A stretch of 64,000 bases of DNA, taken from assembly GCA_945901065.1 (NCBI GenBank), contig CAMDKI010000001.1:434001-498000 (forward strand), read 5' to 3'. The notes beneath the pieces were generated by a model, which saw only the letters and a program-made list of their open reading frames with translations, was not told where the DNA came from and did not search any database. The stretch's first letter is position 1. Each line of letters opens with the position of its first letter. Shown here piece by piece: positions 1-64,000 of this stretch. Both the position numbers and the translations under genes were made by a program. Source of the stretch: Chitinophaga pinensis. Lineage in GTDB: Bacteria; Bacteroidota; Bacteroidia; Chitinophagales; CAIOSU01.

Positions 1-1625
1 CTTCATTTGGTGTTTATGCCGCTGATGCCATTTTAGGCGACCCAAGCAGCCGTAAGCTAACCGATGTATGGGCAAGAGACTTGCTACATAACGCAACTGA
101 TAATAAGGTTTGGGTAGCTACCGATAATGGAGTTGTATTGATTGATGCGGTTTCGGAAGAATTGGACACGGTATTCTTTTCGGGCAAGCAGATAATTGCA
201 TTGGGTAGTCAGGATGCCAACACCTATGCCTTGGTTTATACCGGGCAAATTATGGTTATCGACTCTCGAAACCAAACCAAACTATTGGCCACGCTGCCAA
301 ACAATGCTAATGGCAACGATATTGAAATTGCCGATGGTAATATATTGGTAGCTACCAACCAAGGACTTTGGGTTTACCATTTGGCATCAACGTTATGGAG
401 CCGTATTGATAAGACTATGGGTTTGGCATCCAACAACGTTAAGGCCATTAAAGTATTCAAAAACCAAGTTTGGCTGGCAACTGGCAACGGATTGCAAACC
501 ATACCGCTGGCATACAGGTATGATAAGCCATTAGCAAAAATATATTTGGCACAGCTTGCCGTAAATAGCATTGCCCAGCACCTTAACCAGCCATTGCAAC
601 TGGATTATAGAGATGTTTTTAGTTTTGTGCCTGAAGCAGCCGCATTTAGTTCGCTAGGCAAATTTCAATATGCTTATCGGATAATAGAGGCCGATACGAC
701 ATGGCAATTGTTGCCAGCCACTACCAAATTATTTGCCGTGCCCAGTATAGCACCGGGCAACTTTACCTTTCAGCTCAAAGCCATTGATCATTCAGGGCGC
801 GATTCAGAGAATATTATAACTGTCAAAGGATATATGCAGCCGCCTTTTTGGCAACGCTGGTGGTTTTATGTTTTGTTGGCAGCTTTAGGGGTTGCTTTGG
901 CTTTTGTTGGCTTTAGATACCGACTAGCTTCTATCCGACGAAAGCAACAGTTGGAGCTAGATCGGATTAGAATCGAGAACGAGTTGGAACTGTCTCAACA
1001 GGCAGCATTGAAAGCACAAATGAACCCACATTTTGTTTTCAACGTACTAAACTCTATTAAGAGTTATGTTTACGAGAACGACAAAAAAAGTGCAGCGGAG
1101 TACTTAAACACCTTTGCAAAGCTCATTAGGCGAATACTAACCATGAGCAGCGAAGCGAATGTAAGTTTGGAGGAAGAGCTTAATGCCCTAGAGTTATACA
1201 TACAGCTCGAAGGCATGTTGCTCGAGCCTCCTTTTGAATATTCAATTGTAGTAAATCCGGAAATTGACACTCACGCTATGCGTTTGCCCGCGTTATTGAT
1301 TCAGCCGTATGTAGAAAATGCCTTTAAGCATGGCCTCCGGCACCAACAGGGTTTTAAGAAATTGGACATTGAAATTGAGCAATTATCAAGTGGTCTTTTG
1401 CAAATATCCATTCATGATAATGGTATAGGTAGGCAAGCGGCTAATTTATTGAATCAGGATAGGCCGACCGAACACCAATCTTTTGCTACTGCGGCAAACA
1501 GCAAACGATTGGCTTTGTTAAATAATAGCCAAGCAGGAAGCGTAAATGTAATATACATTGATAAAACTAGCAATTCGGGCTTGACTGCGGGCACAGCCGT
1601 AATTATCACCATCAAAACGATATGA
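1..1625 (+). CDS. LytS/YesM-type sensor histidine kinase with propeller sensor (5' end outside window)
   Basis: The frame is open from base 3, so the gene starts left of the window. In order I see beta-propeller-like repeats of the two-component-regulator type (segments such as VWVATDNGVV and VWLATGNGLQ), a Y_Y_Y-like Ig domain, one membrane helix near base 870 (tryptophan-rich start, then hydrophobic), a short coiled coil, and a His_kinase domain (PF06580 type). The phospho-acceptor is the His of NPHFVFN, and the ATPase N box PYVENAFKHGL and DNGIG loop follow. The family senses a periplasmic signal and phosphorylates a LytTR regulator. Its stop overlaps the start of the next gene (ATGA), so the two are translationally coupled partners. 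The ligand is not evident. Confidence 0.93.
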   Translation, partial: SFGVYAADAILGDPSSRKLTDVWARDLLHNATDNKVWVATDNGVVLIDAVSEELDTVFFSGKQIIALGSQDANTYALVYTGQIMVIDSRNQTKLLATLPNNANGNDIEIADGNILVATNQGLWVYHLASTLWSRIDKTMGLASNNVKAIKVFKNQVWLATGNGLQTIPLAYRYDKPLAKIYLAQLAVNSIAQHLNQPLQLDYRDVFSFVPEAAAFSSLGKFQYAYRIIEADTTWQLLPATTKLFAVPSIAPGNFTFQLKAIDHSGRDSENIITVKGYMQPPFWQRWWFYVLLAALGVALAFVGFRYRLASIRRKQQLELDRIRIENELELSQQAALKAQMNPHFVFNVLNSIKSYVYENDKKSAAEYLNTFAKLIRRILTMSSEANVSLEEELNALELYIQLEGMLLEPPFEYSIVVNPEIDTHAMRLPALLIQPYVENAFKHGLRHQQGFKKLDIEIEQLSSGLLQISIHDNGIGRQAANLLNQDRPTEHQSFATAANSKRLALLNNSQAGSVNVIYIDKTSNSGLTAGTAVIITIKTI

Positions 1626-2389
1626 GCCAACCTATAACAGCAATAATAGTAGATGATGCAGCCCAAGCGCGCAAGTTGTTGCGGCTTATGCTTGCCGAGC
1701 ATGCCCCCCAAGTGGTGGTAAAAGGTGAGGCAGCCAATGTGGTTGAGGCTTTGCAATTAGCCATAGCGGCCCAACCCGATGTGGTGTTTCTGGATATTGA
1801 AATGCCCGGTAAATCAGGTCTTCAGTTAGTAGAAGAATTACAAAATGCTTGCTTACAATGCGATGTTATTTTTACAACTGCCTACAATAAATATGCGGTA
1901 CAAGCTTTTCGTCTTTCAGCGGTTGACTACCTTCTGAAACCGATTGATGAGAGCCAATTGATTGAAGCTGTTGAAAAGGTAACAGGCAGAAAAAACGCAG
2001 CCAATGGCAACGAGCGTTTGGGGCAGCTAGTCGAAAACTTGAAATCGGGAACGCAGGATACACTTAGTATACCTATAATTAATGGTTACCAATTTGTGAG
2101 TGTGGGCAGCATTGTTAGCATTACGGCCGATGGCTCTTATGTAAATATAGTGCTTGCTGATGGCACCACTATGGTTGTATCAAAAAACCTAAAGTACTTT
2201 GAGCAAGCCTTGGAGGGTTTTCCGCAATTTGTGCGGGTGCATCGGTCATATCTTATCAATTTGCAACAGATAAAACGCTTTGAGCGAAGTGGAAGGGGAA
2301 CAATTGTAATGAACGACAACAGCGAAATTGATTTGGCGCGCGATAGAAGGGATGGATTTTTTGCCGCCTTAGAGCAATTTAAAAAGTAA
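1622..2389 (+). CDS. LytTR-family response regulator
   Basis: 255 residues. A receiver domain (about 5-122) has the acidic pair D11-D12, phospho-acceptor D58 in FLDIEMPG, the TTAY switch threonine region and the conserved K of LLKPI. A LytTR DNA-binding domain fills about 150-252 (ADGSYVNI, RVHRSYLINL, LARDRRDGF). LytTR proteins bind direct repeats in promoters as dimers. The 4-bp ATGA overlap with the sensor kinase gene makes this its cognate regulator. Targets cannot be read from the sequence; neighbouring genes have their own promoters. Confidence 0.95.
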   Translation: MSQPITAIIVDDAAQARKLLRLMLAEHAPQVVVKGEAANVVEALQLAIAAQPDVVFLDIEMPGKSGLQLVEELQNACLQCDVIFTTAYNKYAVQAFRLSAVDYLLKPIDESQLIEAVEKVTGRKNAANGNERLGQLVENLKSGTQDTLSIPIINGYQFVSVGSIVSITADGSYVNIVLADGTTMVVSKNLKYFEQALEGFPQFVRVHRSYLINLQQIKRFERSGRGTIVMNDNSEIDLARDRRDGFFAALEQFKK

Positions 2390-2467
2390 CAGCAAGTAAA
2401 AACGAAGGTTTGTTTCGGTTATCAACAGCGGATGAAAGAACCATCGCCCGAAACCCGATGTTATCAC

Positions 2468-2475
2468 TATATTTG
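2468..2475 (+). promoter_or_regulatory. -7 element (TATATTTG) of the M16 peptidase operon
   Basis: Exact match to the Bacteroidota consensus TAnnTTTG, about 42 bp ahead of the ATG at 2518. Predicted start of transcription near 2482, giving a leader of about 36 nt. I do not see a good TTG at the -33 position. Confidence 0.55.
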
Positions 2476-2517
2476 TTACCATATTGCCCATCGGGCTAAA
2501 AGAGCAATTGAACTACT

Positions 2518-3759
2518 ATGGTACAATACGAGCGGTTTACGCTAGATAATGGCCTTAGGGTATTGGTGCAAGAAGACCAAACCACCCCACTGGCGGCAGT
2601 GAATATACTTTACGATGTGGGCTCTAGGGATGAAACACCTGAAAAGACTGGTTTTGCCCATTTGTTTGAGCACTTGATGTTTGAAGGCTCAGCCAATATC
2701 GAAAACTTTGACGAACCCCTGCAGCGTGCTGGTGGCGAAAGTAATGCCTTTACCAACAGCGACATAACCAACTACTACGATATTTTACCAGCCGCCAATT
2801 TAGAGACTGCTTTTTGGTTGGAATCGGATAGGATGTTGAGTTTGGATATTAACGAGGAGAGCCTGGAGCTGCAACGCAAAGTGGTAATAGAAGAGTTTAA
2901 AGAAAACTACCTAAACCAACCATACGGCGATGTGTGGCACTTGATAAGCGATCTTGCTTACAAAGTGCACCCATACCAGTGGCCAACCATTGGTAAGAAC
3001 TTGGCACATATTGAAGCTTTTAAGCTGAACGATGTAACCCAGTTTTTTAAAAAGTTTTACGTACCCAATAATGCCATATTGGTAGTAGGCGGCAGTGTAA
3101 CGGTTGACCAAGTGCAATCACTTTCCGAAAAATGGTTTGGTGGCATACCTGCGGGCAAACCTATTAATAGGGATATTCCATTTGAGCCTATACAAACCAG
3201 CAAACGAGAGTTGGAAATAGTTGCCGATGTGCCAGGCGATGCCTTGTACAAGTTTTACCACATGGGCGATCGTAACTCTACCAATTTTTATGTGATGGAT
3301 TTGGTGAGCGATGTATTGGCGCAAGGCAATGCTTCATTGCTTTACCGCAGGTTGGTAAAAGAGTTGAGCCTTTTTACCGAAATTGAAGCCTATACCACAG
3401 GTACCATGGATGCTGGGCTGTTTATTATTGAGGCAAAAACGGTGCCCGGAGTGGATATGAAAAGGGCCGAAAAAGCCCTAGATGATGAATTGGCCCGGTT
3501 TGCCGAAACTCGGATATTGGAGCGAGAACTCTTAAAAGTAAAAAACAAGCAGGAGAGCGCAACGGTTTTCAGCGAGGTGAATATACTGCACCGTGCCATG
3601 AACCTAGCATACTATGAGTTGATTGGCGATGCTGGGTTAATCAATACCGAAATGGATAAGTATCTGGCCGTTACAGAAGCAGACGTGCTACTACATTCGC
3701 AACAAGTTTTTAAGCCGGAGAATTGCTCCACGATATACTATTATGCCAATAAAAAATAA
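2518..3759 (+). CDS. M16-family zinc peptidase, catalytic (beta-type) subunit
   Basis: 413 residues. The inverted zinc motif HXXEH is present as H48-L-F-E51-H52, and the downstream VVIEEFKENY helix can supply the third zinc ligand. An M16 N-terminal domain (about 5-190) is followed by a second, inactive M16 repeat. No signal peptide is visible, so a cytoplasmic location is likely. The C-terminal half lacks the R/Y substrate-binding pair. The next gene overlaps by 17 bp and has the opposite set of motifs, so the two probably form a heterodimer like mitochondrial processing peptidase beta/alpha. Substrate unknown, probably peptides. Confidence 0.93.
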   Translation: MVQYERFTLDNGLRVLVQEDQTTPLAAVNILYDVGSRDETPEKTGFAHLFEHLMFEGSANIENFDEPLQRAGGESNAFTNSDITNYYDILPAANLETAFWLESDRMLSLDINEESLELQRKVVIEEFKENYLNQPYGDVWHLISDLAYKVHPYQWPTIGKNLAHIEAFKLNDVTQFFKKFYVPNNAILVVGGSVTVDQVQSLSEKWFGGIPAGKPINRDIPFEPIQTSKRELEIVADVPGDALYKFYHMGDRNSTNFYVMDLVSDVLAQGNASLLYRRLVKELSLFTEIEAYTTGTMDAGLFIIEAKTVPGVDMKRAEKALDDELARFAETRILERELLKVKNKQESATVFSEVNILHRAMNLAYYELIGDAGLINTEMDKYLAVTEADVLLHSQQVFKPENCSTIYYYANKK

Positions 3760-5038
3760 CGGAAAACTAGACCGCAGTGTAACACCTGCCCTAGCGCGAG
3801 TGGAGCACTTGAATATATTGCAGCCGCAAAAGTTGTCGCTGCCTAACGGCATACCAGTATATGTGTTTACAGGTCTGCAGCAAAATGCAGTGCGCATTGA
3901 GTGGATTTTTAATGCCGGTAAGTGGTACGAGCAAAATACCTTACAATCGTCAATGGCGGCGCGGATGATGAAAGAAGGTAGCAAAGCTTATCCGTCGCAT
4001 GAGTTTAACGATTTACTCGATTTCTACGGTGCTTCGGTAAAAGCACATGGTGGGGCCGACACGGCAAGCTTTCAGCTGTACAGCCTCAACAAGCACTTGG
4101 CACCAGTGTTGCAAATTGTTGAAGAGGTGGTTAAATCGCCTTTGATTGACCCACGGGATTTGGAAATAGTAACCCAAAGCAACCGCGAGCAGTTAAAGGT
4201 GAATATGATGAAGCCAGATTACCTGGCCGACAAAGCATTCACCGAATCGTTGTACGGCAGCAAGCACCCTTATGGGCATGAGTTGGAGTTGGAAGATTAC
4301 GATAATCTTACCCGCGAAGGTTTACTATCGTTCCACAAGCAATTTTACACAGCAAGTAATTGCAGTATTATTGTTTCGGGTAACATTAATGACCAAGTAA
4401 TAAAATTGCTTGAACGTTTTTTTGGCGGTGCTGACTGGCTCGGTGCCCCCGCAACTGTATCTGCGCACCTTGAATTGGACAGTGCCGAACGGTTGGTTAA
4501 ATATGATGCTATAGAAGGTTCTTACCAAAGTGCCATTCGCATTGGCAAAAAGCTATTCAACAAAACCAATACCGAGTATCAAGAATTGTCGGTAGTAAAC
4601 ACCATTTTGGGTGGTTATTTTGGTTCAAGGTTGATGTCGAACATTCGGGAGGATAAAGGTTACACTTATGGTATTTATTCAGGTCTAAATAGCATGCGGC
4701 ACGGTGGGCACTTCATCATTTCAACCGAGGTAGGCGTAGATGTGAGGCAAGCAGCTATTGATGAAATATATACCGAAATGTCGCGTTTACAAGATGAGCC
4801 GGTAGATAATGAGGAGCTTGACCTAGTGCGCAACTATATGATGGGCCGATTATTGAACGGATTGGATGGTCCGTTTAAGGTAGCAGGCATGTACAAAGGG
4901 CTCTATATTTATGATTTGGATATTGACTATCTTTACAGCTTGGTTGACGCGATAAATACTATTACCCCAGAGCGCATTCAAGAACTGGCCAATAAATATT
5001 TTGACCCCGCTACCATGCATGAGATAACTGTAGGATAA
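3743..5038 (+). CDS. M16-family peptidase-like, non-catalytic (alpha-type) subunit
   Basis: 431 residues with the same two-domain M16 layout as its upstream partner. Where the zinc motif should be it reads MAARMMKEGS, so it has no HXXEH and cannot be active alone. Its second half does contain the segment SNIREDKGYTYG, which holds the R and Y that clamp substrate in M16B enzymes. The pair therefore splits catalysis and substrate binding between two chains. It starts 17 bp inside the preceding gene, in another frame; both proteins are full length, so this is an overlap, not a frameshift. Confidence 0.92.
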   Translation: MPIKNNGKLDRSVTPALARVEHLNILQPQKLSLPNGIPVYVFTGLQQNAVRIEWIFNAGKWYEQNTLQSSMAARMMKEGSKAYPSHEFNDLLDFYGASVKAHGGADTASFQLYSLNKHLAPVLQIVEEVVKSPLIDPRDLEIVTQSNREQLKVNMMKPDYLADKAFTESLYGSKHPYGHELELEDYDNLTREGLLSFHKQFYTASNCSIIVSGNINDQVIKLLERFFGGADWLGAPATVSAHLELDSAERLVKYDAIEGSYQSAIRIGKKLFNKTNTEYQELSVVNTILGGYFGSRLMSNIREDKGYTYGIYSGLNSMRHGGHFIISTEVGVDVRQAAIDEIYTEMSRLQDEPVDNEELDLVRNYMMGRLLNGLDGPFKVAGMYKGLYIYDLDIDYLYSLVDAINTITPERIQELANKYFDPATMHEITVG

Positions 5039-5045
5039 CACTTTC

Positions 5046-6854
5046 ATGAAATCAATACGTACCATACTTACCATTGCTTTGGCTATTTGGGGTTCTCAAA
5101 CCCTTCTAGCCCAAGCCATACCTGCACCTGTAATTCTTTGCGCTGCCACCAACGAACAAACAGGCAATGTAGACGTAACCTGGACCACTCCCACGCTTGA
5201 CCCTTGCGGACCCTTTACCCAATATGTGTTGCAAGGCTCTACCAGCCCTACAGGCCCGTGGAACCAAGTCGCCTTAGTTAACAGCTATACTAATACAAGC
5301 TTCAACCATTCAGGTGCCAATGCTACGGTAGTAAACTGGTACTACCGCATTTTTATGGTGCAAAACTGCCCCGGTGCGGTTTCCGATACTTCGGCGGTGT
5401 TCAGTGAGGAGGTGTTGTATACGCCCACTATTAATTACGTCACTGTGCTGCCAAACGGCGATGTGGACGTAAATTGGCAACAAAGCCCTAATACCGCACC
5501 AGATGGTTTCGTGATTTTGTACATCGATCAGGCAACAGGTTTAGGTATTCGCATCGATTCGGTGTTGGGCTCAACCAGTACCCAGTTTCTCGATCAAACT
5601 CAAAACCCAAGCGCTGCTCCTATAGTATATGAAGTAAAAGCATTTAACTCTTGTGGCAACGAGACAGCTCAAAACCCAACGCATACTACTATTTTTGTTG
5701 ATGCAGTGGTCGACCCCTGTGCGCAAGAAGTAACCCTTGGCTTCAACCCATACCGCAATTGGCCTGGCGATACCGTTGCCAATTACCGGGTAGAGGTTGT
5801 AATTGATGGTGGTGCACCAACCATTGTGAATTTGGGCAATAACTTCCCGCCATCATCTGCCAATGTAAGGTATAGTTATGTGTACGATATTGCTGGTCTT
5901 GCAGGCGATTCTATTCAATTCCATATTGTTGCCGAGCACCCAAATGGTACTTTTGAGTCATCTAGCAATTATATTACAGCCCCTTTAAATGCGCTGCAAT
6001 CCATATCCTTCAACATGATTTGGAACGCTACCGTTAATCCGGATAGCACTATTTCAGTAACTTGGATATCGGATACTACTGCCGATATTGCTTCGTTTGT
6101 GGTGCTTCGTGGTACCGACCCAGCAGCGATGGTGGCCATTGATACCATACTAACTACCATTGGCAGCACTCCTTGGCTACAAACCTATATTGACAGCAAT
6201 GTAGATGTGCACGCCAATAGCTGGTACTACCAAATAGTGGCAAACGATACTTGCGGATTCAGTTTGGCATCTGACCCCGTGCGTACCATTTTTCTTTCTG
6301 CTGAACTAATAGGTGGCAACAATACGCTCAATTGGAACAATTATGAGCAAACAAATGGATTGCTGCTCAACACATCCATTTTCCGTATTTTGAATGGTAC
6401 TTTAGTGCCAATAGAAACCTTGTTGCCATCGGTTAACGATTATGAAGACCCCGTTGAGTCGGCTATTACTACCGATGGTACTTTCTGCTATGTAATACAA
6501 ACCGAGTACCAGTTTGTAGTACCGGGCATGGGCATATCGCGCAGCTTAAGTACCTTCTCGCAACAAGAGTGTGTCGATCTTCCTCCTAAAATTTTCATAC
6601 CCAACGCCTTTGTACCTGATGGTTTGAATAAAACTTTTAAGCCAGTATTGCTTTTCCCGGCCAAAGAATATGAGTTTCGTATTTGGGACCGTTGGGGCAA
6701 GGAGTTGTTCTATACCGAGAACATTATTGCAGGCTGGACAGGAGCTTACGATGGCGAGCGCCTTCCGTTTGGTGGCTACATTTACTACGTTCGTGCCGTA
6801 AGCCAAGCCGGCGAAGTGGTAGAGAAGAAGGGTGTGGTTGTGCTAGTGCGGTAA
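5046..6854 (+). CDS. Secreted fibronectin-III-like protein with T9SS type B (gliding/CHU_C) C-terminal domain
   Basis: 602 residues. N-terminal signal peptide (first 22 or so residues, ending LLAQA). The body is made of about four to five Ig/fibronectin-III-like modules, seen as repeats of the pattern WYYRI/WYYQI...SCG/TCG. The last 85 residues begin KIFIPNAFVPDG and contain FRIWDRWGKELF and W-T-G-A-Y-D-G, which is the gliding motility-associated C-terminal domain used as a type B sorting signal for the type IX secretion system. It should be exported to the cell surface. It begins 7 bp after the M16 pair and may be cotranscribed. Function of the body unknown, perhaps adhesion. Confidence 0.88.
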   Translation: MKSIRTILTIALAIWGSQTLLAQAIPAPVILCAATNEQTGNVDVTWTTPTLDPCGPFTQYVLQGSTSPTGPWNQVALVNSYTNTSFNHSGANATVVNWYYRIFMVQNCPGAVSDTSAVFSEEVLYTPTINYVTVLPNGDVDVNWQQSPNTAPDGFVILYIDQATGLGIRIDSVLGSTSTQFLDQTQNPSAAPIVYEVKAFNSCGNETAQNPTHTTIFVDAVVDPCAQEVTLGFNPYRNWPGDTVANYRVEVVIDGGAPTIVNLGNNFPPSSANVRYSYVYDIAGLAGDSIQFHIVAEHPNGTFESSSNYITAPLNALQSISFNMIWNATVNPDSTISVTWISDTTADIASFVVLRGTDPAAMVAIDTILTTIGSTPWLQTYIDSNVDVHANSWYYQIVANDTCGFSLASDPVRTIFLSAELIGGNNTLNWNNYEQTNGLLLNTSIFRILNGTLVPIETLLPSVNDYEDPVESAITTDGTFCYVIQTEYQFVVPGMGISRSLSTFSQQECVDLPPKIFIPNAFVPDGLNKTFKPVLLFPAKEYEFRIWDRWGKELFYTENIIAGWTGAYDGERLPFGGYIYYVRAVSQAGEVVEKKGVVVLVR

Positions 6855-6971
6855 AAGGAGTTTATTTAGTTCGGCTCCACTCAATCTGACATTGTCTATG
6901 GGTCGTGGGTTGAATTTGACTAACTCGCAACAAATTTTGCCTTCCCATTTTTACGTTAGGTTCAGAACCGT

Positions 6972-6979
6972 TAATTTTG
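6972..6979 (+). promoter_or_regulatory. -7 element (TAATTTTG) of guaB
   Basis: Exact TAnnTTTG match 16 bp before the guaB ATG. Predicted leader about 10 nt. No convincing -33 TTG at the usual spacing of about 20 bp. Confidence 0.55.
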
Positions 6980-6995
6980 TCCAAAGTTAGCACTC

Positions 6996-8468
6996 ATGTT
7001 ACAACCTAATGAGAAGTTCGCAGGTCAAGGCCTCACCTTCGATGACGTTTTGCTCCTTCCCAATTATTCAGAAGTACTTCCGCGCGACGTAGATACCAGT
7101 ACCCAGCTTACCCGCAACATCCGCATCAATGTGCCTATTGTAAGCGCAGCTATGGATACCGTTACGGAGTATGCTTTGGCTATTGCCATTGCACAAGAGG
7201 GCGGCATAGGTTTCATACACAAAAACATGACCATTGACCAACAAGCCGAGCAAGTGCGCAAGGTAAAGCGGTCGGAGAGTGGTTTAATCATTGACCCTAT
7301 TACCCTTCGCCCGCACAACACCATTGGTGAGGCTAAAAAGATAATGACCGAGTACCGCATCGGCGGCATCCCTATTGTTGATGGCGATTTTAAGTTAGTA
7401 GGTATTCTTACCAACCGCGATTTGCGTTTCGAGCATGACCTTACTAAGCAGGTGAATGAGGTAATGACCAAGGATAACTTGATTATTGCCCCTGAAGGTA
7501 CCGACCTTACCATGGCCGAGCAGATACTAAAGCAACACCGTATTGAGAAGTTGCCCATGGTAGATGTAAATGGCAAATTGATTGGCTTGATTACCTACCG
7601 CGATATTATCAAAGTACAGAGTTTCCCAAATGCCTGTAAAGACCAATTTGGCCGTTTGCGCGTAGGCGCTGCGGTTGGTGTAACTGCCAACTTGCTTGAC
7701 CGCGTTGAGGCCTTAGTGAAAGTAGGAGTGGATGTAGTAACCCTAGATACTGCCCACGGACACAGCAAAGGTGTAATTGATGCCTTGAAGAGCTTAAAAG
7801 CAAAATACCCCGAACTTCAGGTAATAGCAGGCAATGTGGGTACTCGGGAAGGTGCCAAAGCCCTTGCCGATGCTGGTGCTGATGGCGTGAAAGTGGGTAT
7901 AGGCCCAGGCTCCATATGTACTACCCGTATTGTTACGGGTATTGGCGTACCGCAGCTTACGGCTATATACGAGGCAGCACAGGGGCTTATAGGCACTGGT
8001 GTGCCGGTAATTGGCGATGGCGGCATACGCTACACGGGCGATATTGTAAAAGCCATAGCTGCTGGTGCCGATGCTATTATGGCAGGATCACTGTTTGCAG
8101 GCGTTGAAGAGTCGCCAGGTGAAACCATCATATACGAGGGCCGTAAATTTAAGTCATACCGCGGCATGGGCTCAGTAGAAGCCATGAAAGAAGGTAGTAA
8201 AGACCGCTATTTTCAAGACGTAGAAGACGATATTAAGAAGCTAGTACCAGAGGGTATTGTTGGCCGCGTGCCGTTTAAGGGTTCGTTGAAAGAAGTAATG
8301 TACCAATACGTTGGTGGCATAAGGGCTGGCATGGGCTATTGCGGTGCACCTACTATTGCAATACTGCAAGCTACGGCTCGCTTTACCCAGCAAAGTGCGG
8401 CAGGTGTGCACGAAAGCCACCCACACGATATACACATTACTAAAGAGGCACCTAATTATAGCAGATAA
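6996..8468 (+). CDS. guaB: Inosine-5'-monophosphate dehydrogenase
   Basis: 490 residues, full length for the family. Catalyses NAD-dependent oxidation of IMP to XMP, the committed step to guanine nucleotides, in the cytoplasm. The TIM-barrel starts with [10 protein letters not shown]; two CBS domains are inserted at about 97-205 ([13 protein letters not shown] and [10 protein letters not shown]) and usually bind adenine or guanine nucleotides as a regulatory module. The catalytic loop GPGSICTTR carries Cys308, and the phosphate-site [10 protein letters not shown] and the flap YRGMGS follow. Transcribed alone from its own promoter. Confidence 0.98.
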
Positions 8469-8489
8469 TAATCACTGTTATATAATAGC

Positions 8490-8497
8490 TAGCTTTG
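8490..8497 (+). promoter_or_regulatory. -7 element (TAGCTTTG) 4 nt ahead of the membrane protein gene
   Basis: Exact TAnnTTTG. It ends 4 nt before the ATG at 8502, the same spacing as several other genes here, which suggests a leaderless transcript and supports the 8502 start over the in-frame ATG at 8532. Confidence 0.55.
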
Positions 8498-8501
8498 CAG
8501 T

Positions 8502-9107
8502 ATGCAAGGCTCACCGAGTATACTACGGATAATGTTAACAGTGCTTGGTTCGCCTATTGAAGGGTGCCAGGCATTATTGTTTAATGGTTTTTCTCTTGCT
8601 AAAGCCATGTTGTTATTGATACTGGGCTATCTGTTTATGGCCTCATTTGCAATGGCAGTAGTAAGTCAGATGTATGCACTTTCTACCAAAACGATATTGT
8701 TTACAGCTAAAATAGGTCTTGTTGGGTTGCTCTTTGTTTTGATGGTAGGCCTATTAACCTATCTAGTGACCAAAGTATTTGCCGAAGTGAGCCTTACAAG
8801 GCTTATGCAGGTAGCTGGTTTAAGTAGCATTGTCATCATCGTTTTGGCAATGTTTCTTTTGATTTTGTTGTTGGTGTTTAAGTCTTCGCTGCTACATACC
8901 TTTGTTGATGGCCCACTGACCTTAACAGTACCTATAATGCTCCTAGGCTTATTGTTTGTTTATAGTTTGCTGCACTTCTCAAACGTTGTAAAACAATCTT
9001 TCGCGGCATCAGGTTTGCACCCGACCATAAGCTGGTACTTATCGCCGATGGTGGTAGCAGGCAGCATATTTATTACCCATGGTGTGGCCAGTGCATTAAT
9101 GGGTTAG
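8502..9107 (+). CDS. Polytopic membrane protein of unknown function
   Basis: 201 residues, mostly hydrophobic, with about five membrane helices (around residues 30-55, 65-88, 102-127, 138-158 and 180-198 by eye). I see no catalytic motif and no signal peptide. The overall look, a compact bundle of helices with short loops, recalls Yip1-domain proteins, but I would not assign that without a profile search. It sits alone between guaB and pheS, each of which has its own -7 element. An alternative start is the ATG at 8532. Confidence 0.72.
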   Translation: MQGSPSILRIMLTVLGSPIEGCQALLFNGFSLAKAMLLLILGYLFMASFAMAVVSQMYALSTKTILFTAKIGLVGLLFVLMVGLLTYLVTKVFAEVSLTRLMQVAGLSSIVIIVLAMFLLILLLVFKSSLLHTFVDGPLTLTVPIMLLGLLFVYSLLHFSNVVKQSFAASGLHPTISWYLSPMVVAGSIFITHGVASALMG

Positions 9108-9159
9108 CCGCAAAGCGAACAACAGGTTATCAGTTGTTTCAAAACATCGCATCAATCGC

Positions 9160-9167
9160 TATCTTTG
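9160..9167 (+). promoter_or_regulatory. -7 element (TATCTTTG) 4 nt ahead of pheS
   Basis: Exact TAnnTTTG ending 4 nt before the pheS ATG. A TTG at 9134-9136 lies 23 bp upstream and may be a stretched -33 element. Predicts a leaderless or nearly leaderless mRNA. Confidence 0.6.
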
Positions 9168-9171
9168 CACC

Positions 9172-10215
9172 ATGACTACGGAAGTACAGAACCTATTTGA
9201 CCAAGTGAGCCAAATGCAGGCTCAGGTAGAGCAATATCCAGTAAGCAATAATGATGACCTGGAGCGCTTCCGTATTGAGTTTATTGGCACCAAAGGCAAA
9301 GTGAAAGACCTTTTGGCTGCTATTAAAGACGTGCCGAATACCGAGAAAAAGGCATACGGGCAAACCGTAAATGCCCTAAAGCAAGTGGCAGAAGAGCGCT
9401 ATGCAACGCTAAAAGAGCAATTTGAAAGTAACCAAACCACCAAGGGTCCCGATTTTGATTTGACCATGCCCGGTGATGCCGTTCGTATTGGTAGCCGCCA
9501 TCCGTTGAATTTGGTTCGCAATCAAATCATCGAAATTTTCAAGCGCATTGGTTATGTAGTGGCCGAGGGCCCAGAGGTGGAAGACGATTGGCACAATTTT
9601 ACGGCCCTTAATTTTCCACCCGACCACCCAGCTAGGGATATGCAGGATACTTTCTTCGTTCAGAAGAATCCAGACATCGCCTTGCGCACGCATACCTCAT
9701 CGGTGCAAGTAAGGGTTATGGAGCGCCAAAAGCCACCAATCAGAGCTATTTTCCCGGGTAGGGTGTTTCGCAACGAGACCATTTCAGCTCGCTCGCACTG
9801 CTATTTCCACCAAGTAGAAGGGTTGTATATAGACAAGAATGTATCGTTTGCCGATTTGAAGCAAACACTATATCACTTTGCCCAAGAAATGTTCGGGCCC
9901 GAGACCAAAATAAAACTTCGTCCATCTTATTTCCCATTTACCGAGCCTTCTGCAGAGCTCGATGTTACCTGCTTTATCTGCGGTGGCGAGGGTTGCCCAG
10001 TATGTAAGTATAGTGGCTGGGTTGAAATATTGGGTTGTGGTATGGTTGATCCTGCCGTATTAGCCAATTGTGGTATCGACCCAGAGGAATACTCCGGTTT
10101 TGCTTTTGGTATGGGCATCGACCGCATTACCATGCTTCGATACCAAATAAAAGATATTCGTTTGATGTCAGAGAACGATGTTCGTTTCCTGGGGCAGTTT
10201 AAGGCTGCGTTCTAG
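9172..10215 (+). CDS. pheS: Phenylalanyl-tRNA synthetase alpha subunit
   Basis: 347 residues. Charges tRNA-Phe as part of an alpha2-beta2 complex; the beta subunit gene is not in the window. The N-terminal 90 residues form the tRNA-binding coiled coil. Class II motif 2 is seen as FRNETISARSHCYFHQVEG, and motif 3 as FGMGIDRITMLRY. A cysteine cluster (CFICGGEGCPVCK) between them is a known feature of many bacterial PheS proteins. ATG start is fixed by the promoter immediately upstream. Monocistronic in this window. Confidence 0.98.
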   Translation: MTTEVQNLFDQVSQMQAQVEQYPVSNNDDLERFRIEFIGTKGKVKDLLAAIKDVPNTEKKAYGQTVNALKQVAEERYATLKEQFESNQTTKGPDFDLTMPGDAVRIGSRHPLNLVRNQIIEIFKRIGYVVAEGPEVEDDWHNFTALNFPPDHPARDMQDTFFVQKNPDIALRTHTSSVQVRVMERQKPPIRAIFPGRVFRNETISARSHCYFHQVEGLYIDKNVSFADLKQTLYHFAQEMFGPETKIKLRPSYFPFTEPSAELDVTCFICGGEGCPVCKYSGWVEILGCGMVDPAVLANCGIDPEEYSGFAFGMGIDRITMLRYQIKDIRLMSENDVRFLGQFKAAF

Positions 10216-10299
10216 TACACTTATGGTCTAAAACGACACGCTTGTGTATTGCGCCTTTTAATTTAATAAAGAATGTATATCTTGTTAAAAAAAGGGTTT

Positions 10300-13095
10300 A
10301 TGCGCGCTCCAATTGCTATTCAACAGTTTTTATTTATTGTCTTCTCGCTTATTTCTATGCAACTAGCGGCCCAAAATCTTTGGACGCAGTTGCCGAATTT
10401 TAGTGGTAGTGCCCGTTATGAAGGATTTTCATTCTCGCTTGATACCGACAATGACGGTAAAGTAGATAGGGGTTATATTGGTGGTGGTTGGAATGCTGGT
10501 TCTACAAATTACAATGATTTTTGGGAGTATAATCCGATTACCGGCAGTTGGACACAGAAAGCAAATTATGCGGGTTTGGGCAGAAGGCAAACTGCAACTT
10601 TTGTTTTAAACAATACTGTTTATGTGGTTGGCGGTGTATATAGTAGCAATAGCCTTTCCAACCAAGTTTGGGCATATGATGTGTTGACCAACATATGGAC
10701 CCAAAAAGGCAATTTCCCAATCCAGGTTTGGGGTTCAATTGGTTTCGCCATAGCTGGCAATGCCTATATTGCTTTGGGAAACGAAGCAGGCAGTGTTACC
10801 AATACTCAAAATACGCAAGCGGTTTATCAATATAATGCTTCAAATGATAGTTGGATTGTAAAAAACGACGTGCCGTTTTCAGCCCGATACATGCCTATTG
10901 TGTTTGAAATAGATGCAGATAACGATAATGTTACCGACAGAGTGTTTGTAGGTTGTGGAGAGCGATCGAACGGAAATAATGTAAGTGATTTTTGGGAATA
11001 CCTGCCTACCACTGATAGCTGGGTTCAAAAAACTAGCATGCCAGGCAGTACTCGTGGCATTGCCCGATATTTTAGTATTGCCGGTAAAGGCTACGCGGGT
11101 TTAGGTAATAATGGTGGTGTTAGCACTGATTTTTATGAGTATGAGCCCATTGGAGATACTTGGTTACAAATGAATAATCATCCTGGCGTAGCCACAAGAG
11201 GAGCACTATCGTTTGCTTTAGGAGATACAGGGTATGTTGTTTGTGGTAACACATTGCAAGGTGTAACTTCACAATTCTACAAATACTCCCCACTTTTAAA
11301 CGGGTACTCCGAGATACGCGGCAATGTATTTGCCGACGGCAACACCAACTGCAGCCTCGACAGCAACGATTTTGCATTGGCCAACATTGCCGTGCAAGCG
11401 CAGCCGGGTCCGTACCTTACCAGCACCGATGCCAATGGGGATTATGTTTTCCGGGTTCCGGTTGGCACTTACTCGGTATCTTCTGTATTACCTAGTCATT
11501 TAGGTCCACTTTTCCCTAGGATCAATTGTCCTGTTGCTGGAACATACCCAAGTATCGTTATTGATACGGTAGGTATCGATACCAGTGGTTTTGATTTTGC
11601 CATAGAAGCAATACAATGCCCACGCTTGAACGTGGAAGTTGCATCTAGTGGTCGATTGCGTTGCTTCGATAATTTCACGGTTATAAGCTACTGCAACTAT
11701 GGTTTAGTAGCAGAAGACAGTGTTTACATCGACCTCATTTTGCCGGAGTTTGTAAGTATAATCAACGCCAGCGAGGTATTCACGGCCATCGATTCGGTAA
11801 CTTACCGTTTCTATATCGGCAATGTAGCCGCTGGTGCTTGCAACGATATTTATATCGAGGATTATGTAAGTTGCAATGACATCGGTCTTTTGGGTGCCGC
11901 GGCCTGTACTGAGGCACATATATACCCGCAGAACACCTGCCTGCCGCAGGATACCGCTTGGAACGGTGCCAACGTAGCTATTGAAGCAGTGTGCTTGGCA
12001 GGTGGCGATACCGTACAGATTACGTTGAGCAACAATGGCAGCAGCGGTATGGCCGACTCTTCGGAGTTGCGCATTTACCTAGACGGGGTGCTAGGCTATA
12101 CCGAGAACTTCTTGTTGGCGCAAGGCGGTAGTTATAGCCTTCTTATACCGAGCAACGGGGTAACCATTATGGCAGAGGCCGACCAAGCCACTGGGCACCC
12201 CTACAACCAACAAGTGGTAACTTGGATAGAGCGTTGCCAGGTAGATACGCTTATTACTCCTTTGTTTACCATTATACCCAATTTTCCTTTGGGCGACGAA
12301 GACGAACAATCTGACGTGGAGTGCTTGGAGGTATCGGGCTCATTCGATCCTAACGATAAGCAGGCTTACCCATCGGGCATCGGTGCAAACAATATTATCC
12401 CCCCGGGCACGGTAATCAACTACAAGCTTCGTTTCCAGAACACGGGCACCGATACGGCTCGCAACGTTTATTTGGTGGACACGCTGAGTAACGACTTGGA
12501 TGTGGCCACGCTGCGCATGAACGCGGCCTCGCACCCTTACCGTATGGAACTGAGCGGGGTAGGCAAAACCATCGTTACCTTCTACTTCGACAACATTATG
12601 TTGCCCGATAGTAACGTAAACCAGTTGGGCAGCAACGGTTTCGTTAGTTTCTCTATAGCGCCCAAGGCCAGCACCCCGCTGGGCACCGTGGTAGAGAACT
12701 TTGCCGATATCTATTTCGATTTCAACCCACCGGTGCGCACCAATACCGTAAACCAAACTATAGACGTGCTACCTGTTGATTTGATTGGTATTAAAGAAGG
12801 GAACACCATTATAATATTGGATGTGCCAAGTGAAGAGGGCAAACAGCAGCTTTATATCTTTCCTAATCCTACCAGTTCGGTAATGAATGTGGTGGTGCCT
12901 TTTCCTGCAAGTGGACAGGCGGTGGTAACCGTTGTCGATTTGTTGGGTCGTTTAGTGGTTACTGAGCGTTACTTTGGCACCGCAGGCAGCTCCGAAATAG
13001 TTGGCCTTGACTTAGCCTCAGCTTCAAACGGAGTATACATAGTGGTAGTAAACCTCGATGGCCAAATAACCACAGGTAAATTGATTAAGGAATAG
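10300..13095 (+). CDS. Large secreted kelch-like protein with T9SS type A sorting domain
   Basis: About 931 residues from the ATG at 10300; an in-frame ATG at 10273 would add nine residues ahead of a good signal peptide ending MQLAAQ. Residues up to about 350 hold kelch-type repeats (pattern DFWEYNP...W.QK, YVVGG), likely a six-bladed propeller. Next comes an SdrD_B/carboxypeptidase-regulatory-like module (GNVFADGNTNCSLDSND, ANGDYVFRVPVGTYSV), then a DUF11-like conserved region (SGSFDPNDKQAYPSG, NYKLRFQNTGTDTA), and finally a type A T9SS tail (LYIFPNPTSSVMNVVVP ... GVYIVVV ... GKLIKE). Predicted to be exported to the surface or medium. Base composition changes inside the gene (see findings). 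Function unknown. Confidence 0.88.
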   Translation: MRAPIAIQQFLFIVFSLISMQLAAQNLWTQLPNFSGSARYEGFSFSLDTDNDGKVDRGYIGGGWNAGSTNYNDFWEYNPITGSWTQKANYAGLGRRQTATFVLNNTVYVVGGVYSSNSLSNQVWAYDVLTNIWTQKGNFPIQVWGSIGFAIAGNAYIALGNEAGSVTNTQNTQAVYQYNASNDSWIVKNDVPFSARYMPIVFEIDADNDNVTDRVFVGCGERSNGNNVSDFWEYLPTTDSWVQKTSMPGSTRGIARYFSIAGKGYAGLGNNGGVSTDFYEYEPIGDTWLQMNNHPGVATRGALSFALGDTGYVVCGNTLQGVTSQFYKYSPLLNGYSEIRGNVFADGNTNCSLDSNDFALANIAVQAQPGPYLTSTDANGDYVFRVPVGTYSVSSVLPSHLGPLFPRINCPVAGTYPSIVIDTVGIDTSGFDFAIEAIQCPRLNVEVASSGRLRCFDNFTVISYCNYGLVAEDSVYIDLILPEFVSIINASEVFTAIDSVTYRFYIGNVAAGACNDIYIEDYVSCNDIGLLGAAACTEAHIYPQNTCLPQDTAWNGANVAIEAVCLAGGDTVQITLSNNGSSGMADSSELRIYLDGVLGYTENFLLAQGGSYSLLIPSNGVTIMAEADQATGHPYNQQVVTWIERCQVDTLITPLFTIIPNFPLGDEDEQSDVECLEVSGSFDPNDKQAYPSGIGANNIIPPGTVINYKLRFQNTGTDTARNVYLVDTLSNDLDVATLRMNAASHPYRMELSGVGKTIVTFYFDNIMLPDSNVNQLGSNGFVSFSIAPKASTPLGTVVENFADIYFDFNPPVRTNTVNQTIDVLPVDLIGIKEGNTIIILDVPSEEGKQQLYIFPNPTSSVMNVVVPFPASGQAVVTVVDLLGRLVVTERYFGTAGSSEIVGLDLASASNGVYIVVVNLDGQITTGKLIKE

Positions 13096-13118
13096 GCTTA
13101 TAAGTAGTGGCCTTTTCC

Positions 13119-13126
13119 TATCTTTA
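13119..13126 (+). promoter_or_regulatory. -7-like element (TATCTTTA) 4 nt ahead of the acyl-CoA dehydrogenase gene
   Basis: Seven of eight bases match TAnnTTTG. It ends 4 nt before the ATG at 13131. Confidence 0.45.
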
Positions 13127-13130
13127 ACCT

Positions 13131-13985
13131 ATGGCTATCAGCAATGTAAAAACCATAGGTATATTGGGTGCGGGCACCATGGGTGCTGGTATTGCCCAAT
13201 TGGCTGCTCAAGCGGGTTATAAAACACTGCTTTACGACTTATCGCGCGAGCAATTAGATAAAGGGCTCAAAGGCATTGAAGATAATTTATCAAAAGCCGT
13301 TGAGAAGGGTATTATAACCCAGCAAACTAAGCTTGATGCCCTTTCCAACCTTACTTTGGTTGATGATATTGGCCAACTAAAGGCTGAAGTTTGCATAGAG
13401 GCCGTTGTTGAGCGACTCGAAGTTAAAGTAGCGTTGTTTAAGCAGTTAGCCGAAATTAACAGTACGAGTTGCATTTTAGCGACCAATACCTCCTCAATTC
13501 CTATTACCCGTATTGCAGCAGCTATTGCACACCCTGAAAGGGTAGTAGGTATGCACTTTTTCAACCCAGCCCACATTATGAAGTTGGTTGAGATAATATC
13601 AGGCGCGGCTACTTCGAGTGAAGTGGCAAGCACCATGTATCAGCTAGCGTTAAAGATGGGCAAGAAACCCGTGTATGCTAATGATTCGCCTGGCTTTATT
13701 GTAAATAGGGTAGCTAGGCATTATTACGTTGAAGGATTAAAGCTGTTGGAAGAGAATGTGGCCGACCACGAAACTATTGATGCTTTGTTGGAGAGTAGTG
13801 GCTTTAAAATGGGTCCTTTTCGCTTAATGGATTTAATTGGCGTTGATACCAACTATTCGGTTACGAGCTCTATGTACGAGTCTTTCCATTTCGATGCTAA
13901 GTTTCGCCCCAGCCGCATACAGCAGCAGAAGGTTGATGCCGGCCATTTTGGTCGTAAAACGGGAAAAGGTTTTTACCAATACTAA
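13131..13985 (+). CDS. 3-hydroxyacyl-CoA (3-hydroxybutyryl-CoA) dehydrogenase
   Basis: 284 residues, the size of the short monofunctional enzymes. Oxidises 3-hydroxyacyl-CoA to 3-ketoacyl-CoA with NAD. The Rossmann motif GILGAGTMGAGIAQ is at the N-terminus. The catalytic Ser lies in ATNTSSIPIT, the catalytic His in GMHFFNPAHIM, and the conserved Asn in NDSPGFIVNR. The C-terminal helical domain (from about 185) is complete. The downstream radical SAM gene starts 1 nt after the stop, so the two are cotranscribed, although no metabolic link between them is obvious. Could act in fatty acid, butyrate or phenylacetate metabolism. Confidence 0.93.
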   Translation: MAISNVKTIGILGAGTMGAGIAQLAAQAGYKTLLYDLSREQLDKGLKGIEDNLSKAVEKGIITQQTKLDALSNLTLVDDIGQLKAEVCIEAVVERLEVKVALFKQLAEINSTSCILATNTSSIPITRIAAAIAHPERVVGMHFFNPAHIMKLVEIISGAATSSEVASTMYQLALKMGKKPVYANDSPGFIVNRVARHYYVEGLKLLEENVADHETIDALLESSGFKMGPFRLMDLIGVDTNYSVTSSMYESFHFDAKFRPSRIQQQKVDAGHFGRKTGKGFYQY

Positions 13986-13986
13986 T

Positions 13987-15015
13987 ATGCCAATGGGTGC
14001 TAGTGCGGTGGATACGGCAAACTTTATCAAGACGCTTTCGCCAAGCAAACTAGCGAATATGAGTCGGGTATATTCGTCTTACCTGTTGGCCAAGAAAACC
14101 CATAAGCCTGTTCAATGGGGTATGCCATTCAATATATCAATTGAGCCTACTACCGCTTGCAACCTTCGTTGCCCCGAGTGCCCGAGTGGCCTTCGTAGTT
14201 TTACCCGCGATACCGGAATGATGAAAAATGGCTTGTATGGAAACATACTTGACCAATTACAAGATACGCTAGTGTACTTGTATTTCTATTTTCAAGGGGA
14301 GCCGTACCTTAACCCTGCCTTTTTGGATATGGCCGCCCAAGCATCATCTAGAGGAATATATACGGTAACCTCAACCAATGGCCATTTCTTGGATGACGAG
14401 CGGGCAAGGCAAACGGTGGAGTCGGGCCTTAGCAGGGTTATAATATCTATTGATGGCACTACGCAAGATACCTACCAGAGCTACCGTAAAGAGGGCGAGT
14501 TGGATAAGGTACTACAGGGTGCGGCTAATTTGGTAAAGTGGAAGAAGCAGCTAAAATCAGCTACGCCACACATCATTTTCCAATTTTTGGTAGTGAAACC
14601 GAATGAGCACCAGATACCAGAAGTTTACAGGCTGGCCAAGCAAATTGGGGTAGATGAGGTAAAGTTAAAGACAGCTCAAATTTACGATTTTGAGCACGGA
14701 AATCCGTTAATACCTGAACAGGACCAATATAGCCGCTATGCAAAACAACCTAACGGAACCTTTCAGATAAAGAACAAACTGGAGAACCACTGTTGGAAGC
14801 TCTGGCACTCTAGCGTTATTACGTGGGATGGGTTGGTTGTGCCTTGCTGTTTTGATAAAGACGCTAAGCATCGGCTAGGCGACTTAAAAACCCAGTCGTT
14901 TATAGAAGTATGGCAAGGTGAGCCTTATCAACACTTCCGCTCTAGCGTGCTACTTTCCCGAAACGAAATTGACATTTGCAAAAATTGCACCGAAGGTTTA
15001 AAAGTTTGGGCTTAA
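13987..15015 (+). CDS. Radical SAM protein with SPASM domain
   Basis: 342 residues from the ATG at 13987; the frame is open further upstream inside the preceding gene, but the start 1 nt after its stop is the natural one. The 4Fe-4S/SAM site is CNLRCPEC (CxxxCxxC) near residue 53. A C-terminal SPASM-like region has further cysteines (CWKLWHS, VPCCFDKD, DICKNC) that can bind auxiliary clusters. Such enzymes often modify peptides or act on small molecules. No precursor peptide is visible nearby. Substrate unknown. Confidence 0.88.
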   Translation: MPMGASAVDTANFIKTLSPSKLANMSRVYSSYLLAKKTHKPVQWGMPFNISIEPTTACNLRCPECPSGLRSFTRDTGMMKNGLYGNILDQLQDTLVYLYFYFQGEPYLNPAFLDMAAQASSRGIYTVTSTNGHFLDDERARQTVESGLSRVIISIDGTTQDTYQSYRKEGELDKVLQGAANLVKWKKQLKSATPHIIFQFLVVKPNEHQIPEVYRLAKQIGVDEVKLKTAQIYDFEHGNPLIPEQDQYSRYAKQPNGTFQIKNKLENHCWKLWHSSVITWDGLVVPCCFDKDAKHRLGDLKTQSFIEVWQGEPYQHFRSSVLLSRNEIDICKNCTEGLKVWA

Positions 15016-15037
15016 AAAATACTTTACTCTTGATGGT

Positions 15038-15045
15038 TACTTTTG
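15038..15045 (+). promoter_or_regulatory. -7 element (TACTTTTG) of the hybrid kinase gene
   Basis: Exact TAnnTTTG, about 100 bp ahead of the ATG at 15145, which would leave a leader of roughly 90 nt. No clear -33 element. Confidence 0.4.
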
Positions 15046-15144
15046 CAACACATAGGATTGAAAACACTATTTTTAACTACTTGACTTTATTATGTGCCCC
15101 GAAAATTAACTAATTTTTAGAGGCTAGGTTTATTAAGGAGATTT

Positions 15145-17466
15145 ATGGCTATTAGCGATATATATAGAAAAATTTTAGAAGATACCATGGCTGGTTATTG
15201 GGACTGGGATATGGTAACAAACTCAGAGTATCTTAGTCCCAGATTTAAGCAAATGTTTGGGTATGAAGACCATGAAATGGAGAATAGTCCAGAATCATGG
15301 CAGAAGATTATTTTTCCAGAAGATTTACCAATTCTTTACGCTGCTGTAAATGAACATGTTGGCAGTAGGGGTCAAGTTCCTTTTGATACAATGGCCCGAT
15401 ATTATCATAAAAACGGAAGCACTATTTATGTGCAGTGCAAGGGTAGTGTAATTGAGTGGGACGAGAACTACCGCCCGTTGCGAATGGTTGGCTCACACGT
15501 TGATATAACCAAGCAGAAAGAAGTTGAGGCTAACTTGCGCCAAGCACAAGACTTTTTGAATAAAACTAACCAAGCTGCCCGGGTAGGAGGGTGGCAGGTA
15601 GATATGCTTACCCAATACATTACGTGGAGTGAGGTAACCCGGCTGATTTATGAAGAGCCGATTGATTTCGTGCCTAATTTTGAGGAATCTTTGAGTTATT
15701 TTCATTCGGACGATAGTGCCCGTCTTGTGGATGAGTTTATGAAATGCAGCGTATCAGGGCAAGTATTTCAGGTGGAACTGCCAATGCGCACCGCCAAGGG
15801 CAATAATTTATGGGTGCGCATCATAGGTAGCCCAGAGTATATAGACGGGCAGTGTGTAAAGGTAGTAGGTGCTTTGCAAGATATTACCAAAATTAAAGCT
15901 GCCGAGGATGAGATTCGTTTAAAGAAAGATCAGCTTAGCCATTTTATTGAATTTTCTCCTGCTGCTATGGCCATGTTTGATATGGATATGGGCTACATTG
16001 CGGCTAGTTCGAAGTGGTCGGCCATTTATAAATTAGATGAAGAACTAACGGGAAAATCATTTTTCGACGTTTTACCGCAAGCTCCCGAAGAGTGGAAAAA
16101 GTATCATGACAGGAGCTTGGCAGGCGAGATAATTAGTATTGAGGCAGAGCCATTTGTTTGGCAAGATGGCACTATTGACTGGTTTAAGTGGGAAATAAGG
16201 CCGTGGTATGAAATGCCAGGTAAAATTGGAGGCATTGTTAAACTTATTGATCTTATCACAGATCAAGTAGCGGCGCGCGAATTGTTGCTAAACGCTAAGC
16301 TAGTTGCGGAGGAAGCTTTGGAGTCTAAATCGCGCTTCTTGTCCACTATGAGCCATGAAATACGCACACCCCTTAACGCTATCATTGGTATTTCGCACCT
16401 AATGCTAAACAACCCTCGCGAAGACCAGTTGGAGAACTTAAGCACGCTTAGATATTCAGCTGAAAACCTTTTAGTGCTTATTAACAATGTACTTGATTTA
16501 AGTAAGGTTGAAGCAGGCAAGGTAGTCCTCGAAAAACAACCTTTTTCGTTTAAAGAGATGCTAAGTAACATCAAGCTTTCTTTCTTGGGCCAAGTAAACG
16601 CAAAGGGCTTGCAACTAAAATTGATGCTAGACGAGGATATACCAGAAACCATTATTGGTGATCCAATGCGTATTGGCCAAATTTTTTCTAATTTGATTGG
16701 TAATGCAATAAAGTTTACCGAAAAAGGTAAAGTCAGCGTTTCTGCAACGCTAATTAGTAAGGAAAACCTTTTGGCCCGTTTACGCTTCGAGATATCAGAT
16801 ACGGGCATTGGTATTGCAAAAGAAAACCAGCAGTTCATTTTTGAAAGCTTTTCTCAGGCAAATTCCAATATTGCACGCACTTTTGGGGGTACTGGCCTTG
16901 GCTTGGCTATATCTAAGCATTTGCTACATTTATTTGGGAGCGAAATTGAGCTCGAAAGCGAATTGGGGCAAGGTTCTAAATTTTCGTTTGAAATTATACT
17001 ACCTGTTTGCCAAGATGCGGCATACAAGCAAGTGCAGCAGCAATTAGAAAAAAATATCGAGGATGTATCGCTAAAGGGGTTAAAGGTACTGTTGGCCGAA
17101 GATAATAAAGTAAATGTGTTGGTTATGAGCCAGTATTTCAAAAACTGGAATGTGGAGTGGGATTTGGCGGAGAATGGCCTGATAGCCGTTGAGAAAATAA
17201 ACGCCAATGACTATGACTTAGTGCTCATGGACTTGCAAATGCCCGAATTGGATGGTTTTAGGGCAGTAGAAATTATCAGGGAGCAACCAAATGAAAAGTA
17301 TCAAAAATTACCCATAATCGCTCTTACGGCTTCGGCCTCATTTACCGATAGAGAACGCTCAAGCAGGTTAGGCTTAAATGGATATATTACTAAACCATTC
17401 AAGCCTAAGCAGTTACATGAAATGCTTTTTGGGTATTATACAGCTAAAGAGGGAACAAGGTTTTAA
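15145..17466 (+). CDS. Hybrid sensor histidine kinase with PAS domains and receiver
   Basis: 773 residues. Three PAS/PAC modules (about 10-125, 138-250 and 262-385), no signal peptide or membrane helix, so a soluble cytoplasmic sensor. The HisKA box FLSTMSHEIRTPLN carries H404. The HATPase domain follows (N box GNAIKFTEKG, G1 DTGIGIAKE, G2 GGTGLGLAISK). The C-terminal receiver (about 647-765) has phospho-acceptor D696 in LMDLQMPELDG. It can pass phosphate internally from H404 to D696; an output partner or phosphotransfer protein is not encoded nearby. The gene meets frr tail to tail with a 4-nt gap. Confidence 0.94.
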   Translation: MAISDIYRKILEDTMAGYWDWDMVTNSEYLSPRFKQMFGYEDHEMENSPESWQKIIFPEDLPILYAAVNEHVGSRGQVPFDTMARYYHKNGSTIYVQCKGSVIEWDENYRPLRMVGSHVDITKQKEVEANLRQAQDFLNKTNQAARVGGWQVDMLTQYITWSEVTRLIYEEPIDFVPNFEESLSYFHSDDSARLVDEFMKCSVSGQVFQVELPMRTAKGNNLWVRIIGSPEYIDGQCVKVVGALQDITKIKAAEDEIRLKKDQLSHFIEFSPAAMAMFDMDMGYIAASSKWSAIYKLDEELTGKSFFDVLPQAPEEWKKYHDRSLAGEIISIEAEPFVWQDGTIDWFKWEIRPWYEMPGKIGGIVKLIDLITDQVAARELLLNAKLVAEEALESKSRFLSTMSHEIRTPLNAIIGISHLMLNNPREDQLENLSTLRYSAENLLVLINNVLDLSKVEAGKVVLEKQPFSFKEMLSNIKLSFLGQVNAKGLQLKLMLDEDIPETIIGDPMRIGQIFSNLIGNAIKFTEKGKVSVSATLISKENLLARLRFEISDTGIGIAKENQQFIFESFSQANSNIARTFGGTGLGLAISKHLLHLFGSEIELESELGQGSKFSFEIILPVCQDAAYKQVQQQLEKNIEDVSLKGLKVLLAEDNKVNVLVMSQYFKNWNVEWDLAENGLIAVEKINANDYDLVLMDLQMPELDGFRAVEIIREQPNEKYQKLPIIALTASASFTDRERSSRLGLNGYITKPFKPKQLHEMLFGYYTAKEGTRF

Positions 17467-17470
17467 TCTT

Positions 17471-18034
17471 CTAAACCTTCATAATCTCCTCTTCTTTCTG
17501 TTCGAGGTATTTCTCAACTTTAGCTATAAACTCATTGGTAAGGTCTTGTACTAAGCTTTCGCCATCTTTGGCCAAATCTTCGCTCAATCCGTCTTTTACC
17601 AAGCCTTTAATGCCTTCGTTCGCATCACGGCGCACGTTGCGCACTGATACACGGCTTTGTTCGGCAATAAGTTTAATTTTCTTAACCAACTCACGACGCC
17701 TATCCTCGGTCATAATAGGTAAGTTAAGGCGTATCATTTCTCCATCGTTTTGTGGGTTTAAACCGATGTTGGCGGCATGTATAGCCTTCTCAATTGGGCC
17801 AATCATTCCCTTTTCCCAAGGTTTAATAACCAAAGAGCGGGCATCAGGGGTGGTAATATTGGCCACTTGGCTCAATGGAGTACTGTTGCCGTAGTAATCT
17901 ACAAATACACCTGATAGCATGGCTGGAGAGGCTTTGCCTGCGCGCACACGCGATAGCTCGTCTTCAAGGTGCACCAGGGCTTTATTCATGGCATCCCTGG
18001 CCTCATCAATATAAATTTCAATTTCCTCGTTCAT
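17471..18034 (-). CDS. frr: Ribosome recycling factor
   Basis: 187 residues, normal size. Releases ribosomes from mRNA after termination together with EF-G. Conserved stretches: VRAGKASPAML near 30, the NRF-like AIHAANIGLNPQNDG and the helix VSVRNVRRDANE. It begins 9 nt after the pyrH stop, giving the common pyrH-frr pair. Confidence 0.97.
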   Translation of the reverse strand: MNEEIEIYIDEARDAMNKALVHLEDELSRVRAGKASPAMLSGVFVDYYGNSTPLSQVANITTPDARSLVIKPWEKGMIGPIEKAIHAANIGLNPQNDGEMIRLNLPIMTEDRRRELVKKIKLIAEQSRVSVRNVRRDANEGIKGLVKDGLSEDLAKDGESLVQDLTNEFIAKVEKYLEQKEEEIMKV

Positions 18035-18043
18035 AGGGCTGGT

Positions 18044-18751
18044 TTAGTTGCTTACGAGAGTTCCTATATTTTCGCCGTTCAAAATGTTAAGCAAGTTGCC
18101 GGGCTTGTTCATGTCAAACACTACTATTGGCAAGCCGTTTTCTTTGCAAAGCGTAAAAGCCGTTAAATCCATAATGTTCAGACTTTGGCTATATACCTCG
18201 TGAAAAGAAATATTGTCGAACTTAGTTGCTGTAGGGTCCTTCTCTGGGTCGGCGGTATATATTCCATCTACACGGGTGCCTTTCAAAATTACATCGGCCT
18301 CAATTTCAATAGCCCTTAGTGCGGCAGCGGTATCGGTAGTAAAGTAGGGGTTACCCGTGCCGGCGCCAAAAATTACAACACGTCCTTTCTCAACGTGCCT
18401 TATAGCTCTGCGACGGATATACGGCTCACAAATTTGCTCCATCTTAATTGCTGAAAGCAAACGCGTATAAACTCCTTCTGCTTCTAGGGCACCTTGCAAG
18501 GCCATACCGTTAATTACGGTTGCCAACATACCCATATAGTCGCCTTGGGCACGCTCAATGCCATTTTCGGCGGCCTGTAGGCCCCTAAAAATGTTTCCAC
18601 CACCAATTACTATCGCTACCTCTGCTCCAGCATCAACAGCCGATTTCACTTCTCTTGCGTATTGGCGTATGCGAACGGGGTCAATTCCGAATTGCTTTTC
18701 GCCCATCAACGCTTCACCACTTAGTTTTAGGAGTATCCGTTTGTATTTCAT
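18044..18751 (-). CDS. pyrH: UMP kinase
   Basis: 235 residues from the ATG at 18751. Phosphorylates UMP to UDP with ATP, in the cytoplasm. Family marks are [14 protein letters not shown], the glycine loop [26 protein letters not shown] and the DADVILKGT-like segment. The frame is open 18 codons further upstream, but those codons would lie over the -7 box at 18758-18765 and the tsf terminator, so the later ATG is correct; it also gives the usual family N-terminus. Cotranscribed with frr. Confidence 0.97.
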
Positions 18752-18757
18752 CGGGTG

Positions 18758-18765
18758 CAAATGTA
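18758..18765 (-). promoter_or_regulatory. -7 element (TACATTTG) of pyrH-frr
   Basis: Exact TAnnTTTG on the minus strand, ending 6 nt before the pyrH ATG. It begins 2 bp beyond the T-run of the tsf terminator, so the two signals are back to back. Predicts a leaderless or nearly leaderless pyrH mRNA. Confidence 0.65.
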
Positions 18766-18767
18766 CC

Positions 18768-18802
18768 AAAAAAAAGAGAGAACGCAAGTGCGTTCTCTCT
18801 TT
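18768..18802 (-). terminator. Rho-independent terminator of the rplM-rpsI-rpsB-tsf operon
   Basis: A perfect 13-bp stem (18790-18802 with 18773-18785) around a 4-nt loop, followed on the minus strand by eight T residues (18775-18768). It lies 33 nt beyond the tsf stop. Confidence 0.88.
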
Positions 18803-18834
18803 CATTATATGAGTTGTAAAGGTTAAAATGTTTA

Positions 18835-19665
18835 TTAACCTAAAGCTACACGTTTAAAGCTAGTAACTGCCAAATCTTTGTTTACCGCTTTCAAAGCTTG
18901 ATCAACAGTTTTACTGCCGTCTTTTACAAACTGCTGTGCAAGCAAAGTGTTCTCTTTGTAGAACTTCTGCAAATTACCTTGCGCTATTTTGTCAACCATG
19001 TTTTCAGGCTTACCTTCAGCTAGGGCTTTTTCACGACCGATTGCCAATTCGCGCTCAATAACAGTAGGATCAACAGAAGAAGCATCAACAGATACTGGAG
19101 ACATAGCGGCAATTTGCATCGCTACGTCGCGACCAACAGATGCAACTGCTTCGTCAGTAGGCAAGGATAGCGCAACCAATACACCGATTTTGTTTCCAGC
19201 GTGGTTGTAGGCTACTACACCCGGAGCGGTAACTTTTTCGTAATCTGTCAATTGGATGTTCTCGTTTATTTTGCCTACCATTTCGATAACCTTTTCACCG
19301 ATGGTAAGACCTTCGTATGGCAAGGCTTTCAAAGCTTCCAAATCAGCAGGCTGATTGTCGATAGCAAGTTTAGCGATGTCGTTGGCAAACTTAACGAATG
19401 CTTCGTTTTTTGATACAAAATCAGTTTCGCTGCTCAATTTGATAACGATACCAGTTTTGCCATCGGCAGTGGTAAGCGCTACTGCAGCACCTTCGCTAGC
19501 CGCTTTCCCAGCACGCAGTGCCGATACTTTTTGACCTTTTTTGCGAAGGATGTCGATAGCGGCTTCAATATCGCCGTTAGATTCGGTAAGGGCTTTTTTG
19601 CAGTCCATCAAACCGGCACCAGTTTTTTGCCTTAGCTCATTAACTTCAGAGGCTGTAACTCCCAT
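18835..19665 (-). CDS. tsf: Translation elongation factor Ts
   Basis: 276 residues. Guanine-nucleotide exchange factor for EF-Tu. The N-terminal UBA-like domain reads [19 protein letters not shown], followed by the core marks VVEINSETDFV-like [13 protein letters not shown] and [14 protein letters not shown]. Encoded after rpsB with a 24-nt gap, as in most bacteria, and followed by a strong terminator. Confidence 0.97.
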
Positions 19666-19689
19666 GATATGTCTAGATTGTAGGTTAAA

Positions 19690-20625
19690 TTAACGTTTTC
19701 TTGGACCACCTGCACCGCCAGCACCTGGGCCACCGGCTGGTTTGCGCGCACGGCTAGAGCCGCCAGCAGCACCACCTGGGCCACCACCTGTACCACTACG
19801 CTTGCGAGGGCCACCGCTGTTACCATCGGCACTGCGTTTTTTGCTATCGTCTTCGTCGTCTATGCGCAAACGGTTGCCGCGTCCTTCTTCCTCATCATCA
19901 TCGTCAGCATATTTAGATGCTTCCATTTCATCCTTCTCGCTCTTACGATCTTGCAAGCCTTCAATGATAGCCTCAGTTAGGTACTCGGTGATGATTGCTA
20001 CTGATTTGCTTGCGTCATCGTTTGCTGGAATGGCAAAGTCAACTTGGGTGGGATCAGAGTTAGTATCAACGATACCGAATGTAGTTACATTCAATTTGGT
20101 TGATTCGGCCAAAGCAATATGCTCGTGGCTAATATCAACGATAAATATAGCAGCAGGGATACGGTTCAATTGGGCAATACCACCAAGTATTTTTTCCAAT
20201 TTTTCTTTCTCGCGACTTAATACCAAACGTTCTTTTTTGGTAATGCTTTCGCTGCCTTCGCTCAGCATTTTGTCAATGCTTTGCAATTTTTTGATGCTCT
20301 TACGGATGGTAGCAAAGTTGGTAAGCATACCGCCCAACCAACGCTCTGTAACGAAAGGCATATTTGCACGAATTGCACATGCTTTAACTACTTCTTTGGC
20401 TTGCTTCTTGGTAGCAACAAATAGTATTTTCTTTCCGCTACGGGCAATGCTTTTCAAAGCCGCTGCAGACTCTTCCAATTTGGCGTGAGTCTTGTAAAGG
20501 TCAATAATGTGGATACCTTTCTTCTCCATGAAGATGTATGGTAACATCTTAGGGTTCCACTTCTTTTTTAAGTGACCAAAGTGTACGCCGGCTTCCAGCA
20601 ACTGCTTATGGGTAATTTCTTGCAT
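19690..20625 (-). CDS. rpsB: Ribosomal protein S2 with long charged, Gly/Arg-rich tail
   Basis: 311 residues. Residues 1-228 are a standard S2 (LLEAGVHFGHLKKKWNP, FVTERWLGGMLTNF, IFIVDISHEHIA). From about 229 the chain changes: first an acidic stretch with runs of D and E (about 230-265), then a low-complexity stretch of G, R, K, S and P to the end. Ordinary S2 proteins stop near 230-270, so this tail of about 80 residues is an extension. The tail is in frame and has no internal stop. Lies between rpsI and tsf in one operon. Confidence 0.96.
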   Translation of the reverse strand: MQEITHKQLLEAGVHFGHLKKKWNPKMLPYIFMEKKGIHIIDLYKTHAKLEESAAALKSIARSGKKILFVATKKQAKEVVKACAIRANMPFVTERWLGGMLTNFATIRKSIKKLQSIDKMLSEGSESITKKERLVLSREKEKLEKILGGIAQLNRIPAAIFIVDISHEHIALAESTKLNVTTFGIVDTNSDPTQVDFAIPANDDASKSVAIITEYLTEAIIEGLQDRKSEKDEMEASKYADDDDEEEGRGNRLRIDDEDDSKKRSADGNSGGPRKRSGTGGGPGGAAGGSSRARKPAGGPGAGGAGGPRKR

Positions 20626-20652
20626 ATTATGAGTATATAGGAGATTCGGTGA

Positions 20653-21039
20653 TTAACGTTTGCTGAACTGTGCACGTTTACGGGCTTTGCGCAAACCTGG
20701 TTTCTTACGTTCAACTACGCGAGAATCACGGGTCATTAAGTGCTCTTCCTTCAACTTTGGTTTGTAATCTGGGTTTAAGTCAACCAAAGCACGGGCAATA
20801 CCTAGCTTTACTGCATCGGCCTGACCTTTAACACCGCCGCCTCTAACGTTGGCACGAATGTCAAATTCGCTAGTCAAACCCAATAGGTTTAATGGCTGCT
20901 CAACTTTAGTACGCAAGTGGTTTACGCTAAAGTATTCTTTGTAATCTTTGCCGTTTACAGTTATTGCACCAGTACCTTTGCTCAAGATAACGCGGGCAAT
21001 TGCAGCTTTACGACGGCCAAGTCCGTTATTAACGCTCAT
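20653..21039 (-). CDS. rpsI: Ribosomal protein S9
   Basis: 128 residues, normal length. Starts NGLGRRKAAIARV and ends in the conserved basic tail KPGLRKARKRAQFSKR, whose last Arg contacts the P-site tRNA. 9 nt after rplM, with which it always pairs. Confidence 0.98.
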   Translation of the reverse strand: MSVNNGLGRRKAAIARVILSKGTGAITVNGKDYKEYFSVNHLRTKVEQPLNLLGLTSEFDIRANVRGGGVKGQADAVKLGIARALVDLNPDYKPKLKEEHLMTRDSRVVERKKPGLRKARKRAQFSKR

Positions 21040-21048
21040 ATTAAGTTA

Positions 21049-21492
21049 TTACAGTGTTAGGGTTTGAGGTTTCTGTGCAGCGTGTGGGTGCTCAGCCTCT
21101 TGATATACAAATAGTTTGGTGAACATGGCACTGCCAAGTTTGTTTTTCGGCAACATACCTTTGATAGCGATTTCAACCAAAGCCTCAGGCTTCTTGGCAT
21201 TCAAAGCCTTTGCGCTAAGGCTGCGTTGGCCACCTGGAAAACCAGTGTGGTGGATATATTGCTTGTCGTCCATTTTAGTACCGCTAAGTACTACTTTGTC
21301 AGAGTTCAATATGATAACGTAATCGCCGGTATCGATGTGCGGGGTGTAGCTAGGCTTGTGCTTACCGCGCAAGATGCTAGCTACTTTCGTAGCCAAACGA
21401 CCTAGAACTAAACCTTCGGCATCAATTACGTGCCATTCGCGTTTTACGGTCTCGTTAGTCGCCGACTTTGTTTTGTAACTTAAAGTATTCAC
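21049..21492 (-). CDS. rplM: Ribosomal protein L13
   Basis: 147 residues. Family marks: [35 protein letters not shown] and GMLPKNKLG. First gene of the rplM-rpsI-rpsB-tsf operon; a consensus promoter with both elements lies 35 bp upstream. Confidence 0.98.
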
Positions 21493-21526
21493 TATGCGTG
21501 AGTTTTATTTGTCTCAAAAAGGAATG

Positions 21527-21557
21527 CAAAGATATTCAAAGCCTTTTGTAAAAGCAA
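21527..21557 (-). promoter_or_regulatory. Consensus promoter of the rplM operon (-33 TTG, N20, -7 TATCTTTG)
   Basis: On the minus strand TTG (21557-21555) is followed after exactly 20 nt by TATCTTTG (21534-21527). This is the full Bacteroidota housekeeping promoter and the best one in the window, fitting a ribosomal operon. Predicted start near 21520, leader about 28 nt. Confidence 0.8.
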
Positions 21558-21735
21558 GCAAGTAATATTAATAATGATAGACTATTTTGCAAGTGCTTGA
21601 TAATGAGGGAAAATTTTGTTTTGATTATAACCTTAGACCTTGCCAAACATTAACAATACAATCGCACCATGTCTTTATGTTCTTAGGTTGTGGTTGGCCG
21701 AACAATACATATACAAAGAGCTGTAAGTTATTGGG

Positions 21736-23160
21736 TTAAGCAGTTATCTTACGCCAAGGTTGCGCTTCTTCTAACTGAAATGCGAGGTCAAGTAAAAGTG
21801 CTTCTTCGCCATGGTTGGCGCCGAACATCATACCTATTGGTAAGTCGTTAACCATGTCGTGACCTAAAGGTAATGAAATAGAAGGGGCACCAGTGGCGTT
21901 CGCATACGGAGAAAAGCAAGCCCAATCGGCCATACGCGGAAACATTTCTTCAAACTCTAAGTTCATACCCAAGTATCCAAGTTCGGGTGCTGTGTGGGCA
22001 AGGGTAGGAGTGAGGATAATGTCGATATCTAAATCTGCTAGCAACTTTTGATAGTCGAAGTAAGATTTTTTTAGGCGATTGATAAAAAATGGTGTCTTCC
22101 AAATATTACGCAAATGGTGTTTTGCCAAACCGTGCGACATTTTGGTCATTTTCTTACCATCGAAATTAGAACCAAACATAAGCTTGCCAAAGTGGCGCAC
22201 ATAAAATGCCGACATGCCCCATAGGTTCACAAAATCATCAGAAAACTGGTCTTTGGTGGGTAGTGTCATTTCTTTCACTTGGTGGCCCATAGCTTGTAAC
22301 AATGCTGCAGTCTGTTTAACTACCTCTTTATTGGCGGCATCAGATGTGCGTCCTTTTACCGAATCGGATGTAAAACCGATTTTGTATTTGCGGTTCGACG
22401 GCCCGCTAACCAAGCCCATGGGCTTTAGCTTAGGGTTTTTGTAATACTTCTCCGCCTCATCATAGAAGTGGGCAGTATCGCGTACCGTGCGAGTAATAAC
22501 GCCATCAATGGCAATTTCTACCACTTGGGCAGCGAATAGATTTGATGGCAACAAGCGCCCTCGGGTAGCTTTTAAGCCAACTAAACCGCAGCATGATGCC
22601 GGAATGCGCGTTGAGCCTCCACCATCGGCAGAGTGCGCTATAGGCACTACCCCAGCAGCTACCAAAGCCGCTGCACCACCCGATGAACCACCTGCGCTAT
22701 AGCCAGGGTTCCAAGGGTTAGGTGTTGCTTGAGTAGTCGGAAACTCAGTGGAGCAGGCGAAACCAAACTCAGGCATGCTGCTGGTACCAAGGTTTATAAA
22801 TCCTTGAGCCAATATCTGCTTAGCTATAGGGTCGGTTTTTTTTGATGGTTTTGGGTTCGTTATTGCTTCGGTGCCATAGTATGTTTTCTGGCCTTCGAAC
22901 AAAGTTAAGTCCTTAAAAAATGTAGGTATACCTGCAAAAAAACCATCCTTTGGTGTTTTGGCAGCAGCCATACCAGTATCATAGTGCTCTGTTACAATAG
23001 CGTTAAGCGTCGGGTCCATTTTTTTTGACCTAGCAATCGACGCAGCTACCACTTCTTCGGCAGTTACTTCTTTCTTTTTTATTAATGCGGCCAGAGCCAC
23101 GCCATCTAAATCAGACAATACATCATCAGTAAAACTGTGCACACGCTTATTAGATGCCAT
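21736..23160 (-). CDS. Amidase-signature family hydrolase
   Basis: 474 residues. The Ser-cisSer-Lys triad is complete: K83 (PTFFKDL), S159 in GGSSGG, and nucleophile S183 in GGGSTRIPA. The 24-residue spacing between the two serines is the family's. Hydrolyses a carboxylic amide; GatA seems unlikely because no gatB/gatC is near. Members of similar length include 6-aminohexanoate cyclic dimer hydrolases and general amidases, and the sequence does not tell which. No signal peptide. It lies alone, with 243 bp to rplM. Confidence 0.9.
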   Translation of the reverse strand: MASNKRVHSFTDDVLSDLDGVALAALIKKKEVTAEEVVAASIARSKKMDPTLNAIVTEHYDTGMAAAKTPKDGFFAGIPTFFKDLTLFEGQKTYYGTEAITNPKPSKKTDPIAKQILAQGFINLGTSSMPEFGFACSTEFPTTQATPNPWNPGYSAGGSSGGAAALVAAGVVPIAHSADGGGSTRIPASCCGLVGLKATRGRLLPSNLFAAQVVEIAIDGVITRTVRDTAHFYDEAEKYYKNPKLKPMGLVSGPSNRKYKIGFTSDSVKGRTSDAANKEVVKQTAALLQAMGHQVKEMTLPTKDQFSDDFVNLWGMSAFYVRHFGKLMFGSNFDGKKMTKMSHGLAKHHLRNIWKTPFFINRLKKSYFDYQKLLADLDIDIILTPTLAHTAPELGYLGMNLEFEEMFPRMADWACFSPYANATGAPSISLPLGHDMVNDLPIGMMFGANHGEEALLLDLAFQLEEAQPWRKITA

Positions 23161-23286
23161 GGAGAGGAAGTTTTGGAGGGGCTAAAATAGCCTTTATGAA
23201 GTGTAACAGCAACGTGCAGGCTCAATAATTATACAAAAGTTGGCCATCAAGGCATTTAAATGCCTATTCATCTATGCTTTTGCTGC

Positions 23287-24309
23287 CTACCACAAAATTG
23301 CCACTTTACCAATGCTCTGCCTGCTGGCTAGGTATTCGTGGGCTTCGGCTAATTGCGTGTGCGGGAAGGTTTTGCCCACGACTGGGCTTAACTCGCCTTT
23401 GGTAGTAAGATCTACAACACTATTAATGCACCGCCCTAAAATTTCAGGTCGGTTATCGGCTATGCGCAACATGTTTATGCCAAGCAATGAGCGCGAGGTG
23501 GTAACAAATTCAATAGGGCTCCAAATACCGAAGCCTTTGGCTACGCCAATCATTTTAAAGATGTTGCCTTTAGCATCGGTCATGCTGCTGGCACCATAAG
23601 TAACTAGGCGGCCACCGGCAGTAAGTAGTTTCATGCCTTTCTTTACCGAGTCGCCACCAACAGGGTCGAATATTACATCCAACTTTTTATCAAAGCCGAG
23701 ACTTTTAATCTCTTTGGCAAAATCAACCTTTCGATAGTTAATTGGGTAATCAACGCCAATCGATTTTAGGTATGTCAATTTCTCATCGCTGCCAGCCGTG
23801 CCGAATATAACTGCTCCGCGGCGTTTCGCCATTTGTATCAAGGCTATGCCCACACCGCCCGCAGCAGCGTGTATCAGTATATGGTCGCCCTCGTGCAAGC
23901 GTACCATTTCTTCGGCGGCATACCAAGCGGTGGCATACTGCGTGGCCAAGCAGGTAGCAATGCCAGCATCCATGTCTTCGGGTATAGGCATGGTGGCTCG
24001 GGCATCGGTAATTACGGCTTGCGCGTAGCCACCAAAGCGGCTGAGTGCTACCACTCGTTGGCCGACTTTTACATTCGTTACCCCTTCGCCAACTTCGGCA
24101 ATGCGGCCTACGGTTTCGTAGCCAATAACTGCCGGCAGCGGTGGTGCATCTTGGTATAGGCCCAAGCGCGCCATTACATCGGCAAAGTTGAGACCAAACG
24201 CTTCGGCATGAATTAATACCTCACCAGCTTTGGGTTTAAGTTCAGGTAGGTCGCGTAGTTCAAAAGCTTTATCGGCGGCGCCATTGCGCACTAGGTAGTA
24301 TGCCTTCAT
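23287..24309 (-). CDS. Zinc-free medium-chain (VAT-1/quinone reductase-like) oxidoreductase
   Basis: About 340 residues from the ATG at 24309 (MKAYYLV); the frame is open six codons upstream. N-terminal GroES-like domain with GLNFADVMARLGLYQ and GYETVGRIAEVGEGV, then a Rossmann domain with AAGGVGIALIQMAKRRG for NAD(P)H. The cysteine and histidine ligands of zinc alcohol dehydrogenases are missing. This pattern is that of quinone oxidoreductases and the VAT-1 subgroup. Substrate unknown. Likely monocistronic. Confidence 0.9.
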   Translation of the reverse strand: MKAYYLVRNGAADKAFELRDLPELKPKAGEVLIHAEAFGLNFADVMARLGLYQDAPPLPAVIGYETVGRIAEVGEGVTNVKVGQRVVALSRFGGYAQAVITDARATMPIPEDMDAGIATCLATQYATAWYAAEEMVRLHEGDHILIHAAAGGVGIALIQMAKRRGAVIFGTAGSDEKLTYLKSIGVDYPINYRKVDFAKEIKSLGFDKKLDVIFDPVGGDSVKKGMKLLTAGGRLVTYGASSMTDAKGNIFKMIGVAKGFGIWSPIEFVTTSRSLLGINMLRIADNRPEILGRCINSVVDLTTKGELSPVVGKTFPHTQLAEAHEYLASRQSIGKVAILW

Positions 24310-24477
24310 GGGGTAGTTTGTTTGCAAGGATGCAAATTAGTGTTAATTGTGCTAAGGACGGATTGGTTGTTATTATATTGCAAATTTCAATTTTGAACGT
24401 ACACTGGTTACGTAACTTAATTTAACACAAAACCGATACAACCTAAACTAATGGGCGTTGGTCTTCGTACCATAAAC

Positions 24478-24485
24478 TATATTTA
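24478..24485 (+). promoter_or_regulatory. -7-like element (TATATTTA) ahead of the hydroxylase gene
   Basis: Seven of eight bases match TAnnTTTG; TTG at 24458-24460 lies 17 bp upstream. Leader to the ATG at 24534 would be about 42 nt. Confidence 0.4.
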
Positions 24486-24533
24486 AGAAAGAAGTTTTTG
24501 TAAATTGTAATCTCATACCCAACCACCCGTTTT

Positions 24534-25772
24534 ATGGAGCCCCTGTTTATTCTTTTGGCTATTCCGTTTTTCTTTTTATTGATGGGCGTTGAGGCCTTGG
24601 TAGGCTATCTGCGCAAAGAGAAATGGTATCGGTTTAACGATTCAATTACCAACCTCAATATTGGTATTGGTCAGCAGGCAGTCAATTTAGTGTTCAAGGC
24701 AGTTATCGCCGGTTTGTTTATATACATTCATACCCATTGGTCTATTTTTAAAATTGCCCCTTCCGTATGGTCGTTTGTAGTTTGTTTGGTTTTGTTCGAT
24801 TTTTTGTACTATTGGGCGCACCGTTGGAGCCACGAAATCAACTTTTTTTGGGCGGCACATGTGGTACATCACAGCAGCGAAGAGTATAACTTATCGGTAG
24901 CCCTACGGCAAAGTTGGTTTCACAATCTCATCGCCTTCTTTATCTTTTTGCCCTTGCCACTTTTGGGTTTCGATCCGATAATATTTTTTGCCGTGGCTGG
25001 TTTAGATACCCTCTATCAGTTTTGGATTCATACCCAGGCTATCAAGAAGCTCCCGCGTTGGTTTGAGTATATTTTTAATACCCCGAGCCATCATAGGGTA
25101 CACCATGGCATCAATCCTAAATACATCGATAAAAACCATGCAGCCATGTTCATTATTTGGGACCGCCTGTTTGGTACCTACCAAGAAGAGGAAGAGGCTC
25201 CAACTTATGGCATCACCACTCAACTAAAAAGCTGGAACCCAGCTTGGGCCAATTTCCATTACTATGCCGAAATGTATGCATCAGCCAAACGCATGAGCAA
25301 CTGGAAAGACAAGTTCCGCATTATTTTTGCCCGTCCGGGCTGGTTGCCGCAAGAGTTGGGCGGTTTTCAAGCGGTGCCTGAGGTAAGCAAAGACTATAAG
25401 CCATTTGACACGCCAGCGCACAAGGGTTTTAACTGGTACGTTGGCTTTCAGTTTATGATTATTGCCGTTGGGTTGGTAGCTTATATGGTTCATTTCGACA
25501 ACCTTAGTACTTTCTACCAGTTTGTGTTTCTTGGGCTTATCATTACCTCGGGTATGATATGTGGTGCCATATTTGAAAATAAGCGTTGGGTAATTGTGGC
25601 CGAGTATGCCCGCTTGGCATTGGTAGCCTTGTCGCTCAATGTATTTTACTACTCTTGGTATGCCGATTGGTTTGCCATTATGCTTGTTGCTTCGCTAGCT
25701 GCCTTGGCATTGTTTGTACCGTGGTTTACCATCAATTGGAGAAGAGGCTTGCAAAGCATGCAATCGTTGTAA
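24534..25772 (+). CDS. Sterol desaturase/fatty acid hydroxylase-family membrane protein
   Basis: 412 residues, membrane protein with helices before and after the catalytic region. The di-iron histidine boxes are all present: H96-x3-H100 (AHRWSHE), H109-x2-H112-H113 (HVVHHS) and H186-H187-x2-H190-H191 (HHRVHH), with H202 nearby. Members hydroxylate or desaturate lipids at a membrane di-iron centre using oxygen. The C-terminal 100 residues add several hydrophobic helices not needed by the core family. Substrate unknown; an alkylglycerol monooxygenase-like or carotenoid/lipid hydroxylase role is possible. Confidence 0.92.
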   Translation: MEPLFILLAIPFFFLLMGVEALVGYLRKEKWYRFNDSITNLNIGIGQQAVNLVFKAVIAGLFIYIHTHWSIFKIAPSVWSFVVCLVLFDFLYYWAHRWSHEINFFWAAHVVHHSSEEYNLSVALRQSWFHNLIAFFIFLPLPLLGFDPIIFFAVAGLDTLYQFWIHTQAIKKLPRWFEYIFNTPSHHRVHHGINPKYIDKNHAAMFIIWDRLFGTYQEEEEAPTYGITTQLKSWNPAWANFHYYAEMYASAKRMSNWKDKFRIIFARPGWLPQELGGFQAVPEVSKDYKPFDTPAHKGFNWYVGFQFMIIAVGLVAYMVHFDNLSTFYQFVFLGLIITSGMICGAIFENKRWVIVAEYARLALVALSLNVFYYSWYADWFAIMLVASLAALALFVPWFTINWRRGLQSMQSL

Positions 25773-25864
25773 TACAGCTAAGTGTTTTAGCTTAATGCAC
25801 ATACAAAAATTGTAATTTTTACTTCAAATCCGTTCCTCTTTTCAATTTTCAAATCAATAATTAT

Positions 25865-25872
25865 TAACTTTG
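25865..25872 (+). promoter_or_regulatory. -7 element (TAACTTTG) of the cold shock gene
   Basis: Exact TAnnTTTG, 35 bp ahead of the ATG at 25907; predicted leader about 28 nt, much shorter than the long cspA leader of E. coli. Confidence 0.6.
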
Positions 25873-25906
25873 TTGCCATTACATTACCAAAAGTTAATTA
25901 ATTGCA

Positions 25907-26098
25907 ATGAAAACTGGAACCGTAAAGTTTTTCAACGAATCAAAAGGATTTGGCTTCATCATTGACGATGAAACAAAAGCCGAGGTGTTTGTTCACATTT
26001 CTGGATTGGTCGACAAAATTAACCAAGAAGACAGAGTAACCTTTAGCATTACCGAAGGTCGTAAAGGCCCAAATGCAATTGAAGTGAAATTGGCTTAA
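25907..26098 (+). CDS. Cold shock protein (CspA family)
   Basis: 63 residues, one cold-shock OB fold. RNP1 is KGFGFI and RNP2 is VFVHI, the single-stranded nucleic acid binding motifs. Begins TGTVKFFNESKG as in the whole family. Acts as RNA chaperone or transcription antiterminator. Stands alone between its own promoter and a hairpin terminator. Confidence 0.97.
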   Translation: MKTGTVKFFNESKGFGFIIDDETKAEVFVHISGLVDKINQEDRVTFSITEGRKGPNAIEVKLA

Positions 26099-26123
26099 GC
26101 CAACCCGCCTAATCTTTTAATTG

Positions 26124-26163
26124 CAACTCCTGTTTGGCTCAGCTAAGCGGGAGTTGTTGTTTT
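26124..26163 (+). terminator. Terminator of the cold shock gene
   Basis: A 9-bp stem (26124-26132 with 26148-26156, one G-T pair) and a 15-nt loop, followed by the T-rich TTGTTTT. It lies 25 nt past the csp stop and before the next ATG at 26191. Confidence 0.65.
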
Positions 26164-26190
26164 AAGCAATTCCTTACTATATTCATACCC

Positions 26191-26955
26191 ATGAAAACCC
26201 TCTTAGTATTTATTGTAACTGTTTTGATTTTAAGCGGCTGTGCACCTGATAAAGATGCGGAGTTCTCATTATCTAACATTAAGCTCATGGAGCCCACCAA
26301 TGTGGCGATAATAGAAAATAAGATAAAGGTAGCCCATATGATATGTGCCGAGCATAGCCGCTGCGAGACGAATAACGATACCATTATATCGACATACTAC
26401 GATGTGCAGGGCAGATTGAGGGAATTGTGGCGCAGGGAAGATAATTATGGCGAACTATACGAGTATGTGGACAATACCAACTGGGAAACCAAGCGCACAA
26501 TTACCACAAAAGGCTCAGTAACGTACTCCATTAACTATGATATAAACCAGCAGGATAAAACCTTGACGGAATATGCCATTGATGGTGCCGATACGATGGA
26601 AACCATAAAGTATGAATTTGATGACCAAGGCTATGTGACCAAATATAGCTCTGACAAGAGCAATCTGGTAAATTTGTTGCAGTACAACAAGGAGGGATTG
26701 GTGACCAAATTGACGATACAGTATCCCGATACTAGTTTTTACATCCAAGAATTTGGGATACAAGAAATGGAAAAGGCCTATAAAGTGGAAGAGGATTATG
26801 AATACTTTGACGGGCACTTAAACAACAGCATAAGGCGGTACTATGATATTTATGGCAATAAGTTTTTTGAGCCAACTACGTTCAAGTATCGTTACGATGG
26901 GCTGATGGAAAGTATTGATGGCAGGTTTAGGTACATTTTCTCGTATGGTAAGTAA
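26191..26955 (+). CDS. Lipoprotein of unknown function with YD-repeat-like strands
   Basis: 254 residues from the ATG at 26191; the frame is open upstream, but that part lies in the csp terminator. The signal peptide ends in a lipobox (LILSGC), so the mature protein is lipid-anchored at a Cys near residue 16. The rest is built of short antiparallel strands with repeated patterns such as YYDVQGRLRELW, YEFDDQGYVTKY and YNKEGLVTKL, which look like the strands of RHS/YD-repeat or toxin_WG-type folds. No catalytic motif. Function unknown. Followed by a shared terminator. Confidence 0.82.
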   Translation: MKTLLVFIVTVLILSGCAPDKDAEFSLSNIKLMEPTNVAIIENKIKVAHMICAEHSRCETNNDTIISTYYDVQGRLRELWRREDNYGELYEYVDNTNWETKRTITTKGSVTYSINYDINQQDKTLTEYAIDGADTMETIKYEFDDQGYVTKYSSDKSNLVNLLQYNKEGLVTKLTIQYPDTSFYIQEFGIQEMEKAYKVEEDYEYFDGHLNNSIRRYYDIYGNKFFEPTTFKYRYDGLMESIDGRFRYIFSYGK

Positions 26956-27000
26956 GCAGTGCTTGCCCCTAACTTTGACTAATGAGGGCAGAACATAACA

Positions 27001-27040
27001 AAAACGCCCCGAGCAAACCACTGTTGCTCGGGGCGTTTTT
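27001..27040. terminator. Bidirectional terminator between the lipoprotein and transaldolase genes
   Basis: A perfect 16-bp stem (27001-27016 with 27024-27039) with a 7-nt loop, flanked by A and T runs on both sides, so it can stop transcripts from both convergent genes. Confidence 0.9.
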
Positions 27041-27059
27041 ATTGGTTTATAGCTTAAAA

Positions 27060-27719
27060 CTAGCCGTTCACTTTTTTATAGTCTTCCAAGAATTTCTGCA
27101 ATCCGCTATCGGTAAGCGGGTGATTGAAGAGGCCTTCTATGGCCGACAACGGGCAGGTAACCACATCAGCTCCCATTTCGGCGCATTTAATAATATGTAA
27201 TGGGCTGCGGATTGATGCCGCGAGGACTTCAGTTTCGAAACCTTGTATGCCGTAAATATGCACTATCTGGGTTATAAGATCCATGCCATCACCGCCAATA
27301 TCATCAATTCGGCCAATAAAAGGTGATACGTAGGTGGCACCAGCTTTGGCAGCCAAAATAGCCTGCCCTGCCGAAAATACCAAAGTGCAGTTGGTGCGTA
27401 TGCCATTGTCAGTAAAATAGCGGATAGCTTTAATACCGTCTTTTATCATGGGCACTTTTACCACGATGTTTTCATGTATAGAAGCCAATATTTCGCCTTC
27501 GCGAACCATGCCAGCAAAGTCCGTTGAAATTACCTCGGCACTCACATCGCCATGGCCAACAATATCGCATATTGCTTTGTAGTGCTGCAATACATTGTCT
27601 TGGCCTTTAATGCCTTCTTTGGCCATTAATGATGGATTGGTAGTAACTCCATCCAAAATGCCCATAGATGCAGCTTCTTGAATCTGTTGTAAATTGGCGG
27701 TATCTAGAAAAAATTTCAT
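27060..27719 (-). CDS. Transaldolase / fructose-6-phosphate aldolase family protein
   Basis: 219 residues, the short subfamily. Starts MKFFLDTANL and contains GVTTNPSL; the Schiff-base lysine is K88 in NIVVKVPM. Either transfers dihydroxyacetone between sugar phosphates (pentose phosphate pathway) or cleaves fructose 6-phosphate; length alone does not separate these, and most Bacteroidota annotate it as transaldolase. Own promoter, monocistronic. Confidence 0.94.
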   Translation of the reverse strand: MKFFLDTANLQQIQEAASMGILDGVTTNPSLMAKEGIKGQDNVLQHYKAICDIVGHGDVSAEVISTDFAGMVREGEILASIHENIVVKVPMIKDGIKAIRYFTDNGIRTNCTLVFSAGQAILAAKAGATYVSPFIGRIDDIGGDGMDLITQIVHIYGIQGFETEVLAASIRSPLHIIKCAEMGADVVTCPLSAIEGLFNHPLTDSGLQKFLEDYKKVNG

Positions 27720-27750
27720 GTGGTATCTTTTAAGGAGGGTTTTGCAATGG

Positions 27751-27758
27751 CAAAAGTA
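27751..27758 (-). promoter_or_regulatory. -7 element (TACTTTTG) of the transaldolase gene
   Basis: Exact TAnnTTTG on the minus strand, 31 bp ahead of the ATG; leader about 25 nt. Confidence 0.5.
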
Positions 27759-27816
27759 GATAAAATGGATGGGCTTTTGGAAGCTTTGAATATTATTCTA
27801 GATATTTCGATAGAGT

Positions 27817-27824
27817 AACTTTGC
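27817..27824 (+). promoter_or_regulatory. -7 element (TAACTTTG) upstream of the DUF4907 lipoprotein gene
   Basis: Exact TAnnTTTG, but 137 bp before the ATG at 27961. It would give a leader of about 130 nt in which I see no riboswitch or small gene. Confidence 0.4.
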
Positions 27825-27960
27825 AGTACTAGCCACGTTTTAAACAACGCTTGTTGCACTGCTTATGCTACAACTATTGCAGCTATGGTTAGCATTGTTG
27901 TTAAATTGATTTGGAATTTTGCGCCAACAGTTGTAAAATTGAATTAAACATACACCTACC

Positions 27961-28416
27961 ATGAAATCGAACCACTCGCTGTTTTTTGTTGCTTTATTGT
28001 TTGCCGCTTGTACTACGGTGTTTTTCTCATGCCAAAGAAACGGTGGTGCCAAAACGCCCGAAACACCTGTTGTTGAGAATACAAACAGCACTGAGCCTGT
28101 AATATCTGAAAACACGGCAATACCCGATACTTTGCCAGACTCATTGCCTGATCCGATTTCACCTAATCCATCAAAAGTCACTGAGTTTGTTTTTTTGTTA
28201 ACTACCAATAGCGATGGCACCTTTGGTTATGAAGTTACAGAGCGGGGTAAATTGGTGATAAGCCAACCTAATATTCCTGGCCAATCGGGCACTACTGGTT
28301 TTACCAAAAAAGAACAGGCCGCTGCTGCAGCAGCACTGGTAATTGAGAAATTAGAGCAAGGTATTATGCCGCCTACAATTTCTGAAAAAGAGCTAAAGAA
28401 AATTCTGAAGAATTAA
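27961..28416 (+). CDS. DUF4907 lipoprotein
   Basis: 151 residues. Signal peptide and lipobox (VFFSC, Cys near residue 24), then a linker rich in P, E, T and D (about 30-70), then a small domain with YEVTERGKLVISQPNIPG ... GFTKKEQAAAAAALVIEKL ... MPPTISEKELKKI. That pattern is the DUF4907 family of Bacteroidota; function unknown. Meets the zinc-finger gene tail to tail with a 5-nt gap. Confidence 0.85.
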   Translation: MKSNHSLFFVALLFAACTTVFFSCQRNGGAKTPETPVVENTNSTEPVISENTAIPDTLPDSLPDPISPNPSKVTEFVFLLTTNSDGTFGYEVTERGKLVISQPNIPGQSGTTGFTKKEQAAAAAALVIEKLEQGIMPPTISEKELKKILKN

Positions 28417-28421
28417 CCTAT

Positions 28422-28697
28422 CTAATATTCGCGTATTAGGCGGTGTTCGAAGCACCACATCCAGCGCTCACCATTTTCGGCAGAGGCAATAACGGGGTGT
28501 TTGCTGGTCAAAAAGTGACGGGTAGCATGGCGGTTGGGGCTATTGTCGCAGCAGAGGTTTGCTCCGCAAGTTTGGCAAGTACGCAAGTGCACCCAATTAC
28601 TTCCTGTTTTTACACATTCTTCGCATACGCCAGTATCAGATACCTTTATAGAGGTAATTTCCTTTAAGTCGAGGCAGTATTTTGGGTTATGTGCCAT
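28422..28697 (-). CDS. UBP-type zinc finger protein
   Basis: 91 residues forming one UBP-type zinc finger: C8, C25-x2-C28, C41-x2-C44, C49/C50, H57-x3-H61, H67, with a late C82 and H85. In eukaryotes this domain reads the C-terminus of free ubiquitin; in bacteria it occurs as stand-alone proteins of unknown role. The -7 box (TATTTTTG) ends 7 nt before the start, so the mRNA has almost no leader. Confidence 0.88.
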   Translation of the reverse strand: MAHNPKYCLDLKEITSIKVSDTGVCEECVKTGSNWVHLRTCQTCGANLCCDNSPNRHATRHFLTSKHPVIASAENGERWMWCFEHRLIREY

Positions 28698-28704
28698 GGT
28701 GCAT

Positions 28705-28712
28705 CAAAAATA
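28705..28712 (-). promoter_or_regulatory. -7 element (TATTTTTG) of the zinc finger gene
   Basis: Exact TAnnTTTG on the minus strand, ending 7 nt before the ATG. Confidence 0.5.
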
Positions 28713-28802
28713 GCATTTAAGGCTATAAATGAAAATAGGCCGTTACAGCTTTTGGGGGCTTGCGCAAATAGTAAAATGAGCTAACGCTTACTTATTGCAT
28801 TA

Positions 28803-29714
28803 CTAAAATACAGGGGTAATGGTAACGTTAACGGCCTTGTGTTGGCGCTGGTATATCAGCATTATTTCGTGCGAGCCGCTTCCGGTTGCGCTTCGGTATG
28901 CACCATTGGCTAGGTCGTAGGCATAGCCCAATTTAAACTGGTTGATGCCCGCATTGAGGTGATATTGCGCATTAAAGTTAGCCGACTTATCGCTCCTGAA
29001 ACCTGCACCCACCCAAATTTTTTCAAGTATTACGGCGTATAGGTTTAAATCGACTTGGGCGGTGCTTTTGGTCCATTTTACCAAAATGGCGGGCACTAGG
29101 CCCACTTTTTTATCTAATAGCATCCGGTAGTTGAAATGCGCATTATAGTAGTTTACCTGGGTTACGTATTTGTTTTCGAACACTTTACCACTGAGCATGC
29201 GCGGTATGCCAACGCCTGCCGATAGGCGTTTGTTTTTGTACATAATCCCTGCGCCGAAGTTGGGTATGAATACATTGTTGCCGGGGTTGCCAATAAAGGT
29301 TACATCGCCAGCTTGGTAAGCGGTCAGTTCTTTCCAGCTGGTGTTAAAGTTTTGCAGCCCAGCTTGTATACCCATTGATAGGTGTCCTTTACCTGCTTTT
29401 ATTCTATAACTGAAGGTACCAAACACCTCGTTTTTGGCATAAGGCCCCCAGGTATCTCTACCCAGCCAAGCGCCATAGCCAATATTGTTTTTTCGAGTGC
29501 TGTTATTGAATTGCACCATGAAATTTTTGGGCGCTCCCTCAATACCACCCCATTGGTTTCGATACTGTGCACCTACTTGTAGCATTTCTTCGCTGCCGGC
29601 AGCGGCAGGATTGAAAAGATATGGTTGTAGCACGTATTGGCTTATTACCGCATCGCCCTGTGCGCTAACCGCAAAGGAAGATAAACAAAGCAATATGACG
29701 TATACGCAGCGCAT
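28803..29714 (-). CDS. PorP/SprF family type IX secretion membrane protein
   Basis: 303 residues with a signal peptide (ends AVSAQG). Typical opening QYVLQPYLFNPAAAGSEE and alternating outer-membrane strands to the end. PorP/SprF proteins sit in the outer membrane; SprF is needed to export the type B cargo SprB. Here the start lies 1 nt after the stop of a type B cargo gene, so this is a dedicated cargo plus partner pair. Confidence 0.94.
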   Translation of the reverse strand: MRCVYVILLCLSSFAVSAQGDAVISQYVLQPYLFNPAAAGSEEMLQVGAQYRNQWGGIEGAPKNFMVQFNNSTRKNNIGYGAWLGRDTWGPYAKNEVFGTFSYRIKAGKGHLSMGIQAGLQNFNTSWKELTAYQAGDVTFIGNPGNNVFIPNFGAGIMYKNKRLSAGVGIPRMLSGKVFENKYVTQVNYYNAHFNYRMLLDKKVGLVPAILVKWTKSTAQVDLNLYAVILEKIWVGAGFRSDKSANFNAQYHLNAGINQFKLGYAYDLANGAYRSATGSGSHEIMLIYQRQHKAVNVTITPVF

Positions 29715-29715
29715 A

Positions 29716-31290
29716 TTAGCGTTTTAGCATTATGTATCCGGTCAGCGTTTCAGCGCCTTCCAAGGTGAGTTTGTAATAATAGATTCCTTCGGGCAGTTCT
29801 TCATTAAAGCCCCTGATACCTTTCCAGTCGTTATTGTAATTATCGACATCTAAAACCACTTCGCCCCATTTGGTAAATATTACCAAGTTATTGCTGGCGA
29901 AAGAACTAAGGCCCCTAATAATCCAAGCATCTAGCACCCCATCGCCATTTGGTGAAAATGAGTTAGGTACTTCCAATGCCGACTCTAACACGGTAATATA
30001 TACCCAACCAGTAGCACATTGTATAGGGCTGCCATTATCGCAAATTACGTAGCTAAAACTATCAGTACCAAAGAAACCAGGGTTAGGGGTATACAGTATA
30101 TTACCATCTCCTTGGTCTAGAATGGTGCCATTGGCTGCTGGCGATATGCTACTAACAAATATAGTTTGGTCTGTATTGGGGTCATTATCATTATCAAGCA
30201 CGTTAATGGTAGCGTCATTGTTTGCATCAATAGTTGCAGCATCGTTGCCGGCGGTGGGTAAGGCATTGGTAACAATGATTACTACAAAAGCATCATCGCA
30301 AAGTTGCGGATTGAAGTTGTCGCAAACGGTGTAAAATATTGTATCGCGCCCATTGAAGGTTCCTGAAGGGGCGTAAACTATTGTGCCCGAAGAATCGACA
30401 GTGGCGCTTCCATATGTTGGTCCAGAAGTGATCGTTATTGTAAGCGGGTCATCGTTGGGGTCAGCATCGTTATTCAAAACATTAAGCGATATGCTGCTAC
30501 CCGATGGGGTATTGCCTTGGTCGTTATTGGCAATAGGGTATTGGTTTACATATACAATTACTTCATCGCTCGCTGTGCAACCTATAGTATCTACCGCGGT
30601 AAGGGTATACACGGTGGTTATAGCAGGGAAAACCGAAATATTTAGTTGCTGGGGGTCGATAATAGAATTGGTGGGCGACCAATTATAATCGGATACTAAA
30701 ACACTACCTATAACGGTTGTGGTATCACCTATATTGATGGAATCATCTACGCCTGCATTTACAAAAGGGGGTGCAAAAACCTCTGCCAAACCTGTGGCCG
30801 TATCGGTGCAACCAGCATTAGAGTAAACTACTAATGTTATGTTTTTGATGCCAACAGTATCGTAAAGGTTGATAGGGAATTGAGTGTTAGCAGTGTTGCC
30901 ATCGCCAAAATCCCAAAACCAACTTACAATGGTATCCGTTACGTAGGTGCTGCGGTCGTCGGCAGGAGAGGGTGTTCCGAAACAAACGTTGTCGACCACA
31001 AACGCCGCATTGGGTGTTTCGCGGAGGGTAACATTAATACTATCGCGGTGCAATACACTTTGGCTATCGGTTACCTCTACCCAATATAAGCGTGTTGATG
31101 TAGCCACTATACTTTGTGAATTGCTGCCATTGCTCCATTGGTAAGCTAAGTAGCCAGGTCCAGCATCCAGTATTAGCGGCTCGCTGTTGCAATGTATGGT
31201 GTCAGGGCCTAAATTGAGGTTTTGGCTAGCCAACGTACCTGCGCTAGCGAGCATTAACCCAAGCAATAAAAACCTAAGCCAGTTTAGCAT
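29716..31290 (-). CDS. Secreted multidomain protein with T9SS type B (gliding/CHU_C) C-terminal domain
   Basis: 524 residues with a signal peptide (ends LASQN). In order: a short Ig-like unit ending near 110 (LGPDTIHCNSEPLILDAGPG), a PKD domain (about 110-175, SWFWDFGDGN), another Ig-like unit, then two tandem cadherin-like/Big-type repeats (NVLNNDADPNDD... and NVLDNDNDPNTD...), each ending in an FYTVCDN/FSYVICDN strand. The last 85 residues (NSFSPNGDGVLDAW, FTKWGEVVLD, YYYKLTL) are the type B sorting domain. Surface exposed, probably adhesive. First gene of the pair with PorP/SprF. A -7-like TAATTTG ends 4 nt before the ATG. Confidence 0.92.
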   Translation of the reverse strand: MLNWLRFLLLGLMLASAGTLASQNLNLGPDTIHCNSEPLILDAGPGYLAYQWSNGSNSQSIVATSTRLYWVEVTDSQSVLHRDSINVTLRETPNAAFVVDNVCFGTPSPADDRSTYVTDTIVSWFWDFGDGNTANTQFPINLYDTVGIKNITLVVYSNAGCTDTATGLAEVFAPPFVNAGVDDSINIGDTTTVIGSVLVSDYNWSPTNSIIDPQQLNISVFPAITTVYTLTAVDTIGCTASDEVIVYVNQYPIANNDQGNTPSGSSISLNVLNNDADPNDDPLTITITSGPTYGSATVDSSGTIVYAPSGTFNGRDTIFYTVCDNFNPQLCDDAFVVIIVTNALPTAGNDAATIDANNDATINVLDNDNDPNTDQTIFVSSISPAANGTILDQGDGNILYTPNPGFFGTDSFSYVICDNGSPIQCATGWVYITVLESALEVPNSFSPNGDGVLDAWIIRGLSSFASNNLVIFTKWGEVVLDVDNYNNDWKGIRGFNEELPEGIYYYKLTLEGAETLTGYIMLKR

Positions 31291-31444
31291 GATTCAAATT
31301 ACGGTATAACTTTACAATAGTTGTGCGTGGCGTTGTTAGCAGTTGTTCACGTATTATCTTCTGTTGTATAAAAAGACAAACAGCTGTGAGCGAACGAAAC
31401 CTCACCTGTATCTCGCTTTATTTTCCTTAAGCGGTCTTTTTCTG

Positions 31445-31472
31445 CTAGTAACCAGTAACCAATAACTAGAAA
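31445..31472. repeat. Heptamer array A, next to the FkbM gene stop
   Basis: Four 7-bp units in register: CTAGTAA, CCAGTAA, CCAATAA, CTAGAAA. Lies 6 bp beyond the stop of the FkbM methyltransferase gene. Confidence 0.6.
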
Positions 31473-31478
31473 CAAGCA

Positions 31479-32396
31479 TTATAGAAACATGACGTTATCC
31501 GATTCCCAGCCTGTTTTCTTTAAGTGTGCCAGTATATCAGTGCAAACAATTGGCTCGCCCAACTCATTGAGCACGTGTACGCGGTAGCCAAGGTCTTTGA
31601 GCATTCCAACGGCTTTTTTGTGACCACTGTTTTTGTTATTGTCGGCCAAATATTCCATTACTATTACGGGGTGTTGCTGCTTGAAATATTCCAATCCACC
31701 GCGCACTACTTGGTCCTCGGCACCCTCCACGTCAATTTTTATATAGGTAGGAGAAAAGTGCTCTTCGCTAAGCATAGTCGTAAGGTCTTTGCCCTGTATT
31801 TTTACTAGATTGGGCTTATTATTTTTGTACCAAGTTTCTTGCTCATATTGCCCACCCATTAAAGAGTTGTACTCCGAAAGCAATACTGGAAACTCATGAA
31901 ACGTAACTTCCTCAACCCGTTCGGTTGCGGCAATGTTGCGTATATTAATTTGGCTTAGGCCATTGGCATTTTTTCGAAGCACCTCGAAAGTAGCGGGCGA
32001 TGCCTCAATAGAGACCACTTTGCCTGTTTCGCCAACTAAGTAACCACCCAATAATGTGAAGTACCCAAAGTGTGCACCCACATCCAAAAACTGACCGCCA
32101 GTGCTTAGGTTGTTTACCAAGTACCGCGCCAAGCGTATTTCCGAAGGGTGGGTTTTGCCGCCTGTAAGGTAAATATCGGTAGCCGCTGGCAGTACAATAT
32201 GCATGGTACTACCAAAGAAGGTGCGTGCCGTGGTAATCATGCCCTTTTTGGTGTAGCGATAAATGAGCCACTTATGCACTTGTGCTGAAAAATAACGGCC
32301 AGGGGCGTTTAAAAGCCGCACAATTTTGCCAGTAGTAGCAAGTCGCTCTACTTTATCCAATTGCTTTTGCAATACCGCTTGTGTTGGCATGGTCAT
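31479..32396 (-). CDS. FkbM-family methyltransferase
   Basis: 305 residues. SAM-binding motif I is FLDVGAHFGYFTLLG (near 137), the acidic end of strand beta-2 is SIEASPATFEVL, and the FkbM motif KIDVEGAEDQVV with EYLADN follows. The family O-methylates sugars or small molecules and is often found with glycan or natural-product genes; no such genes are nearby. Start at 32396 is supported by a -7 box ending 4 nt upstream; an in-frame ATG follows at codon 3. Substrate unknown. Confidence 0.9.
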   Translation of the reverse strand: MTMPTQAVLQKQLDKVERLATTGKIVRLLNAPGRYFSAQVHKWLIYRYTKKGMITTARTFFGSTMHIVLPAATDIYLTGGKTHPSEIRLARYLVNNLSTGGQFLDVGAHFGYFTLLGGYLVGETGKVVSIEASPATFEVLRKNANGLSQINIRNIAATERVEEVTFHEFPVLLSEYNSLMGGQYEQETWYKNNKPNLVKIQGKDLTTMLSEEHFSPTYIKIDVEGAEDQVVRGGLEYFKQQHPVIVMEYLADNNKNSGHKKAVGMLKDLGYRVHVLNELGEPIVCTDILAHLKKTGWESDNVMFL

Positions 32397-32400
32397 ACGG

Positions 32401-32408
32401 CAAAGGTA
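32401..32408 (-). promoter_or_regulatory. -7 element (TACCTTTG) 4 nt ahead of the FkbM gene
   Basis: Exact TAnnTTTG on the minus strand, ending 4 nt before the ATG at 32396. Heptamer array H (32414-32448) begins 5 bp upstream and occupies the -33 region. Confidence 0.6.
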
Positions 32409-32413
32409 AGAAA

Positions 32414-32448
32414 TTGGTCAATGGCCTATTGGCAATAGACCTTGGAAA
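32414..32448. repeat. Heptamer array H in the FkbM promoter region
   Basis: Five 7-bp units: TTGGTCA, ATGGCCT, ATTGGCA, ATAGACC, TTGGAAA. The ends are partly complementary (TTGGTC and the later GACC). Confidence 0.5.
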
Positions 32449-32522
32449 AGTGAAATCGTTATAGCTCAAAACTTGAAATTATTATCCAACGTAGCAATTG
32501 AAAATTATAGCCTAAGCCACCC

Positions 32523-32580
32523 AATTTTCAAATTAGCACACCTGCCTGCCGGATAGGCTAGTTTTCCAAGTTCCAAATTA
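32523..32580. repeat. Composite intergenic repeat with palindrome, copy 1
   Basis: Contains AATTTTCAAATTAGCA (32523-32538), an exact reverse complement of 39947-39962, followed by a GC-rich palindromic segment (CCTGCCTGCCGG then AGGC) and two heptamer-like units TTTTCCA and AGTTCCA. Same architecture as the copy at 39947, in the opposite orientation. Confidence 0.6.
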
Positions 32581-32584
32581 ACAC

Positions 32585-35092
32585 CTACCGCTTCTTACGC
32601 TTTGCCCTAGTGGTATTGCTACCCGGCTGTTGGCGGCTGCTTCGGTCCGATTTCTTTTTGTTAGCTTCTTTTCGTTTGGTCGCCTTAGGCATGGCGCGGC
32701 CACTGTTTTTGCTGGCTCGTCCACCACCACCACCACCTGAGTTGGGCTTATTGCCACCAGTGCTTCCGCCACTGCGTTTGGGTTTGCCTCCTTCAACGGC
32801 CTTTCCACCTACATAGCTATTGGCATTGCTACCACGTCCACTCGGTCTGGCTGGTCCGCGCTGGTTGTTATCGCCTGCTGCTTTTTGCAGTTCGGCGCTT
32901 TCTTCTGGCGTTACTGGGTTCTCAGGGTCGGCTAGGTCAAAGTCAATCTGGCGGCGCTCCAAGTTGGTGCTCACCACGCGTACATAAATACGCTCACCAA
33001 AACGGAACTTACGGCCCGTATTGGTATCTACAATGGTCAGCTCGTTCTCGTCAAATCGGGTGCTGTATTCGCTCAGTTTGTTCTCAGGTATAAAGCCCTC
33101 GCATTTGTTGCCTTCCAGCTCTATAAAAATGCCTCGGCCAATTACCCCAGAGATAATACCCCAGAACTCTTGCCCAATGCGGTCTTGCATATACTCCACC
33201 TGCTTATACTTCACTGACTCACGCTCGGCACTCATTGCGCTGCGCTCCATGGCGCTGCAATGCACGCTCATTTCTTCTAGCAGCGGTTCGTTATAAGGGG
33301 CATCTTCATGTTCCAACACGGCATTCAGCACCCTATGCGTCAATACGTCAGGGTATCGGCGAATAGGAGAGGTAAAATGCGAGTAAAACTCAAATGCCAA
33401 GCCATAGTGGCCTATGTTTTTGGTGGTATAAAATGCCTTGGCCATAGTACGGATGGCTAGGCTGCTCAACACATTTTCCTCGGGCTTACCCTTAACACGG
33501 GCAAGAAGCCCATTTAAGGTTTCTGCTACTTGGTCAGGGTCGTTAAACTTCACTACATACCCAAACTTTCTAGCGAAATCGGCAAATTGCTCTAGTTTCT
33601 CCATGTTTGGGTAGTCGTGCACACGGTACACGTTGTATACTGGCTTTTTGTCGGTACGCAACTTGGCAAGGTATTGTGCCACGTAGCGGTTGGCCAGTAG
33701 CATATAGTCCTCAATCAGTTTGTTCGTATCTAGACTTTGTTTTACATACACATCCAGCGGCTTGCCTTCGCGGTCAAGTTTAAAGCGCACTTCTTCGCTG
33801 CTAAACTCAATAGAGCCTTTTTTCAATCGTTCACCGCGCAAGGCTAGGGCAATTTTTTGCATTACCTGCATCTCTGCCGAAAACGGACCATCACTTATGC
33901 CCTCCAGCACATCTTGCGCGGTGCGGTAGGTAAAACGCTTGTCGCTGTGTATTACCGTGCGGCCATACCATACTTCGTGCACCTTGCCATTCTCGTCAAG
34001 GTCAAATACAGCCGAAAAGGTCAATTTATCCTCATTGGGCCTAAGCGAGCATATAATGTTACTCAATCGCTCTGGAAACATTGGCGAAACCCTATCCACC
34101 AAGTACACGCTCGTGGCGCGCTCGTAAGCTTCCTTATCCAAGGCGCTTCCGGGCTTGGCATAGTGGCTCACATCGGCAATGTGCACCCCAATTTGCCAAA
34201 GGCCGTTGGCTAGTTTTTCAATACTTAGTGCGTCGTCAAAGTCTTTGGCATCGTCTGGGTCAATAGTAAAGGTGCTTACTTTGCGCATATCGCGGCGCGT
34301 AGCAATTACCTTATCGGGTATTACATCGGCAATGTCTTCAACCTCTTTCAGCACTTCATCAGGGAAAGCAAGCTTAAAGCCATTCTCTATCAATATGGAT
34401 TTCATTTCCACATCGTTGTTGCCCGATTCGCCCAATATTTCGGTTATTTTTCCGTGCGGACCTTTACTATATGCAGGCCAATCAGTAAGTTCCACCACTA
34501 CCTTGTCAAACTCTTGTGCGTTGTTTAGGTCATCATGGTCAACAAATATCTCGTAGGGCATTTTCTCGCTCTCGGGTACTACCTTCGGGCTTTTGCCATT
34601 TACGTGCAGCGTGCCTATGTATAGGTTTTTGTTGCGCTTTTCTACTCCGGTTACTTCGCCTTCGTAGCGGCCAGTTTTGCTCTTGCCTGTTACGCGGAAT
34701 CTAACGGTGTCCTTATCCAAACTATGGCCTAAGCGGCTAGGCGGTACAAATACATCGGCATCTAAATCTTCGCAGATAATGAAACCGTATCCCTGTATGG
34801 TCATATCTAATCGGCCAATTAGCGATTTGGTAACGGATTGCTTAGGAGCTACCGAGCCTTTCAGGGCAATAGTGTTATTAGCTGTCAATTCAATTTCGCC
34901 ACTTTTCAAAAGGCTATCAATAGTGCTTTGTACGTCGTGTTTATCATAGTCAAGCAAAAACTGCTTTACTACGCTCTTGCGGTGGTAATTTTTGCCAGGT
35001 ACGCTGCCCAAATAGTGCAGCAGCTCTTTCTCCAGCACACTTACTTCCAAATCGGGTTTCAGGTGCTTTTCTTTCTTTTCGTTTTTGCTCAT
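32585..35092 (-). CDS. rnr: Ribonuclease R
   Basis: 835 residues. 3'-5' exoribonuclease that degrades structured RNA and helps in mRNA, rRNA and trans-translation quality control. N-terminal winged-helix and cold-shock domains (about 20-230), then the RNB catalytic domain with FTIDPDDAKDFDDALS carrying the metal-binding aspartates (near 275-290), then an S1 domain (about 645-735). The last 90 residues are low-complexity, rich in G, K, R, S and N, as is common for RNase R. Monocistronic. Confidence 0.97.
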   Translation of the reverse strand: MSKNEKKEKHLKPDLEVSVLEKELLHYLGSVPGKNYHRKSVVKQFLLDYDKHDVQSTIDSLLKSGEIELTANNTIALKGSVAPKQSVTKSLIGRLDMTIQGYGFIICEDLDADVFVPPSRLGHSLDKDTVRFRVTGKSKTGRYEGEVTGVEKRNKNLYIGTLHVNGKSPKVVPESEKMPYEIFVDHDDLNNAQEFDKVVVELTDWPAYSKGPHGKITEILGESGNNDVEMKSILIENGFKLAFPDEVLKEVEDIADVIPDKVIATRRDMRKVSTFTIDPDDAKDFDDALSIEKLANGLWQIGVHIADVSHYAKPGSALDKEAYERATSVYLVDRVSPMFPERLSNIICSLRPNEDKLTFSAVFDLDENGKVHEVWYGRTVIHSDKRFTYRTAQDVLEGISDGPFSAEMQVMQKIALALRGERLKKGSIEFSSEEVRFKLDREGKPLDVYVKQSLDTNKLIEDYMLLANRYVAQYLAKLRTDKKPVYNVYRVHDYPNMEKLEQFADFARKFGYVVKFNDPDQVAETLNGLLARVKGKPEENVLSSLAIRTMAKAFYTTKNIGHYGLAFEFYSHFTSPIRRYPDVLTHRVLNAVLEHEDAPYNEPLLEEMSVHCSAMERSAMSAERESVKYKQVEYMQDRIGQEFWGIISGVIGRGIFIELEGNKCEGFIPENKLSEYSTRFDENELTIVDTNTGRKFRFGERIYVRVVSTNLERRQIDFDLADPENPVTPEESAELQKAAGDNNQRGPARPSGRGSNANSYVGGKAVEGGKPKRSGGSTGGNKPNSGGGGGGRASKNSGRAMPKATKRKEANKKKSDRSSRQQPGSNTTRAKRKKR

Positions 35093-35460
35093 AGTAATAA
35101 TTAATCAGCCCCTAAAACTTGGGTTGAGGTATAGTATAAAATTGGTAATTTAATTGGAATGTAGTGTATTATGTTATTGGTAATAAGTAATGAAAATGGG
35201 GCAAAGACCTTGCCCATACGGGGATATTAGTGTGGATAATATTACAAAGGTAGGGATATTTTTTGATTGGTTGGTAATTTCTAGTAATGCTTGCGGGGTA
35301 CAATGAGGTGGGCTAAGCGAGTACTGGTGGTAAAAACTAACAATATGCGAAACTAGAACAATACAAATACCCATCCAATACGTACGAATAACCCCATCCG
35401 CACTTCGCTAGCCGAATTATTCTAGTATTTTTACGCCCACCAACAACTAAAGGAAGCAAA
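35093..35460. other. Gene-free stretch between rnr and the 448-residue protein gene
   Basis: 368 bp that must hold two divergent promoters. I see a short period-7 run at 35174-35194 (TTATTGG, TAATAAG, TAATGAA) and a -7-like TATTTTTA at 35426-35433 for the rightward gene. No open frame, tRNA or hairpin terminator stands out. Confidence 0.4.
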
Positions 35461-36807
35461 ATGGCAGAAACTAGGAAGCGCGTATACCACTATGTGTACG
35501 ATGAACAGGTAGGGCAGGCAGAACGCGAACAAGATGGAACAGTAATGCACTCATTCCGTTTCAAGACCAAAAGCTTTGAAATAGAATCGGAGGATTTGTT
35601 TGACGAGGAGATACAGCTTTTCGCTTTCCCTATTCATTACCTGCACCATATTGATAGTATACTGCGCACGTTTGGTTTCCGCGACGACCCTTTTTACTTC
35701 TTCCACCAATGCAAAGAGGTGATCATGGCCCCTGAGCGTCACATCGACGATAAGGGTAATGGCAAATTGAGTTTTCAGGCACACTTTCACAACTTCCCGT
35801 TTTCGGTAAGTTCAGTAAACGATACTGCCATAGTAGTGGTAGGACTAAACGTAAAACCAGGCCAACCAGCAGGCAAACCGAAAGACTATTGGCTAACGGG
35901 CTATATACATGCCAACCGTTTCGAGTTTACGCCACCCGGCGAGAACGAGAAGTGGAATGGATACTACTACAACATGCTGCGCATAAGCGAGCGCAAAGAG
36001 AATGGGGTAGAGGTTTACCGCCGCAAGAAAATGTTTACCATGTTCTTCGCCATCCTGAATGATTTGGTGATACAAAATGATGTACACTTTATTTATGCCA
36101 GCATGGGCCGCGAAAATGTTGCCATTAAAGAGGCACTGCACCGCAGTGCCCAGCAGCATGGCAGGCACTATGAGCGCATACCGTATCGCATTTACTCAAA
36201 ATTCAATAAGTTTTGGGGCAAACGTAAGTATGAAAAGGGCTTGGTGAACATAACCAAGGATGAGGTGGCTTTGAAAAAGATGTACCAATTGGTACACGAG
36301 CGTATGAAAAACTACCTGTTCTATCACCACATTACCGAAGAGGTGTTTTTGAACATGGTGCGCCAAATAACGGAGTATAGCCACAGCAGTGGTGTATGGA
36401 TGACTACCGACGAGCAAGGCAATATTAAGGCTGCTACTATTGCCATGAATTTGGGCGATTATTTCCAGTTGGACATTGATAATGCAAAAGGTATATTGAA
36501 AGTAGTGCAGTGGATGCAGTTGTTCCACCGTTTCCTTTACTTTATACTTACCGTGGGCGATGTGGCTGAGGTGGAGAAGCTATACCGGGGTTTGGCCAGC
36601 TACTACCAACGCTATTACAGCGTACAAATGGCTTTTTTACCTTCCTGGGATTCGGACCCATACCTGAAAGTGAAGAAAAGTATTTTGATGGATGAGTACA
36701 TTTACTTTTTAATAGCGGATAGACCCGAAGAGCTAGAGCGCTTTAAACAGATAAGCAAAAATGGTGGACCTAACCTCAACTTGTTTGTCGATCAGCCGAT
36801 TATATAA
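35461..36807 (+). CDS. Conserved-looking protein of unknown function
   Basis: 448 residues, well-formed coding sequence (no low complexity, balanced amino acids). No signal peptide or membrane helix. Rich in aromatic residues and His. Parts such as FIYASMGRENVAIKEALHR and GVWMTTDEQGNIKAATIAM have the strand-helix look of acetyltransferase (GNAT-like) folds, and the two halves might be related modules, but I see no R/QxxGxG/A motif, so this is only a guess. It stands alone, divergent from rnr and convergent with the nadR-like gene (41-nt gap). Confidence 0.75.
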   Translation: MAETRKRVYHYVYDEQVGQAEREQDGTVMHSFRFKTKSFEIESEDLFDEEIQLFAFPIHYLHHIDSILRTFGFRDDPFYFFHQCKEVIMAPERHIDDKGNGKLSFQAHFHNFPFSVSSVNDTAIVVVGLNVKPGQPAGKPKDYWLTGYIHANRFEFTPPGENEKWNGYYYNMLRISERKENGVEVYRRKKMFTMFFAILNDLVIQNDVHFIYASMGRENVAIKEALHRSAQQHGRHYERIPYRIYSKFNKFWGKRKYEKGLVNITKDEVALKKMYQLVHERMKNYLFYHHITEEVFLNMVRQITEYSHSSGVWMTTDEQGNIKAATIAMNLGDYFQLDIDNAKGILKVVQWMQLFHRFLYFILTVGDVAEVEKLYRGLASYYQRYYSVQMAFLPSWDSDPYLKVKKSILMDEYIYFLIADRPEELERFKQISKNGGPNLNLFVDQPII

Positions 36808-36848
36808 CGCACTATGCTAAGTTAGTGCTTGTGGTGAAATGGCAGTGG

Positions 36849-37352
36849 CTATTGTAAAGAAGTAATTACCTGCTTTACCCTTTCCTGTAACCCACCTTGC
36901 ACATATATGTAAGGCACGTGGTTGGCATCTAACAAATTGCGGTATATGTCGGTAAAGTGCGCCCTTTGGTTGGGGTGCTCGCGCAATGAGTCGGTTTCGT
37001 AAGGGATGTCGTAATCGGTTACAATGTGCAGGTGGTACGAGCGTTGTTGTATTTCCCTTTCAATCCACTCTGGGGTGGTTTTATAAGAGTTGTCCATCCA
37101 TACTTTTATAACCCACAGATTGGTATCGCAAAACAAGTAAGGAGCCTCTGCACTGGCAACAGCTTCATCTTCCAACGATAGTTGCCCGCGGGCAATAGCT
37201 TGCACATCTAATGCTGTGTATGGTTGCTTTAATTTTCCTAAATATTCTCGGGCAAACTCGGGCACAAAAGGGCAGTTGTAGGCCATTGCCAATGCCTCTG
37301 TTAATACTGATTTTCCGGTGCACTCAGCACCTACAATCGCTATTTTTCTCAT
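36849..37352 (-). CDS. NadR-like AAA ATPase / ribosylnicotinamide kinase-type protein
   Basis: 167 residues from the ATG at 37352, which overlaps the pnuC stop as ATGA; the frame is open five codons upstream. Walker A is GAECTGKS (residues 8-15). FCDTNLWVIKVW resembles the DTD/DTN strand of NadR kinase domains, and a lid region (NQRAHFTDIYRNLLD) follows. In NadR this domain phosphorylates nicotinamide riboside to NMN, trapping it after uptake by PnuC. The adenylyltransferase and repressor domains of NadR are absent. The operon also holds a YkoF-like thiamine-binding type protein, so a different vitamin is possible. Confidence 0.85.
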   Translation of the reverse strand: MRKIAIVGAECTGKSVLTEALAMAYNCPFVPEFAREYLGKLKQPYTALDVQAIARGQLSLEDEAVASAEAPYLFCDTNLWVIKVWMDNSYKTTPEWIEREIQQRSYHLHIVTDYDIPYETDSLREHPNQRAHFTDIYRNLLDANHVPYIYVQGGLQERVKQVITSLQ

Positions 37353-37951
37353 GCCGCTTGGCTCCATTCAAGGGCCCCGTAGATAGATAAAATGGTATAC
37401 ACCAAAAACAACAATGCCGTTAGGTACATACGCCTACCAGCGTATAAAAATATAGAAACGGTATCAATAACTATCCAATAATACCAATTATCTGTAATAG
37501 CCCACACCATCATAAACGTGGCAATAATGCTAAACACGGCGGTAAATGTATCTACACCTGGCCAAAAGGCATTAGTATATTTTCTTAATAGCCAAGCCAA
37601 TGCTGAGCTGCTCAATAACCCAGTAATAATGGCTATTACATGGTTTTGCCAAGGCCAGGTTTTATAGCCTTCTGTGGTAGCTGCCCCCCAAGTGAGCCAC
37701 CCGTAAACGGCAATGGCCACGTAAAATAGGTGCAAGGCCGTTTCGGCATATAGGCGCTTAGTGTAGCACAAATAGATGAATATACCAGAGCTTAAAATAG
37801 CAGCTGGCCAACACCAGATAATGCCGTAGGTAATGAGCACTGTATAAGAAGCCCCCAACGCAACTGCAATTGCCTCTAAAACAAAATCGGGCCACGATGA
37901 TGGCTTAAGAGCAGCCACTGGGGCATCTAATATATTGTTGGTGTTGCTCAC
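37349..37951 (-). CDS. pnuC: PnuC-family vitamin transporter
   Basis: 200 residues with about seven membrane helices. The segment AETALHLFYVAIAVYGWLTW is the PnuC signature (family members read ETxLQxFYxxxxxYGWxxW), and a second tryptophan-rich repeat DNWYYWIVIDTVSIFLY follows. PnuC proteins are facilitators for nicotinamide riboside; relatives PnuT and PnuX carry thiamine and riboflavin. The kinase gene next to it fits trapping by phosphorylation. Both ends overlap neighbours by 4 bp, so all three genes are translationally coupled. Confidence 0.92.
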   Translation of the reverse strand: MSNTNNILDAPVAALKPSSWPDFVLEAIAVALGASYTVLITYGIIWCWPAAILSSGIFIYLCYTKRLYAETALHLFYVAIAVYGWLTWGAATTEGYKTWPWQNHVIAIITGLLSSSALAWLLRKYTNAFWPGVDTFTAVFSIIATFMMVWAITDNWYYWIVIDTVSIFLYAGRRMYLTALLFLVYTILSIYGALEWSQAA

Positions 37952-38217
37952 TTCAGTATTTCGGGTAGGTTTTCCTTGCTTCGGTCGGCACCAATTAGCT
38001 TAATCAGGAGCACTGCTTTACCGCTCTCAAACACGGTTTTACTCTCGGCAGTTAAGGCTGCCATAACGGTATCATATTCGCCAAACACTTGAGTGCTCAT
38101 GCCATTGGTTTCTACGCGTAAACCATCATACTGCCTCAATTTCAGGATGTACTCAATAATTACCTCCTCATAATTCTCATGCAGCGGATATAGGCTTATT
38201 TCGGCTGTGGTTTTCAT
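37948..38217 (-). CDS. YkoF/MTH1187-like vitamin-binding protein
   Basis: 89 residues, one small alpha/beta (ferredoxin-like) domain starting AEISLYPLHENYEEVIIEYI and with VETNGMSTQVFGEYD in the middle. That pattern fits the thiamine-binding/MTH1187-YkoF family, whose members bind thiamine or its pyrimidine. No signal peptide. First gene of the operon with pnuC and the NadR-like kinase gene; its stop overlaps the pnuC start (ATGA). No TPP riboswitch is visible upstream. Confidence 0.78.
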   Translation of the reverse strand: MKTTAEISLYPLHENYEEVIIEYILKLRQYDGLRVETNGMSTQVFGEYDTVMAALTAESKTVFESGKAVLLIKLIGADRSKENLPEILK

Positions 38218-38223
38218 TTTATT

Positions 38224-38251
38224 AGTATCAAATAGTGAGTATCAAGTATCA
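38224..38251. repeat. Heptamer array C upstream of the vitamin operon
   Basis: Four 7-bp units in register: AGTATCA, AATAGTG, AGTATCA, AGTATCA. It ends 6 bp before the start codon of the YkoF-like gene and uses the same word as array D near lpdA. Confidence 0.65.
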
Positions 38252-38306
38252 AGATGTGGTACGATGAAGTTTTCACAAGGGGATAGCGGAAATTCTATAA
38301 TCTTTT

Positions 38307-38348
38307 AATTCTGAAAATTCTGATTCAGACTATCGACTGTGGACCGAA
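38307..38348. repeat. Heptamer array at the 3' end of the LD-carboxypeptidase gene
   Basis: Six 7-bp steps: AATTCTG, AAAATTC, TGATTCA, GACTATC, GACTGTG, GACCGAA. The array supplies the stop codon (38330-38332) and the last codons of the LD-carboxypeptidase gene. Confidence 0.5.
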
Positions 38349-39235
38349 AGCAAACTTACTAAATCTGTAGTTACTTCCAGCTTATGTGTGGCACCCATTA
38401 TCAAGGTACGGTTATCGTCAATATGCCCTGCTGGGAAACCGTAGCAGACGGGATAACCATACTTCGCCACCCGCTCTTGAATGATTTGGTAGGCATCTTT
38501 ACCAAACGGTATGGCATTGTCGCGCATATCGCTCATGCCACCTATAACCAGCCCAGCTAGGTGCTCCAGTTTGCCTGAGCGGTCTAGCTGATTCATCATC
38601 CGGTCAATATGGTATAGGTATTCGTCCAAGTCTTCTAAGAAAAGGATTTTGCCTTTGGTATCCATATCTGAGGTGCTGCCGCTAATGCTTATAAGCACCG
38701 AAAGGTTGCCACCAATTAGCTCGCCCTCGGCCACGCCCGCGCGGTTATATTCATGTGGCGCAATGGTATAGTCAAGCGCCTTGCCAGACAATGCTGTTCT
38801 AATGCTATCTAATGCCTCTGGGGTATTAGTTATGAAGCCCAATGGCATAGGCGCGTGCAGCGATGCAAACCCCAGTTTTTGCAAGTGCGCATGCAATACT
38901 GTTGAGTCGCTATAGCCTACTAACCACTTAGGGTTTTGATGAAAGTGTGTCCAATCCAGTTTATCCACTATCCGCACATTGCCATAGCCGCCGCGAGCGC
39001 TAACGATGGCCTTTACTTGTGGGTCGTCCAACAATTGCTGCATGTCGGCGGCACGTGCTTCGTCGGTGCCAGAGAACTGGTCAAATTCACCGCCAACGGT
39101 GTTGCCTAGTTTTACACGGTAGCCCCAGCTTTCAAATAAGGCAATAGCTGGCTTTAACTCTGCAGCGGTCATTTTACGTGCCGGACAAGTTATGCCAACT
39201 AAATCGTTGGGTTTAAGGGGTGGGGGAGTAGTCAT
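38330..39235 (-). CDS. ldcA: LD-carboxypeptidase (S66 family)
   Basis: 301 residues. Removes the terminal D-Ala from muramoyl tetrapeptides in murein recycling, cytoplasmic. S66 marks: nucleophile S109 in WLVGYSDST after SARGGYGNVRI, the late GLVIGGM segment, and the His of CYGFPAGHIDD. Starts in an ATGA overlap with the SMUG2-like gene. The last few residues (VHSR) and the stop codon are written in a heptamer array, so the natural C-terminus may have been slightly altered. Confidence 0.92.
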   Translation of the reverse strand: MTTPPPLKPNDLVGITCPARKMTAAELKPAIALFESWGYRVKLGNTVGGEFDQFSGTDEARAADMQQLLDDPQVKAIVSARGGYGNVRIVDKLDWTHFHQNPKWLVGYSDSTVLHAHLQKLGFASLHAPMPLGFITNTPEALDSIRTALSGKALDYTIAPHEYNRAGVAEGELIGGNLSVLISISGSTSDMDTKGKILFLEDLDEYLYHIDRMMNQLDRSGKLEHLAGLVIGGMSDMRDNAIPFGKDAYQIIQERVAKYGYPVCYGFPAGHIDDNRTLIMGATHKLEVTTDLVSLLSVHSR

Positions 39236-39930
39236 AGTTTGCTGTTAAACGCATTCAAATACCGCTGTACATACTCTTGCATATGCTTTTGCTTATACTG
39301 CACTACAAATCTTGGGTGGTCGAGCGCTACGATTTGGCCAAAAAGTTGATGCTTGTCATTGAAACGGGTCAAAAATTCCACGTTTTTGCCAGAGCCCATG
39401 CAGTATACCGTTTCGGTATCGAGTCCTAAGGTAATTTGTTGCTTTAAGGTTTCGAGTATAAATGGTTCAACGGCAGTTTGCAGGTCTTTTCGGTCGTAAT
39501 AGTTAAAATTTACCCACTTGCCTGCATCGTTGTGTTTAATAAAACCCAATGGGCAAATGGAATTGATATAAAAATCAGCATAGAAACGCTCCGCGCCCCC
39601 GTATGCTTTTATCACTTCATAGATAAAAACCGATGAAGGTTCATGAGAACTAAACTTGGTAAACGGTATGCCACATTCCTCGTTTAAACGCTTGGTATCC
39701 GTAAAAGGCAGGCCCGTAACGCCGGCACCCAAGCGGCCAGGGTTAATGCCCAATATCAGTTTGCGTGGGTGGTTGTCGTTGTAGTATTTGTGGTAAAATC
39801 GGTCGGTAATGTCGGCAATATCATCCGCATGTTCGCCTTTAAACGGGTTCATTACATCAATTCCATCGGGCAGCTTGGCATCCAAATGGAGGTTGTTGTT
39901 GAATTGAATGATTTTGTCGGCAAGTGTCAT
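39232..39930 (-). CDS. SMUG2-like (DUF4918) uracil-DNA glycosylase family protein
   Basis: 232 residues. Motif 1 is GINPGRLGAG (61-70), like the GMNPGPxG of SMUG1 enzymes; a strand YINSICPLGF and motif 2-like LDHPRFVVQY follow. The family (DUF4918, found mostly in Bacteroidota) belongs to the uracil-DNA glycosylase fold and removes uracil or related bases from DNA. Promoter ends 4 nt before the ATG. Its stop overlaps the LD-carboxypeptidase start, so the two form an operon, with no obvious functional link. Confidence 0.85.
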   Translation of the reverse strand: MTLADKIIQFNNNLHLDAKLPDGIDVMNPFKGEHADDIADITDRFYHKYYNDNHPRKLILGINPGRLGAGVTGLPFTDTKRLNEECGIPFTKFSSHEPSSVFIYEVIKAYGGAERFYADFYINSICPLGFIKHNDAGKWVNFNYYDRKDLQTAVEPFILETLKQQITLGLDTETVYCMGSGKNVEFLTRFNDKHQLFGQIVALDHPRFVVQYKQKHMQEYVQRYLNAFNSKL

Positions 39931-39934
39931 GGAG

Positions 39935-39942
39935 CAAATATA
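39935..39942 (-). promoter_or_regulatory. -7 element (TATATTTG) 4 nt ahead of the SMUG2-like gene
   Basis: Exact TAnnTTTG on the minus strand ending 4 nt before the ATG at 39930. Confidence 0.6.
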
Positions 39943-39946
39943 CCGA

Positions 39947-40010
39947 TGCTAATTTGAAAATTTGGAATGAGCTGACCTGCTTGTCTGCTGGCAGGTTTGA
40001 AAATGGCATT
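39947..40010. repeat. Composite intergenic repeat with palindrome, copy 2
   Basis: TGCTAATTTGAAAATT (39947-39962) is an exact inverted copy of 32523-32538. It is followed by the palindrome ACCTGC...GCAGGT (39975-39996) and a second TTTGAAAAT word after it, as if the palindrome had been inserted into a TTTGAAAAT repeat. Confidence 0.6.
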
Positions 40011-40449
40011 AATTGGTTATGTGAAACCTCTAAGAACTGGTTGTGATGCGCTGACTATTGGGATGCATCGGCTGCCGAATTTAACGAAAATAACAACATT
40101 AGTAAGGCTAACTACTATCAGTTGCAATGATAAAGAGGTACAAGGATAGTTTATCTACTTTTATTTCTTGGTCTTACCCGCCGCCGAGGCATTTATAGGT
40201 TTGGTTGATTGTAGGCAATGGGCATGTATTGTAAAACAGTGCAGGATTCGTTAGATTAATGGATAGATTGGATTAAACAAACTGAGTTTTGAAATTCGCA
40301 AAGCCCTCTCCGCTAGATGGACTTTGTTGGGGATGGTTATTCAGTTATAGGAATGCGGAACGGTTGGGTTTATACGCTCAGAATATGAGCGAGAAACTGA
40401 GTCCCTTTTTGTTCACAAATCTAACAGGTTCAAATTCCAGAAGGATAAA

Positions 40450-41838
40450 TTACTCAACTGCATCATTCAGCGCTATCTCGGCTGGCTCTGGCTCTTCAAA
40501 GTCATTCTCCCACCAAGCTATTACATAAGTAGCTAGGCAGTTGCCGATAACGTTTACCGAGGTGCGGGCCATATCCATCAACTCATCGATGGCGAGTATT
40601 AGGAAGATAGGCTCAATAGGTAGGCCAAACTGCACGGCTGTGCCCAGCAAGATAATAAGCGATGCCCGCGGCACGCCTGCCACGCCCTTGCTGGTAAGCA
40701 TTAAGGTAAATACGATTAATAGCTGTTGCCCAATACTAAGGTCGATACCGGCCACATTGGCCACAAATATGGTGGCAAGGCTTAGGTATAGCGTGGTGCC
40801 ATCCAAGTTGAAACTATAACCCATGGGCATTACAAAGGCCACTATGCGCTTGGGTACCCTCATGCTCACCATGGCTTCCATGGCTTTGGGCAAGGCCGCT
40901 TCGCTGCTGGTGGTGGCGAAAGCAATAGAAACGGGTTCGGCCATTACTTTGATAAATTGGATGATGGGCATGCGCACGACCAAAGCAATAATGAGCAATA
41001 GGCCTAAGAATACAAGCAAAGCCCCATACAATGTGAATAAGAGCTTGAACAGCGGTTGCAGCACACCTATGCCCATGTGCCCGACCGTGACCGCCATGGC
41101 GGCACCAATGGCAAACGGTGCAAAGTACATCACCACATTGGTAAACTTAAACATGGTTTCTGATAGGCTCTCGGCGAAATTGAGCAGCGGCTGGCGCTTC
41201 TGCGTTTCTTTTACCAGCGCAAGGCCAATACCAAAAAGCACACTAAACATCACTATTTGCAGCACCTGGCCTTCTGCTATCGATTTGGCAATATTTTCTG
41301 GGAAGGAGTGCAGTATAATCTGGTCCCAAGTTTGGGGCTCGGCAGCGGGTAGTTCTTCTTGTGCCAAGCCGGCTACGCTAAGCCCTTTTCCTGCTCCTGT
41401 AAAGTTGATGGCCGCCAGCCCGATAAACAAGGCAATGGTGGTAACTACCTCAAAGTACAGCAATGATTTCCAAGCCATTCGCCCCACTTGCTTTAGGTTG
41501 CTGTGCCCCGCAATACCCACCACTAGCGTACCGAAAATGAGCGGTGCAATAATGGTTTTGATAAGCTTTAGAAAGATTTTACTGATGACCTTAAGGTGCT
41601 GCGAAAACTCTGGGAAATCGTGCCCAACTTCGGCACCGAGCACCATACTCAACAATATCCAAGTAGTGAGGCTTTTACGTCGGAAAGCAAATGCAACCAA
41701 TACTGCTATTGACAACCAACGCAGCACGGTAAGCGCCGGTGTTGAAATAGCCAGGGCGTCAATCTCATTAAAATATGTAAGCAAGCTGGTAATGGCCAAT
41801 GCTCCAAGACCAGCTATCACCAGGTATGAATTTTTCAT
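40450..41838 (-). CDS. Dicarboxylate/amino acid:cation symporter (DAACS family)
   Basis: About 462 residues from the ATG at 41838 (MKNSYLVIAG); the frame is open 11 codons more. Inner-membrane transporter with eight helices and two hairpins. Family motifs: the serine-rich HP1 FATTSSEAALPKAM, FNLDGTTLYLS and the late segment with MARTSVNVIGN that binds substrate. Takes up aspartate, glutamate or C4-dicarboxylates with H+ or Na+. Two extra N-terminal helices precede the usual start. Ends in an acidic tail (FEEPEPAE). Confidence 0.94.
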   Translation of the reverse strand: MKNSYLVIAGLGALAITSLLTYFNEIDALAISTPALTVLRWLSIAVLVAFAFRRKSLTTWILLSMVLGAEVGHDFPEFSQHLKVISKIFLKLIKTIIAPLIFGTLVVGIAGHSNLKQVGRMAWKSLLYFEVVTTIALFIGLAAINFTGAGKGLSVAGLAQEELPAAEPQTWDQIILHSFPENIAKSIAEGQVLQIVMFSVLFGIGLALVKETQKRQPLLNFAESLSETMFKFTNVVMYFAPFAIGAAMAVTVGHMGIGVLQPLFKLLFTLYGALLVFLGLLLIIALVVRMPIIQFIKVMAEPVSIAFATTSSEAALPKAMEAMVSMRVPKRIVAFVMPMGYSFNLDGTTLYLSLATIFVANVAGIDLSIGQQLLIVFTLMLTSKGVAGVPRASLIILLGTAVQFGLPIEPIFLILAIDELMDMARTSVNVIGNCLATYVIAWWENDFEEPEPAEIALNDAVE

Positions 41839-41960
41839 AGGCTGTAAAAATGGTAATTTTTTTTGGAGCACCTATTCAAGCACCAGAAAAAATCAAAAAA
41901 CCAAGTATTATTACCATACCTCTTTGACTGCTATTTTAAATGTTGCAGAAAAAAAACTTT

Positions 41961-41988
41961 GGTCCGTCTACTGTGGTCCGTTGACTAC
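41961..41988. repeat. Heptamer array G at the lpdA stop codon
   Basis: Four 7-bp units: GGTCCGT, CTACTGT, GGTCCGT, TGACTAC. The lpdA stop codon (41985-41987) is inside the last unit. Confidence 0.6.
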
Positions 41989-43373
41989 AAATGTATCACT
42001 TCCCCGTAAGCGGCCGCGGCGGCTTCCATAATGGCTTCGCTCATGGTTGGGTGTGGGTGAATGCTCTTGATCATTTCGTGGCCAGTGGTTTCCAGTTTGC
42101 GGGCTACCACTATTTCGGCTATCATTTCGGTTACGTTGGCACCAATCATGTGTGCACCTAGTAGTTCGCCGTATTTTGCATCGAAAATAAGCTTCACAAA
42201 GCCACTGCGCGCACCAGCGGCCGTAGCCTTACCCGATGCCGTAAAAGGAAACTTACCCACCTTTAACTCATATCCCGCCTCTTTGGCCTTTGCTTCGGTA
42301 TAGCCTACGCTGGCAATCTCTGGCTGGCTGTAAGTGCAGCCAGGTATGTTGTTGTAGTTAATCGGTTCTGGGTGATGGCCTGCAAAAGCCTCTACGCAAG
42401 TAATACCCTCTGCCGATGCCACGTGGGCCAAGGCTTGGCCTTTTACCACATCGCCAATGGCATAATAGCCTTCTACGTTGGTGCGGTAATATTCATCCAC
42501 GGCAATGAGGCCTTTATCTACTTTAATGCCAACTTCCTCCAAGCCAATGTTTTCAATATTTGGGGTAAAACCCACAGCGGAAAGTACAATGTCAGCTTGC
42601 AGTTCTTCTGTGCCTTTGCTGGTTTTTACGGTAGCTTTTACACCGTCGCCTTTGGTATCCAGGCTTTCTACACTGGCACTGGTCATTACCTTAATGCCCG
42701 CTTTGCGAAACTGGCGCTCCAGCTCTTTGCTTACTTCTTCATCCTCAACAGGCACCAAACGCGGCAAGTACTCTACAATGGTTACTTCGGTACCCATGGT
42801 GCGGTAAAAGTAGGCAAACTCCACGCCAATGGCGCCAGCACCTACTATTATCAAGCTCTTAGGCTGCGTGGGCAATACCATGGCTTGGCGGTAGCCTACT
42901 ACTTTTTTGCCGTCTTGCTTCAGGTTTGGCAGCTCTTTGCTGCGGCCACCGGTGGCAATAATGATGTGTTTGGCAATATACTCGGTAGTTTTTCCATCAG
43001 CACCCGTCACGGCCACTTTCTTGCCTGGTTTTACTTTTCCTTCACCAGCAATCACCTCAATTTTGTTCTTTTTTAGGAGGAACTGCACGCCGTTGCTCAT
43101 TTGGCCCGCCACATCGCGGCTGCGCTTAACTACCGCGCCAAAGTCCGCCTCGCCACCTTGCACCTTGATACCGTAGTCGGCGGCATGGCTTAGGTATTCA
43201 AATACCTGGGCACTCTTCAGCAATGCTTTGGTAGGTATACAGCCCCAATTGAGGCAAACGCCACCTAGTTCAGCTTTTTCTATTACGGCCGTTTTTAAGC
43301 CTAATTGCGAAGCGCGTATAGCTGCTACATATCCTCCGGGGCCGCTGCCCACTACTATTACATCAAAATTCAT
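41985..43373 (-). CDS. lpdA: Dihydrolipoyl dehydrogenase
   Basis: 462 residues. E3 flavoprotein of pyruvate, 2-oxoglutarate or branched-chain dehydrogenase complexes; reoxidises dihydrolipoamide with NAD. FAD site VGSGPGGYVAAIRA, redox disulfide C40-x4-C45 (GGVCLNWGC), NAD site VGAGAIGVEFA and catalytic H441/E446 in HPHPTMSE. E1 and E2 genes are not adjacent. The stop codon lies in heptamer array G. Confidence 0.97.
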   Translation of the reverse strand: MNFDVIVVGSGPGGYVAAIRASQLGLKTAVIEKAELGGVCLNWGCIPTKALLKSAQVFEYLSHAADYGIKVQGGEADFGAVVKRSRDVAGQMSNGVQFLLKKNKIEVIAGEGKVKPGKKVAVTGADGKTTEYIAKHIIIATGGRSKELPNLKQDGKKVVGYRQAMVLPTQPKSLIIVGAGAIGVEFAYFYRTMGTEVTIVEYLPRLVPVEDEEVSKELERQFRKAGIKVMTSASVESLDTKGDGVKATVKTSKGTEELQADIVLSAVGFTPNIENIGLEEVGIKVDKGLIAVDEYYRTNVEGYYAIGDVVKGQALAHVASAEGITCVEAFAGHHPEPINYNNIPGCTYSQPEIASVGYTEAKAKEAGYELKVGKFPFTASGKATAAGARSGFVKLIFDAKYGELLGAHMIGANVTEMIAEIVVARKLETTGHEMIKSIHPHPTMSEAIMEAAAAAYGEVIHL

Positions 43374-43414
43374 CGGTAAAGGTGCTTTGTTGCGAGGGCT
43401 AAATTACGGGTTTT

Positions 43415-43442
43415 AGTATCAAGTACCGAGTATCAAGTAGCA
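43415..43442. repeat. Heptamer array D upstream of lpdA
   Basis: Four 7-bp units in register: AGTATCA, AGTACCG, AGTATCA, AGTAGCA. Shares the word AGTATCA with array C at 38224. Confidence 0.65.
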
Positions 43443-43540
43443 AGACTGGCTAAAATGTTGTAAGGGCGTAATTCAAAACTTGTTTTAACATGCTTGGCCT
43501 GTCAAATTAAGGTAGCAAGAAATTAAAGGTGGAAACGAGC

Positions 43541-43740
43541 GTGTCATCCTGAGCTTGTCGAAGGGTGCGTGCGCTGGCTTGTTGGGACGGGTAGGATGTT
43601 TAGGGATTGAGATTATCAGTTTGCGTCAAAAGTAGTCGTTAAATTTTGAATTCAATTCTCATCGCAAATGCCCACCTCCGCTGAAAAAGCTATGGCGGGT
43701 TAGCATTCCCGCGCACCCTTTGACAAGCTCAGGATGACAC
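43541..43740. repeat. REPIN-like element with 29-bp inverted ends
   Basis: Left arm 43541-43569 (begins GTGTCATCCTGAGCTTG) and right arm 43712-43740 (ends CTCAGGATGACAC) are reverse complements over 29 bp with one difference, separated by 142 bp. The word TCATCCTGAGCTTGTCGAAGG is a familiar dispersed intergenic repeat in bacterial genomes. The pair could form one long hairpin. Confidence 0.8.
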
Positions 43741-43761
43741 ACAATGTTCGTTACGGTTAAA

Positions 43762-44667
43762 TCATCCCACCTGCTTCTCAATAAACGGTATTACCCCACC
43801 CACTTCCGCAGTTTTAAACCAAGTAATTCCCTCCATTCTATTCAGCCAAGTTTTTTGCCGCTTGGCGTAGTGGCGGCTGTTTCGTTTTATTAGGCGTATG
43901 GCTTCGGGTAAGTCGTAATCACCTTCAAAGTGGTGCATTAGCTCTTCATAACCTACCGTTTGTAAGGCTTGTTGGTTTTTGTGGGGCAGAAACTGGCGGG
44001 CCTCCTCCAGCAATCCTTGCTCTAGCATCATATCCACCCTAGCATCAATGCGGTCATACAAAGCTTCTTTGGGCCATTCCAAACCGATAAGAATAGGAGT
44101 GAAGCCCCGCAGCTTGGCCTGTCCACTGCGGAAACTACTATAAGGCTTGCCACTAGCTCGGCAAACTTCTAGTGCGCGCGTTAACCGTGATGGGTTTTGC
44201 TTGTCAACAACACCATAAAAGTCGGGGTCGAGGCGTAGCACTTCTTGTTGCAGCCAAGCTAATCCTTTGGTATCAAAGTCATTGCGCACCTGCAGGCGCA
44301 CTTCAATTGGTATGTCCGGGAACTCATCCAACCCCTGCAGCAATGCTTGCACATACAGCCCTGTGCCACCAGCCAGCACTACTACATCGTGGGTTTGGTA
44401 TAGCTCATTGAGCAATACCAGCGATTCTCGCTCAAATTGTCCTGCGTTGTATGCTTCGGTAATATCTAGGGTATCAATAAAATGATGGGGTGCTTGCGCG
44501 CGTTCTTCGGGTGTGGCCTTAGCGGTGCCAATATTCAAGCCTTGGTATAGCTGGCGCGAATCGGCAGAAAGAATGTGCGTATTGAAATGCTGGGCAATCT
44601 GAATAGCTAAAGAGGTTTTGCCGCTGGCTGTTGGGCCCAATACGCAAACCAAATATTTGGTTGCCAT
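43762..44667 (-). CDS. miaA: tRNA dimethylallyltransferase
   Basis: 301 residues, normal length. Adds dimethylallyl to A37 of tRNAs reading UNN codons. P-loop LGPTASGKTSLAI at residues 10-22, then SADSRQLYQGLNIGTAK, VVLAGGTGLYVQALLQG, and ENPSRLTRALEV-like NPSRLTRALEVCR; ends with RNSRHYAKRQKTWLNRM, the conserved substrate-binding stretch. Follows the pRiA4b-like gene by 3 nt, in one operon. Confidence 0.97.
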   Translation of the reverse strand: MATKYLVCVLGPTASGKTSLAIQIAQHFNTHILSADSRQLYQGLNIGTAKATPEERAQAPHHFIDTLDITEAYNAGQFERESLVLLNELYQTHDVVVLAGGTGLYVQALLQGLDEFPDIPIEVRLQVRNDFDTKGLAWLQQEVLRLDPDFYGVVDKQNPSRLTRALEVCRASGKPYSSFRSGQAKLRGFTPILIGLEWPKEALYDRIDARVDMMLEQGLLEEARQFLPHKNQQALQTVGYEELMHHFEGDYDLPEAIRLIKRNSRHYAKRQKTWLNRMEGITWFKTAEVGGVIPFIEKQVG

Positions 44668-44670
44668 CGC

Positions 44671-45165
44671 TTATTCGCTAGGTGCCTCGCCAATTTCCAT
44701 GCCTTCGGTGTCCAGGTCGCCTTCGCTAATACCGAAATCGGATACAAAGAAGCTCTCGCCGCTGCTGCCTGACAGGCTGCCCTTGGCAGTAACTATTGCT
44801 GGGTAAGTTTTACCTAGGTTTTCTTTATCGGTTACTTTCTCCAACAATATCAATATCGAATACTCGGCAGCATCTTCATTAAAATATACGAGGTGTTTGG
44901 CTGTCCCGGGTATTACACTCTCAATAGTATCCTTTAGTCCATTTATGGCGTTCTCAAACACGCTGCTATGGCCAAGCGTAATTTCGTTCAACTTTTGCCA
45001 GCGGCTGTTGCTCACAAAAAACGAGGCTTGCATTTTAAGGTTGAGCTTAAAAGTAGTAGCAATAGCCACATGCAGGTCGTTAAATGTTTGCGTGCCTTTA
45101 ATTTCAATCTCGCGAACTACATCTTCTAGTTCATCCACATACACGCCAATAGTATAAATGCTCAT
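44671..45165 (-). CDS. pRiA4b ORF-3-like protein
   Basis: 164 residues, acidic. The N-terminal part (VYVDELEDVVREIEIKGTQTFNDLHVAIATTF ... SFFVSNSRWQKLNEITL) has the pattern of the plasmid pRiA4b ORF-3-like family, an alpha/beta domain of unknown function found in many bacteria and in some transposon passengers. The last 40 residues are a glycine/serine/acid-rich tail. No transposase is near, so here it is a chromosomal gene. Sits 3 nt ahead of miaA; the pair is likely cotranscribed from the TAAATTTG box just upstream. Confidence 0.82.
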   Translation of the reverse strand: MSIYTIGVYVDELEDVVREIEIKGTQTFNDLHVAIATTFKLNLKMQASFFVSNSRWQKLNEITLGHSSVFENAINGLKDTIESVIPGTAKHLVYFNEDAAEYSILILLEKVTDKENLGKTYPAIVTAKGSLSGSSGESFFVSDFGISEGDLDTEGMEIGEAPSE

Positions 45166-45187
45166 ACCCTAAAACTTGGTTATAATA

Positions 45188-45195
45188 CAAATTTA
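45188..45195 (-). promoter_or_regulatory. -7 element (TAAATTTG) of the pRiA4b-like gene and miaA
   Basis: Exact TAnnTTTG on the minus strand, 22 bp before the ATG; leader about 16 nt. Confidence 0.5.
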
Positions 45196-45251
45196 CGCAA
45201 TTAGGGGAAAGGAGTAAAAAATAAAATCATCCAAAAAGATAAAATGAAAAA

Positions 45252-46691
45252 TCAAACCAACCCCAACTCTTTGCCCTTATCCAGCATAAAGGCAAAGGCG
45301 GCTTCGCGGTTGTTGGCTATATCGCCATCCATTATGGCATCTTTAATGGCTATTTTTAAAATACCCACTTCGCGGCCAGGGCCAATATTGAAGTGTTCCA
45401 TTATCTCTTCGCCACTAATAGGGGGCTGCCAGTTGCGTACGTGGTCTTTCTCTTCCACCTCTTTCAGCTTTTGGCGCACCAGCTCAAAGTTGCTGAGGTA
45501 GCGCTCCATTTTCTTAGCGTCTTTGGTCGTTATATCAGCTTCGCAAAGTTTCATTAAGCTGTCAATATCGTCACCGGTCTCAAACAATAGGCGACGTATG
45601 GCGCTGTCAGTAATGTTCTCTTTGCTTAGGCTAATGGGGCGAAGGTGCAGCAATACCATCTTTTGCACGAACTTCATCTTATGGTCGAGCGGTAACTTCA
45701 GGCGGCGGAAAATATCAGGCACCATTTTGGCACCTATTGCGTCATGACCATGAAACGTCCAGCCGTGGCCTTCTTCGTATCGTTGGGTGCGGGGTTTGGC
45801 AATGTCGTGCAAAATGGCACCCCAGCGCAGCCAAAGGTCATCGCTGGTGCGGCACAGGTTATCTAGCACCTGTAGGGTGTGGTAAAAGTTGTCTTTGTGG
45901 GCTTTGCCTTTGTGCACCTGCACACCGTGCAGTTTTACCATTTCCGGGAAAAAGTGGTGCAGCAACCCGGTATCGAACAATAGCTTAAAGCCTGTAGAAG
46001 GCATAAAGGTCTCGATGATTTTGTTCAATTCGGTGGTAATGCGCTCTTGGCTGATTATTTTTAGTCGTGGTGCGTTACGCGTAATTGCTTCCAAAATATC
46101 GGCGTCAATCGTAAAATCTAATTGGGTAGCAAAGCGCACGGCACGCATCATGCGCAGCGGGTCGTCGCTAAACGTAATATCAGGGTCAAGTGGTGTGCGA
46201 ATGATGCCTTGCTGTAAATGCTGGATGCCACCAAACGGATCCACCAATTCGCCCAACCCTTCGGGGGTGAGTTTTATGGCCAAGGCGTTGATGGTAAAGT
46301 CGCGGCGGTTTTGGTCGTCTTGCAGGGTACCATCTTCTACTACAGGTTTACGACTGCTGCGGTCGTAGCTTTCTTTGCGGGCACCCACAAACTCTACATC
46401 CATATCCAGTACATTGAACATGGCCGTGCCGAAGTTTTTGAAGAAGTTTACCTTCGGGCTCGATTTGAAATGTTTGGCTGCAGCGTGTGCCAAATCGATG
46501 CCACTGCCTAAGCAAACAAAGTCAATATCTTTGGTGGGGCGGTTTAGCAGCAGGTCGCGCACATAACCGCCTACGGCATACGCCTCAATGCCCAGTTCGG
46601 CGGCGGCCTTTCCCACAGCAACAATAATTTGCTGTTCGGCAGGGCTCACGTAGTTGTGAAAATCGGTATTGAGGGTGCGCAACGTCATCAT
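45252..46691 (-). CDS. tRNA nucleotidyltransferase (CCA-adding type) with HD domain
   Basis: 479 residues from the ATG at 46691. The frame is open four codons further (TTG), but a -7 box overlaps that position. Class II nucleotidyltransferase head with VGGYVRDLLLNRPTKDIDFV, the DRRDFTINALAI-like NRRDFTINALAI and DPLRMMRAVRFA. A C-terminal HD domain (LHDIAKPRT near 255) gives phosphohydrolase activity in related proteins. Adds or repairs the 3' CCA of tRNAs; a poly(A) polymerase role cannot be ruled out by sequence alone. Confidence 0.94.
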   Translation of the reverse strand: MMTLRTLNTDFHNYVSPAEQQIIVAVGKAAAELGIEAYAVGGYVRDLLLNRPTKDIDFVCLGSGIDLAHAAAKHFKSSPKVNFFKNFGTAMFNVLDMDVEFVGARKESYDRSSRKPVVEDGTLQDDQNRRDFTINALAIKLTPEGLGELVDPFGGIQHLQQGIIRTPLDPDITFSDDPLRMMRAVRFATQLDFTIDADILEAITRNAPRLKIISQERITTELNKIIETFMPSTGFKLLFDTGLLHHFFPEMVKLHGVQVHKGKAHKDNFYHTLQVLDNLCRTSDDLWLRWGAILHDIAKPRTQRYEEGHGWTFHGHDAIGAKMVPDIFRRLKLPLDHKMKFVQKMVLLHLRPISLSKENITDSAIRRLLFETGDDIDSLMKLCEADITTKDAKKMERYLSNFELVRQKLKEVEEKDHVRNWQPPISGEEIMEHFNIGPGREVGILKIAIKDAIMDGDIANNREAAFAFMLDKGKELGLV

Positions 46692-46700
46692 TTGGGACGG

Positions 46701-46708
46701 CAAAGTTA
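46701..46708 (-). promoter_or_regulatory. -7 element (TAACTTTG) of the CCA-adding enzyme gene
   Basis: Exact TAnnTTTG on the minus strand ending 9 nt before the ATG at 46691; it decides the start, since a TTG at 46703 would lie inside the box. Confidence 0.6.
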
Positions 46709-46791
46709 ATTATTTTAAGCTCATGGCTAGATATAATGAAGGGAGGGTGTTAAAATTAGTAGGTAGGGTAAAAAATCTAATTGGCTAAAAC

Positions 46792-46826
46792 AAAAAATCC
46801 CCAGACCGAAGGACCAGGGATTTTTT
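46792..46826 (-). terminator. Terminator of the TonB receptor/beta-helix lipoprotein operon
   Basis: Stem of 10 bp (46792-46801 with 46817-46826) with A and T runs at the ends, 28 nt beyond the lipoprotein stop. Confidence 0.75.
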
Positions 46827-46853
46827 GCATTATCGTGATACAGGTATCGTAAT

Positions 46854-48281
46854 TTAATAAACGGTGTTTTGTGGATCCCAGTTGGCCCAACCTTGGGTCC
46901 AATCGGTGGTGCCATCAAAAGCACCTCTATAAGTTACTTGCTGAAAAAAGCTATTGGATAAGTTGCTATTGCTAAAAGATGCACCACTTAGCAGCGGCGA
47001 ACCAGTCAGCGGTTGGAAGTTGGGATTGGTTAAGTTAAAAGCATCGGTAAGCTGCACATCGCTATTGTTGGCCAGCACACTGTTGTTTCTGCTGGCATTG
47101 TTAAACCAAGCAGCAAGGTCATACGAGCTTGACAAGTCAATGGCAAAGTTTTCGGTGCACCCGGCAATAATGGTATTTTCTATTTGAACGCTGCCATTAT
47201 CTAGGTTACCTTCTGTGTTTTTGGCTATGTACAATCCTTCAGGAAAACCAGTTACTACTGAATTGTACAGCTTGAGATTAGATAACCTGCGCAAGTGCAA
47301 ACCAGTGCGGAATTGGGTACTAATAGAGGTTGACCCTGTAAAGTTGGGGCCATACAAACTCACATTGCAAAACACGGGGCTGGTAAAAGGGGTTGCGCTG
47401 CTGCCGGCAGGGTCGTTATCGCTTTCAAAACCATTCGATGCTGAAGCATCGGCGATATTTGGGTCGCGTAGGGACACCAAAAACTGCAAGTTGCCTGAGT
47501 ATCCATTATCGGTGTCAAAATCGTCGTCCCATCCTCTAAAAGCAATCAAATGGCTGGCATTTACATTACCACCAAACCATTCATACGAATCGTCGCCAGA
47601 GTAAGAAACTTGAACGTACTCTATTACGGTTTCGCTCCCTACAGCCGCTAGGGTTAGACCATTGATCTCTTGGTTTGGCTGAAACGGAATACCTGCAAAC
47701 TCAATTCGAACATATTTGATGATACCTGAATTGTCGCTGGCGTTGTTGCCTCCAAATGTGGCATCAGTACCACCTTCTACTATGCCTTCGTTGCCTGGCA
47801 AGTTGGTAGGTGCGTTGCCGCACACAATCACCCCCCCCCAATCGCCATAATCACGGTCGCCAGGTGCTTGGCTAGAGGTAAACACAATCGGTTTAGTTGC
47901 GGTGCCTTCGGCAATAATTTTTGAATTGCGCTCAATTATTAAGGATCCTTTAGTGTTTTTATCGCCCTTTATTACCGTGCCTGGCTCAATGGTAAGCACT
48001 GCACCCGAGCGCACGTATACAAACCCTTTTAGCAGGTATATGCTATCTTCATAAAAACGGAAATCGGCCTCTGTAATACCCTCTACTGTTACCGTATTGC
48101 CGCTTCTAGAAAGGGTAAATGATTGTTTGTTATCCGCGTATTCACAATCGCCGCTGCTGCTTTTAGCATCTGGGTCGTAGTTAAGGGCATTAGGATCAGT
48201 ACATCCCTCTTTGCCACATGCCGAGATAAATAAGGTAGTCACGGCCAAAATACTCCAAAAAAATAACTGTGTTTTTTTCAT
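46854..48281 (-). CDS. Beta-helix lipoprotein cotranscribed with a TonB-dependent receptor
   Basis: 475 residues. Signal peptide and lipobox (LFISAC, Cys about 22). Right after it comes GCTDPNALNYDPDAKSSSG, a cysteine-bounded motif common in secreted Bacteroidota proteins. The rest reads as a right-handed beta-helix: regularly spaced short strands and turns (VLTIEPGTVIKGD, SLIIERNSKIIAEG, GIIKYVRIEFAG, TVIEYVQVSYSGDDSYEWFGG, HLIAFRGWDDDFDTDNG). No catalytic site recognised. Starts 11 nt after the receptor gene, so it is probably the surface lipoprotein partner of that receptor, in the way SusD serves SusC, though it is not SusD-like. Confidence 0.85.
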   Translation of the reverse strand: MKKTQLFFWSILAVTTLFISACGKEGCTDPNALNYDPDAKSSSGDCEYADNKQSFTLSRSGNTVTVEGITEADFRFYEDSIYLLKGFVYVRSGAVLTIEPGTVIKGDKNTKGSLIIERNSKIIAEGTATKPIVFTSSQAPGDRDYGDWGGVIVCGNAPTNLPGNEGIVEGGTDATFGGNNASDNSGIIKYVRIEFAGIPFQPNQEINGLTLAAVGSETVIEYVQVSYSGDDSYEWFGGNVNASHLIAFRGWDDDFDTDNGYSGNLQFLVSLRDPNIADASASNGFESDNDPAGSSATPFTSPVFCNVSLYGPNFTGSTSISTQFRTGLHLRRLSNLKLYNSVVTGFPEGLYIAKNTEGNLDNGSVQIENTIIAGCTENFAIDLSSSYDLAAWFNNASRNNSVLANNSDVQLTDAFNLTNPNFQPLTGSPLLSGASFSNSNLSNSFFQQVTYRGAFDGTTDWTQGWANWDPQNTVY

Positions 48282-48292
48282 TGTGGTGTTTC

Positions 48293-51100
48293 TTAAAATT
48301 TATAAATGAATCCAGCGGTTATATACACGCCTTCACGGTAACTCATGATATCCTCATCAACTCCCGTAATTTTTGCATCACTGTTAGAGTCTTGTATCAA
48401 TTGCATTTTGCTGTTTAGCATATCTTGTATGCCTGCTTTTATTTGCCAGTGCGTGCCGAAGCCTTTGCTCACGGTTAGGTCTAAAACGTTTCGAGGCATT
48501 TCGTAAATATCAGGGTTTATGGCAGTACCCACTGCAAATAGGCGCTTACCAATTACATTGTACAACACGTTAAGCTGCAGCTGTTTTTCGGGCAGTTCGT
48601 AAAATACGCCAAGGTTTATAATAAAAGGCGATTGGCCCATCATGGGTCGGTTTTGCTCTTGCCCCACAGCTTGGGCACCCAGCGCTACAGTGCTGTAAAT
48701 ATATGCTGCGTTGGCTACTACGGTTATATTGCCCGCTTTGCTGTTTGCGCCAAGGTTAAAGGTTTTCCGGGCCTCTAGCTCTATGCCCAAGTTGCGGCTA
48801 AAATCGGCATTGCCGAAAGTGAAATCTTTGGTGCCGCCCGAGCCGCCCCCCGGCACAAAAAACATTTCAATGGGGTTTATAAAGTGCTTGTAAAACAACG
48901 CCGCACTTATCATTTCGCCGTTGCTAGGGTAGTATTCCCACCTTAGGTCGACATTATGAATATCGGGTGTTTTCAAATCCTCGTTGCCATACACGTTCAT
49001 ATTGAACTGGAAATCGTAGAACGAAAACGGCGCCAACTCTCTAAATTCTGGACGGTTAATGGTCCGGTAATAGGCTAGCCTCAATTGCTGCTTTTCGTTT
49101 AAGTTGTAAGTCACATTTAGCGAGGGCAATAAGCTTGCTATTGGGTTGTAAACCAATATAGGTCTATCGGCAAAGGTGCGGCTGGTAAGTTCTTGCACAT
49201 TGTACTCGGTGCGCAGTCCTGGCAAAATGGTCAATTTCGGAGATATCACGAATTTGAAACTCAAGTAGCCCGCTATCAACTGGTTGGTTGCATCGTATCT
49301 GTCGCTTGGGTTGGTTCCTTCGCTTAGTGCAAAGCCAGTGGTGCTGTTTATATTTTCAGCAGCAAAAACATCCTGCAACGGAAGCACTAATAAATCTTGG
49401 TCGAATGCTGAGGTTCTCGTTTTTTTGTATGACATCCACCTAGCAGAAAAGGTGCGCTGTTTGTATTCATAATACACGCCGGCTTTTAAAGTACCCAGCG
49501 GTTTTTCTTTCTTTTTTAGGCTAAAATCATGTTCAAAATCGGCACTAATCATGCCCAATGTTTCGTTAAGATTTGAGAAAAACCTACCAGCATCGAGGGT
49601 TGAGGCTACTGGTGAGATGATAATCGTGTAGGGTACATCGCTCGTACTACCTATGCTTTGGCGGGTTCTTACTCTTCTAAAATCGGGTTGTTTGCCAATT
49701 ACTTTCGAAAAACCGCCTGTCCAGTTAATTTTTGATATGCCATTGGTCAAATCGTGGGTGCCCGCCAACTGGCTATTGAATATGGTGCGGCTATAATACT
49801 GATAAGAAAAGTCGCGTACGTTACTGTTTTCTTCAATATTAACACCTGTGCGCAGCACTGCTTGGTTAGTGCCCAGTTGGTTCAAGAAATTGCGGAACTC
49901 AAGCCGGTGGCCTTTTTTTAACTGAAACGACCAGTTGTGCATCAGGCTGCTTCGTACGGTATTAATGTAGTTTTCGTCGCGGTAATCATATATTTTATCA
50001 CTTTCCTGAAGTTCTTCGTCAAATTGGTTGTAGCTGAAATTGGTTGCTCGGTAAGAACGGTAACTGTTAGAATAATTAATTGCCGTTATGTTACTTGTGC
50101 GCACTTTACCAATCAGGAAGTTTCGCAAAATCTGAAAATTGAAGCGTATATCGGGTATGGCGGTAGATTGATTGGGCGCCCAGTTGTTTGCAAAGTTCTT
50201 GCCTAGGGTGCTCAAATACGCTGCATCGTTTATCGTATTTAAGCTAGCAGGGAAATTATTGGGCAAGTCCCGTTTGCCGGCACCTAGGCCAAACACATCT
50301 CCTGCATAGTTGCCGCCATGGTAGTAGGTATTAAAGGTGCTGCCCGAGCGGTACGACATAGCCAGCCCAATATCAATTCGGTTGCTATCGGCCATGTTAC
50401 GAGTATAAACCTTTACAATGCCACCGGCAAACTCGCCTGGCAGATCTGCTGTAGCTGTTTTATGTATAACTACCCTATCCAAGGCACTACTAGGTATGGC
50501 ATCAAACGAAAATGCTTTTTTATCAACCTCGGCACTTGGGGTAAGAACCCCGTTTAGCAATACATTGTTGTAACGTTCGCTCAAGCCCCTAATCATCACA
50601 AAATTGCTTCCTACAATAGTTACACCTGGCACTCTCTTTAGCACATCGGTAGCGTTTCGGTCCTGAGTTTTCGATATTTGGGAGGCAGATATAGCATTTA
50701 CTATCGCATCGCTCTTTCTTGTTTCTATTATTACCGCGGTTTCGGTATTGGTTATGCGGCTACCTCCTACATCTACAGTGCCCAATAGTTTGGCATCGCT
50801 GGCTAGACTGATATTAAGGGAGGTAAAATTATTTGCGACAATATTAACATTTTGGGTATCACTCACATAGCCAATTATGGCTATTACTATGCTGTGCTTA
50901 CCCGCTGGCAGTTCCAGACTATATGCACCGTCAAAATCGGTAGTAGTGCCAAAGCTAGTGTTGGGTATATATATACTGGCAAATGGTAACTTCTCGCCAT
51001 TGCGCCCATCAGTTACTATGCCCGTTAGCCTGCCCGTTTGGGCTTGGGCATAAAAGCACGATAGGAGCATTGCAAAAAGTAAGTAAATACGTGGCAACAT
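48293..51100 (-). CDS. TonB-dependent outer membrane receptor with CarboxypepD_reg domain
   Basis: About 935 residues from the ATG at 51100 (MLPRIYLLF); the frame is open 14 codons upstream, over the promoter. Signal peptide ends FYAQAQ. A carboxypeptidase-regulatory-like domain (about 25-105, LTGIVTDGRNGEKLPFASIYIP), then the plug (ATDVLKRVPGVTIVGSNFVMIRG, RYNNVLLNGV) and a 22-strand-type barrel ending in the aromatic VYITAGFIYKF. Imports a bound nutrient with TonB energy. No SusD gene is next to it; a beta-helix lipoprotein is. Its position opposite phoX suggests a phosphate compound as cargo. Confidence 0.93.
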   Translation of the reverse strand: MLPRIYLLFAMLLSCFYAQAQTGRLTGIVTDGRNGEKLPFASIYIPNTSFGTTTDFDGAYSLELPAGKHSIVIAIIGYVSDTQNVNIVANNFTSLNISLASDAKLLGTVDVGGSRITNTETAVIIETRKSDAIVNAISASQISKTQDRNATDVLKRVPGVTIVGSNFVMIRGLSERYNNVLLNGVLTPSAEVDKKAFSFDAIPSSALDRVVIHKTATADLPGEFAGGIVKVYTRNMADSNRIDIGLAMSYRSGSTFNTYYHGGNYAGDVFGLGAGKRDLPNNFPASLNTINDAAYLSTLGKNFANNWAPNQSTAIPDIRFNFQILRNFLIGKVRTSNITAINYSNSYRSYRATNFSYNQFDEELQESDKIYDYRDENYINTVRSSLMHNWSFQLKKGHRLEFRNFLNQLGTNQAVLRTGVNIEENSNVRDFSYQYYSRTIFNSQLAGTHDLTNGISKINWTGGFSKVIGKQPDFRRVRTRQSIGSTSDVPYTIIISPVASTLDAGRFFSNLNETLGMISADFEHDFSLKKKEKPLGTLKAGVYYEYKQRTFSARWMSYKKTRTSAFDQDLLVLPLQDVFAAENINSTTGFALSEGTNPSDRYDATNQLIAGYLSFKFVISPKLTILPGLRTEYNVQELTSRTFADRPILVYNPIASLLPSLNVTYNLNEKQQLRLAYYRTINRPEFRELAPFSFYDFQFNMNVYGNEDLKTPDIHNVDLRWEYYPSNGEMISAALFYKHFINPIEMFFVPGGGSGGTKDFTFGNADFSRNLGIELEARKTFNLGANSKAGNITVVANAAYIYSTVALGAQAVGQEQNRPMMGQSPFIINLGVFYELPEKQLQLNVLYNVIGKRLFAVGTAINPDIYEMPRNVLDLTVSKGFGTHWQIKAGIQDMLNSKMQLIQDSNSDAKITGVDEDIMSYREGVYITAGFIYKF

Positions 51101-51117
51101 GAAAAAACTTTGTACTG

Positions 51118-51125
51118 CGAAATTA
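51118..51125 (-). promoter_or_regulatory. -7-like element (TAATTTCG) of the TonB receptor gene
   Basis: Seven of eight bases match TAnnTTTG on the minus strand, ending 17 nt before the ATG. Two direct decamers (51139-51148 GCAATGGTTA and 51149-51158 GCAATGGTTC) lie 13-33 bp upstream, where an activator or repressor could bind. Confidence 0.4.
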
Positions 51126-51159
51126 GCGTTTGGCGGTGGCAATGGTTAGCAATGGTTCG

Positions 51160-51176
51160 TTAACATTTTCTTAATA
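51160..51176. promoter_or_regulatory. Pho-box-like repeat, receptor side (TTAACA-N5-TTAATA)
   Basis: Two hexamers 11 bp apart on the plus strand, one base from perfect repetition. Similar to the pair at 51294-51310 on the phoX side of the same intergenic region. Confidence 0.4.
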
Positions 51177-51293
51177 AATTCAATCGCCAAAAAAGCAACG
51201 GGAGGAATAACCTAAAAGCCCTAAATGATAGTATTATTGCATTACAGGTTTGCCCTTCTATTGTTTATGATGCATAATTATAGTAATTTTCTG

Positions 51294-51310
51294 TTAACAT
51301 TAGTTTAACA
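51294..51310 (+). promoter_or_regulatory. Pho-box-like direct repeat ahead of phoX (TTAACA-N5-TTAACA)
   Basis: Two identical hexamers with an 11-bp period. It ends 20 bp before the -7 element at 51331, in the place of the -33 element, which is missing. PhoP of Bacillus and PhoB of E. coli bind direct repeats with this period at such positions. Confidence 0.5.
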
Positions 51311-51330
51311 AGCAGAAAACTTTTTAAAAC

Positions 51331-51338
51331 TAATTTTG
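51331..51338 (+). promoter_or_regulatory. -7 element (TAATTTTG) of phoX
   Basis: Exact TAnnTTTG, 22 bp ahead of the ATG at 51361; leader about 16 nt. No TTG at -33; a Pho-box-like repeat occupies that zone. Confidence 0.6.
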
Positions 51339-51360
51339 GACAGTATTAAACAACATAACC

Positions 51361-52989
51361 ATGAAGTCTTTACCACTTTCACTACTCTTTACTTTTTTTA
51401 GCGCATTTTCTTTTGCCCAAATTGGAAACTTTACTTCTGTAGAGCCTACATTTCAAGACGAACTGTTGCATATTCCTTCAAGCCATGCTTTTCAAGTTCT
51501 TGCCCAAGAAGGAGATGTATTAACTGATGGTTCATCGATGGGACAATGGAGCGACTTGACCGCCTACGTGCCTATAGATGGCAGTAGCACCCACGGATAC
51601 CTTTGCGTAAACTCGGAGTTTGTTCCAGGTGCTGTATCTATTTTCGAAATTCAATTGAACCCGAATACTAAGCTTTGGGAAGTTTTGAATTCAAAGAACG
51701 CTGATTTTACAGCTTTTAATTGCAACGCTGGCATTGCAGTAGCTGGCACTATTGCCAATTGTTCAGGTGGTGTTACTCCATGGGGTACGGTTGTTACTTC
51801 TGAAGAGTCTGATGAGGTGCCTCAGTTTTTGTGCAATTACCAAGGTTACAAATCTTTTGGCTGGAATGTAGAAATAGATCCACTGACGGGTGATGTTGTG
51901 GACTACGACAATGATGGCAACCCTGATAAAGTTTGGGCCATGGGAAACATGAAGCATGAGAATGTTGCTTTTGCAAATGATAGCCTTACCGTTTACCAAG
52001 GCGAAGACAACTCATCGGCAGGATTTTTATACAAGTTTATCATGGACAATAAAACAGACTTGAGCAGCGGAAAACTTTACGCACTTAAGCTGGCGAGCAA
52101 TTGGATTACTAGCGGCGAGGCTACTTGGATTTTGATACCAAACACAAGCAAATCGGAGCGTAACGATGTTACAGCTGCGACCAATAGTCTTGGGGCAACA
52201 AAGTTTGACCGTGTTGAAGACATAGAGATTGGTCCTGATGGTAAAATTTATTTTACTTCTACCGGCCAGAATATTGTGTTTAGGTTTAATGATGTGGATA
52301 ATGCCACCGCAAACGGTTTCGAGATTTTTATTGATAACGTTAACGTACCAATTCAAACTGAATCAGGAACTTTTCAGGCATTATTTGCTGCTCCAGATAA
52401 CTTGGCTTTCGATAATCAAGGCAATCTTTGGATAAATCAAGATGGCGGAGAGAACTATTTTTGGATGGTTGAGCCTACTCACACGGTTGCAAATCCTAAA
52501 GTGCATGTGTTTGCAAACACCCCCAACGGTTGCGAAAGCACTGGAACCCATTTCACGCCTGATGGCAAATATATGTTCATCAGCATTCAGCACCCAGAGG
52601 CTACTAATGTTGCGTGGCAAAACGATGTTGCCGACCGTAGCGTAGTTTTCGATAAATCAGCGACAATGGTAATTGCGCTGAACGAAGACCTTGGTGATAC
52701 CACCACCGGTATTGCTGGCCCGATGGAAGATACTGGTATGTTTAATACTTTGGTGGTTTATCCTAACCCTGTTGCTGAAGTGTTCAATATTTCGCTAAAT
52801 TCTGCCATCTACGATTATGTAGATATTATCATTTATGATGCTACCGGCAAGCAAGTAAAAACAACCAAACTTTTTGTAAACCTTGGCCGCAACGAGTTGC
52901 AGATTGACGCAAGCCAGCTATCGGTTGGGCAATATGTTTTAACACTGCGCCATCGCAAAGGGCACATTACTACTACTTTCCAAAAGTAA
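51361..52989 (+). CDS. PhoX-family alkaline phosphatase with T9SS type A tail
   Basis: 542 residues. Signal peptide ends FSFAQ. PhoX (DUF839) marks: C134-SGGVTPWGTVVTSEE with E148/E149, H199-E200 in MKHENVAF, RVEDIEIGPDG (E286), PDNLAFDNQGNLWINQD, and GCESTGTHFTPDGKYMFISIQHP. PhoX enzymes are calcium/iron-dependent monoesterases that free phosphate from organic esters when phosphate is scarce. The last 80 residues (VVYPNPVAEVFNISL ... GQYVLTL) are a type A T9SS sorting domain, so export is by T9SS and not by Tat as for many PhoX. A hairpin terminator follows. Confidence 0.9.
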   Translation: MKSLPLSLLFTFFSAFSFAQIGNFTSVEPTFQDELLHIPSSHAFQVLAQEGDVLTDGSSMGQWSDLTAYVPIDGSSTHGYLCVNSEFVPGAVSIFEIQLNPNTKLWEVLNSKNADFTAFNCNAGIAVAGTIANCSGGVTPWGTVVTSEESDEVPQFLCNYQGYKSFGWNVEIDPLTGDVVDYDNDGNPDKVWAMGNMKHENVAFANDSLTVYQGEDNSSAGFLYKFIMDNKTDLSSGKLYALKLASNWITSGEATWILIPNTSKSERNDVTAATNSLGATKFDRVEDIEIGPDGKIYFTSTGQNIVFRFNDVDNATANGFEIFIDNVNVPIQTESGTFQALFAAPDNLAFDNQGNLWINQDGGENYFWMVEPTHTVANPKVHVFANTPNGCESTGTHFTPDGKYMFISIQHPEATNVAWQNDVADRSVVFDKSATMVIALNEDLGDTTTGIAGPMEDTGMFNTLVVYPNPVAEVFNISLNSAIYDYVDIIIYDATGKQVKTTKLFVNLGRNELQIDASQLSVGQYVLTLRHRKGHITTTFQK

Positions 52990-53016
52990 TTGGTATAATT
53001 CTAACTCTTGTTATCT

Positions 53017-53055
53017 AAAACCCCGCTCCTTATTAGGAGTGGGGTTTTCTTTTTT
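53017..53055 (+). terminator. Terminator of phoX
   Basis: 14-bp stem (53017-53030 with 53035-53048, one G-T pair), 4-nt loop, then CTTTTTT. Lies 27 nt after the phoX stop. Confidence 0.88.
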
Positions 53056-53123
53056 GCAATAGATGGGTTATCGTGGCGTTTTGTTATCTCATTATCCATT
53101 ATTTTAGCAAGTAACTACTGCAT

Positions 53124-53903
53124 ATGAAAAGACAATATTTGTTGCTTGGCCTAATTTTTTTGGTTTCGTTTAGTGCTTGTAAAAAGGATGATAAAACCGT
53201 TGACTACGAAACGGTTGATAATTTTTATAAAAAGGTATCCACCATTGAGGTTGAAGTGGCTTACGAACTAGGTGCAGAACCATATACTGCCCTTACCAAT
53301 GGCGATAATATTTGGCAGTTTACACAAACGAATGTCGAAGCACTTTTTGATGGGCGTCCTTTAAGCGTAAGTGTAACGGTGCCACCTAATTTAGCTTCTA
53401 TGCAGCAAATACCTGATCAAAACAGGGATAACTATAGTGCTCAGGATGTAATGAACTTGGCTACTAGGTTTCGCCGTGGTGTAAATACCGAAACTAGTGG
53501 TAATCTATGGGTGGTTTTCTTGGACGGCTATTTTAAAGACGGCGATAGCCTTCGCACCAACGTGCTGGGTGTAAATATTACCGGCACTAGTATTACAGCA
53601 GTTTTTAAGCCTGTAATAAATGGTGTGGGGGCATTAACATCGCTGCGCAAATACATTGAGCAAAGCACTGTGGTGCACGAGCTTGGCCATGCACTAGGCC
53701 TTGTAAATTCTGGCTTGCCCGAGACTAGTAGCCACACCGATCCAGACCATGGTGGCCACTGCACCAACGAAGACTGTGTGATGTATTGGCTAAACGAAGG
53801 TGCTGTAAACCTTTCCAACTTTGTAAGCCAAAACGGCATGAGTCAGTTTACAGTAGTTTTCGGCCCAGAGTGCTTACAAGATACTAGGTCGTATTTTCCG
53901 TAA
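53124..53903 (+). CDS. Metzincin-like zinc metalloprotease lipoprotein
   Basis: 259 residues. Lipobox VSFSAC with Cys19, so membrane anchored on the periplasmic or outer side. Zinc helix H185-E186-L-G-H189-A-L-G; the usual third ligand position (195) is Asn, so the third ligand is probably one of the histidines in SSHTDPDHGGHC (H204, H209, H212). CVMYW supplies a Met-turn-like methionine. Peptide or protein hydrolysis at the cell envelope is likely; substrate unknown. It follows the phoX terminator, so it is a separate unit. Confidence 0.85.
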   Translation: MKRQYLLLGLIFLVSFSACKKDDKTVDYETVDNFYKKVSTIEVEVAYELGAEPYTALTNGDNIWQFTQTNVEALFDGRPLSVSVTVPPNLASMQQIPDQNRDNYSAQDVMNLATRFRRGVNTETSGNLWVVFLDGYFKDGDSLRTNVLGVNITGTSITAVFKPVINGVGALTSLRKYIEQSTVVHELGHALGLVNSGLPETSSHTDPDHGGHCTNEDCVMYWLNEGAVNLSNFVSQNGMSQFTVVFGPECLQDTRSYFP

Positions 53904-53905
53904 GG

Positions 53906-53982
53906 CTAGTTATTGGTTACTAGCTATTTGCTAATTGGTATGCTTATAGTCATTCAGCCAGTAAACCAATAACCAATTACGC
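53906..53982. repeat. Heptamer array E, inverted pair between the metalloprotease and DUF3467 genes
   Basis: Left block 53906-53940: CTAGTTA, TTGGTTA, CTAGCTA, TTTGCTA, ATTGGTA. Right block 53962-53982: TAAACCA, ATAACCA, ATTACGC, with the complementary words. TTATTGGTT (53910-53918) pairs with AACCAATAA (53964-53972). The left block starts 2 bp after one stop codon and the right block contains the stop (53977-53979) of the DUF3467 gene. Confidence 0.6.
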
Positions 53983-54291
53983 TTGCGCGGTTGGGGTGCC
54001 AAAGTTCAAGGGCATGCCACCGTAAGTGTCATCCTCTTCAATTGTTCCGTTTACTTGCTCGTATTTCTTTACATTGTCGGTCAATGCGCGCAATAGGCGC
54101 TTAGCATGCTGCGGGGTAAGTATAATACGCGATTTTACTTTTGCTTTTGGCACACCAGGCATTACGCGCACAAAATCTACCACAAACTCGGCATTACTGT
54201 GGGTTATAATGGCAAGGTTTGAGTATACACCTTCTGCTACTTCTTCAGTTAATTCTATATTCAGTTGGTTCTGCATTTGTTCTTCAGCCAT
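53977..54291 (-). CDS. DUF3467 protein
   Basis: 104 residues, soluble. Reads LNIELTEEVAEGVYSNLAIITHSNAEFVVDFVRVMPG ... SRIILTPQHAKRLLRALTDNVKKYE, which is the DUF3467 pattern; function unknown. Flanked on both sides by heptamer arrays and lying after rpoC in the same orientation, but separated by the rpoC terminator, so it has its own transcript. Its neighbours do not suggest a role. Confidence 0.9.
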   Translation of the reverse strand: MAEEQMQNQLNIELTEEVAEGVYSNLAIITHSNAEFVVDFVRVMPGVPKAKVKSRIILTPQHAKRLLRALTDNVKKYEQVNGTIEEDDTYGGMPLNFGTPTAQA

Positions 54292-54349
54292 GATTGCTAT
54301 TGTTATTATGTGCTACAATTTTAAGGGAAATTATTGGCTCTACCTAAAG

Positions 54350-54475
54350 TTACGGGTTGCGAGTTACGGGTTGCGAGTTAGATTTTTATAGCTGGATGTA
54401 GGAATTGGTTGGTTGTTTTTGTTTCACTTAGATAAACAAATTGAAACTCGTAACTCGCAACCCGTAACCCGCAAC
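54350..54475. repeat. Heptamer array F, inverted pair beyond the rpoC terminator
   Basis: Left block 54350-54380: TTACGGG, TTGCGAG, twice, then TTA (an exact 14-bp tandem). Right block 54447-54475: CTCGTAA, CTCGCAA, CCCGTAA, CCCGCAA, C. CTCGCAACCCGTAA is the exact reverse complement of the left 14-mer, so the two blocks can pair across about 66 bp. Confidence 0.75.
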
Positions 54476-54491
54476 GCTGTAACCCGGAATA

Positions 54492-54525
54492 AAAAAAGGT
54501 AGCCTCTTGCGGGGCTACCTTTTTT
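54492..54525 (-). terminator. Terminator of the rpoBC operon
   Basis: 13-bp stem (54492-54504 with 54513-54525), 8-nt loop and a T-run on the minus strand, 39 nt beyond the rpoC stop. Confidence 0.88.
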
Positions 54526-54564
54526 GTAGAGTATCATCTCAGGAATGCGAGACGCAGAATGAAA

Positions 54565-57500
54565 TTATTCTTCAATAGCCACAGCTTCGTGGGCTTTGCG
54601 AGATTCTGCTAAACGATCGTACTCTTCGCGAGAGCCAACGATTACGTCTGCGAAACGTCGCATACCGGTACCAGCAGGTATTTGGTGACCAATGATTACG
54701 TTTTCTTTCAAGCCCAACAACAAGTCTTCGCGAGCTGCAATTGATGCAGTGCTCAACACTTTGGTGGTCTCTTGGAACGATGCGGCCGAAATCCAGCTTT
54801 GTGTACCTAAAGATGCACGGGTGATACCTTGTAGCATTGGCTCTGAAGTAGCAGCCGCTGCGTCACGGAATTCAACTGTTTTCTTATCGTTACGTTTCAA
54901 CTGTGAGTTCTCTTCACGTATTTGGCGCAAGGTAACAATTTGGCCAACACGCAATAACTCGCTATCGCCGCGGTCGGTAATAACTTTTTTGTCGAATATA
55001 CGGTCGTTCTCTTCAATGAACTCAAATTTGTCAACTGGTTCATTTTCTAGGAATCGAGTATCACCGGCATCCAAAATCATTACTTTACGCATCATTTGGC
55101 GCACAATGGTTTCAATGTGCTTGTCGTTGATACGCACACCTTGCAAGCGATATACTTCCTGAATCTCGTTTACCAAGTACGATTGTACCGCAAATGGTCC
55201 TTTGATAGATAGGATATCTCCTGGGGTTATTGCGCCTTCTGACAATGAAGTTCCAGCCTTGATGTAATCATTTTCTTGTACCAAGATGTGTTTGGTAAGC
55301 GGCACCATGTACTTGCGCACTTGGCCTTCTTTTGATTCGATCAAGATTTCGCGGTTACCACGTTTGATTGAACCAAATGCTACTACACCATCAATCTCAG
55401 ATACTACTGCTGGGTTCGACGGGTTACGGGCTTCAAATAGCTCCGTTACACGAGGTAGACCACCGGTAATATCTCGTACTTTACCCAACACGCGAGGTAT
55501 CTTAATCAATACTTCGCCCGGTTTCACGGTATCGCCATCGTTTACCACTACGTGCGCACCTACTGGTGTGTTGTAGTTTTTCACGTCAGCTTTACCTTTC
55601 ACGTTCATGCCAGGAATCTTACGCTTATCACGACTTTCAATGATTACCTTCTCGCGGTGACCAGTCTGTTCGTCTGATTCTTCACGGTAAGTAACACCTT
55701 CAATCAAGTTATCGAATTCCACTTTACCGCCAATCTCAGAAATAATAACGGCGTTATATGGATCCCACGCACAAAGCGCATCGTTCTTCTTCACTTTTTG
55801 GCCATCTTTCACCATCAACTCCGAACCATAAGGAACGTGATCGGTTTTAAGGTTTTTGCCAGAAGCGTCGTTGATTTTTATCTCACCAGTACGGCCCAAC
55901 ACTTTCAAGCGTTTTTCACCTTGGTCGTCAATATACTCAATGGTACGGATGCTATCGAATTCAATTACACCATCAAATTTGGCAAGCAATTGACTCTCGG
56001 TTGCAATGTTTGATGCAGTACCACCCACGTGGAAGGTACGAAGCGTTAACTGTGTACCCGGCTCACCAATTGATTGGGCAGCAATGATACCTACTGCATC
56101 ACCAGCCTGTGCAACACGGTTGTTGGCTAGGTGACGACCGTAACATTTCACGCACACACCACGTTTAGTTTCGCAGGTAAGCACTGAACGAATTTCAACA
56201 GTCTCAATAGCTGCAGCATCAATTTTGCGTGCAGTTGATTCTATGATTTCTTCGCCGGCTTTAGCCAACAATTCACCTGTAAGTGGGTTCACTACATCGT
56301 GCAAGCTTACGCGGCCAAAGATACGATCAGTCAATGGCTCTACTATATCTTCATTGTCTTTCAATGCTGATATGGCAATTCCACGAAGTGTTCCGCAATC
56401 TTCTTCGGTAATAACTACGTCTTGGGCAACGTCAACCAAACGACGGGTTAGGTAACCCGCATCAGCTGTTTTCAATGCCGTATCCGCCAAACCTTTACGC
56501 GCACCGTGTGTAGAAATAAAGTACTCCAATACCGATAGACCTTCTTTCAAGTTCGATAGGATTGGGTTCTCGATAATCTCTGCTCCAGTGCTACCAGATT
56601 TACGCGGTTTGGCCATCAAGCCCCTCATTCCGCTCAACTGACGAATCTGCTCTTTCGAGCCCCTTGCGCCTGAGTCAAGCATCATGAACACTGAGTTGAA
56701 ACCTTGGCGGTCATTGGCCAATTGGCTCAAAGTTACCTCGGTCAAACGAGTGTTGGCACGTGTCCAGATATCGATAGTTTGGTTATAACGCTCGTTGTTG
56801 GTTATAAGACCCATTTGGTAGTTGTCCCAAACTTCATCAACTTCTAGTTGGGCTTTATCCAACAAAGAGGTTTTTTCTTTAGGAACAATCAAATCAGCTA
56901 GGTTAAACGACAAACCACCACGGAATGCCCAACGGAAACCTAAATCTTTAATATCATCCAAGAAATTGGCCGTACGCGGTACGTTGGTTGTTTGGATAAT
57001 GTTGCTGATTACGGCACGCAGTGCTTTCTTGGTAAGTAGTGTGTTCAGGTAACCAACTTCGGCAGGTACTACTTGGTTAAATAGTACACGGCCAACTGTG
57101 GTTTCCACTAGCTTAGGTTCAAGTAAGTTGGTGTCGAGGTTCATCACTTTCGTGCGAACATGAATCCAAGCATGCATATCAATGCGTCCTTCGTTGTAAG
57201 CAATAATAACTTCCTCTGATGAGTAGAATTTTTTGCCTTCGCCGCGAACGATTTCAGTGTCAGTTGATTTGCGACCTTTAGTCATGTAGTAAAGGCCCAA
57301 TACCATATCCTGTGAAGGTAGCGTTACCGGATCGCCACTTTGTGGGTTCAAGATGTTGTGCGAAGACAACATCAACATTTGGGCTTCCAAAATTGCAGGG
57401 TTGCTCAACGGAACGTGCACTGCCATTTGGTCACCGTCAAAGTCGGCGTTGAAACCAGAACACACCAATGGGTGTAACTGGATAGCTTTACCTTCTACCA

Positions 57501-58881
57501 ATTTAGGCTGGAACGATTGCATTGACAACCTGTGAAGGGTAGGGGCCCTGTTCAAAAGAACTGGGTGCCCTTTCAATATGTTCTCCAAAATTTCCCAAAT
57601 AACTGGCTCCTTTCGGTCAACTAGTTTTTTGGCAGATTTTACGGTTTTTACAATACCGCGCTCAATCAACTTACGGATAACAAACGGTTTGAAAAGCTCG
57701 GCAGCCATATCCTTAGGAAGGCCACACTCGTGCAATTTCAAAGTTGGTCCTACTACAATAACCGAACGGCCAGAGTAATCGACACGTTTACCCAACAAGT
57801 TTTGACGGAAACGACCTTGCTTACCTTTCAATACGTCGCTCAACGATTTCAAAGCACGTCCACCTTCAGCTTTCACAGCGTTCGATTTACGGCTGTTGTC
57901 AAACAGTGAATCCACTGCTTCTTGCAACATACGCTTCTCATTACGCAAGATTACTTCTGGGGCCTTGATTTCGATAAGGCGTTTCAAACGGTTGTTACGG
58001 ATGATAACCCTACGGTACAAGTCATTTAAGTCAGAGCTAGCGAAACGACCACCATCTAGAGGCACCAACGGGCGCAATTCGGGTGGTATTACTGGCAAAT
58101 ATTGAATCACCATCCATTCGGGGCGGTTTTCTATACGGCCGTTGGCATCACGGAAAGCTTCAACCACGCTCAAGCGTTTCAAAGCTTCTGCTTTACGTTG
58201 CTGTGATGTTTCGTTGGCTGCTTGGTGGCGTAAGCTGTACGATAGTTCGTCTAACTCAACACGCGCCAATAAGTCACGAATTGCATCAGCACCCATTTTG
58301 GCGATAAACTTATTCGGGTCGTTGTCGTCCAACATTTGGTTACCGGCTGGCAATTTGTCCAAGGTATCCAAATATTCTTCTTCTGAAAGCAATGACAAGT
58401 ATTCGATAGGAGTACCTTTCTGGTCTTCGTATGCTGCTGCCACACCCGGCTGGATTACTACATATCGCTCATAATAAACGATAGTCTCCAACTTCTTGGA
58501 TGAGATACCCAATAAGTAACCGATTTTGTTTGGCAAAGATTTAAAGTACCAAATGTGAACTACAGGCACCACCAGTTTGATGTGGCCCATACGCTCACGG
58601 CGTACTTTTTTCTCTGTTACCTCAACACCGCAGCGGTCGCACACGATACCTTTGTATCGAATGCGCTTGTATTTTCCGCAATAGCACTCATAATCCTTTA
58701 CCGGGCCGAAGATACGCTCGCAGAACAAGCCATCGCGCTCAGGTTTATAAGTACGGTAGTTGATGGTTTCAGGCTTCAACACTTCGCCATAAGAGCGCTC
58801 CAGAATGCTATCTGGCGACGACAAGCTTATGATGATCTTGTTGAAGGTATTTGTTGCTTTTTTATCCTTTATTAAAGGCAT
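54565..58881 (-). CDS. rpoC: RNA polymerase beta' subunit
   Basis: 1438 residues, the usual size in Bacteroidota. Zinc ribbon [19 protein letters not shown] near 65-85, catalytic [12 protein letters not shown] (Mg-binding aspartates) near 465, second zinc site [11 protein letters not shown] with a partner Cys, bridge/trigger region [16 protein letters not shown]. Coded 33 nt after rpoB and ended by a strong terminator. Confidence 0.99.
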
Positions 58882-58914
58882 ATCAACTCCTTTGAAATGA
58901 GGTTAACCTAAAAT

Positions 58915-61900
58915 TTATTCAAAACTCAGCTCCAAGCCCAAACCACGCAACTCGTGTACTAACACGTTGAATGATTCTGGTATACCTGGGCGAGGCAGGT
59001 TGTCACCCTTAACGATGGCCTCGTAAGCCTTAGCACGGCCTACAATATCATCCGACTTAATGGTAAGCAATTCTTGCAAGATGTTTGCAGCACCATATGC
59101 TTCAAGTGCCCACACTTCCATCTCACCCAAACGCTGACCACCGAATTGGGCCTTACCACCAAGTGGTTGTTGAGTGATAAGTGAGTATGGTCCGATTGAA
59201 CGTGCGTGCATCTTATCGTCAACCATATGCGCCAGTTTAAGCATGTAGATAACACCTACGGTTGCTTTCTGGTGGAAACGGTCGCCTGTTTCGCCATCGT
59301 ACAAGTATGTTTGGCCATAAGATGGCAATCCAGCTTTTTGTACTTCAGCCTCGATTTGGTCCAAGGTAGCTCCGTCAAAGATTGGGGTGCCATATTTAAC
59401 ACCCATTTTTTGACCAGCCCAGCCCAATACCGTTTCATAAATTTGGCCCAAGTTCATCCTTGATGGTACACCTAACGGGTTCAACACAATGTCAACCGGG
59501 GTTCCGTCTTCAAGGAAAGGCATGTCTTCATCACGTACAATACGGGCTACAATACCCTTGTTACCGTGACGACCAGCCAACTTATCACCAACTTTAAGCT
59601 TACGTTTCTTAGCCAAGTATACTTTTGCAAGTTTCAATACGCCAGCGGGTAGCTCGTCGCCAATGCTGATGTTGAATTTCTCACGTTTGTACCTACCAAC
59701 CTCTTCGCTTAAGCGTAGTTTAAAGTTGTGCAACACTGTTTTTACATCAGCGTTTACATCTTCATCCTTCGTCCAACCATTAAGGTCAATATCGTCGTAG
59801 TTAAGGTCTTTTAATAGCTTTTGGCTATACTTAACGCCTTTAGGAATCACTTCTTCTTTGTACACGTTAAGTACTCCAGAAGCAGTTTTGTCCTTAAGCA
59901 CTTTCGAAAGCTTGTCAACTAAGTTATCAATGATAGCTTCTTTGGCTTTCTTATGCTCACCATCTAGTTTTTCCAACAATACCTTTTCACGGGCTTTTGC
60001 GGTTTTATCCTTTTTGGCACGGGCAAAAAGTTTCTTATCGATAACTACACCTTTAGTGCTCGGAGGTGCTTTTAAGCTTGCATCCTTAACATCGCCAGCC
60101 TTATCACCAAATATTGCTCTCAAAAGCTTTTCTTCAGGGGTCGGGTCGGTTTCACCTTTAGGGGTAATTTTACCAATAAGAATATCGCCTTCCTTAATGT
60201 GTGCACCAATACGAATAATACCGTGCTCATCAAGGTCTTTAGTGGCTTCTTCGCTTACGTTAGGTATATCTGGTGTCAATTCCTCTTCACCAAGTTTCGT
60301 ATCACGCACTTCAAGTTCATACTCTTCAATGTGAACAGAAGTAAAGATATCTTCCTTAACTACGCGCTCAGACAAAACGATAGCATCCTCGAAATTGTAA
60401 CCTTTCCATGGCATGAACGCCACTTTCATGTTGCGACCCAAAGCCAATTCACCGTTATCAGTGGCATAGCCTTCGCAAAGCAATTGACCAACTTTTACTC
60501 GTTGTCCTTTGCGAACAATTGGTTTCAAGTTGATACAAGTACCTTGGTTGGTCTTTTTGAACTTGGTAAGGTTGTACGTTTTAGTACTGCTAATAAAGCT
60601 CAACAAGTCTTCTTCAGGCGTCGAATCGTATTTAACCACTATTTTTTCTGCATCTACATACTCAACCAAACCTTCACGTTCAGCGTTCAGTAGCAAGCGT
60701 GAGTCGGTAGCAACTACTTTTTCCAAACCTGTACCAACAATTGGCGCTTGTGGCACCAATAGAGGCACTGCCTGGCGTTGCATGTTCGATCCCATCAAGG
60801 CCCTGTTCGCATCATCGTTTTCCAAGAAAGGAATCAATGAAGCAGAAACACCTACGATTTGGTTCGGCGATATATCCATGTATTGCAACTCCGTAGCAGT
60901 CGAGATCGGGAAGTCACCGTGGTGACGGCTCTTGATACGGTCGCTTTGGAAATTGCCTTTTTTATCGATAACCGCGTTTGCTTGCGCAATAACATTGGTA
61001 TCTTCTTCTTCGGCAGATAAGTAGCGGCTGTTGTCCACTTCTACTACACCATTAATTACCGGGCGGTATGGCGTTTCAATAAAGCCCATACGGTTCACTT
61101 TAGCGTGAACGCAAAGGGTCGATATCAAACCAATGTTCGGTCCTTCTGGTGTTTCGATGGTACACAAACGGCCATAGTGGCTATAGTGTACGTCCCTTAC
61201 CTCAAATCCTGCACGCTCACGACTCAAACCGCCAGGCCCTAGGGCTGAAATACGACGTTTGTGTGTGATTTCCGATAGCGGGTTGGTTTGATCCAGGAAC
61301 TGTGACAACTGGCTGGTACCGAAGAACGAATTGATAACTGAAGACAAGGTTCTTGCGTTAATCAAATCAATCGGGGTAAACACCTCGTTATCACGAACGT
61401 TCATACGTTCGCGAATGGTACGGGCCATGCGGGCCAAACCAACACCGAACTGAGCAAACAATTGCTCACCAACGGTACGCACACGGCGGTTGCTCAAGTG
61501 GTCAATATCGTCCACCTCAGCTTTGCTGTTTATTAAGCGAACTAAATACTTAACAATCTCGATGATATCCTGCTTCGTTAGAACCTTGGTTTCATCAGAG
61601 GTATTAAGCAATAGTTTCTTGTTGATTTTGTAACGACCAACTTCACCTAAATCGTAACGCTTATCAGAGAAGAACAACTTCTCGATAATGCCACGAGCAG
61701 TTTCGTCATCCGGTGGATCGCTACCGCGCAATTGACGATAGATGTGCTGTACCGCTTCCAATTCAGAGTTAGAAGTATCTTTCTGAAGTGTGTTGTAGAT
61801 AATAGAGTAATCGGCCGACATCTCTTCTTTTTGAAGGATTACGGTATCGATGTCCATTTCCATAACTTGGTTGATATTATCCTCATTAAGGATAGTATCA

Positions 61901-62721
61901 CGCTCCAGGATAACTTCGTTACGTTCTATTGATACTACTTCACCGGTATCTTCATCAACGAAATCTTCAACCCAGCTGCGCAAAACCCTTGCAGCAAGCT
62001 TTCGGCCAACTAGGTTTTTTACGTTTTTGCTATTAACCTTAACCTCGTCGGCTAGGCCAAATAGTTGTAGGATGTCTTTATCGTTATCAAAACCGATAGC
62101 GCGAAGAAGCGTAGTAACCGGGAATTTCTTCTTACGATCGATGTACGCATACATCACGTTATTGATATCGGTAGCAAACTCCATCCAAGCACCCTTAAAT
62201 GGAATTACCCGTGCGGAATAAATCTTAGTTCCGTTCGGGTGAAAGCTTTGACCGAAAAATACACCGGGTGAGCGGTGCAATTGAGATACAATGATACGTT
62301 CGGCACCGTTTACAATAAACGTGCCTTTCGGGGTCATATAAGGAATGTTGCCCAAGAACACATCTTGTACGATGGTTTCAAAGTCAACGTGTTCCTCATC
62401 ATTACATGAAAGGCGCAATTTGGCTTTAAGCGGCAACGCATACGTTAGGCCCCTGTCGATACACTCCTCCATGGTATAACGTGGAGGATCGATAAAATAA
62501 TCTAGGAACTCTAGTACGAAGATGTTCCTAGCATCGCTTATCGGAAAGTTTTCTTGGAATACATTATATAATCCTTCTTTCGTCCGATTTTCAGCCGTCG
62601 TTTCTAGTTGAAAAAAGTCTTGGAAAGACTTCAACTGGATCTCCAGCAAGTCAGGATAATCGGAGTGTTTGGTAATACGACCAAAATTATTCCGTTCCTG
62701 AGCATTTTGAGATTGAGCCAT
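58915..62721 (-). CDS. rpoB: RNA polymerase beta subunit
   Basis: 1268 residues. Contains the rifampicin-binding region [23 protein letters not shown] in the wild-type (sensitive) form, [19 protein letters not shown], and the late [12 protein letters not shown] and [14 protein letters not shown] segments. Fourth gene of the rplA-rplJ-rplL-rpoB-rpoC operon; a 95-bp leader with a hairpin separates it from rplL. Confidence 0.99.
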
Positions 62722-62755
62722 AAATTAGGATATGCTTTTAGATATACAACGAATA

Positions 62756-62779
62756 GGTTTAGTGTAGACACACTAAACC
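62756..62779. other. Hairpin between rplL and rpoB
   Basis: A perfect 10-bp stem (62756-62765 with 62770-62779) with a 4-nt loop, no T-run. E. coli has an attenuator and an RNase III site in the same place; this hairpin may have a similar role in setting the ratio of ribosomal protein to polymerase subunits. Confidence 0.5.
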
Positions 62780-62816
62780 CATTGACTTGTTGGATGCGCA
62801 CAAGGCGCACCAGGCC

Positions 62817-63197
62817 TTACTTGATCTCTACTTCGGCACCTGCTTCAGTTAGCTTAGCTAACAGCGCATCGGCGTCGTCTTTTGAAGTACCTTCTTTCAA
62901 AGGCTTCGGAGCAGCATCAACCAAATCTTTGGCTTCTTTCAAACCTAGACCGGTAAGTTCTTTTACCAACTTAACTACGGCAAGCTTGTTTGCACCAGCT
63001 GATTTAAGAATAACGTCAAAAGATGTTTTAACAACAACTTCTTCGGCAGCAGCACCACCGGCAGCAGGGCCAGCAACAGCTACAGCAGCAGCAGCAGGTT
63101 CGATACCGTATTGATCTTTCAATATAGCAGCAAGCTCGTTAACGTCTTTAACTGTAAGGTTTACTAATTGTTCGGCAATTGAATTTAAATCCGCCAT
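62817..63197 (-). CDS. rplL: Ribosomal protein L7/L12
   Basis: 126 residues. N-terminal dimer domain ([20 protein letters not shown]), alanine/glycine-rich hinge (about 35-52), and C-terminal domain with [28 protein letters not shown], which contacts translation factors. 64 nt after rplJ. Confidence 0.98.
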
Positions 63198-63261
63198 TTC
63201 ACTGAGTTTTGAAAAGGGTTATGGTAAAATATTTATGGTTATACTTACTGTATGTTCAAAA

Positions 63262-63789
63262 TCACTCACCGCGATTTTGAAGGGTTTTTACAAGACCTGC
63301 AATTTTTTGTCCACTATTTGCCTGTAGGGCAGAGATAACATTTTTGGCAGGTGATTGCAACAATCCGATAACTTCGCCAATAAGCTCGTTCTTCGATTTT
63401 AGCTTGGTCAATGCATCCAATTGGTTGTCGCCAATAAAGACATCGGTTCCACCGATAATCGCAGCCTTAAGCTCAGGCTTGGTTTTCTTCTTGCGGAAGT
63501 CAAGGATCAACTTTGCCGGTGCTTTCATATCGCTTGATACGAAAATGGCTGTTGGTCCTTTCAGGATAGATTCAACGCTTGACAAGTCAGCAGTTTGTGC
63601 CTGAAGCGCTTTTGATATTAAGGAGTTCTTAGCTACCTTGAGCTGGATTCCTTTGCTGAAACATAGACGACGAAGATCGCTCACTTGAGCAGCGTTAAGT
63701 CCAGAAGCATCTGCTAAATAGTAGTTTTGCTCTGTACCGAATAACACTGTCAATTCGTCTATGATCTGTTGTTTTTCTTCACGTTTCAT
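63262..63789 (-). CDS. rplJ: Ribosomal protein L10
   Basis: 175 residues. N-terminal rRNA-binding part (YLADASGLNAAQVSDLRR, LKVAKNSLISKAL, GPTAIFVSSD) and a C-terminal helix that holds L12 dimers. 7 nt after rplA. Confidence 0.97.
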   Translation of the reverse strand: MKREEKQQIIDELTVLFGTEQNYYLADASGLNAAQVSDLRRLCFSKGIQLKVAKNSLISKALQAQTADLSSVESILKGPTAIFVSSDMKAPAKLILDFRKKKTKPELKAAIIGGTDVFIGDNQLDALTKLKSKNELIGEVIGLLQSPAKNVISALQANSGQKIAGLVKTLQNRGE

Positions 63790-63796
63790 AACTCGA

Positions 63797-64000
63797 TCAA
63801 ACCGTTATTTGTTTTGCATCAATTTTGATGGCTGGGCTCATGGTGCTAGCCATGGTAATGCTCTTAAAATAGGTACCTTTTGCAGATACAGGCTTCATTT
63901 TGGCCAATGTGTTCAAGAACTCACGGGCATTTTCAGCAATCTGATCAGGAGTAAAGGATACGCGACCGATTGAACTATGAACGATACCGAACTTATCAAC
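63797..64000 (-). CDS. rplA: Ribosomal protein L1, C-terminal part (gene continues past right edge)
   Basis: The last 67 codons are in the window, open to base 64000. They read [32 protein letters not shown]... and end [19 protein letters not shown], the usual L1 C-terminus. First visible gene of the rplA-rplJ-rplL-rpoB-rpoC operon. Confidence 0.95.

Follow-up and report, generated by a model that had tools for sequence, protein, structure and literature searches.

The degenerate heptamer repeats GGGAATC of Xanthomonas and GGGGA(C/T)T of Nostoc are intergenic and show a preference for four units (Rehm et al. 2015, PMC4692102). Their 5′ side lies nearer to the open reading frame irrespective of its direction, stop codons can be overlapped, and the GGGAATC repeats of Xanthomonas frequently form convergent pairs; a single G-rich word was reported per genome and interpreted as a G-quadruplex (PMC4692102). 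TAACTGA repeats have been described from Beggiatoaceae, Cyanobacteria and five Bacteroidetes (MacGregor 2015, PMC4679880), in sets of two to six units, two being the commonest, with related heptamers interspersed. These repeats lie mostly at gene starts, reading forward before the start codon, one set just past a stop codon being reversed, and they have been proposed as sites for a translational regulator (PMC4679880). In the open-access literature searched, no link was seen between the repeats of Rehm et al. 2015 and those of MacGregor 2015.

The abundance of heptanucleotide repeats in bacteria is a long-open question, and a separate explanation has been offered for each word: a quadruplex, a translational regulator or slippage. 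In the genome considered here, at least eight words follow one rule of number, sense and place and are swapped in near relatives, which removes the word-specific explanations as a general answer, and the origin of heptamer repeats becomes testable in close relatives.

Period-7 arrays in the window and the genome

The window is the whole stretch of 64,000 nucleotides that was analysed, positions 434001-498000 of contig C1 in a 3.3-Mb genome of 17 contigs (G000), from which about 0.86 Mb (864 kb) was sampled as stretches to form the basis of the statistics. Together with C1:1-400000 the window makes up an unbiased block of 464 kb, 83 kb of which is intergenic; the other 0.4 Mb was picked for the word catalogue around matches to one group of words (family A, below), and the share of family A is inflated thereby. 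Genes were called with a simple codon-usage caller, and start codons are approximate.

Using a score of 9, 53 segments were found at lag 7 in the 83 kb of intergenic DNA, compared with 5 at lag 6 and 11 at lag 8, and an excess of period 7 over both neighboring periods is thus present. The density of lag-7 segments per 100 kb is 63.9 in intergenic DNA, 1.6 in dinucleotide shuffles and 1.3 in genes. Lags 14 and 21 are elevated as harmonics of period 7. Separately, periods 8, 15 and 16 are mildly elevated, apparently from other repeats. A search of the window against Rfam gave no match.

The initial annotation of the window listed eight intergenic sites with units in a 7-bp register. Six of these are clear (Table 1); that at 38307-38348 is a partial array only, and that at 32414-32448 was not recovered as an array by any lag scan. 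The description of many words under one period holds, but the words form a limited number of degenerate families with a preferred unit number and a fixed sense; that the blocks comprise four units, keep one sense relative to genes, abut them and can change family had all been missed. Its most informative remark, that the arrays are absent inside genes save at stop codons, is correct. Overall the observation is stronger than had been supposed, although the list of sites is only partly confirmed.

Table 1. Heptamer arrays and associated spacer in the window (positions within the window).
Feature	Position	Strand	Context
E-family arm (TTGGTTA), four units	31447..31474	-	5′ end toward stop codon of minus-strand gene 31479-32396
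B-family arm AGTATCA AATAGTG AGTATCA AGTATCA	38224..38251	+	6 bp from start codon; minus-strand gene at left
Partial F-family array GGTCCAC AGTCGAT AGTC	38312..38348	-	About 2.5 words; spans stop of gene 38330-39235; by eye, weak; below arm threshold
F-type (GGTCCAY) four-word array AGTCAAC GGACCAC AGTAGAC GGACCAA	41961..41988	-	Overlaps TAG stop of gene 41985-43373; lag 14
B-family arm AGTATCA AGTACCG AGTATCA AGTAGCA	43415..43442	+	Upstream of gene 41985-43373
E-family arm (TTGGTTA)	53908..53935	+	Begins 4 bp past stop of gene 53124-53903
Decayed E-family partner arm	53955..53982	-	Reaches end of convergent gene 53977-54291; counterpart in G004 is a full five-unit partner arm
A-family arm AGTTACG GGTTGCG AGTTACG GGTTGCG + AGTTA	54348..54375	+	56 bp upstream of start of gene 53977-54291; forms RGTTRCG inverted pair with 54449-54476
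Spacer between two A arms	54376..54448	.	Unique in sampled genome; G005 retains it, whereas G002, G003 and G004 have it altered or lack it
A-family partner arm	54449..54476	-	Faces rpoC-side terminator, about 54487-54525

Anatomy, sense and placement of the arms

We use the term arm for a discrete block of mostly four heptamers and a short end. Arm length is sharply modal at 30-33 bp, corresponding to four units plus a short partial unit. The 864 kb contain 183 arms, six of them inside genes, and a control scan of the reversed sequence yielded 8. At least eight degenerate word families are represented, which, written in their common sense, are A (RGTTRCG), B (AGTATCA, with AGTAGTG, AGTAGCA and AGTACCG), C (ATTTACG/AGGTACG/AAGTACG/ATGTACG), D (AGACACA), E (RGTTATT/RGTTACT), F (RGTCSAY), G (ARATTYA) and H (AGTRACT). 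Four units are present in 61 of 91 A arms, 20 of 32 B arms, 37 of 58 C arms and 13 of 22 D arms of an enlarged set, and a few long arrays also exist. Preferred inner ends are seen in many families – AGTT(G/T) in A, AGAC in B, ATTG in C, often GGA in F, and AAATTGG in G – and the outer flank of the arms is T-rich. Identical adjacent units are avoided in family A (15 of 199, with 32.5 expected), and one exact 28-mer of family B is present at five places. GGG tracts occur in some A arms only, there being none in families B, C, D, E, F, G and H, and the word TAACTGA is not among the families found, the related unit AGTTATC occurring singly. Explanations tied to known words, a G-quadruplex or a TAACTGA regulator, leave the other families uncovered and cannot hold for most of the words here.

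In 146 of 170 arms the word has its 5′ end toward the adjoining gene, whichever direction the gene runs. On the stop side, 63 of 78 arms begin no more than 10 bp from the stop codon, compared with 10 under uniform placement (maximum 22 in 2000 trials); the inner end of an arm comes within 10 bp of a gene once only. The sense of each family was set from the stop side, and start-side arms, scored with that sense, agree with it in 76 of 92 cases. The stop codon is overlapped in 20 of 63 arms, and in 14 of these 20 the stop is TAG, 13 of them with the junction between T and AG. Some start-side arms lie 1-12 bp from the start codon, and others just upstream of a TAnnTTTG promoter (15 outward, 3 inward). 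Stops and starts are used about equally. The proportions of tandem, divergent and convergent gaps among those bearing arms match those of all gaps, so that transcription direction plays no visible part.

Arms are carried by the five genomes of the genus (G000, G002, G003, G004 and G005), and the same rule of placement and sense is seen again in G003 and G004. Family A is present in all five and absent from the two other genera of the family; the genera of G001 and G006 are arm-less. Family B, among 120 genomes, was found in this genus and in genus g37, which belongs to another family of the same order, with single matches elsewhere; the g37 genomes G047 and G059 carry period-7 arrays of other words, some of which start 2-4 bases past stops and which in places change word within one register. 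No period-7 arrays were found in samples of G001, G006, G007 and G027. A scan for A-family words recovered arms in other phyla with the correct sense in 83 of 106 cases overall and in 51 of 60 stop-side cases, 30 of these 60 lying no more than 10 bp from the stop; the records include Alcanivorax, Pseudoalteromonas, Vibrio, Saprospiraceae and Desulfobacteraceae. A-family words are also present in 26 stretches of viral contigs.

Facing pairs and turnover among relatives

Facing (convergent) arms are present in 44 gaps, and both are of the same family in 24 of these (9.6 expected; permutation p below 1e-5). Where both arms belong to one family, most spacers measure 42-153 bp, and several pairs occupy the whole gap, with 0-6 bp remaining on each side. 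Arms that flank a single gene show no such excess (same family in 3 of 13, 2.8 expected), and a gene cassette bracketed by its own arms is rejected on this ground. Comparison of 38 spacers revealed no common interior, except for overlapping entries and one unrelated dispersed repeat; a MITE is rejected because the interiors are not common to copies. An RNA hairpin between the arms is likewise rejected since complementarity between the partners of an A pair is slightly lower than between A arms taken at random, and it is further disfavored by the many gaps that hold two different families.

At conserved junctions the gaps are mostly 14-51 bp long in the arm-less genera versus 104-246 bp in this genus. 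Gaps of 113 and 145 bp in this genus correspond to 17 and 14 bp and to 42 and 588 bp, respectively, in G001 and G006, and those of 104, 204 and 246 bp to -3 and 33 bp, about 30 bp, and 51 and 132 bp in the arm-less genera. From the short gaps in the latter, the arms and spacers would most simply be gains in this genus.

Alignment of orthologous borders in the relatives shows that arms are gained, lost and exchanged for other families. Between G000 and G004, 190 gaps were aligned (flank identity 95.4%), with arms in 43 and none in 147; thirty slots carry named families in both genomes, the same family in 19 and different families in 11. At C1:217156, the two positions between the same genes are filled by A and B arms in G000, by C and C in G004, by C and F in G005, and by D and B (three times) in G003, and the spacer is recognizably alike in G000 and G005. 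At C1:22302 a B arm in G000 is represented by a D arm of equal length in G004, G005 and G002. As for the A pair after rpoC in the window, G005 retains it, G002 and G003 have altered versions, and G004 has a D array instead. Single units have been gained or lost between G000 and G004 at C1:146746 and 160179. Borders with a swapped family have ordinary flank identity (95.0%); since their flanks are as similar as those of unswapped borders, the idea that families change through import of diverged alleles is rejected. A search for empty sites and target duplications found no clean empty site among the close relatives, and the arm-less genera are too diverged. Within kept arms, divergence is 9.7% at degenerate positions and 3.3% at core positions, against 6.4% in the surrounding gap, the core value being biased low by the requirement that arms be recognizable in both genomes; the core may thus change more slowly, which could reflect function, although detection bias acts in the same direction.

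Origin of the arms and comparison with known repeats

Our preferred reading, held tentatively and at somewhat short of even confidence, is that small foldback-like insertions, dispersed among gene junctions and spread by copying, account for the arrays, which would be their arms. The arms would spread as copies of other arms, with copying primed one way at T-rich positions beside genes, which would fix both sense and phase, and selection would retain those events in which neither gene is disrupted. The junction would then hold mostly non-functional DNA, changing about as fast as its surroundings. The pattern also shows a fast route by which gaps are enlarged and rewritten while the genes remain in position. 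Counted in its favor are the four-unit mode and 30-33 bp length across families, the family-preferred ends and T-rich outer flank, the sense rule and nearness of stop-side arms to the stop, both seen again in relatives and other phyla, the same-family pairs, the longer gaps, the 11 of 30 exchanged slots, the lack of gap-orientation bias and the B 28-mer at five places. Counted against it are the spacers, which are not repeated, unlike those of any standard transposon; the stop-side abutment of 81%, which uniform insertion would not give and which amounts to an edge preference beyond the model; the lack of a clean empty site; and possibly the slower core change. The common mechanism for making or spreading heptamers suggested in the initial annotation is supported by the families sharing period, unit number, sense and position and substituting for one another in one slot, and by the presence of other words with the same period in a second genus of the order; its interpretation as a whole is partly supported.

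The main rival, possible but rather unlikely, is that the arms are functional edge sites – binding sites or insulators that block transcription entry from either side – for which any word with the right period and sense would serve. The strict place and sense at starts and stops, the preferred unit number, the lower divergence of the core than of the surrounding gap and the freedom of degenerate positions to vary are all as such sites would have it. Words are, however, exchanged between close relatives, arms show no bias toward any gap orientation (convergent, tandem or divergent), 147 of the 190 aligned gaps are without an arm, and paired arms are not co-adapted.

Well below this we place REP- or REPIN-like elements, with a REP-associated Y1 transposase as the mover and single-stranded foldback DNA as its substrate. 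REPINs are convergent doublets with variable loops, which the facing arms resemble, and strong Y1 matches are present in G000, G003, G004 and G005, the arm-less G001 and G006 having weaker ones only. However, no palindromic core was seen in the arms, and Y1 genes are found in all seven genomes, carriers and non-carriers. The sole Y1 gene that lies between A arms has palindromic repeats of its own, and the arms around it abut the neighboring genes; a RAYT is rejected as the mover on these grounds, and a Y1 transposase is possible, though not tied to the arms.

Polymerase slippage, by which heptamers are duplicated in place (Mrazek 2007, as cited in PMC4679880 and PMC4692102), is about as doubtful. 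Among long simple repeats, period 7 is the most frequent in many bacteria, long arrays occur in small number, and some arms gain or lose single units as described above, but the preferred count of four, the gene-fixed sense, the avoidance of identical neighbors in family A, the identical degenerate words in unrelated phyla and the replacement of an entire family in one slot are not expected of it. Slippage alone is rejected on the first three of these; as the origin it is disfavored, and it is retained as a minor modifier. Neither slippage nor a single binding protein explains the pattern well. A telomerase-like reverse transcriptase adding heptamers to broken DNA ends between genes is very improbable and is rejected: extension of 3′ ends would yield the observed sense, and DRT10 offers a precedent in making tandem-repeat DNA from an RNA template (PMC12632851), but no RVT_1 protein was found in four of the five carriers (G000, G002, G003 and G005; there is one in G004), its absence from G003, which is 97% complete, being strongly against a recognizable genome-encoded enzyme.

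Among described repeats, the arms share the four-unit preference, gene-facing 5′ side, stop overlap and convergent pairs of the Xanthomonas and Nostoc repeats, and differ from them in comprising at least eight families, most without G-tracts, that replace one another in place among relatives. The resemblance to cyanobacterial heptamer repeats noted in the initial annotation is apt, Nostoc GGGGAYT showing both the four-unit preference and the gene-facing sense (PMC4692102); it knew of no named counterpart in Bacteroidota, but such counterparts do exist, TAACTGA repeats being present in five species (PMC4679880). The arms follow the same gene-facing sense as the TAACTGA repeats, forward toward starts and reversed after stops, but whereas the latter have one word, lie mostly at starts and commonly have two units, here there are many words, with starts and stops used about equally. 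A seven-nucleotide unit and an intergenic excess are shared with the heptanucleotide LSSRs and cyanobacterial STRRs (Mrazek 2007, as cited in PMC4679880); those are attributed to slippage, the account consulted giving no rule of unit number, sense or abutment (PMC4679880). The class is typified by near-perfect, open-ended runs of identical units, unlike the degenerate arms with their mode of four. Like REPINs and MITEs, the arms are short, lie scattered through intergenic DNA, bear inverted ends and form convergent doublets, but no palindromic REP core was seen in them, they share no interior, and their several end families are interchangeable.

For single words, then, the four-unit preference, gene-facing sense and convergent pairs (Xanthomonas and Nostoc), and the sense alone (TAACTGA), are already known. 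Apparently new are the presence in a single genome of at least eight families that obey one rule, the replacement of one family by another in place, and the occurrence of the family-A word across phyla. We suggest, with slightly less confidence than we give to foldback-like copying, that gene-facing four-heptamer arms may be a single widespread class of junction element, of which GGGAATC, GGGGAYT, TAACTGA and the present families would be word variants, written by polar copying in which a new family could overwrite the one already present at a gene edge.

Transposase and reverse-transcriptase-like genes

A small Y1 transposase gene of genome G003 (IS200-like, REP-associated) lies upstream of prfA and is bordered by its own palindromic GGGAC/GTCCC repeats, outside which are A arms (RGTTRCG) belonging to the neighbouring genes. 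A Y1 transposase gene of G002 sits between two F arms (RGTCSAY) that share the same flanks, 2.15 kb apart, and the arrangement looks like a tandem duplication. G004 is the sole carrier in the genus of a reverse-transcriptase-like gene (RVT_1, ~345 aa), which may belong to a retron or be a defence reverse transcriptase.

Coordinates of the features (L, sequence stretch, with positions within it; C1 and C13, genome G000)
Feature	Genome	Position
Y1 transposase gene	G003	L297 1376-2075
F arms	G002	L300 936-983; 3089-3136
RVT_1 gene	G004	L294 1351-2385
Word-switching arrays	g37	L303 1470-1547; L322 1843-1895
TGTCATCCTGAGCTTGTCGAAGGGTGCGCG inverted pair	G000	window 43540-43575; 43708-43742
AATTTGAAAATGTGCTAATTTGG-like words	G000	window 32487-32581; C1:359313; C13:48902

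Word changes and family differences

Single arrays of g37, a genus of another family, switch word with the 7-bp register kept (AGTGGTG to AGTATCA; AGGAGAG to AGTGGTG). A gap on C42 of G004 holds a toxin-antitoxin-like gene pair (RelE-type), flanked by TGTCACTCTGAGC repeats and adjoining an A arm; the counterpart gap in G000 (L048 13689) has a C arm there.

Other repeats in the window

The TGTCATCCTGAGCTTGTCGAAGGGTGCGCG dispersed repeat, distinct from the arms, forms an inverted pair in the window, with further copies in many other gaps of the G000 genome and within some spacers between facing arms. The AATTTGAAAATGTGCTAATTTGG-like word type has a period longer than 7, and such words may be why periods 8, 15 and 16 are slightly overrepresented.
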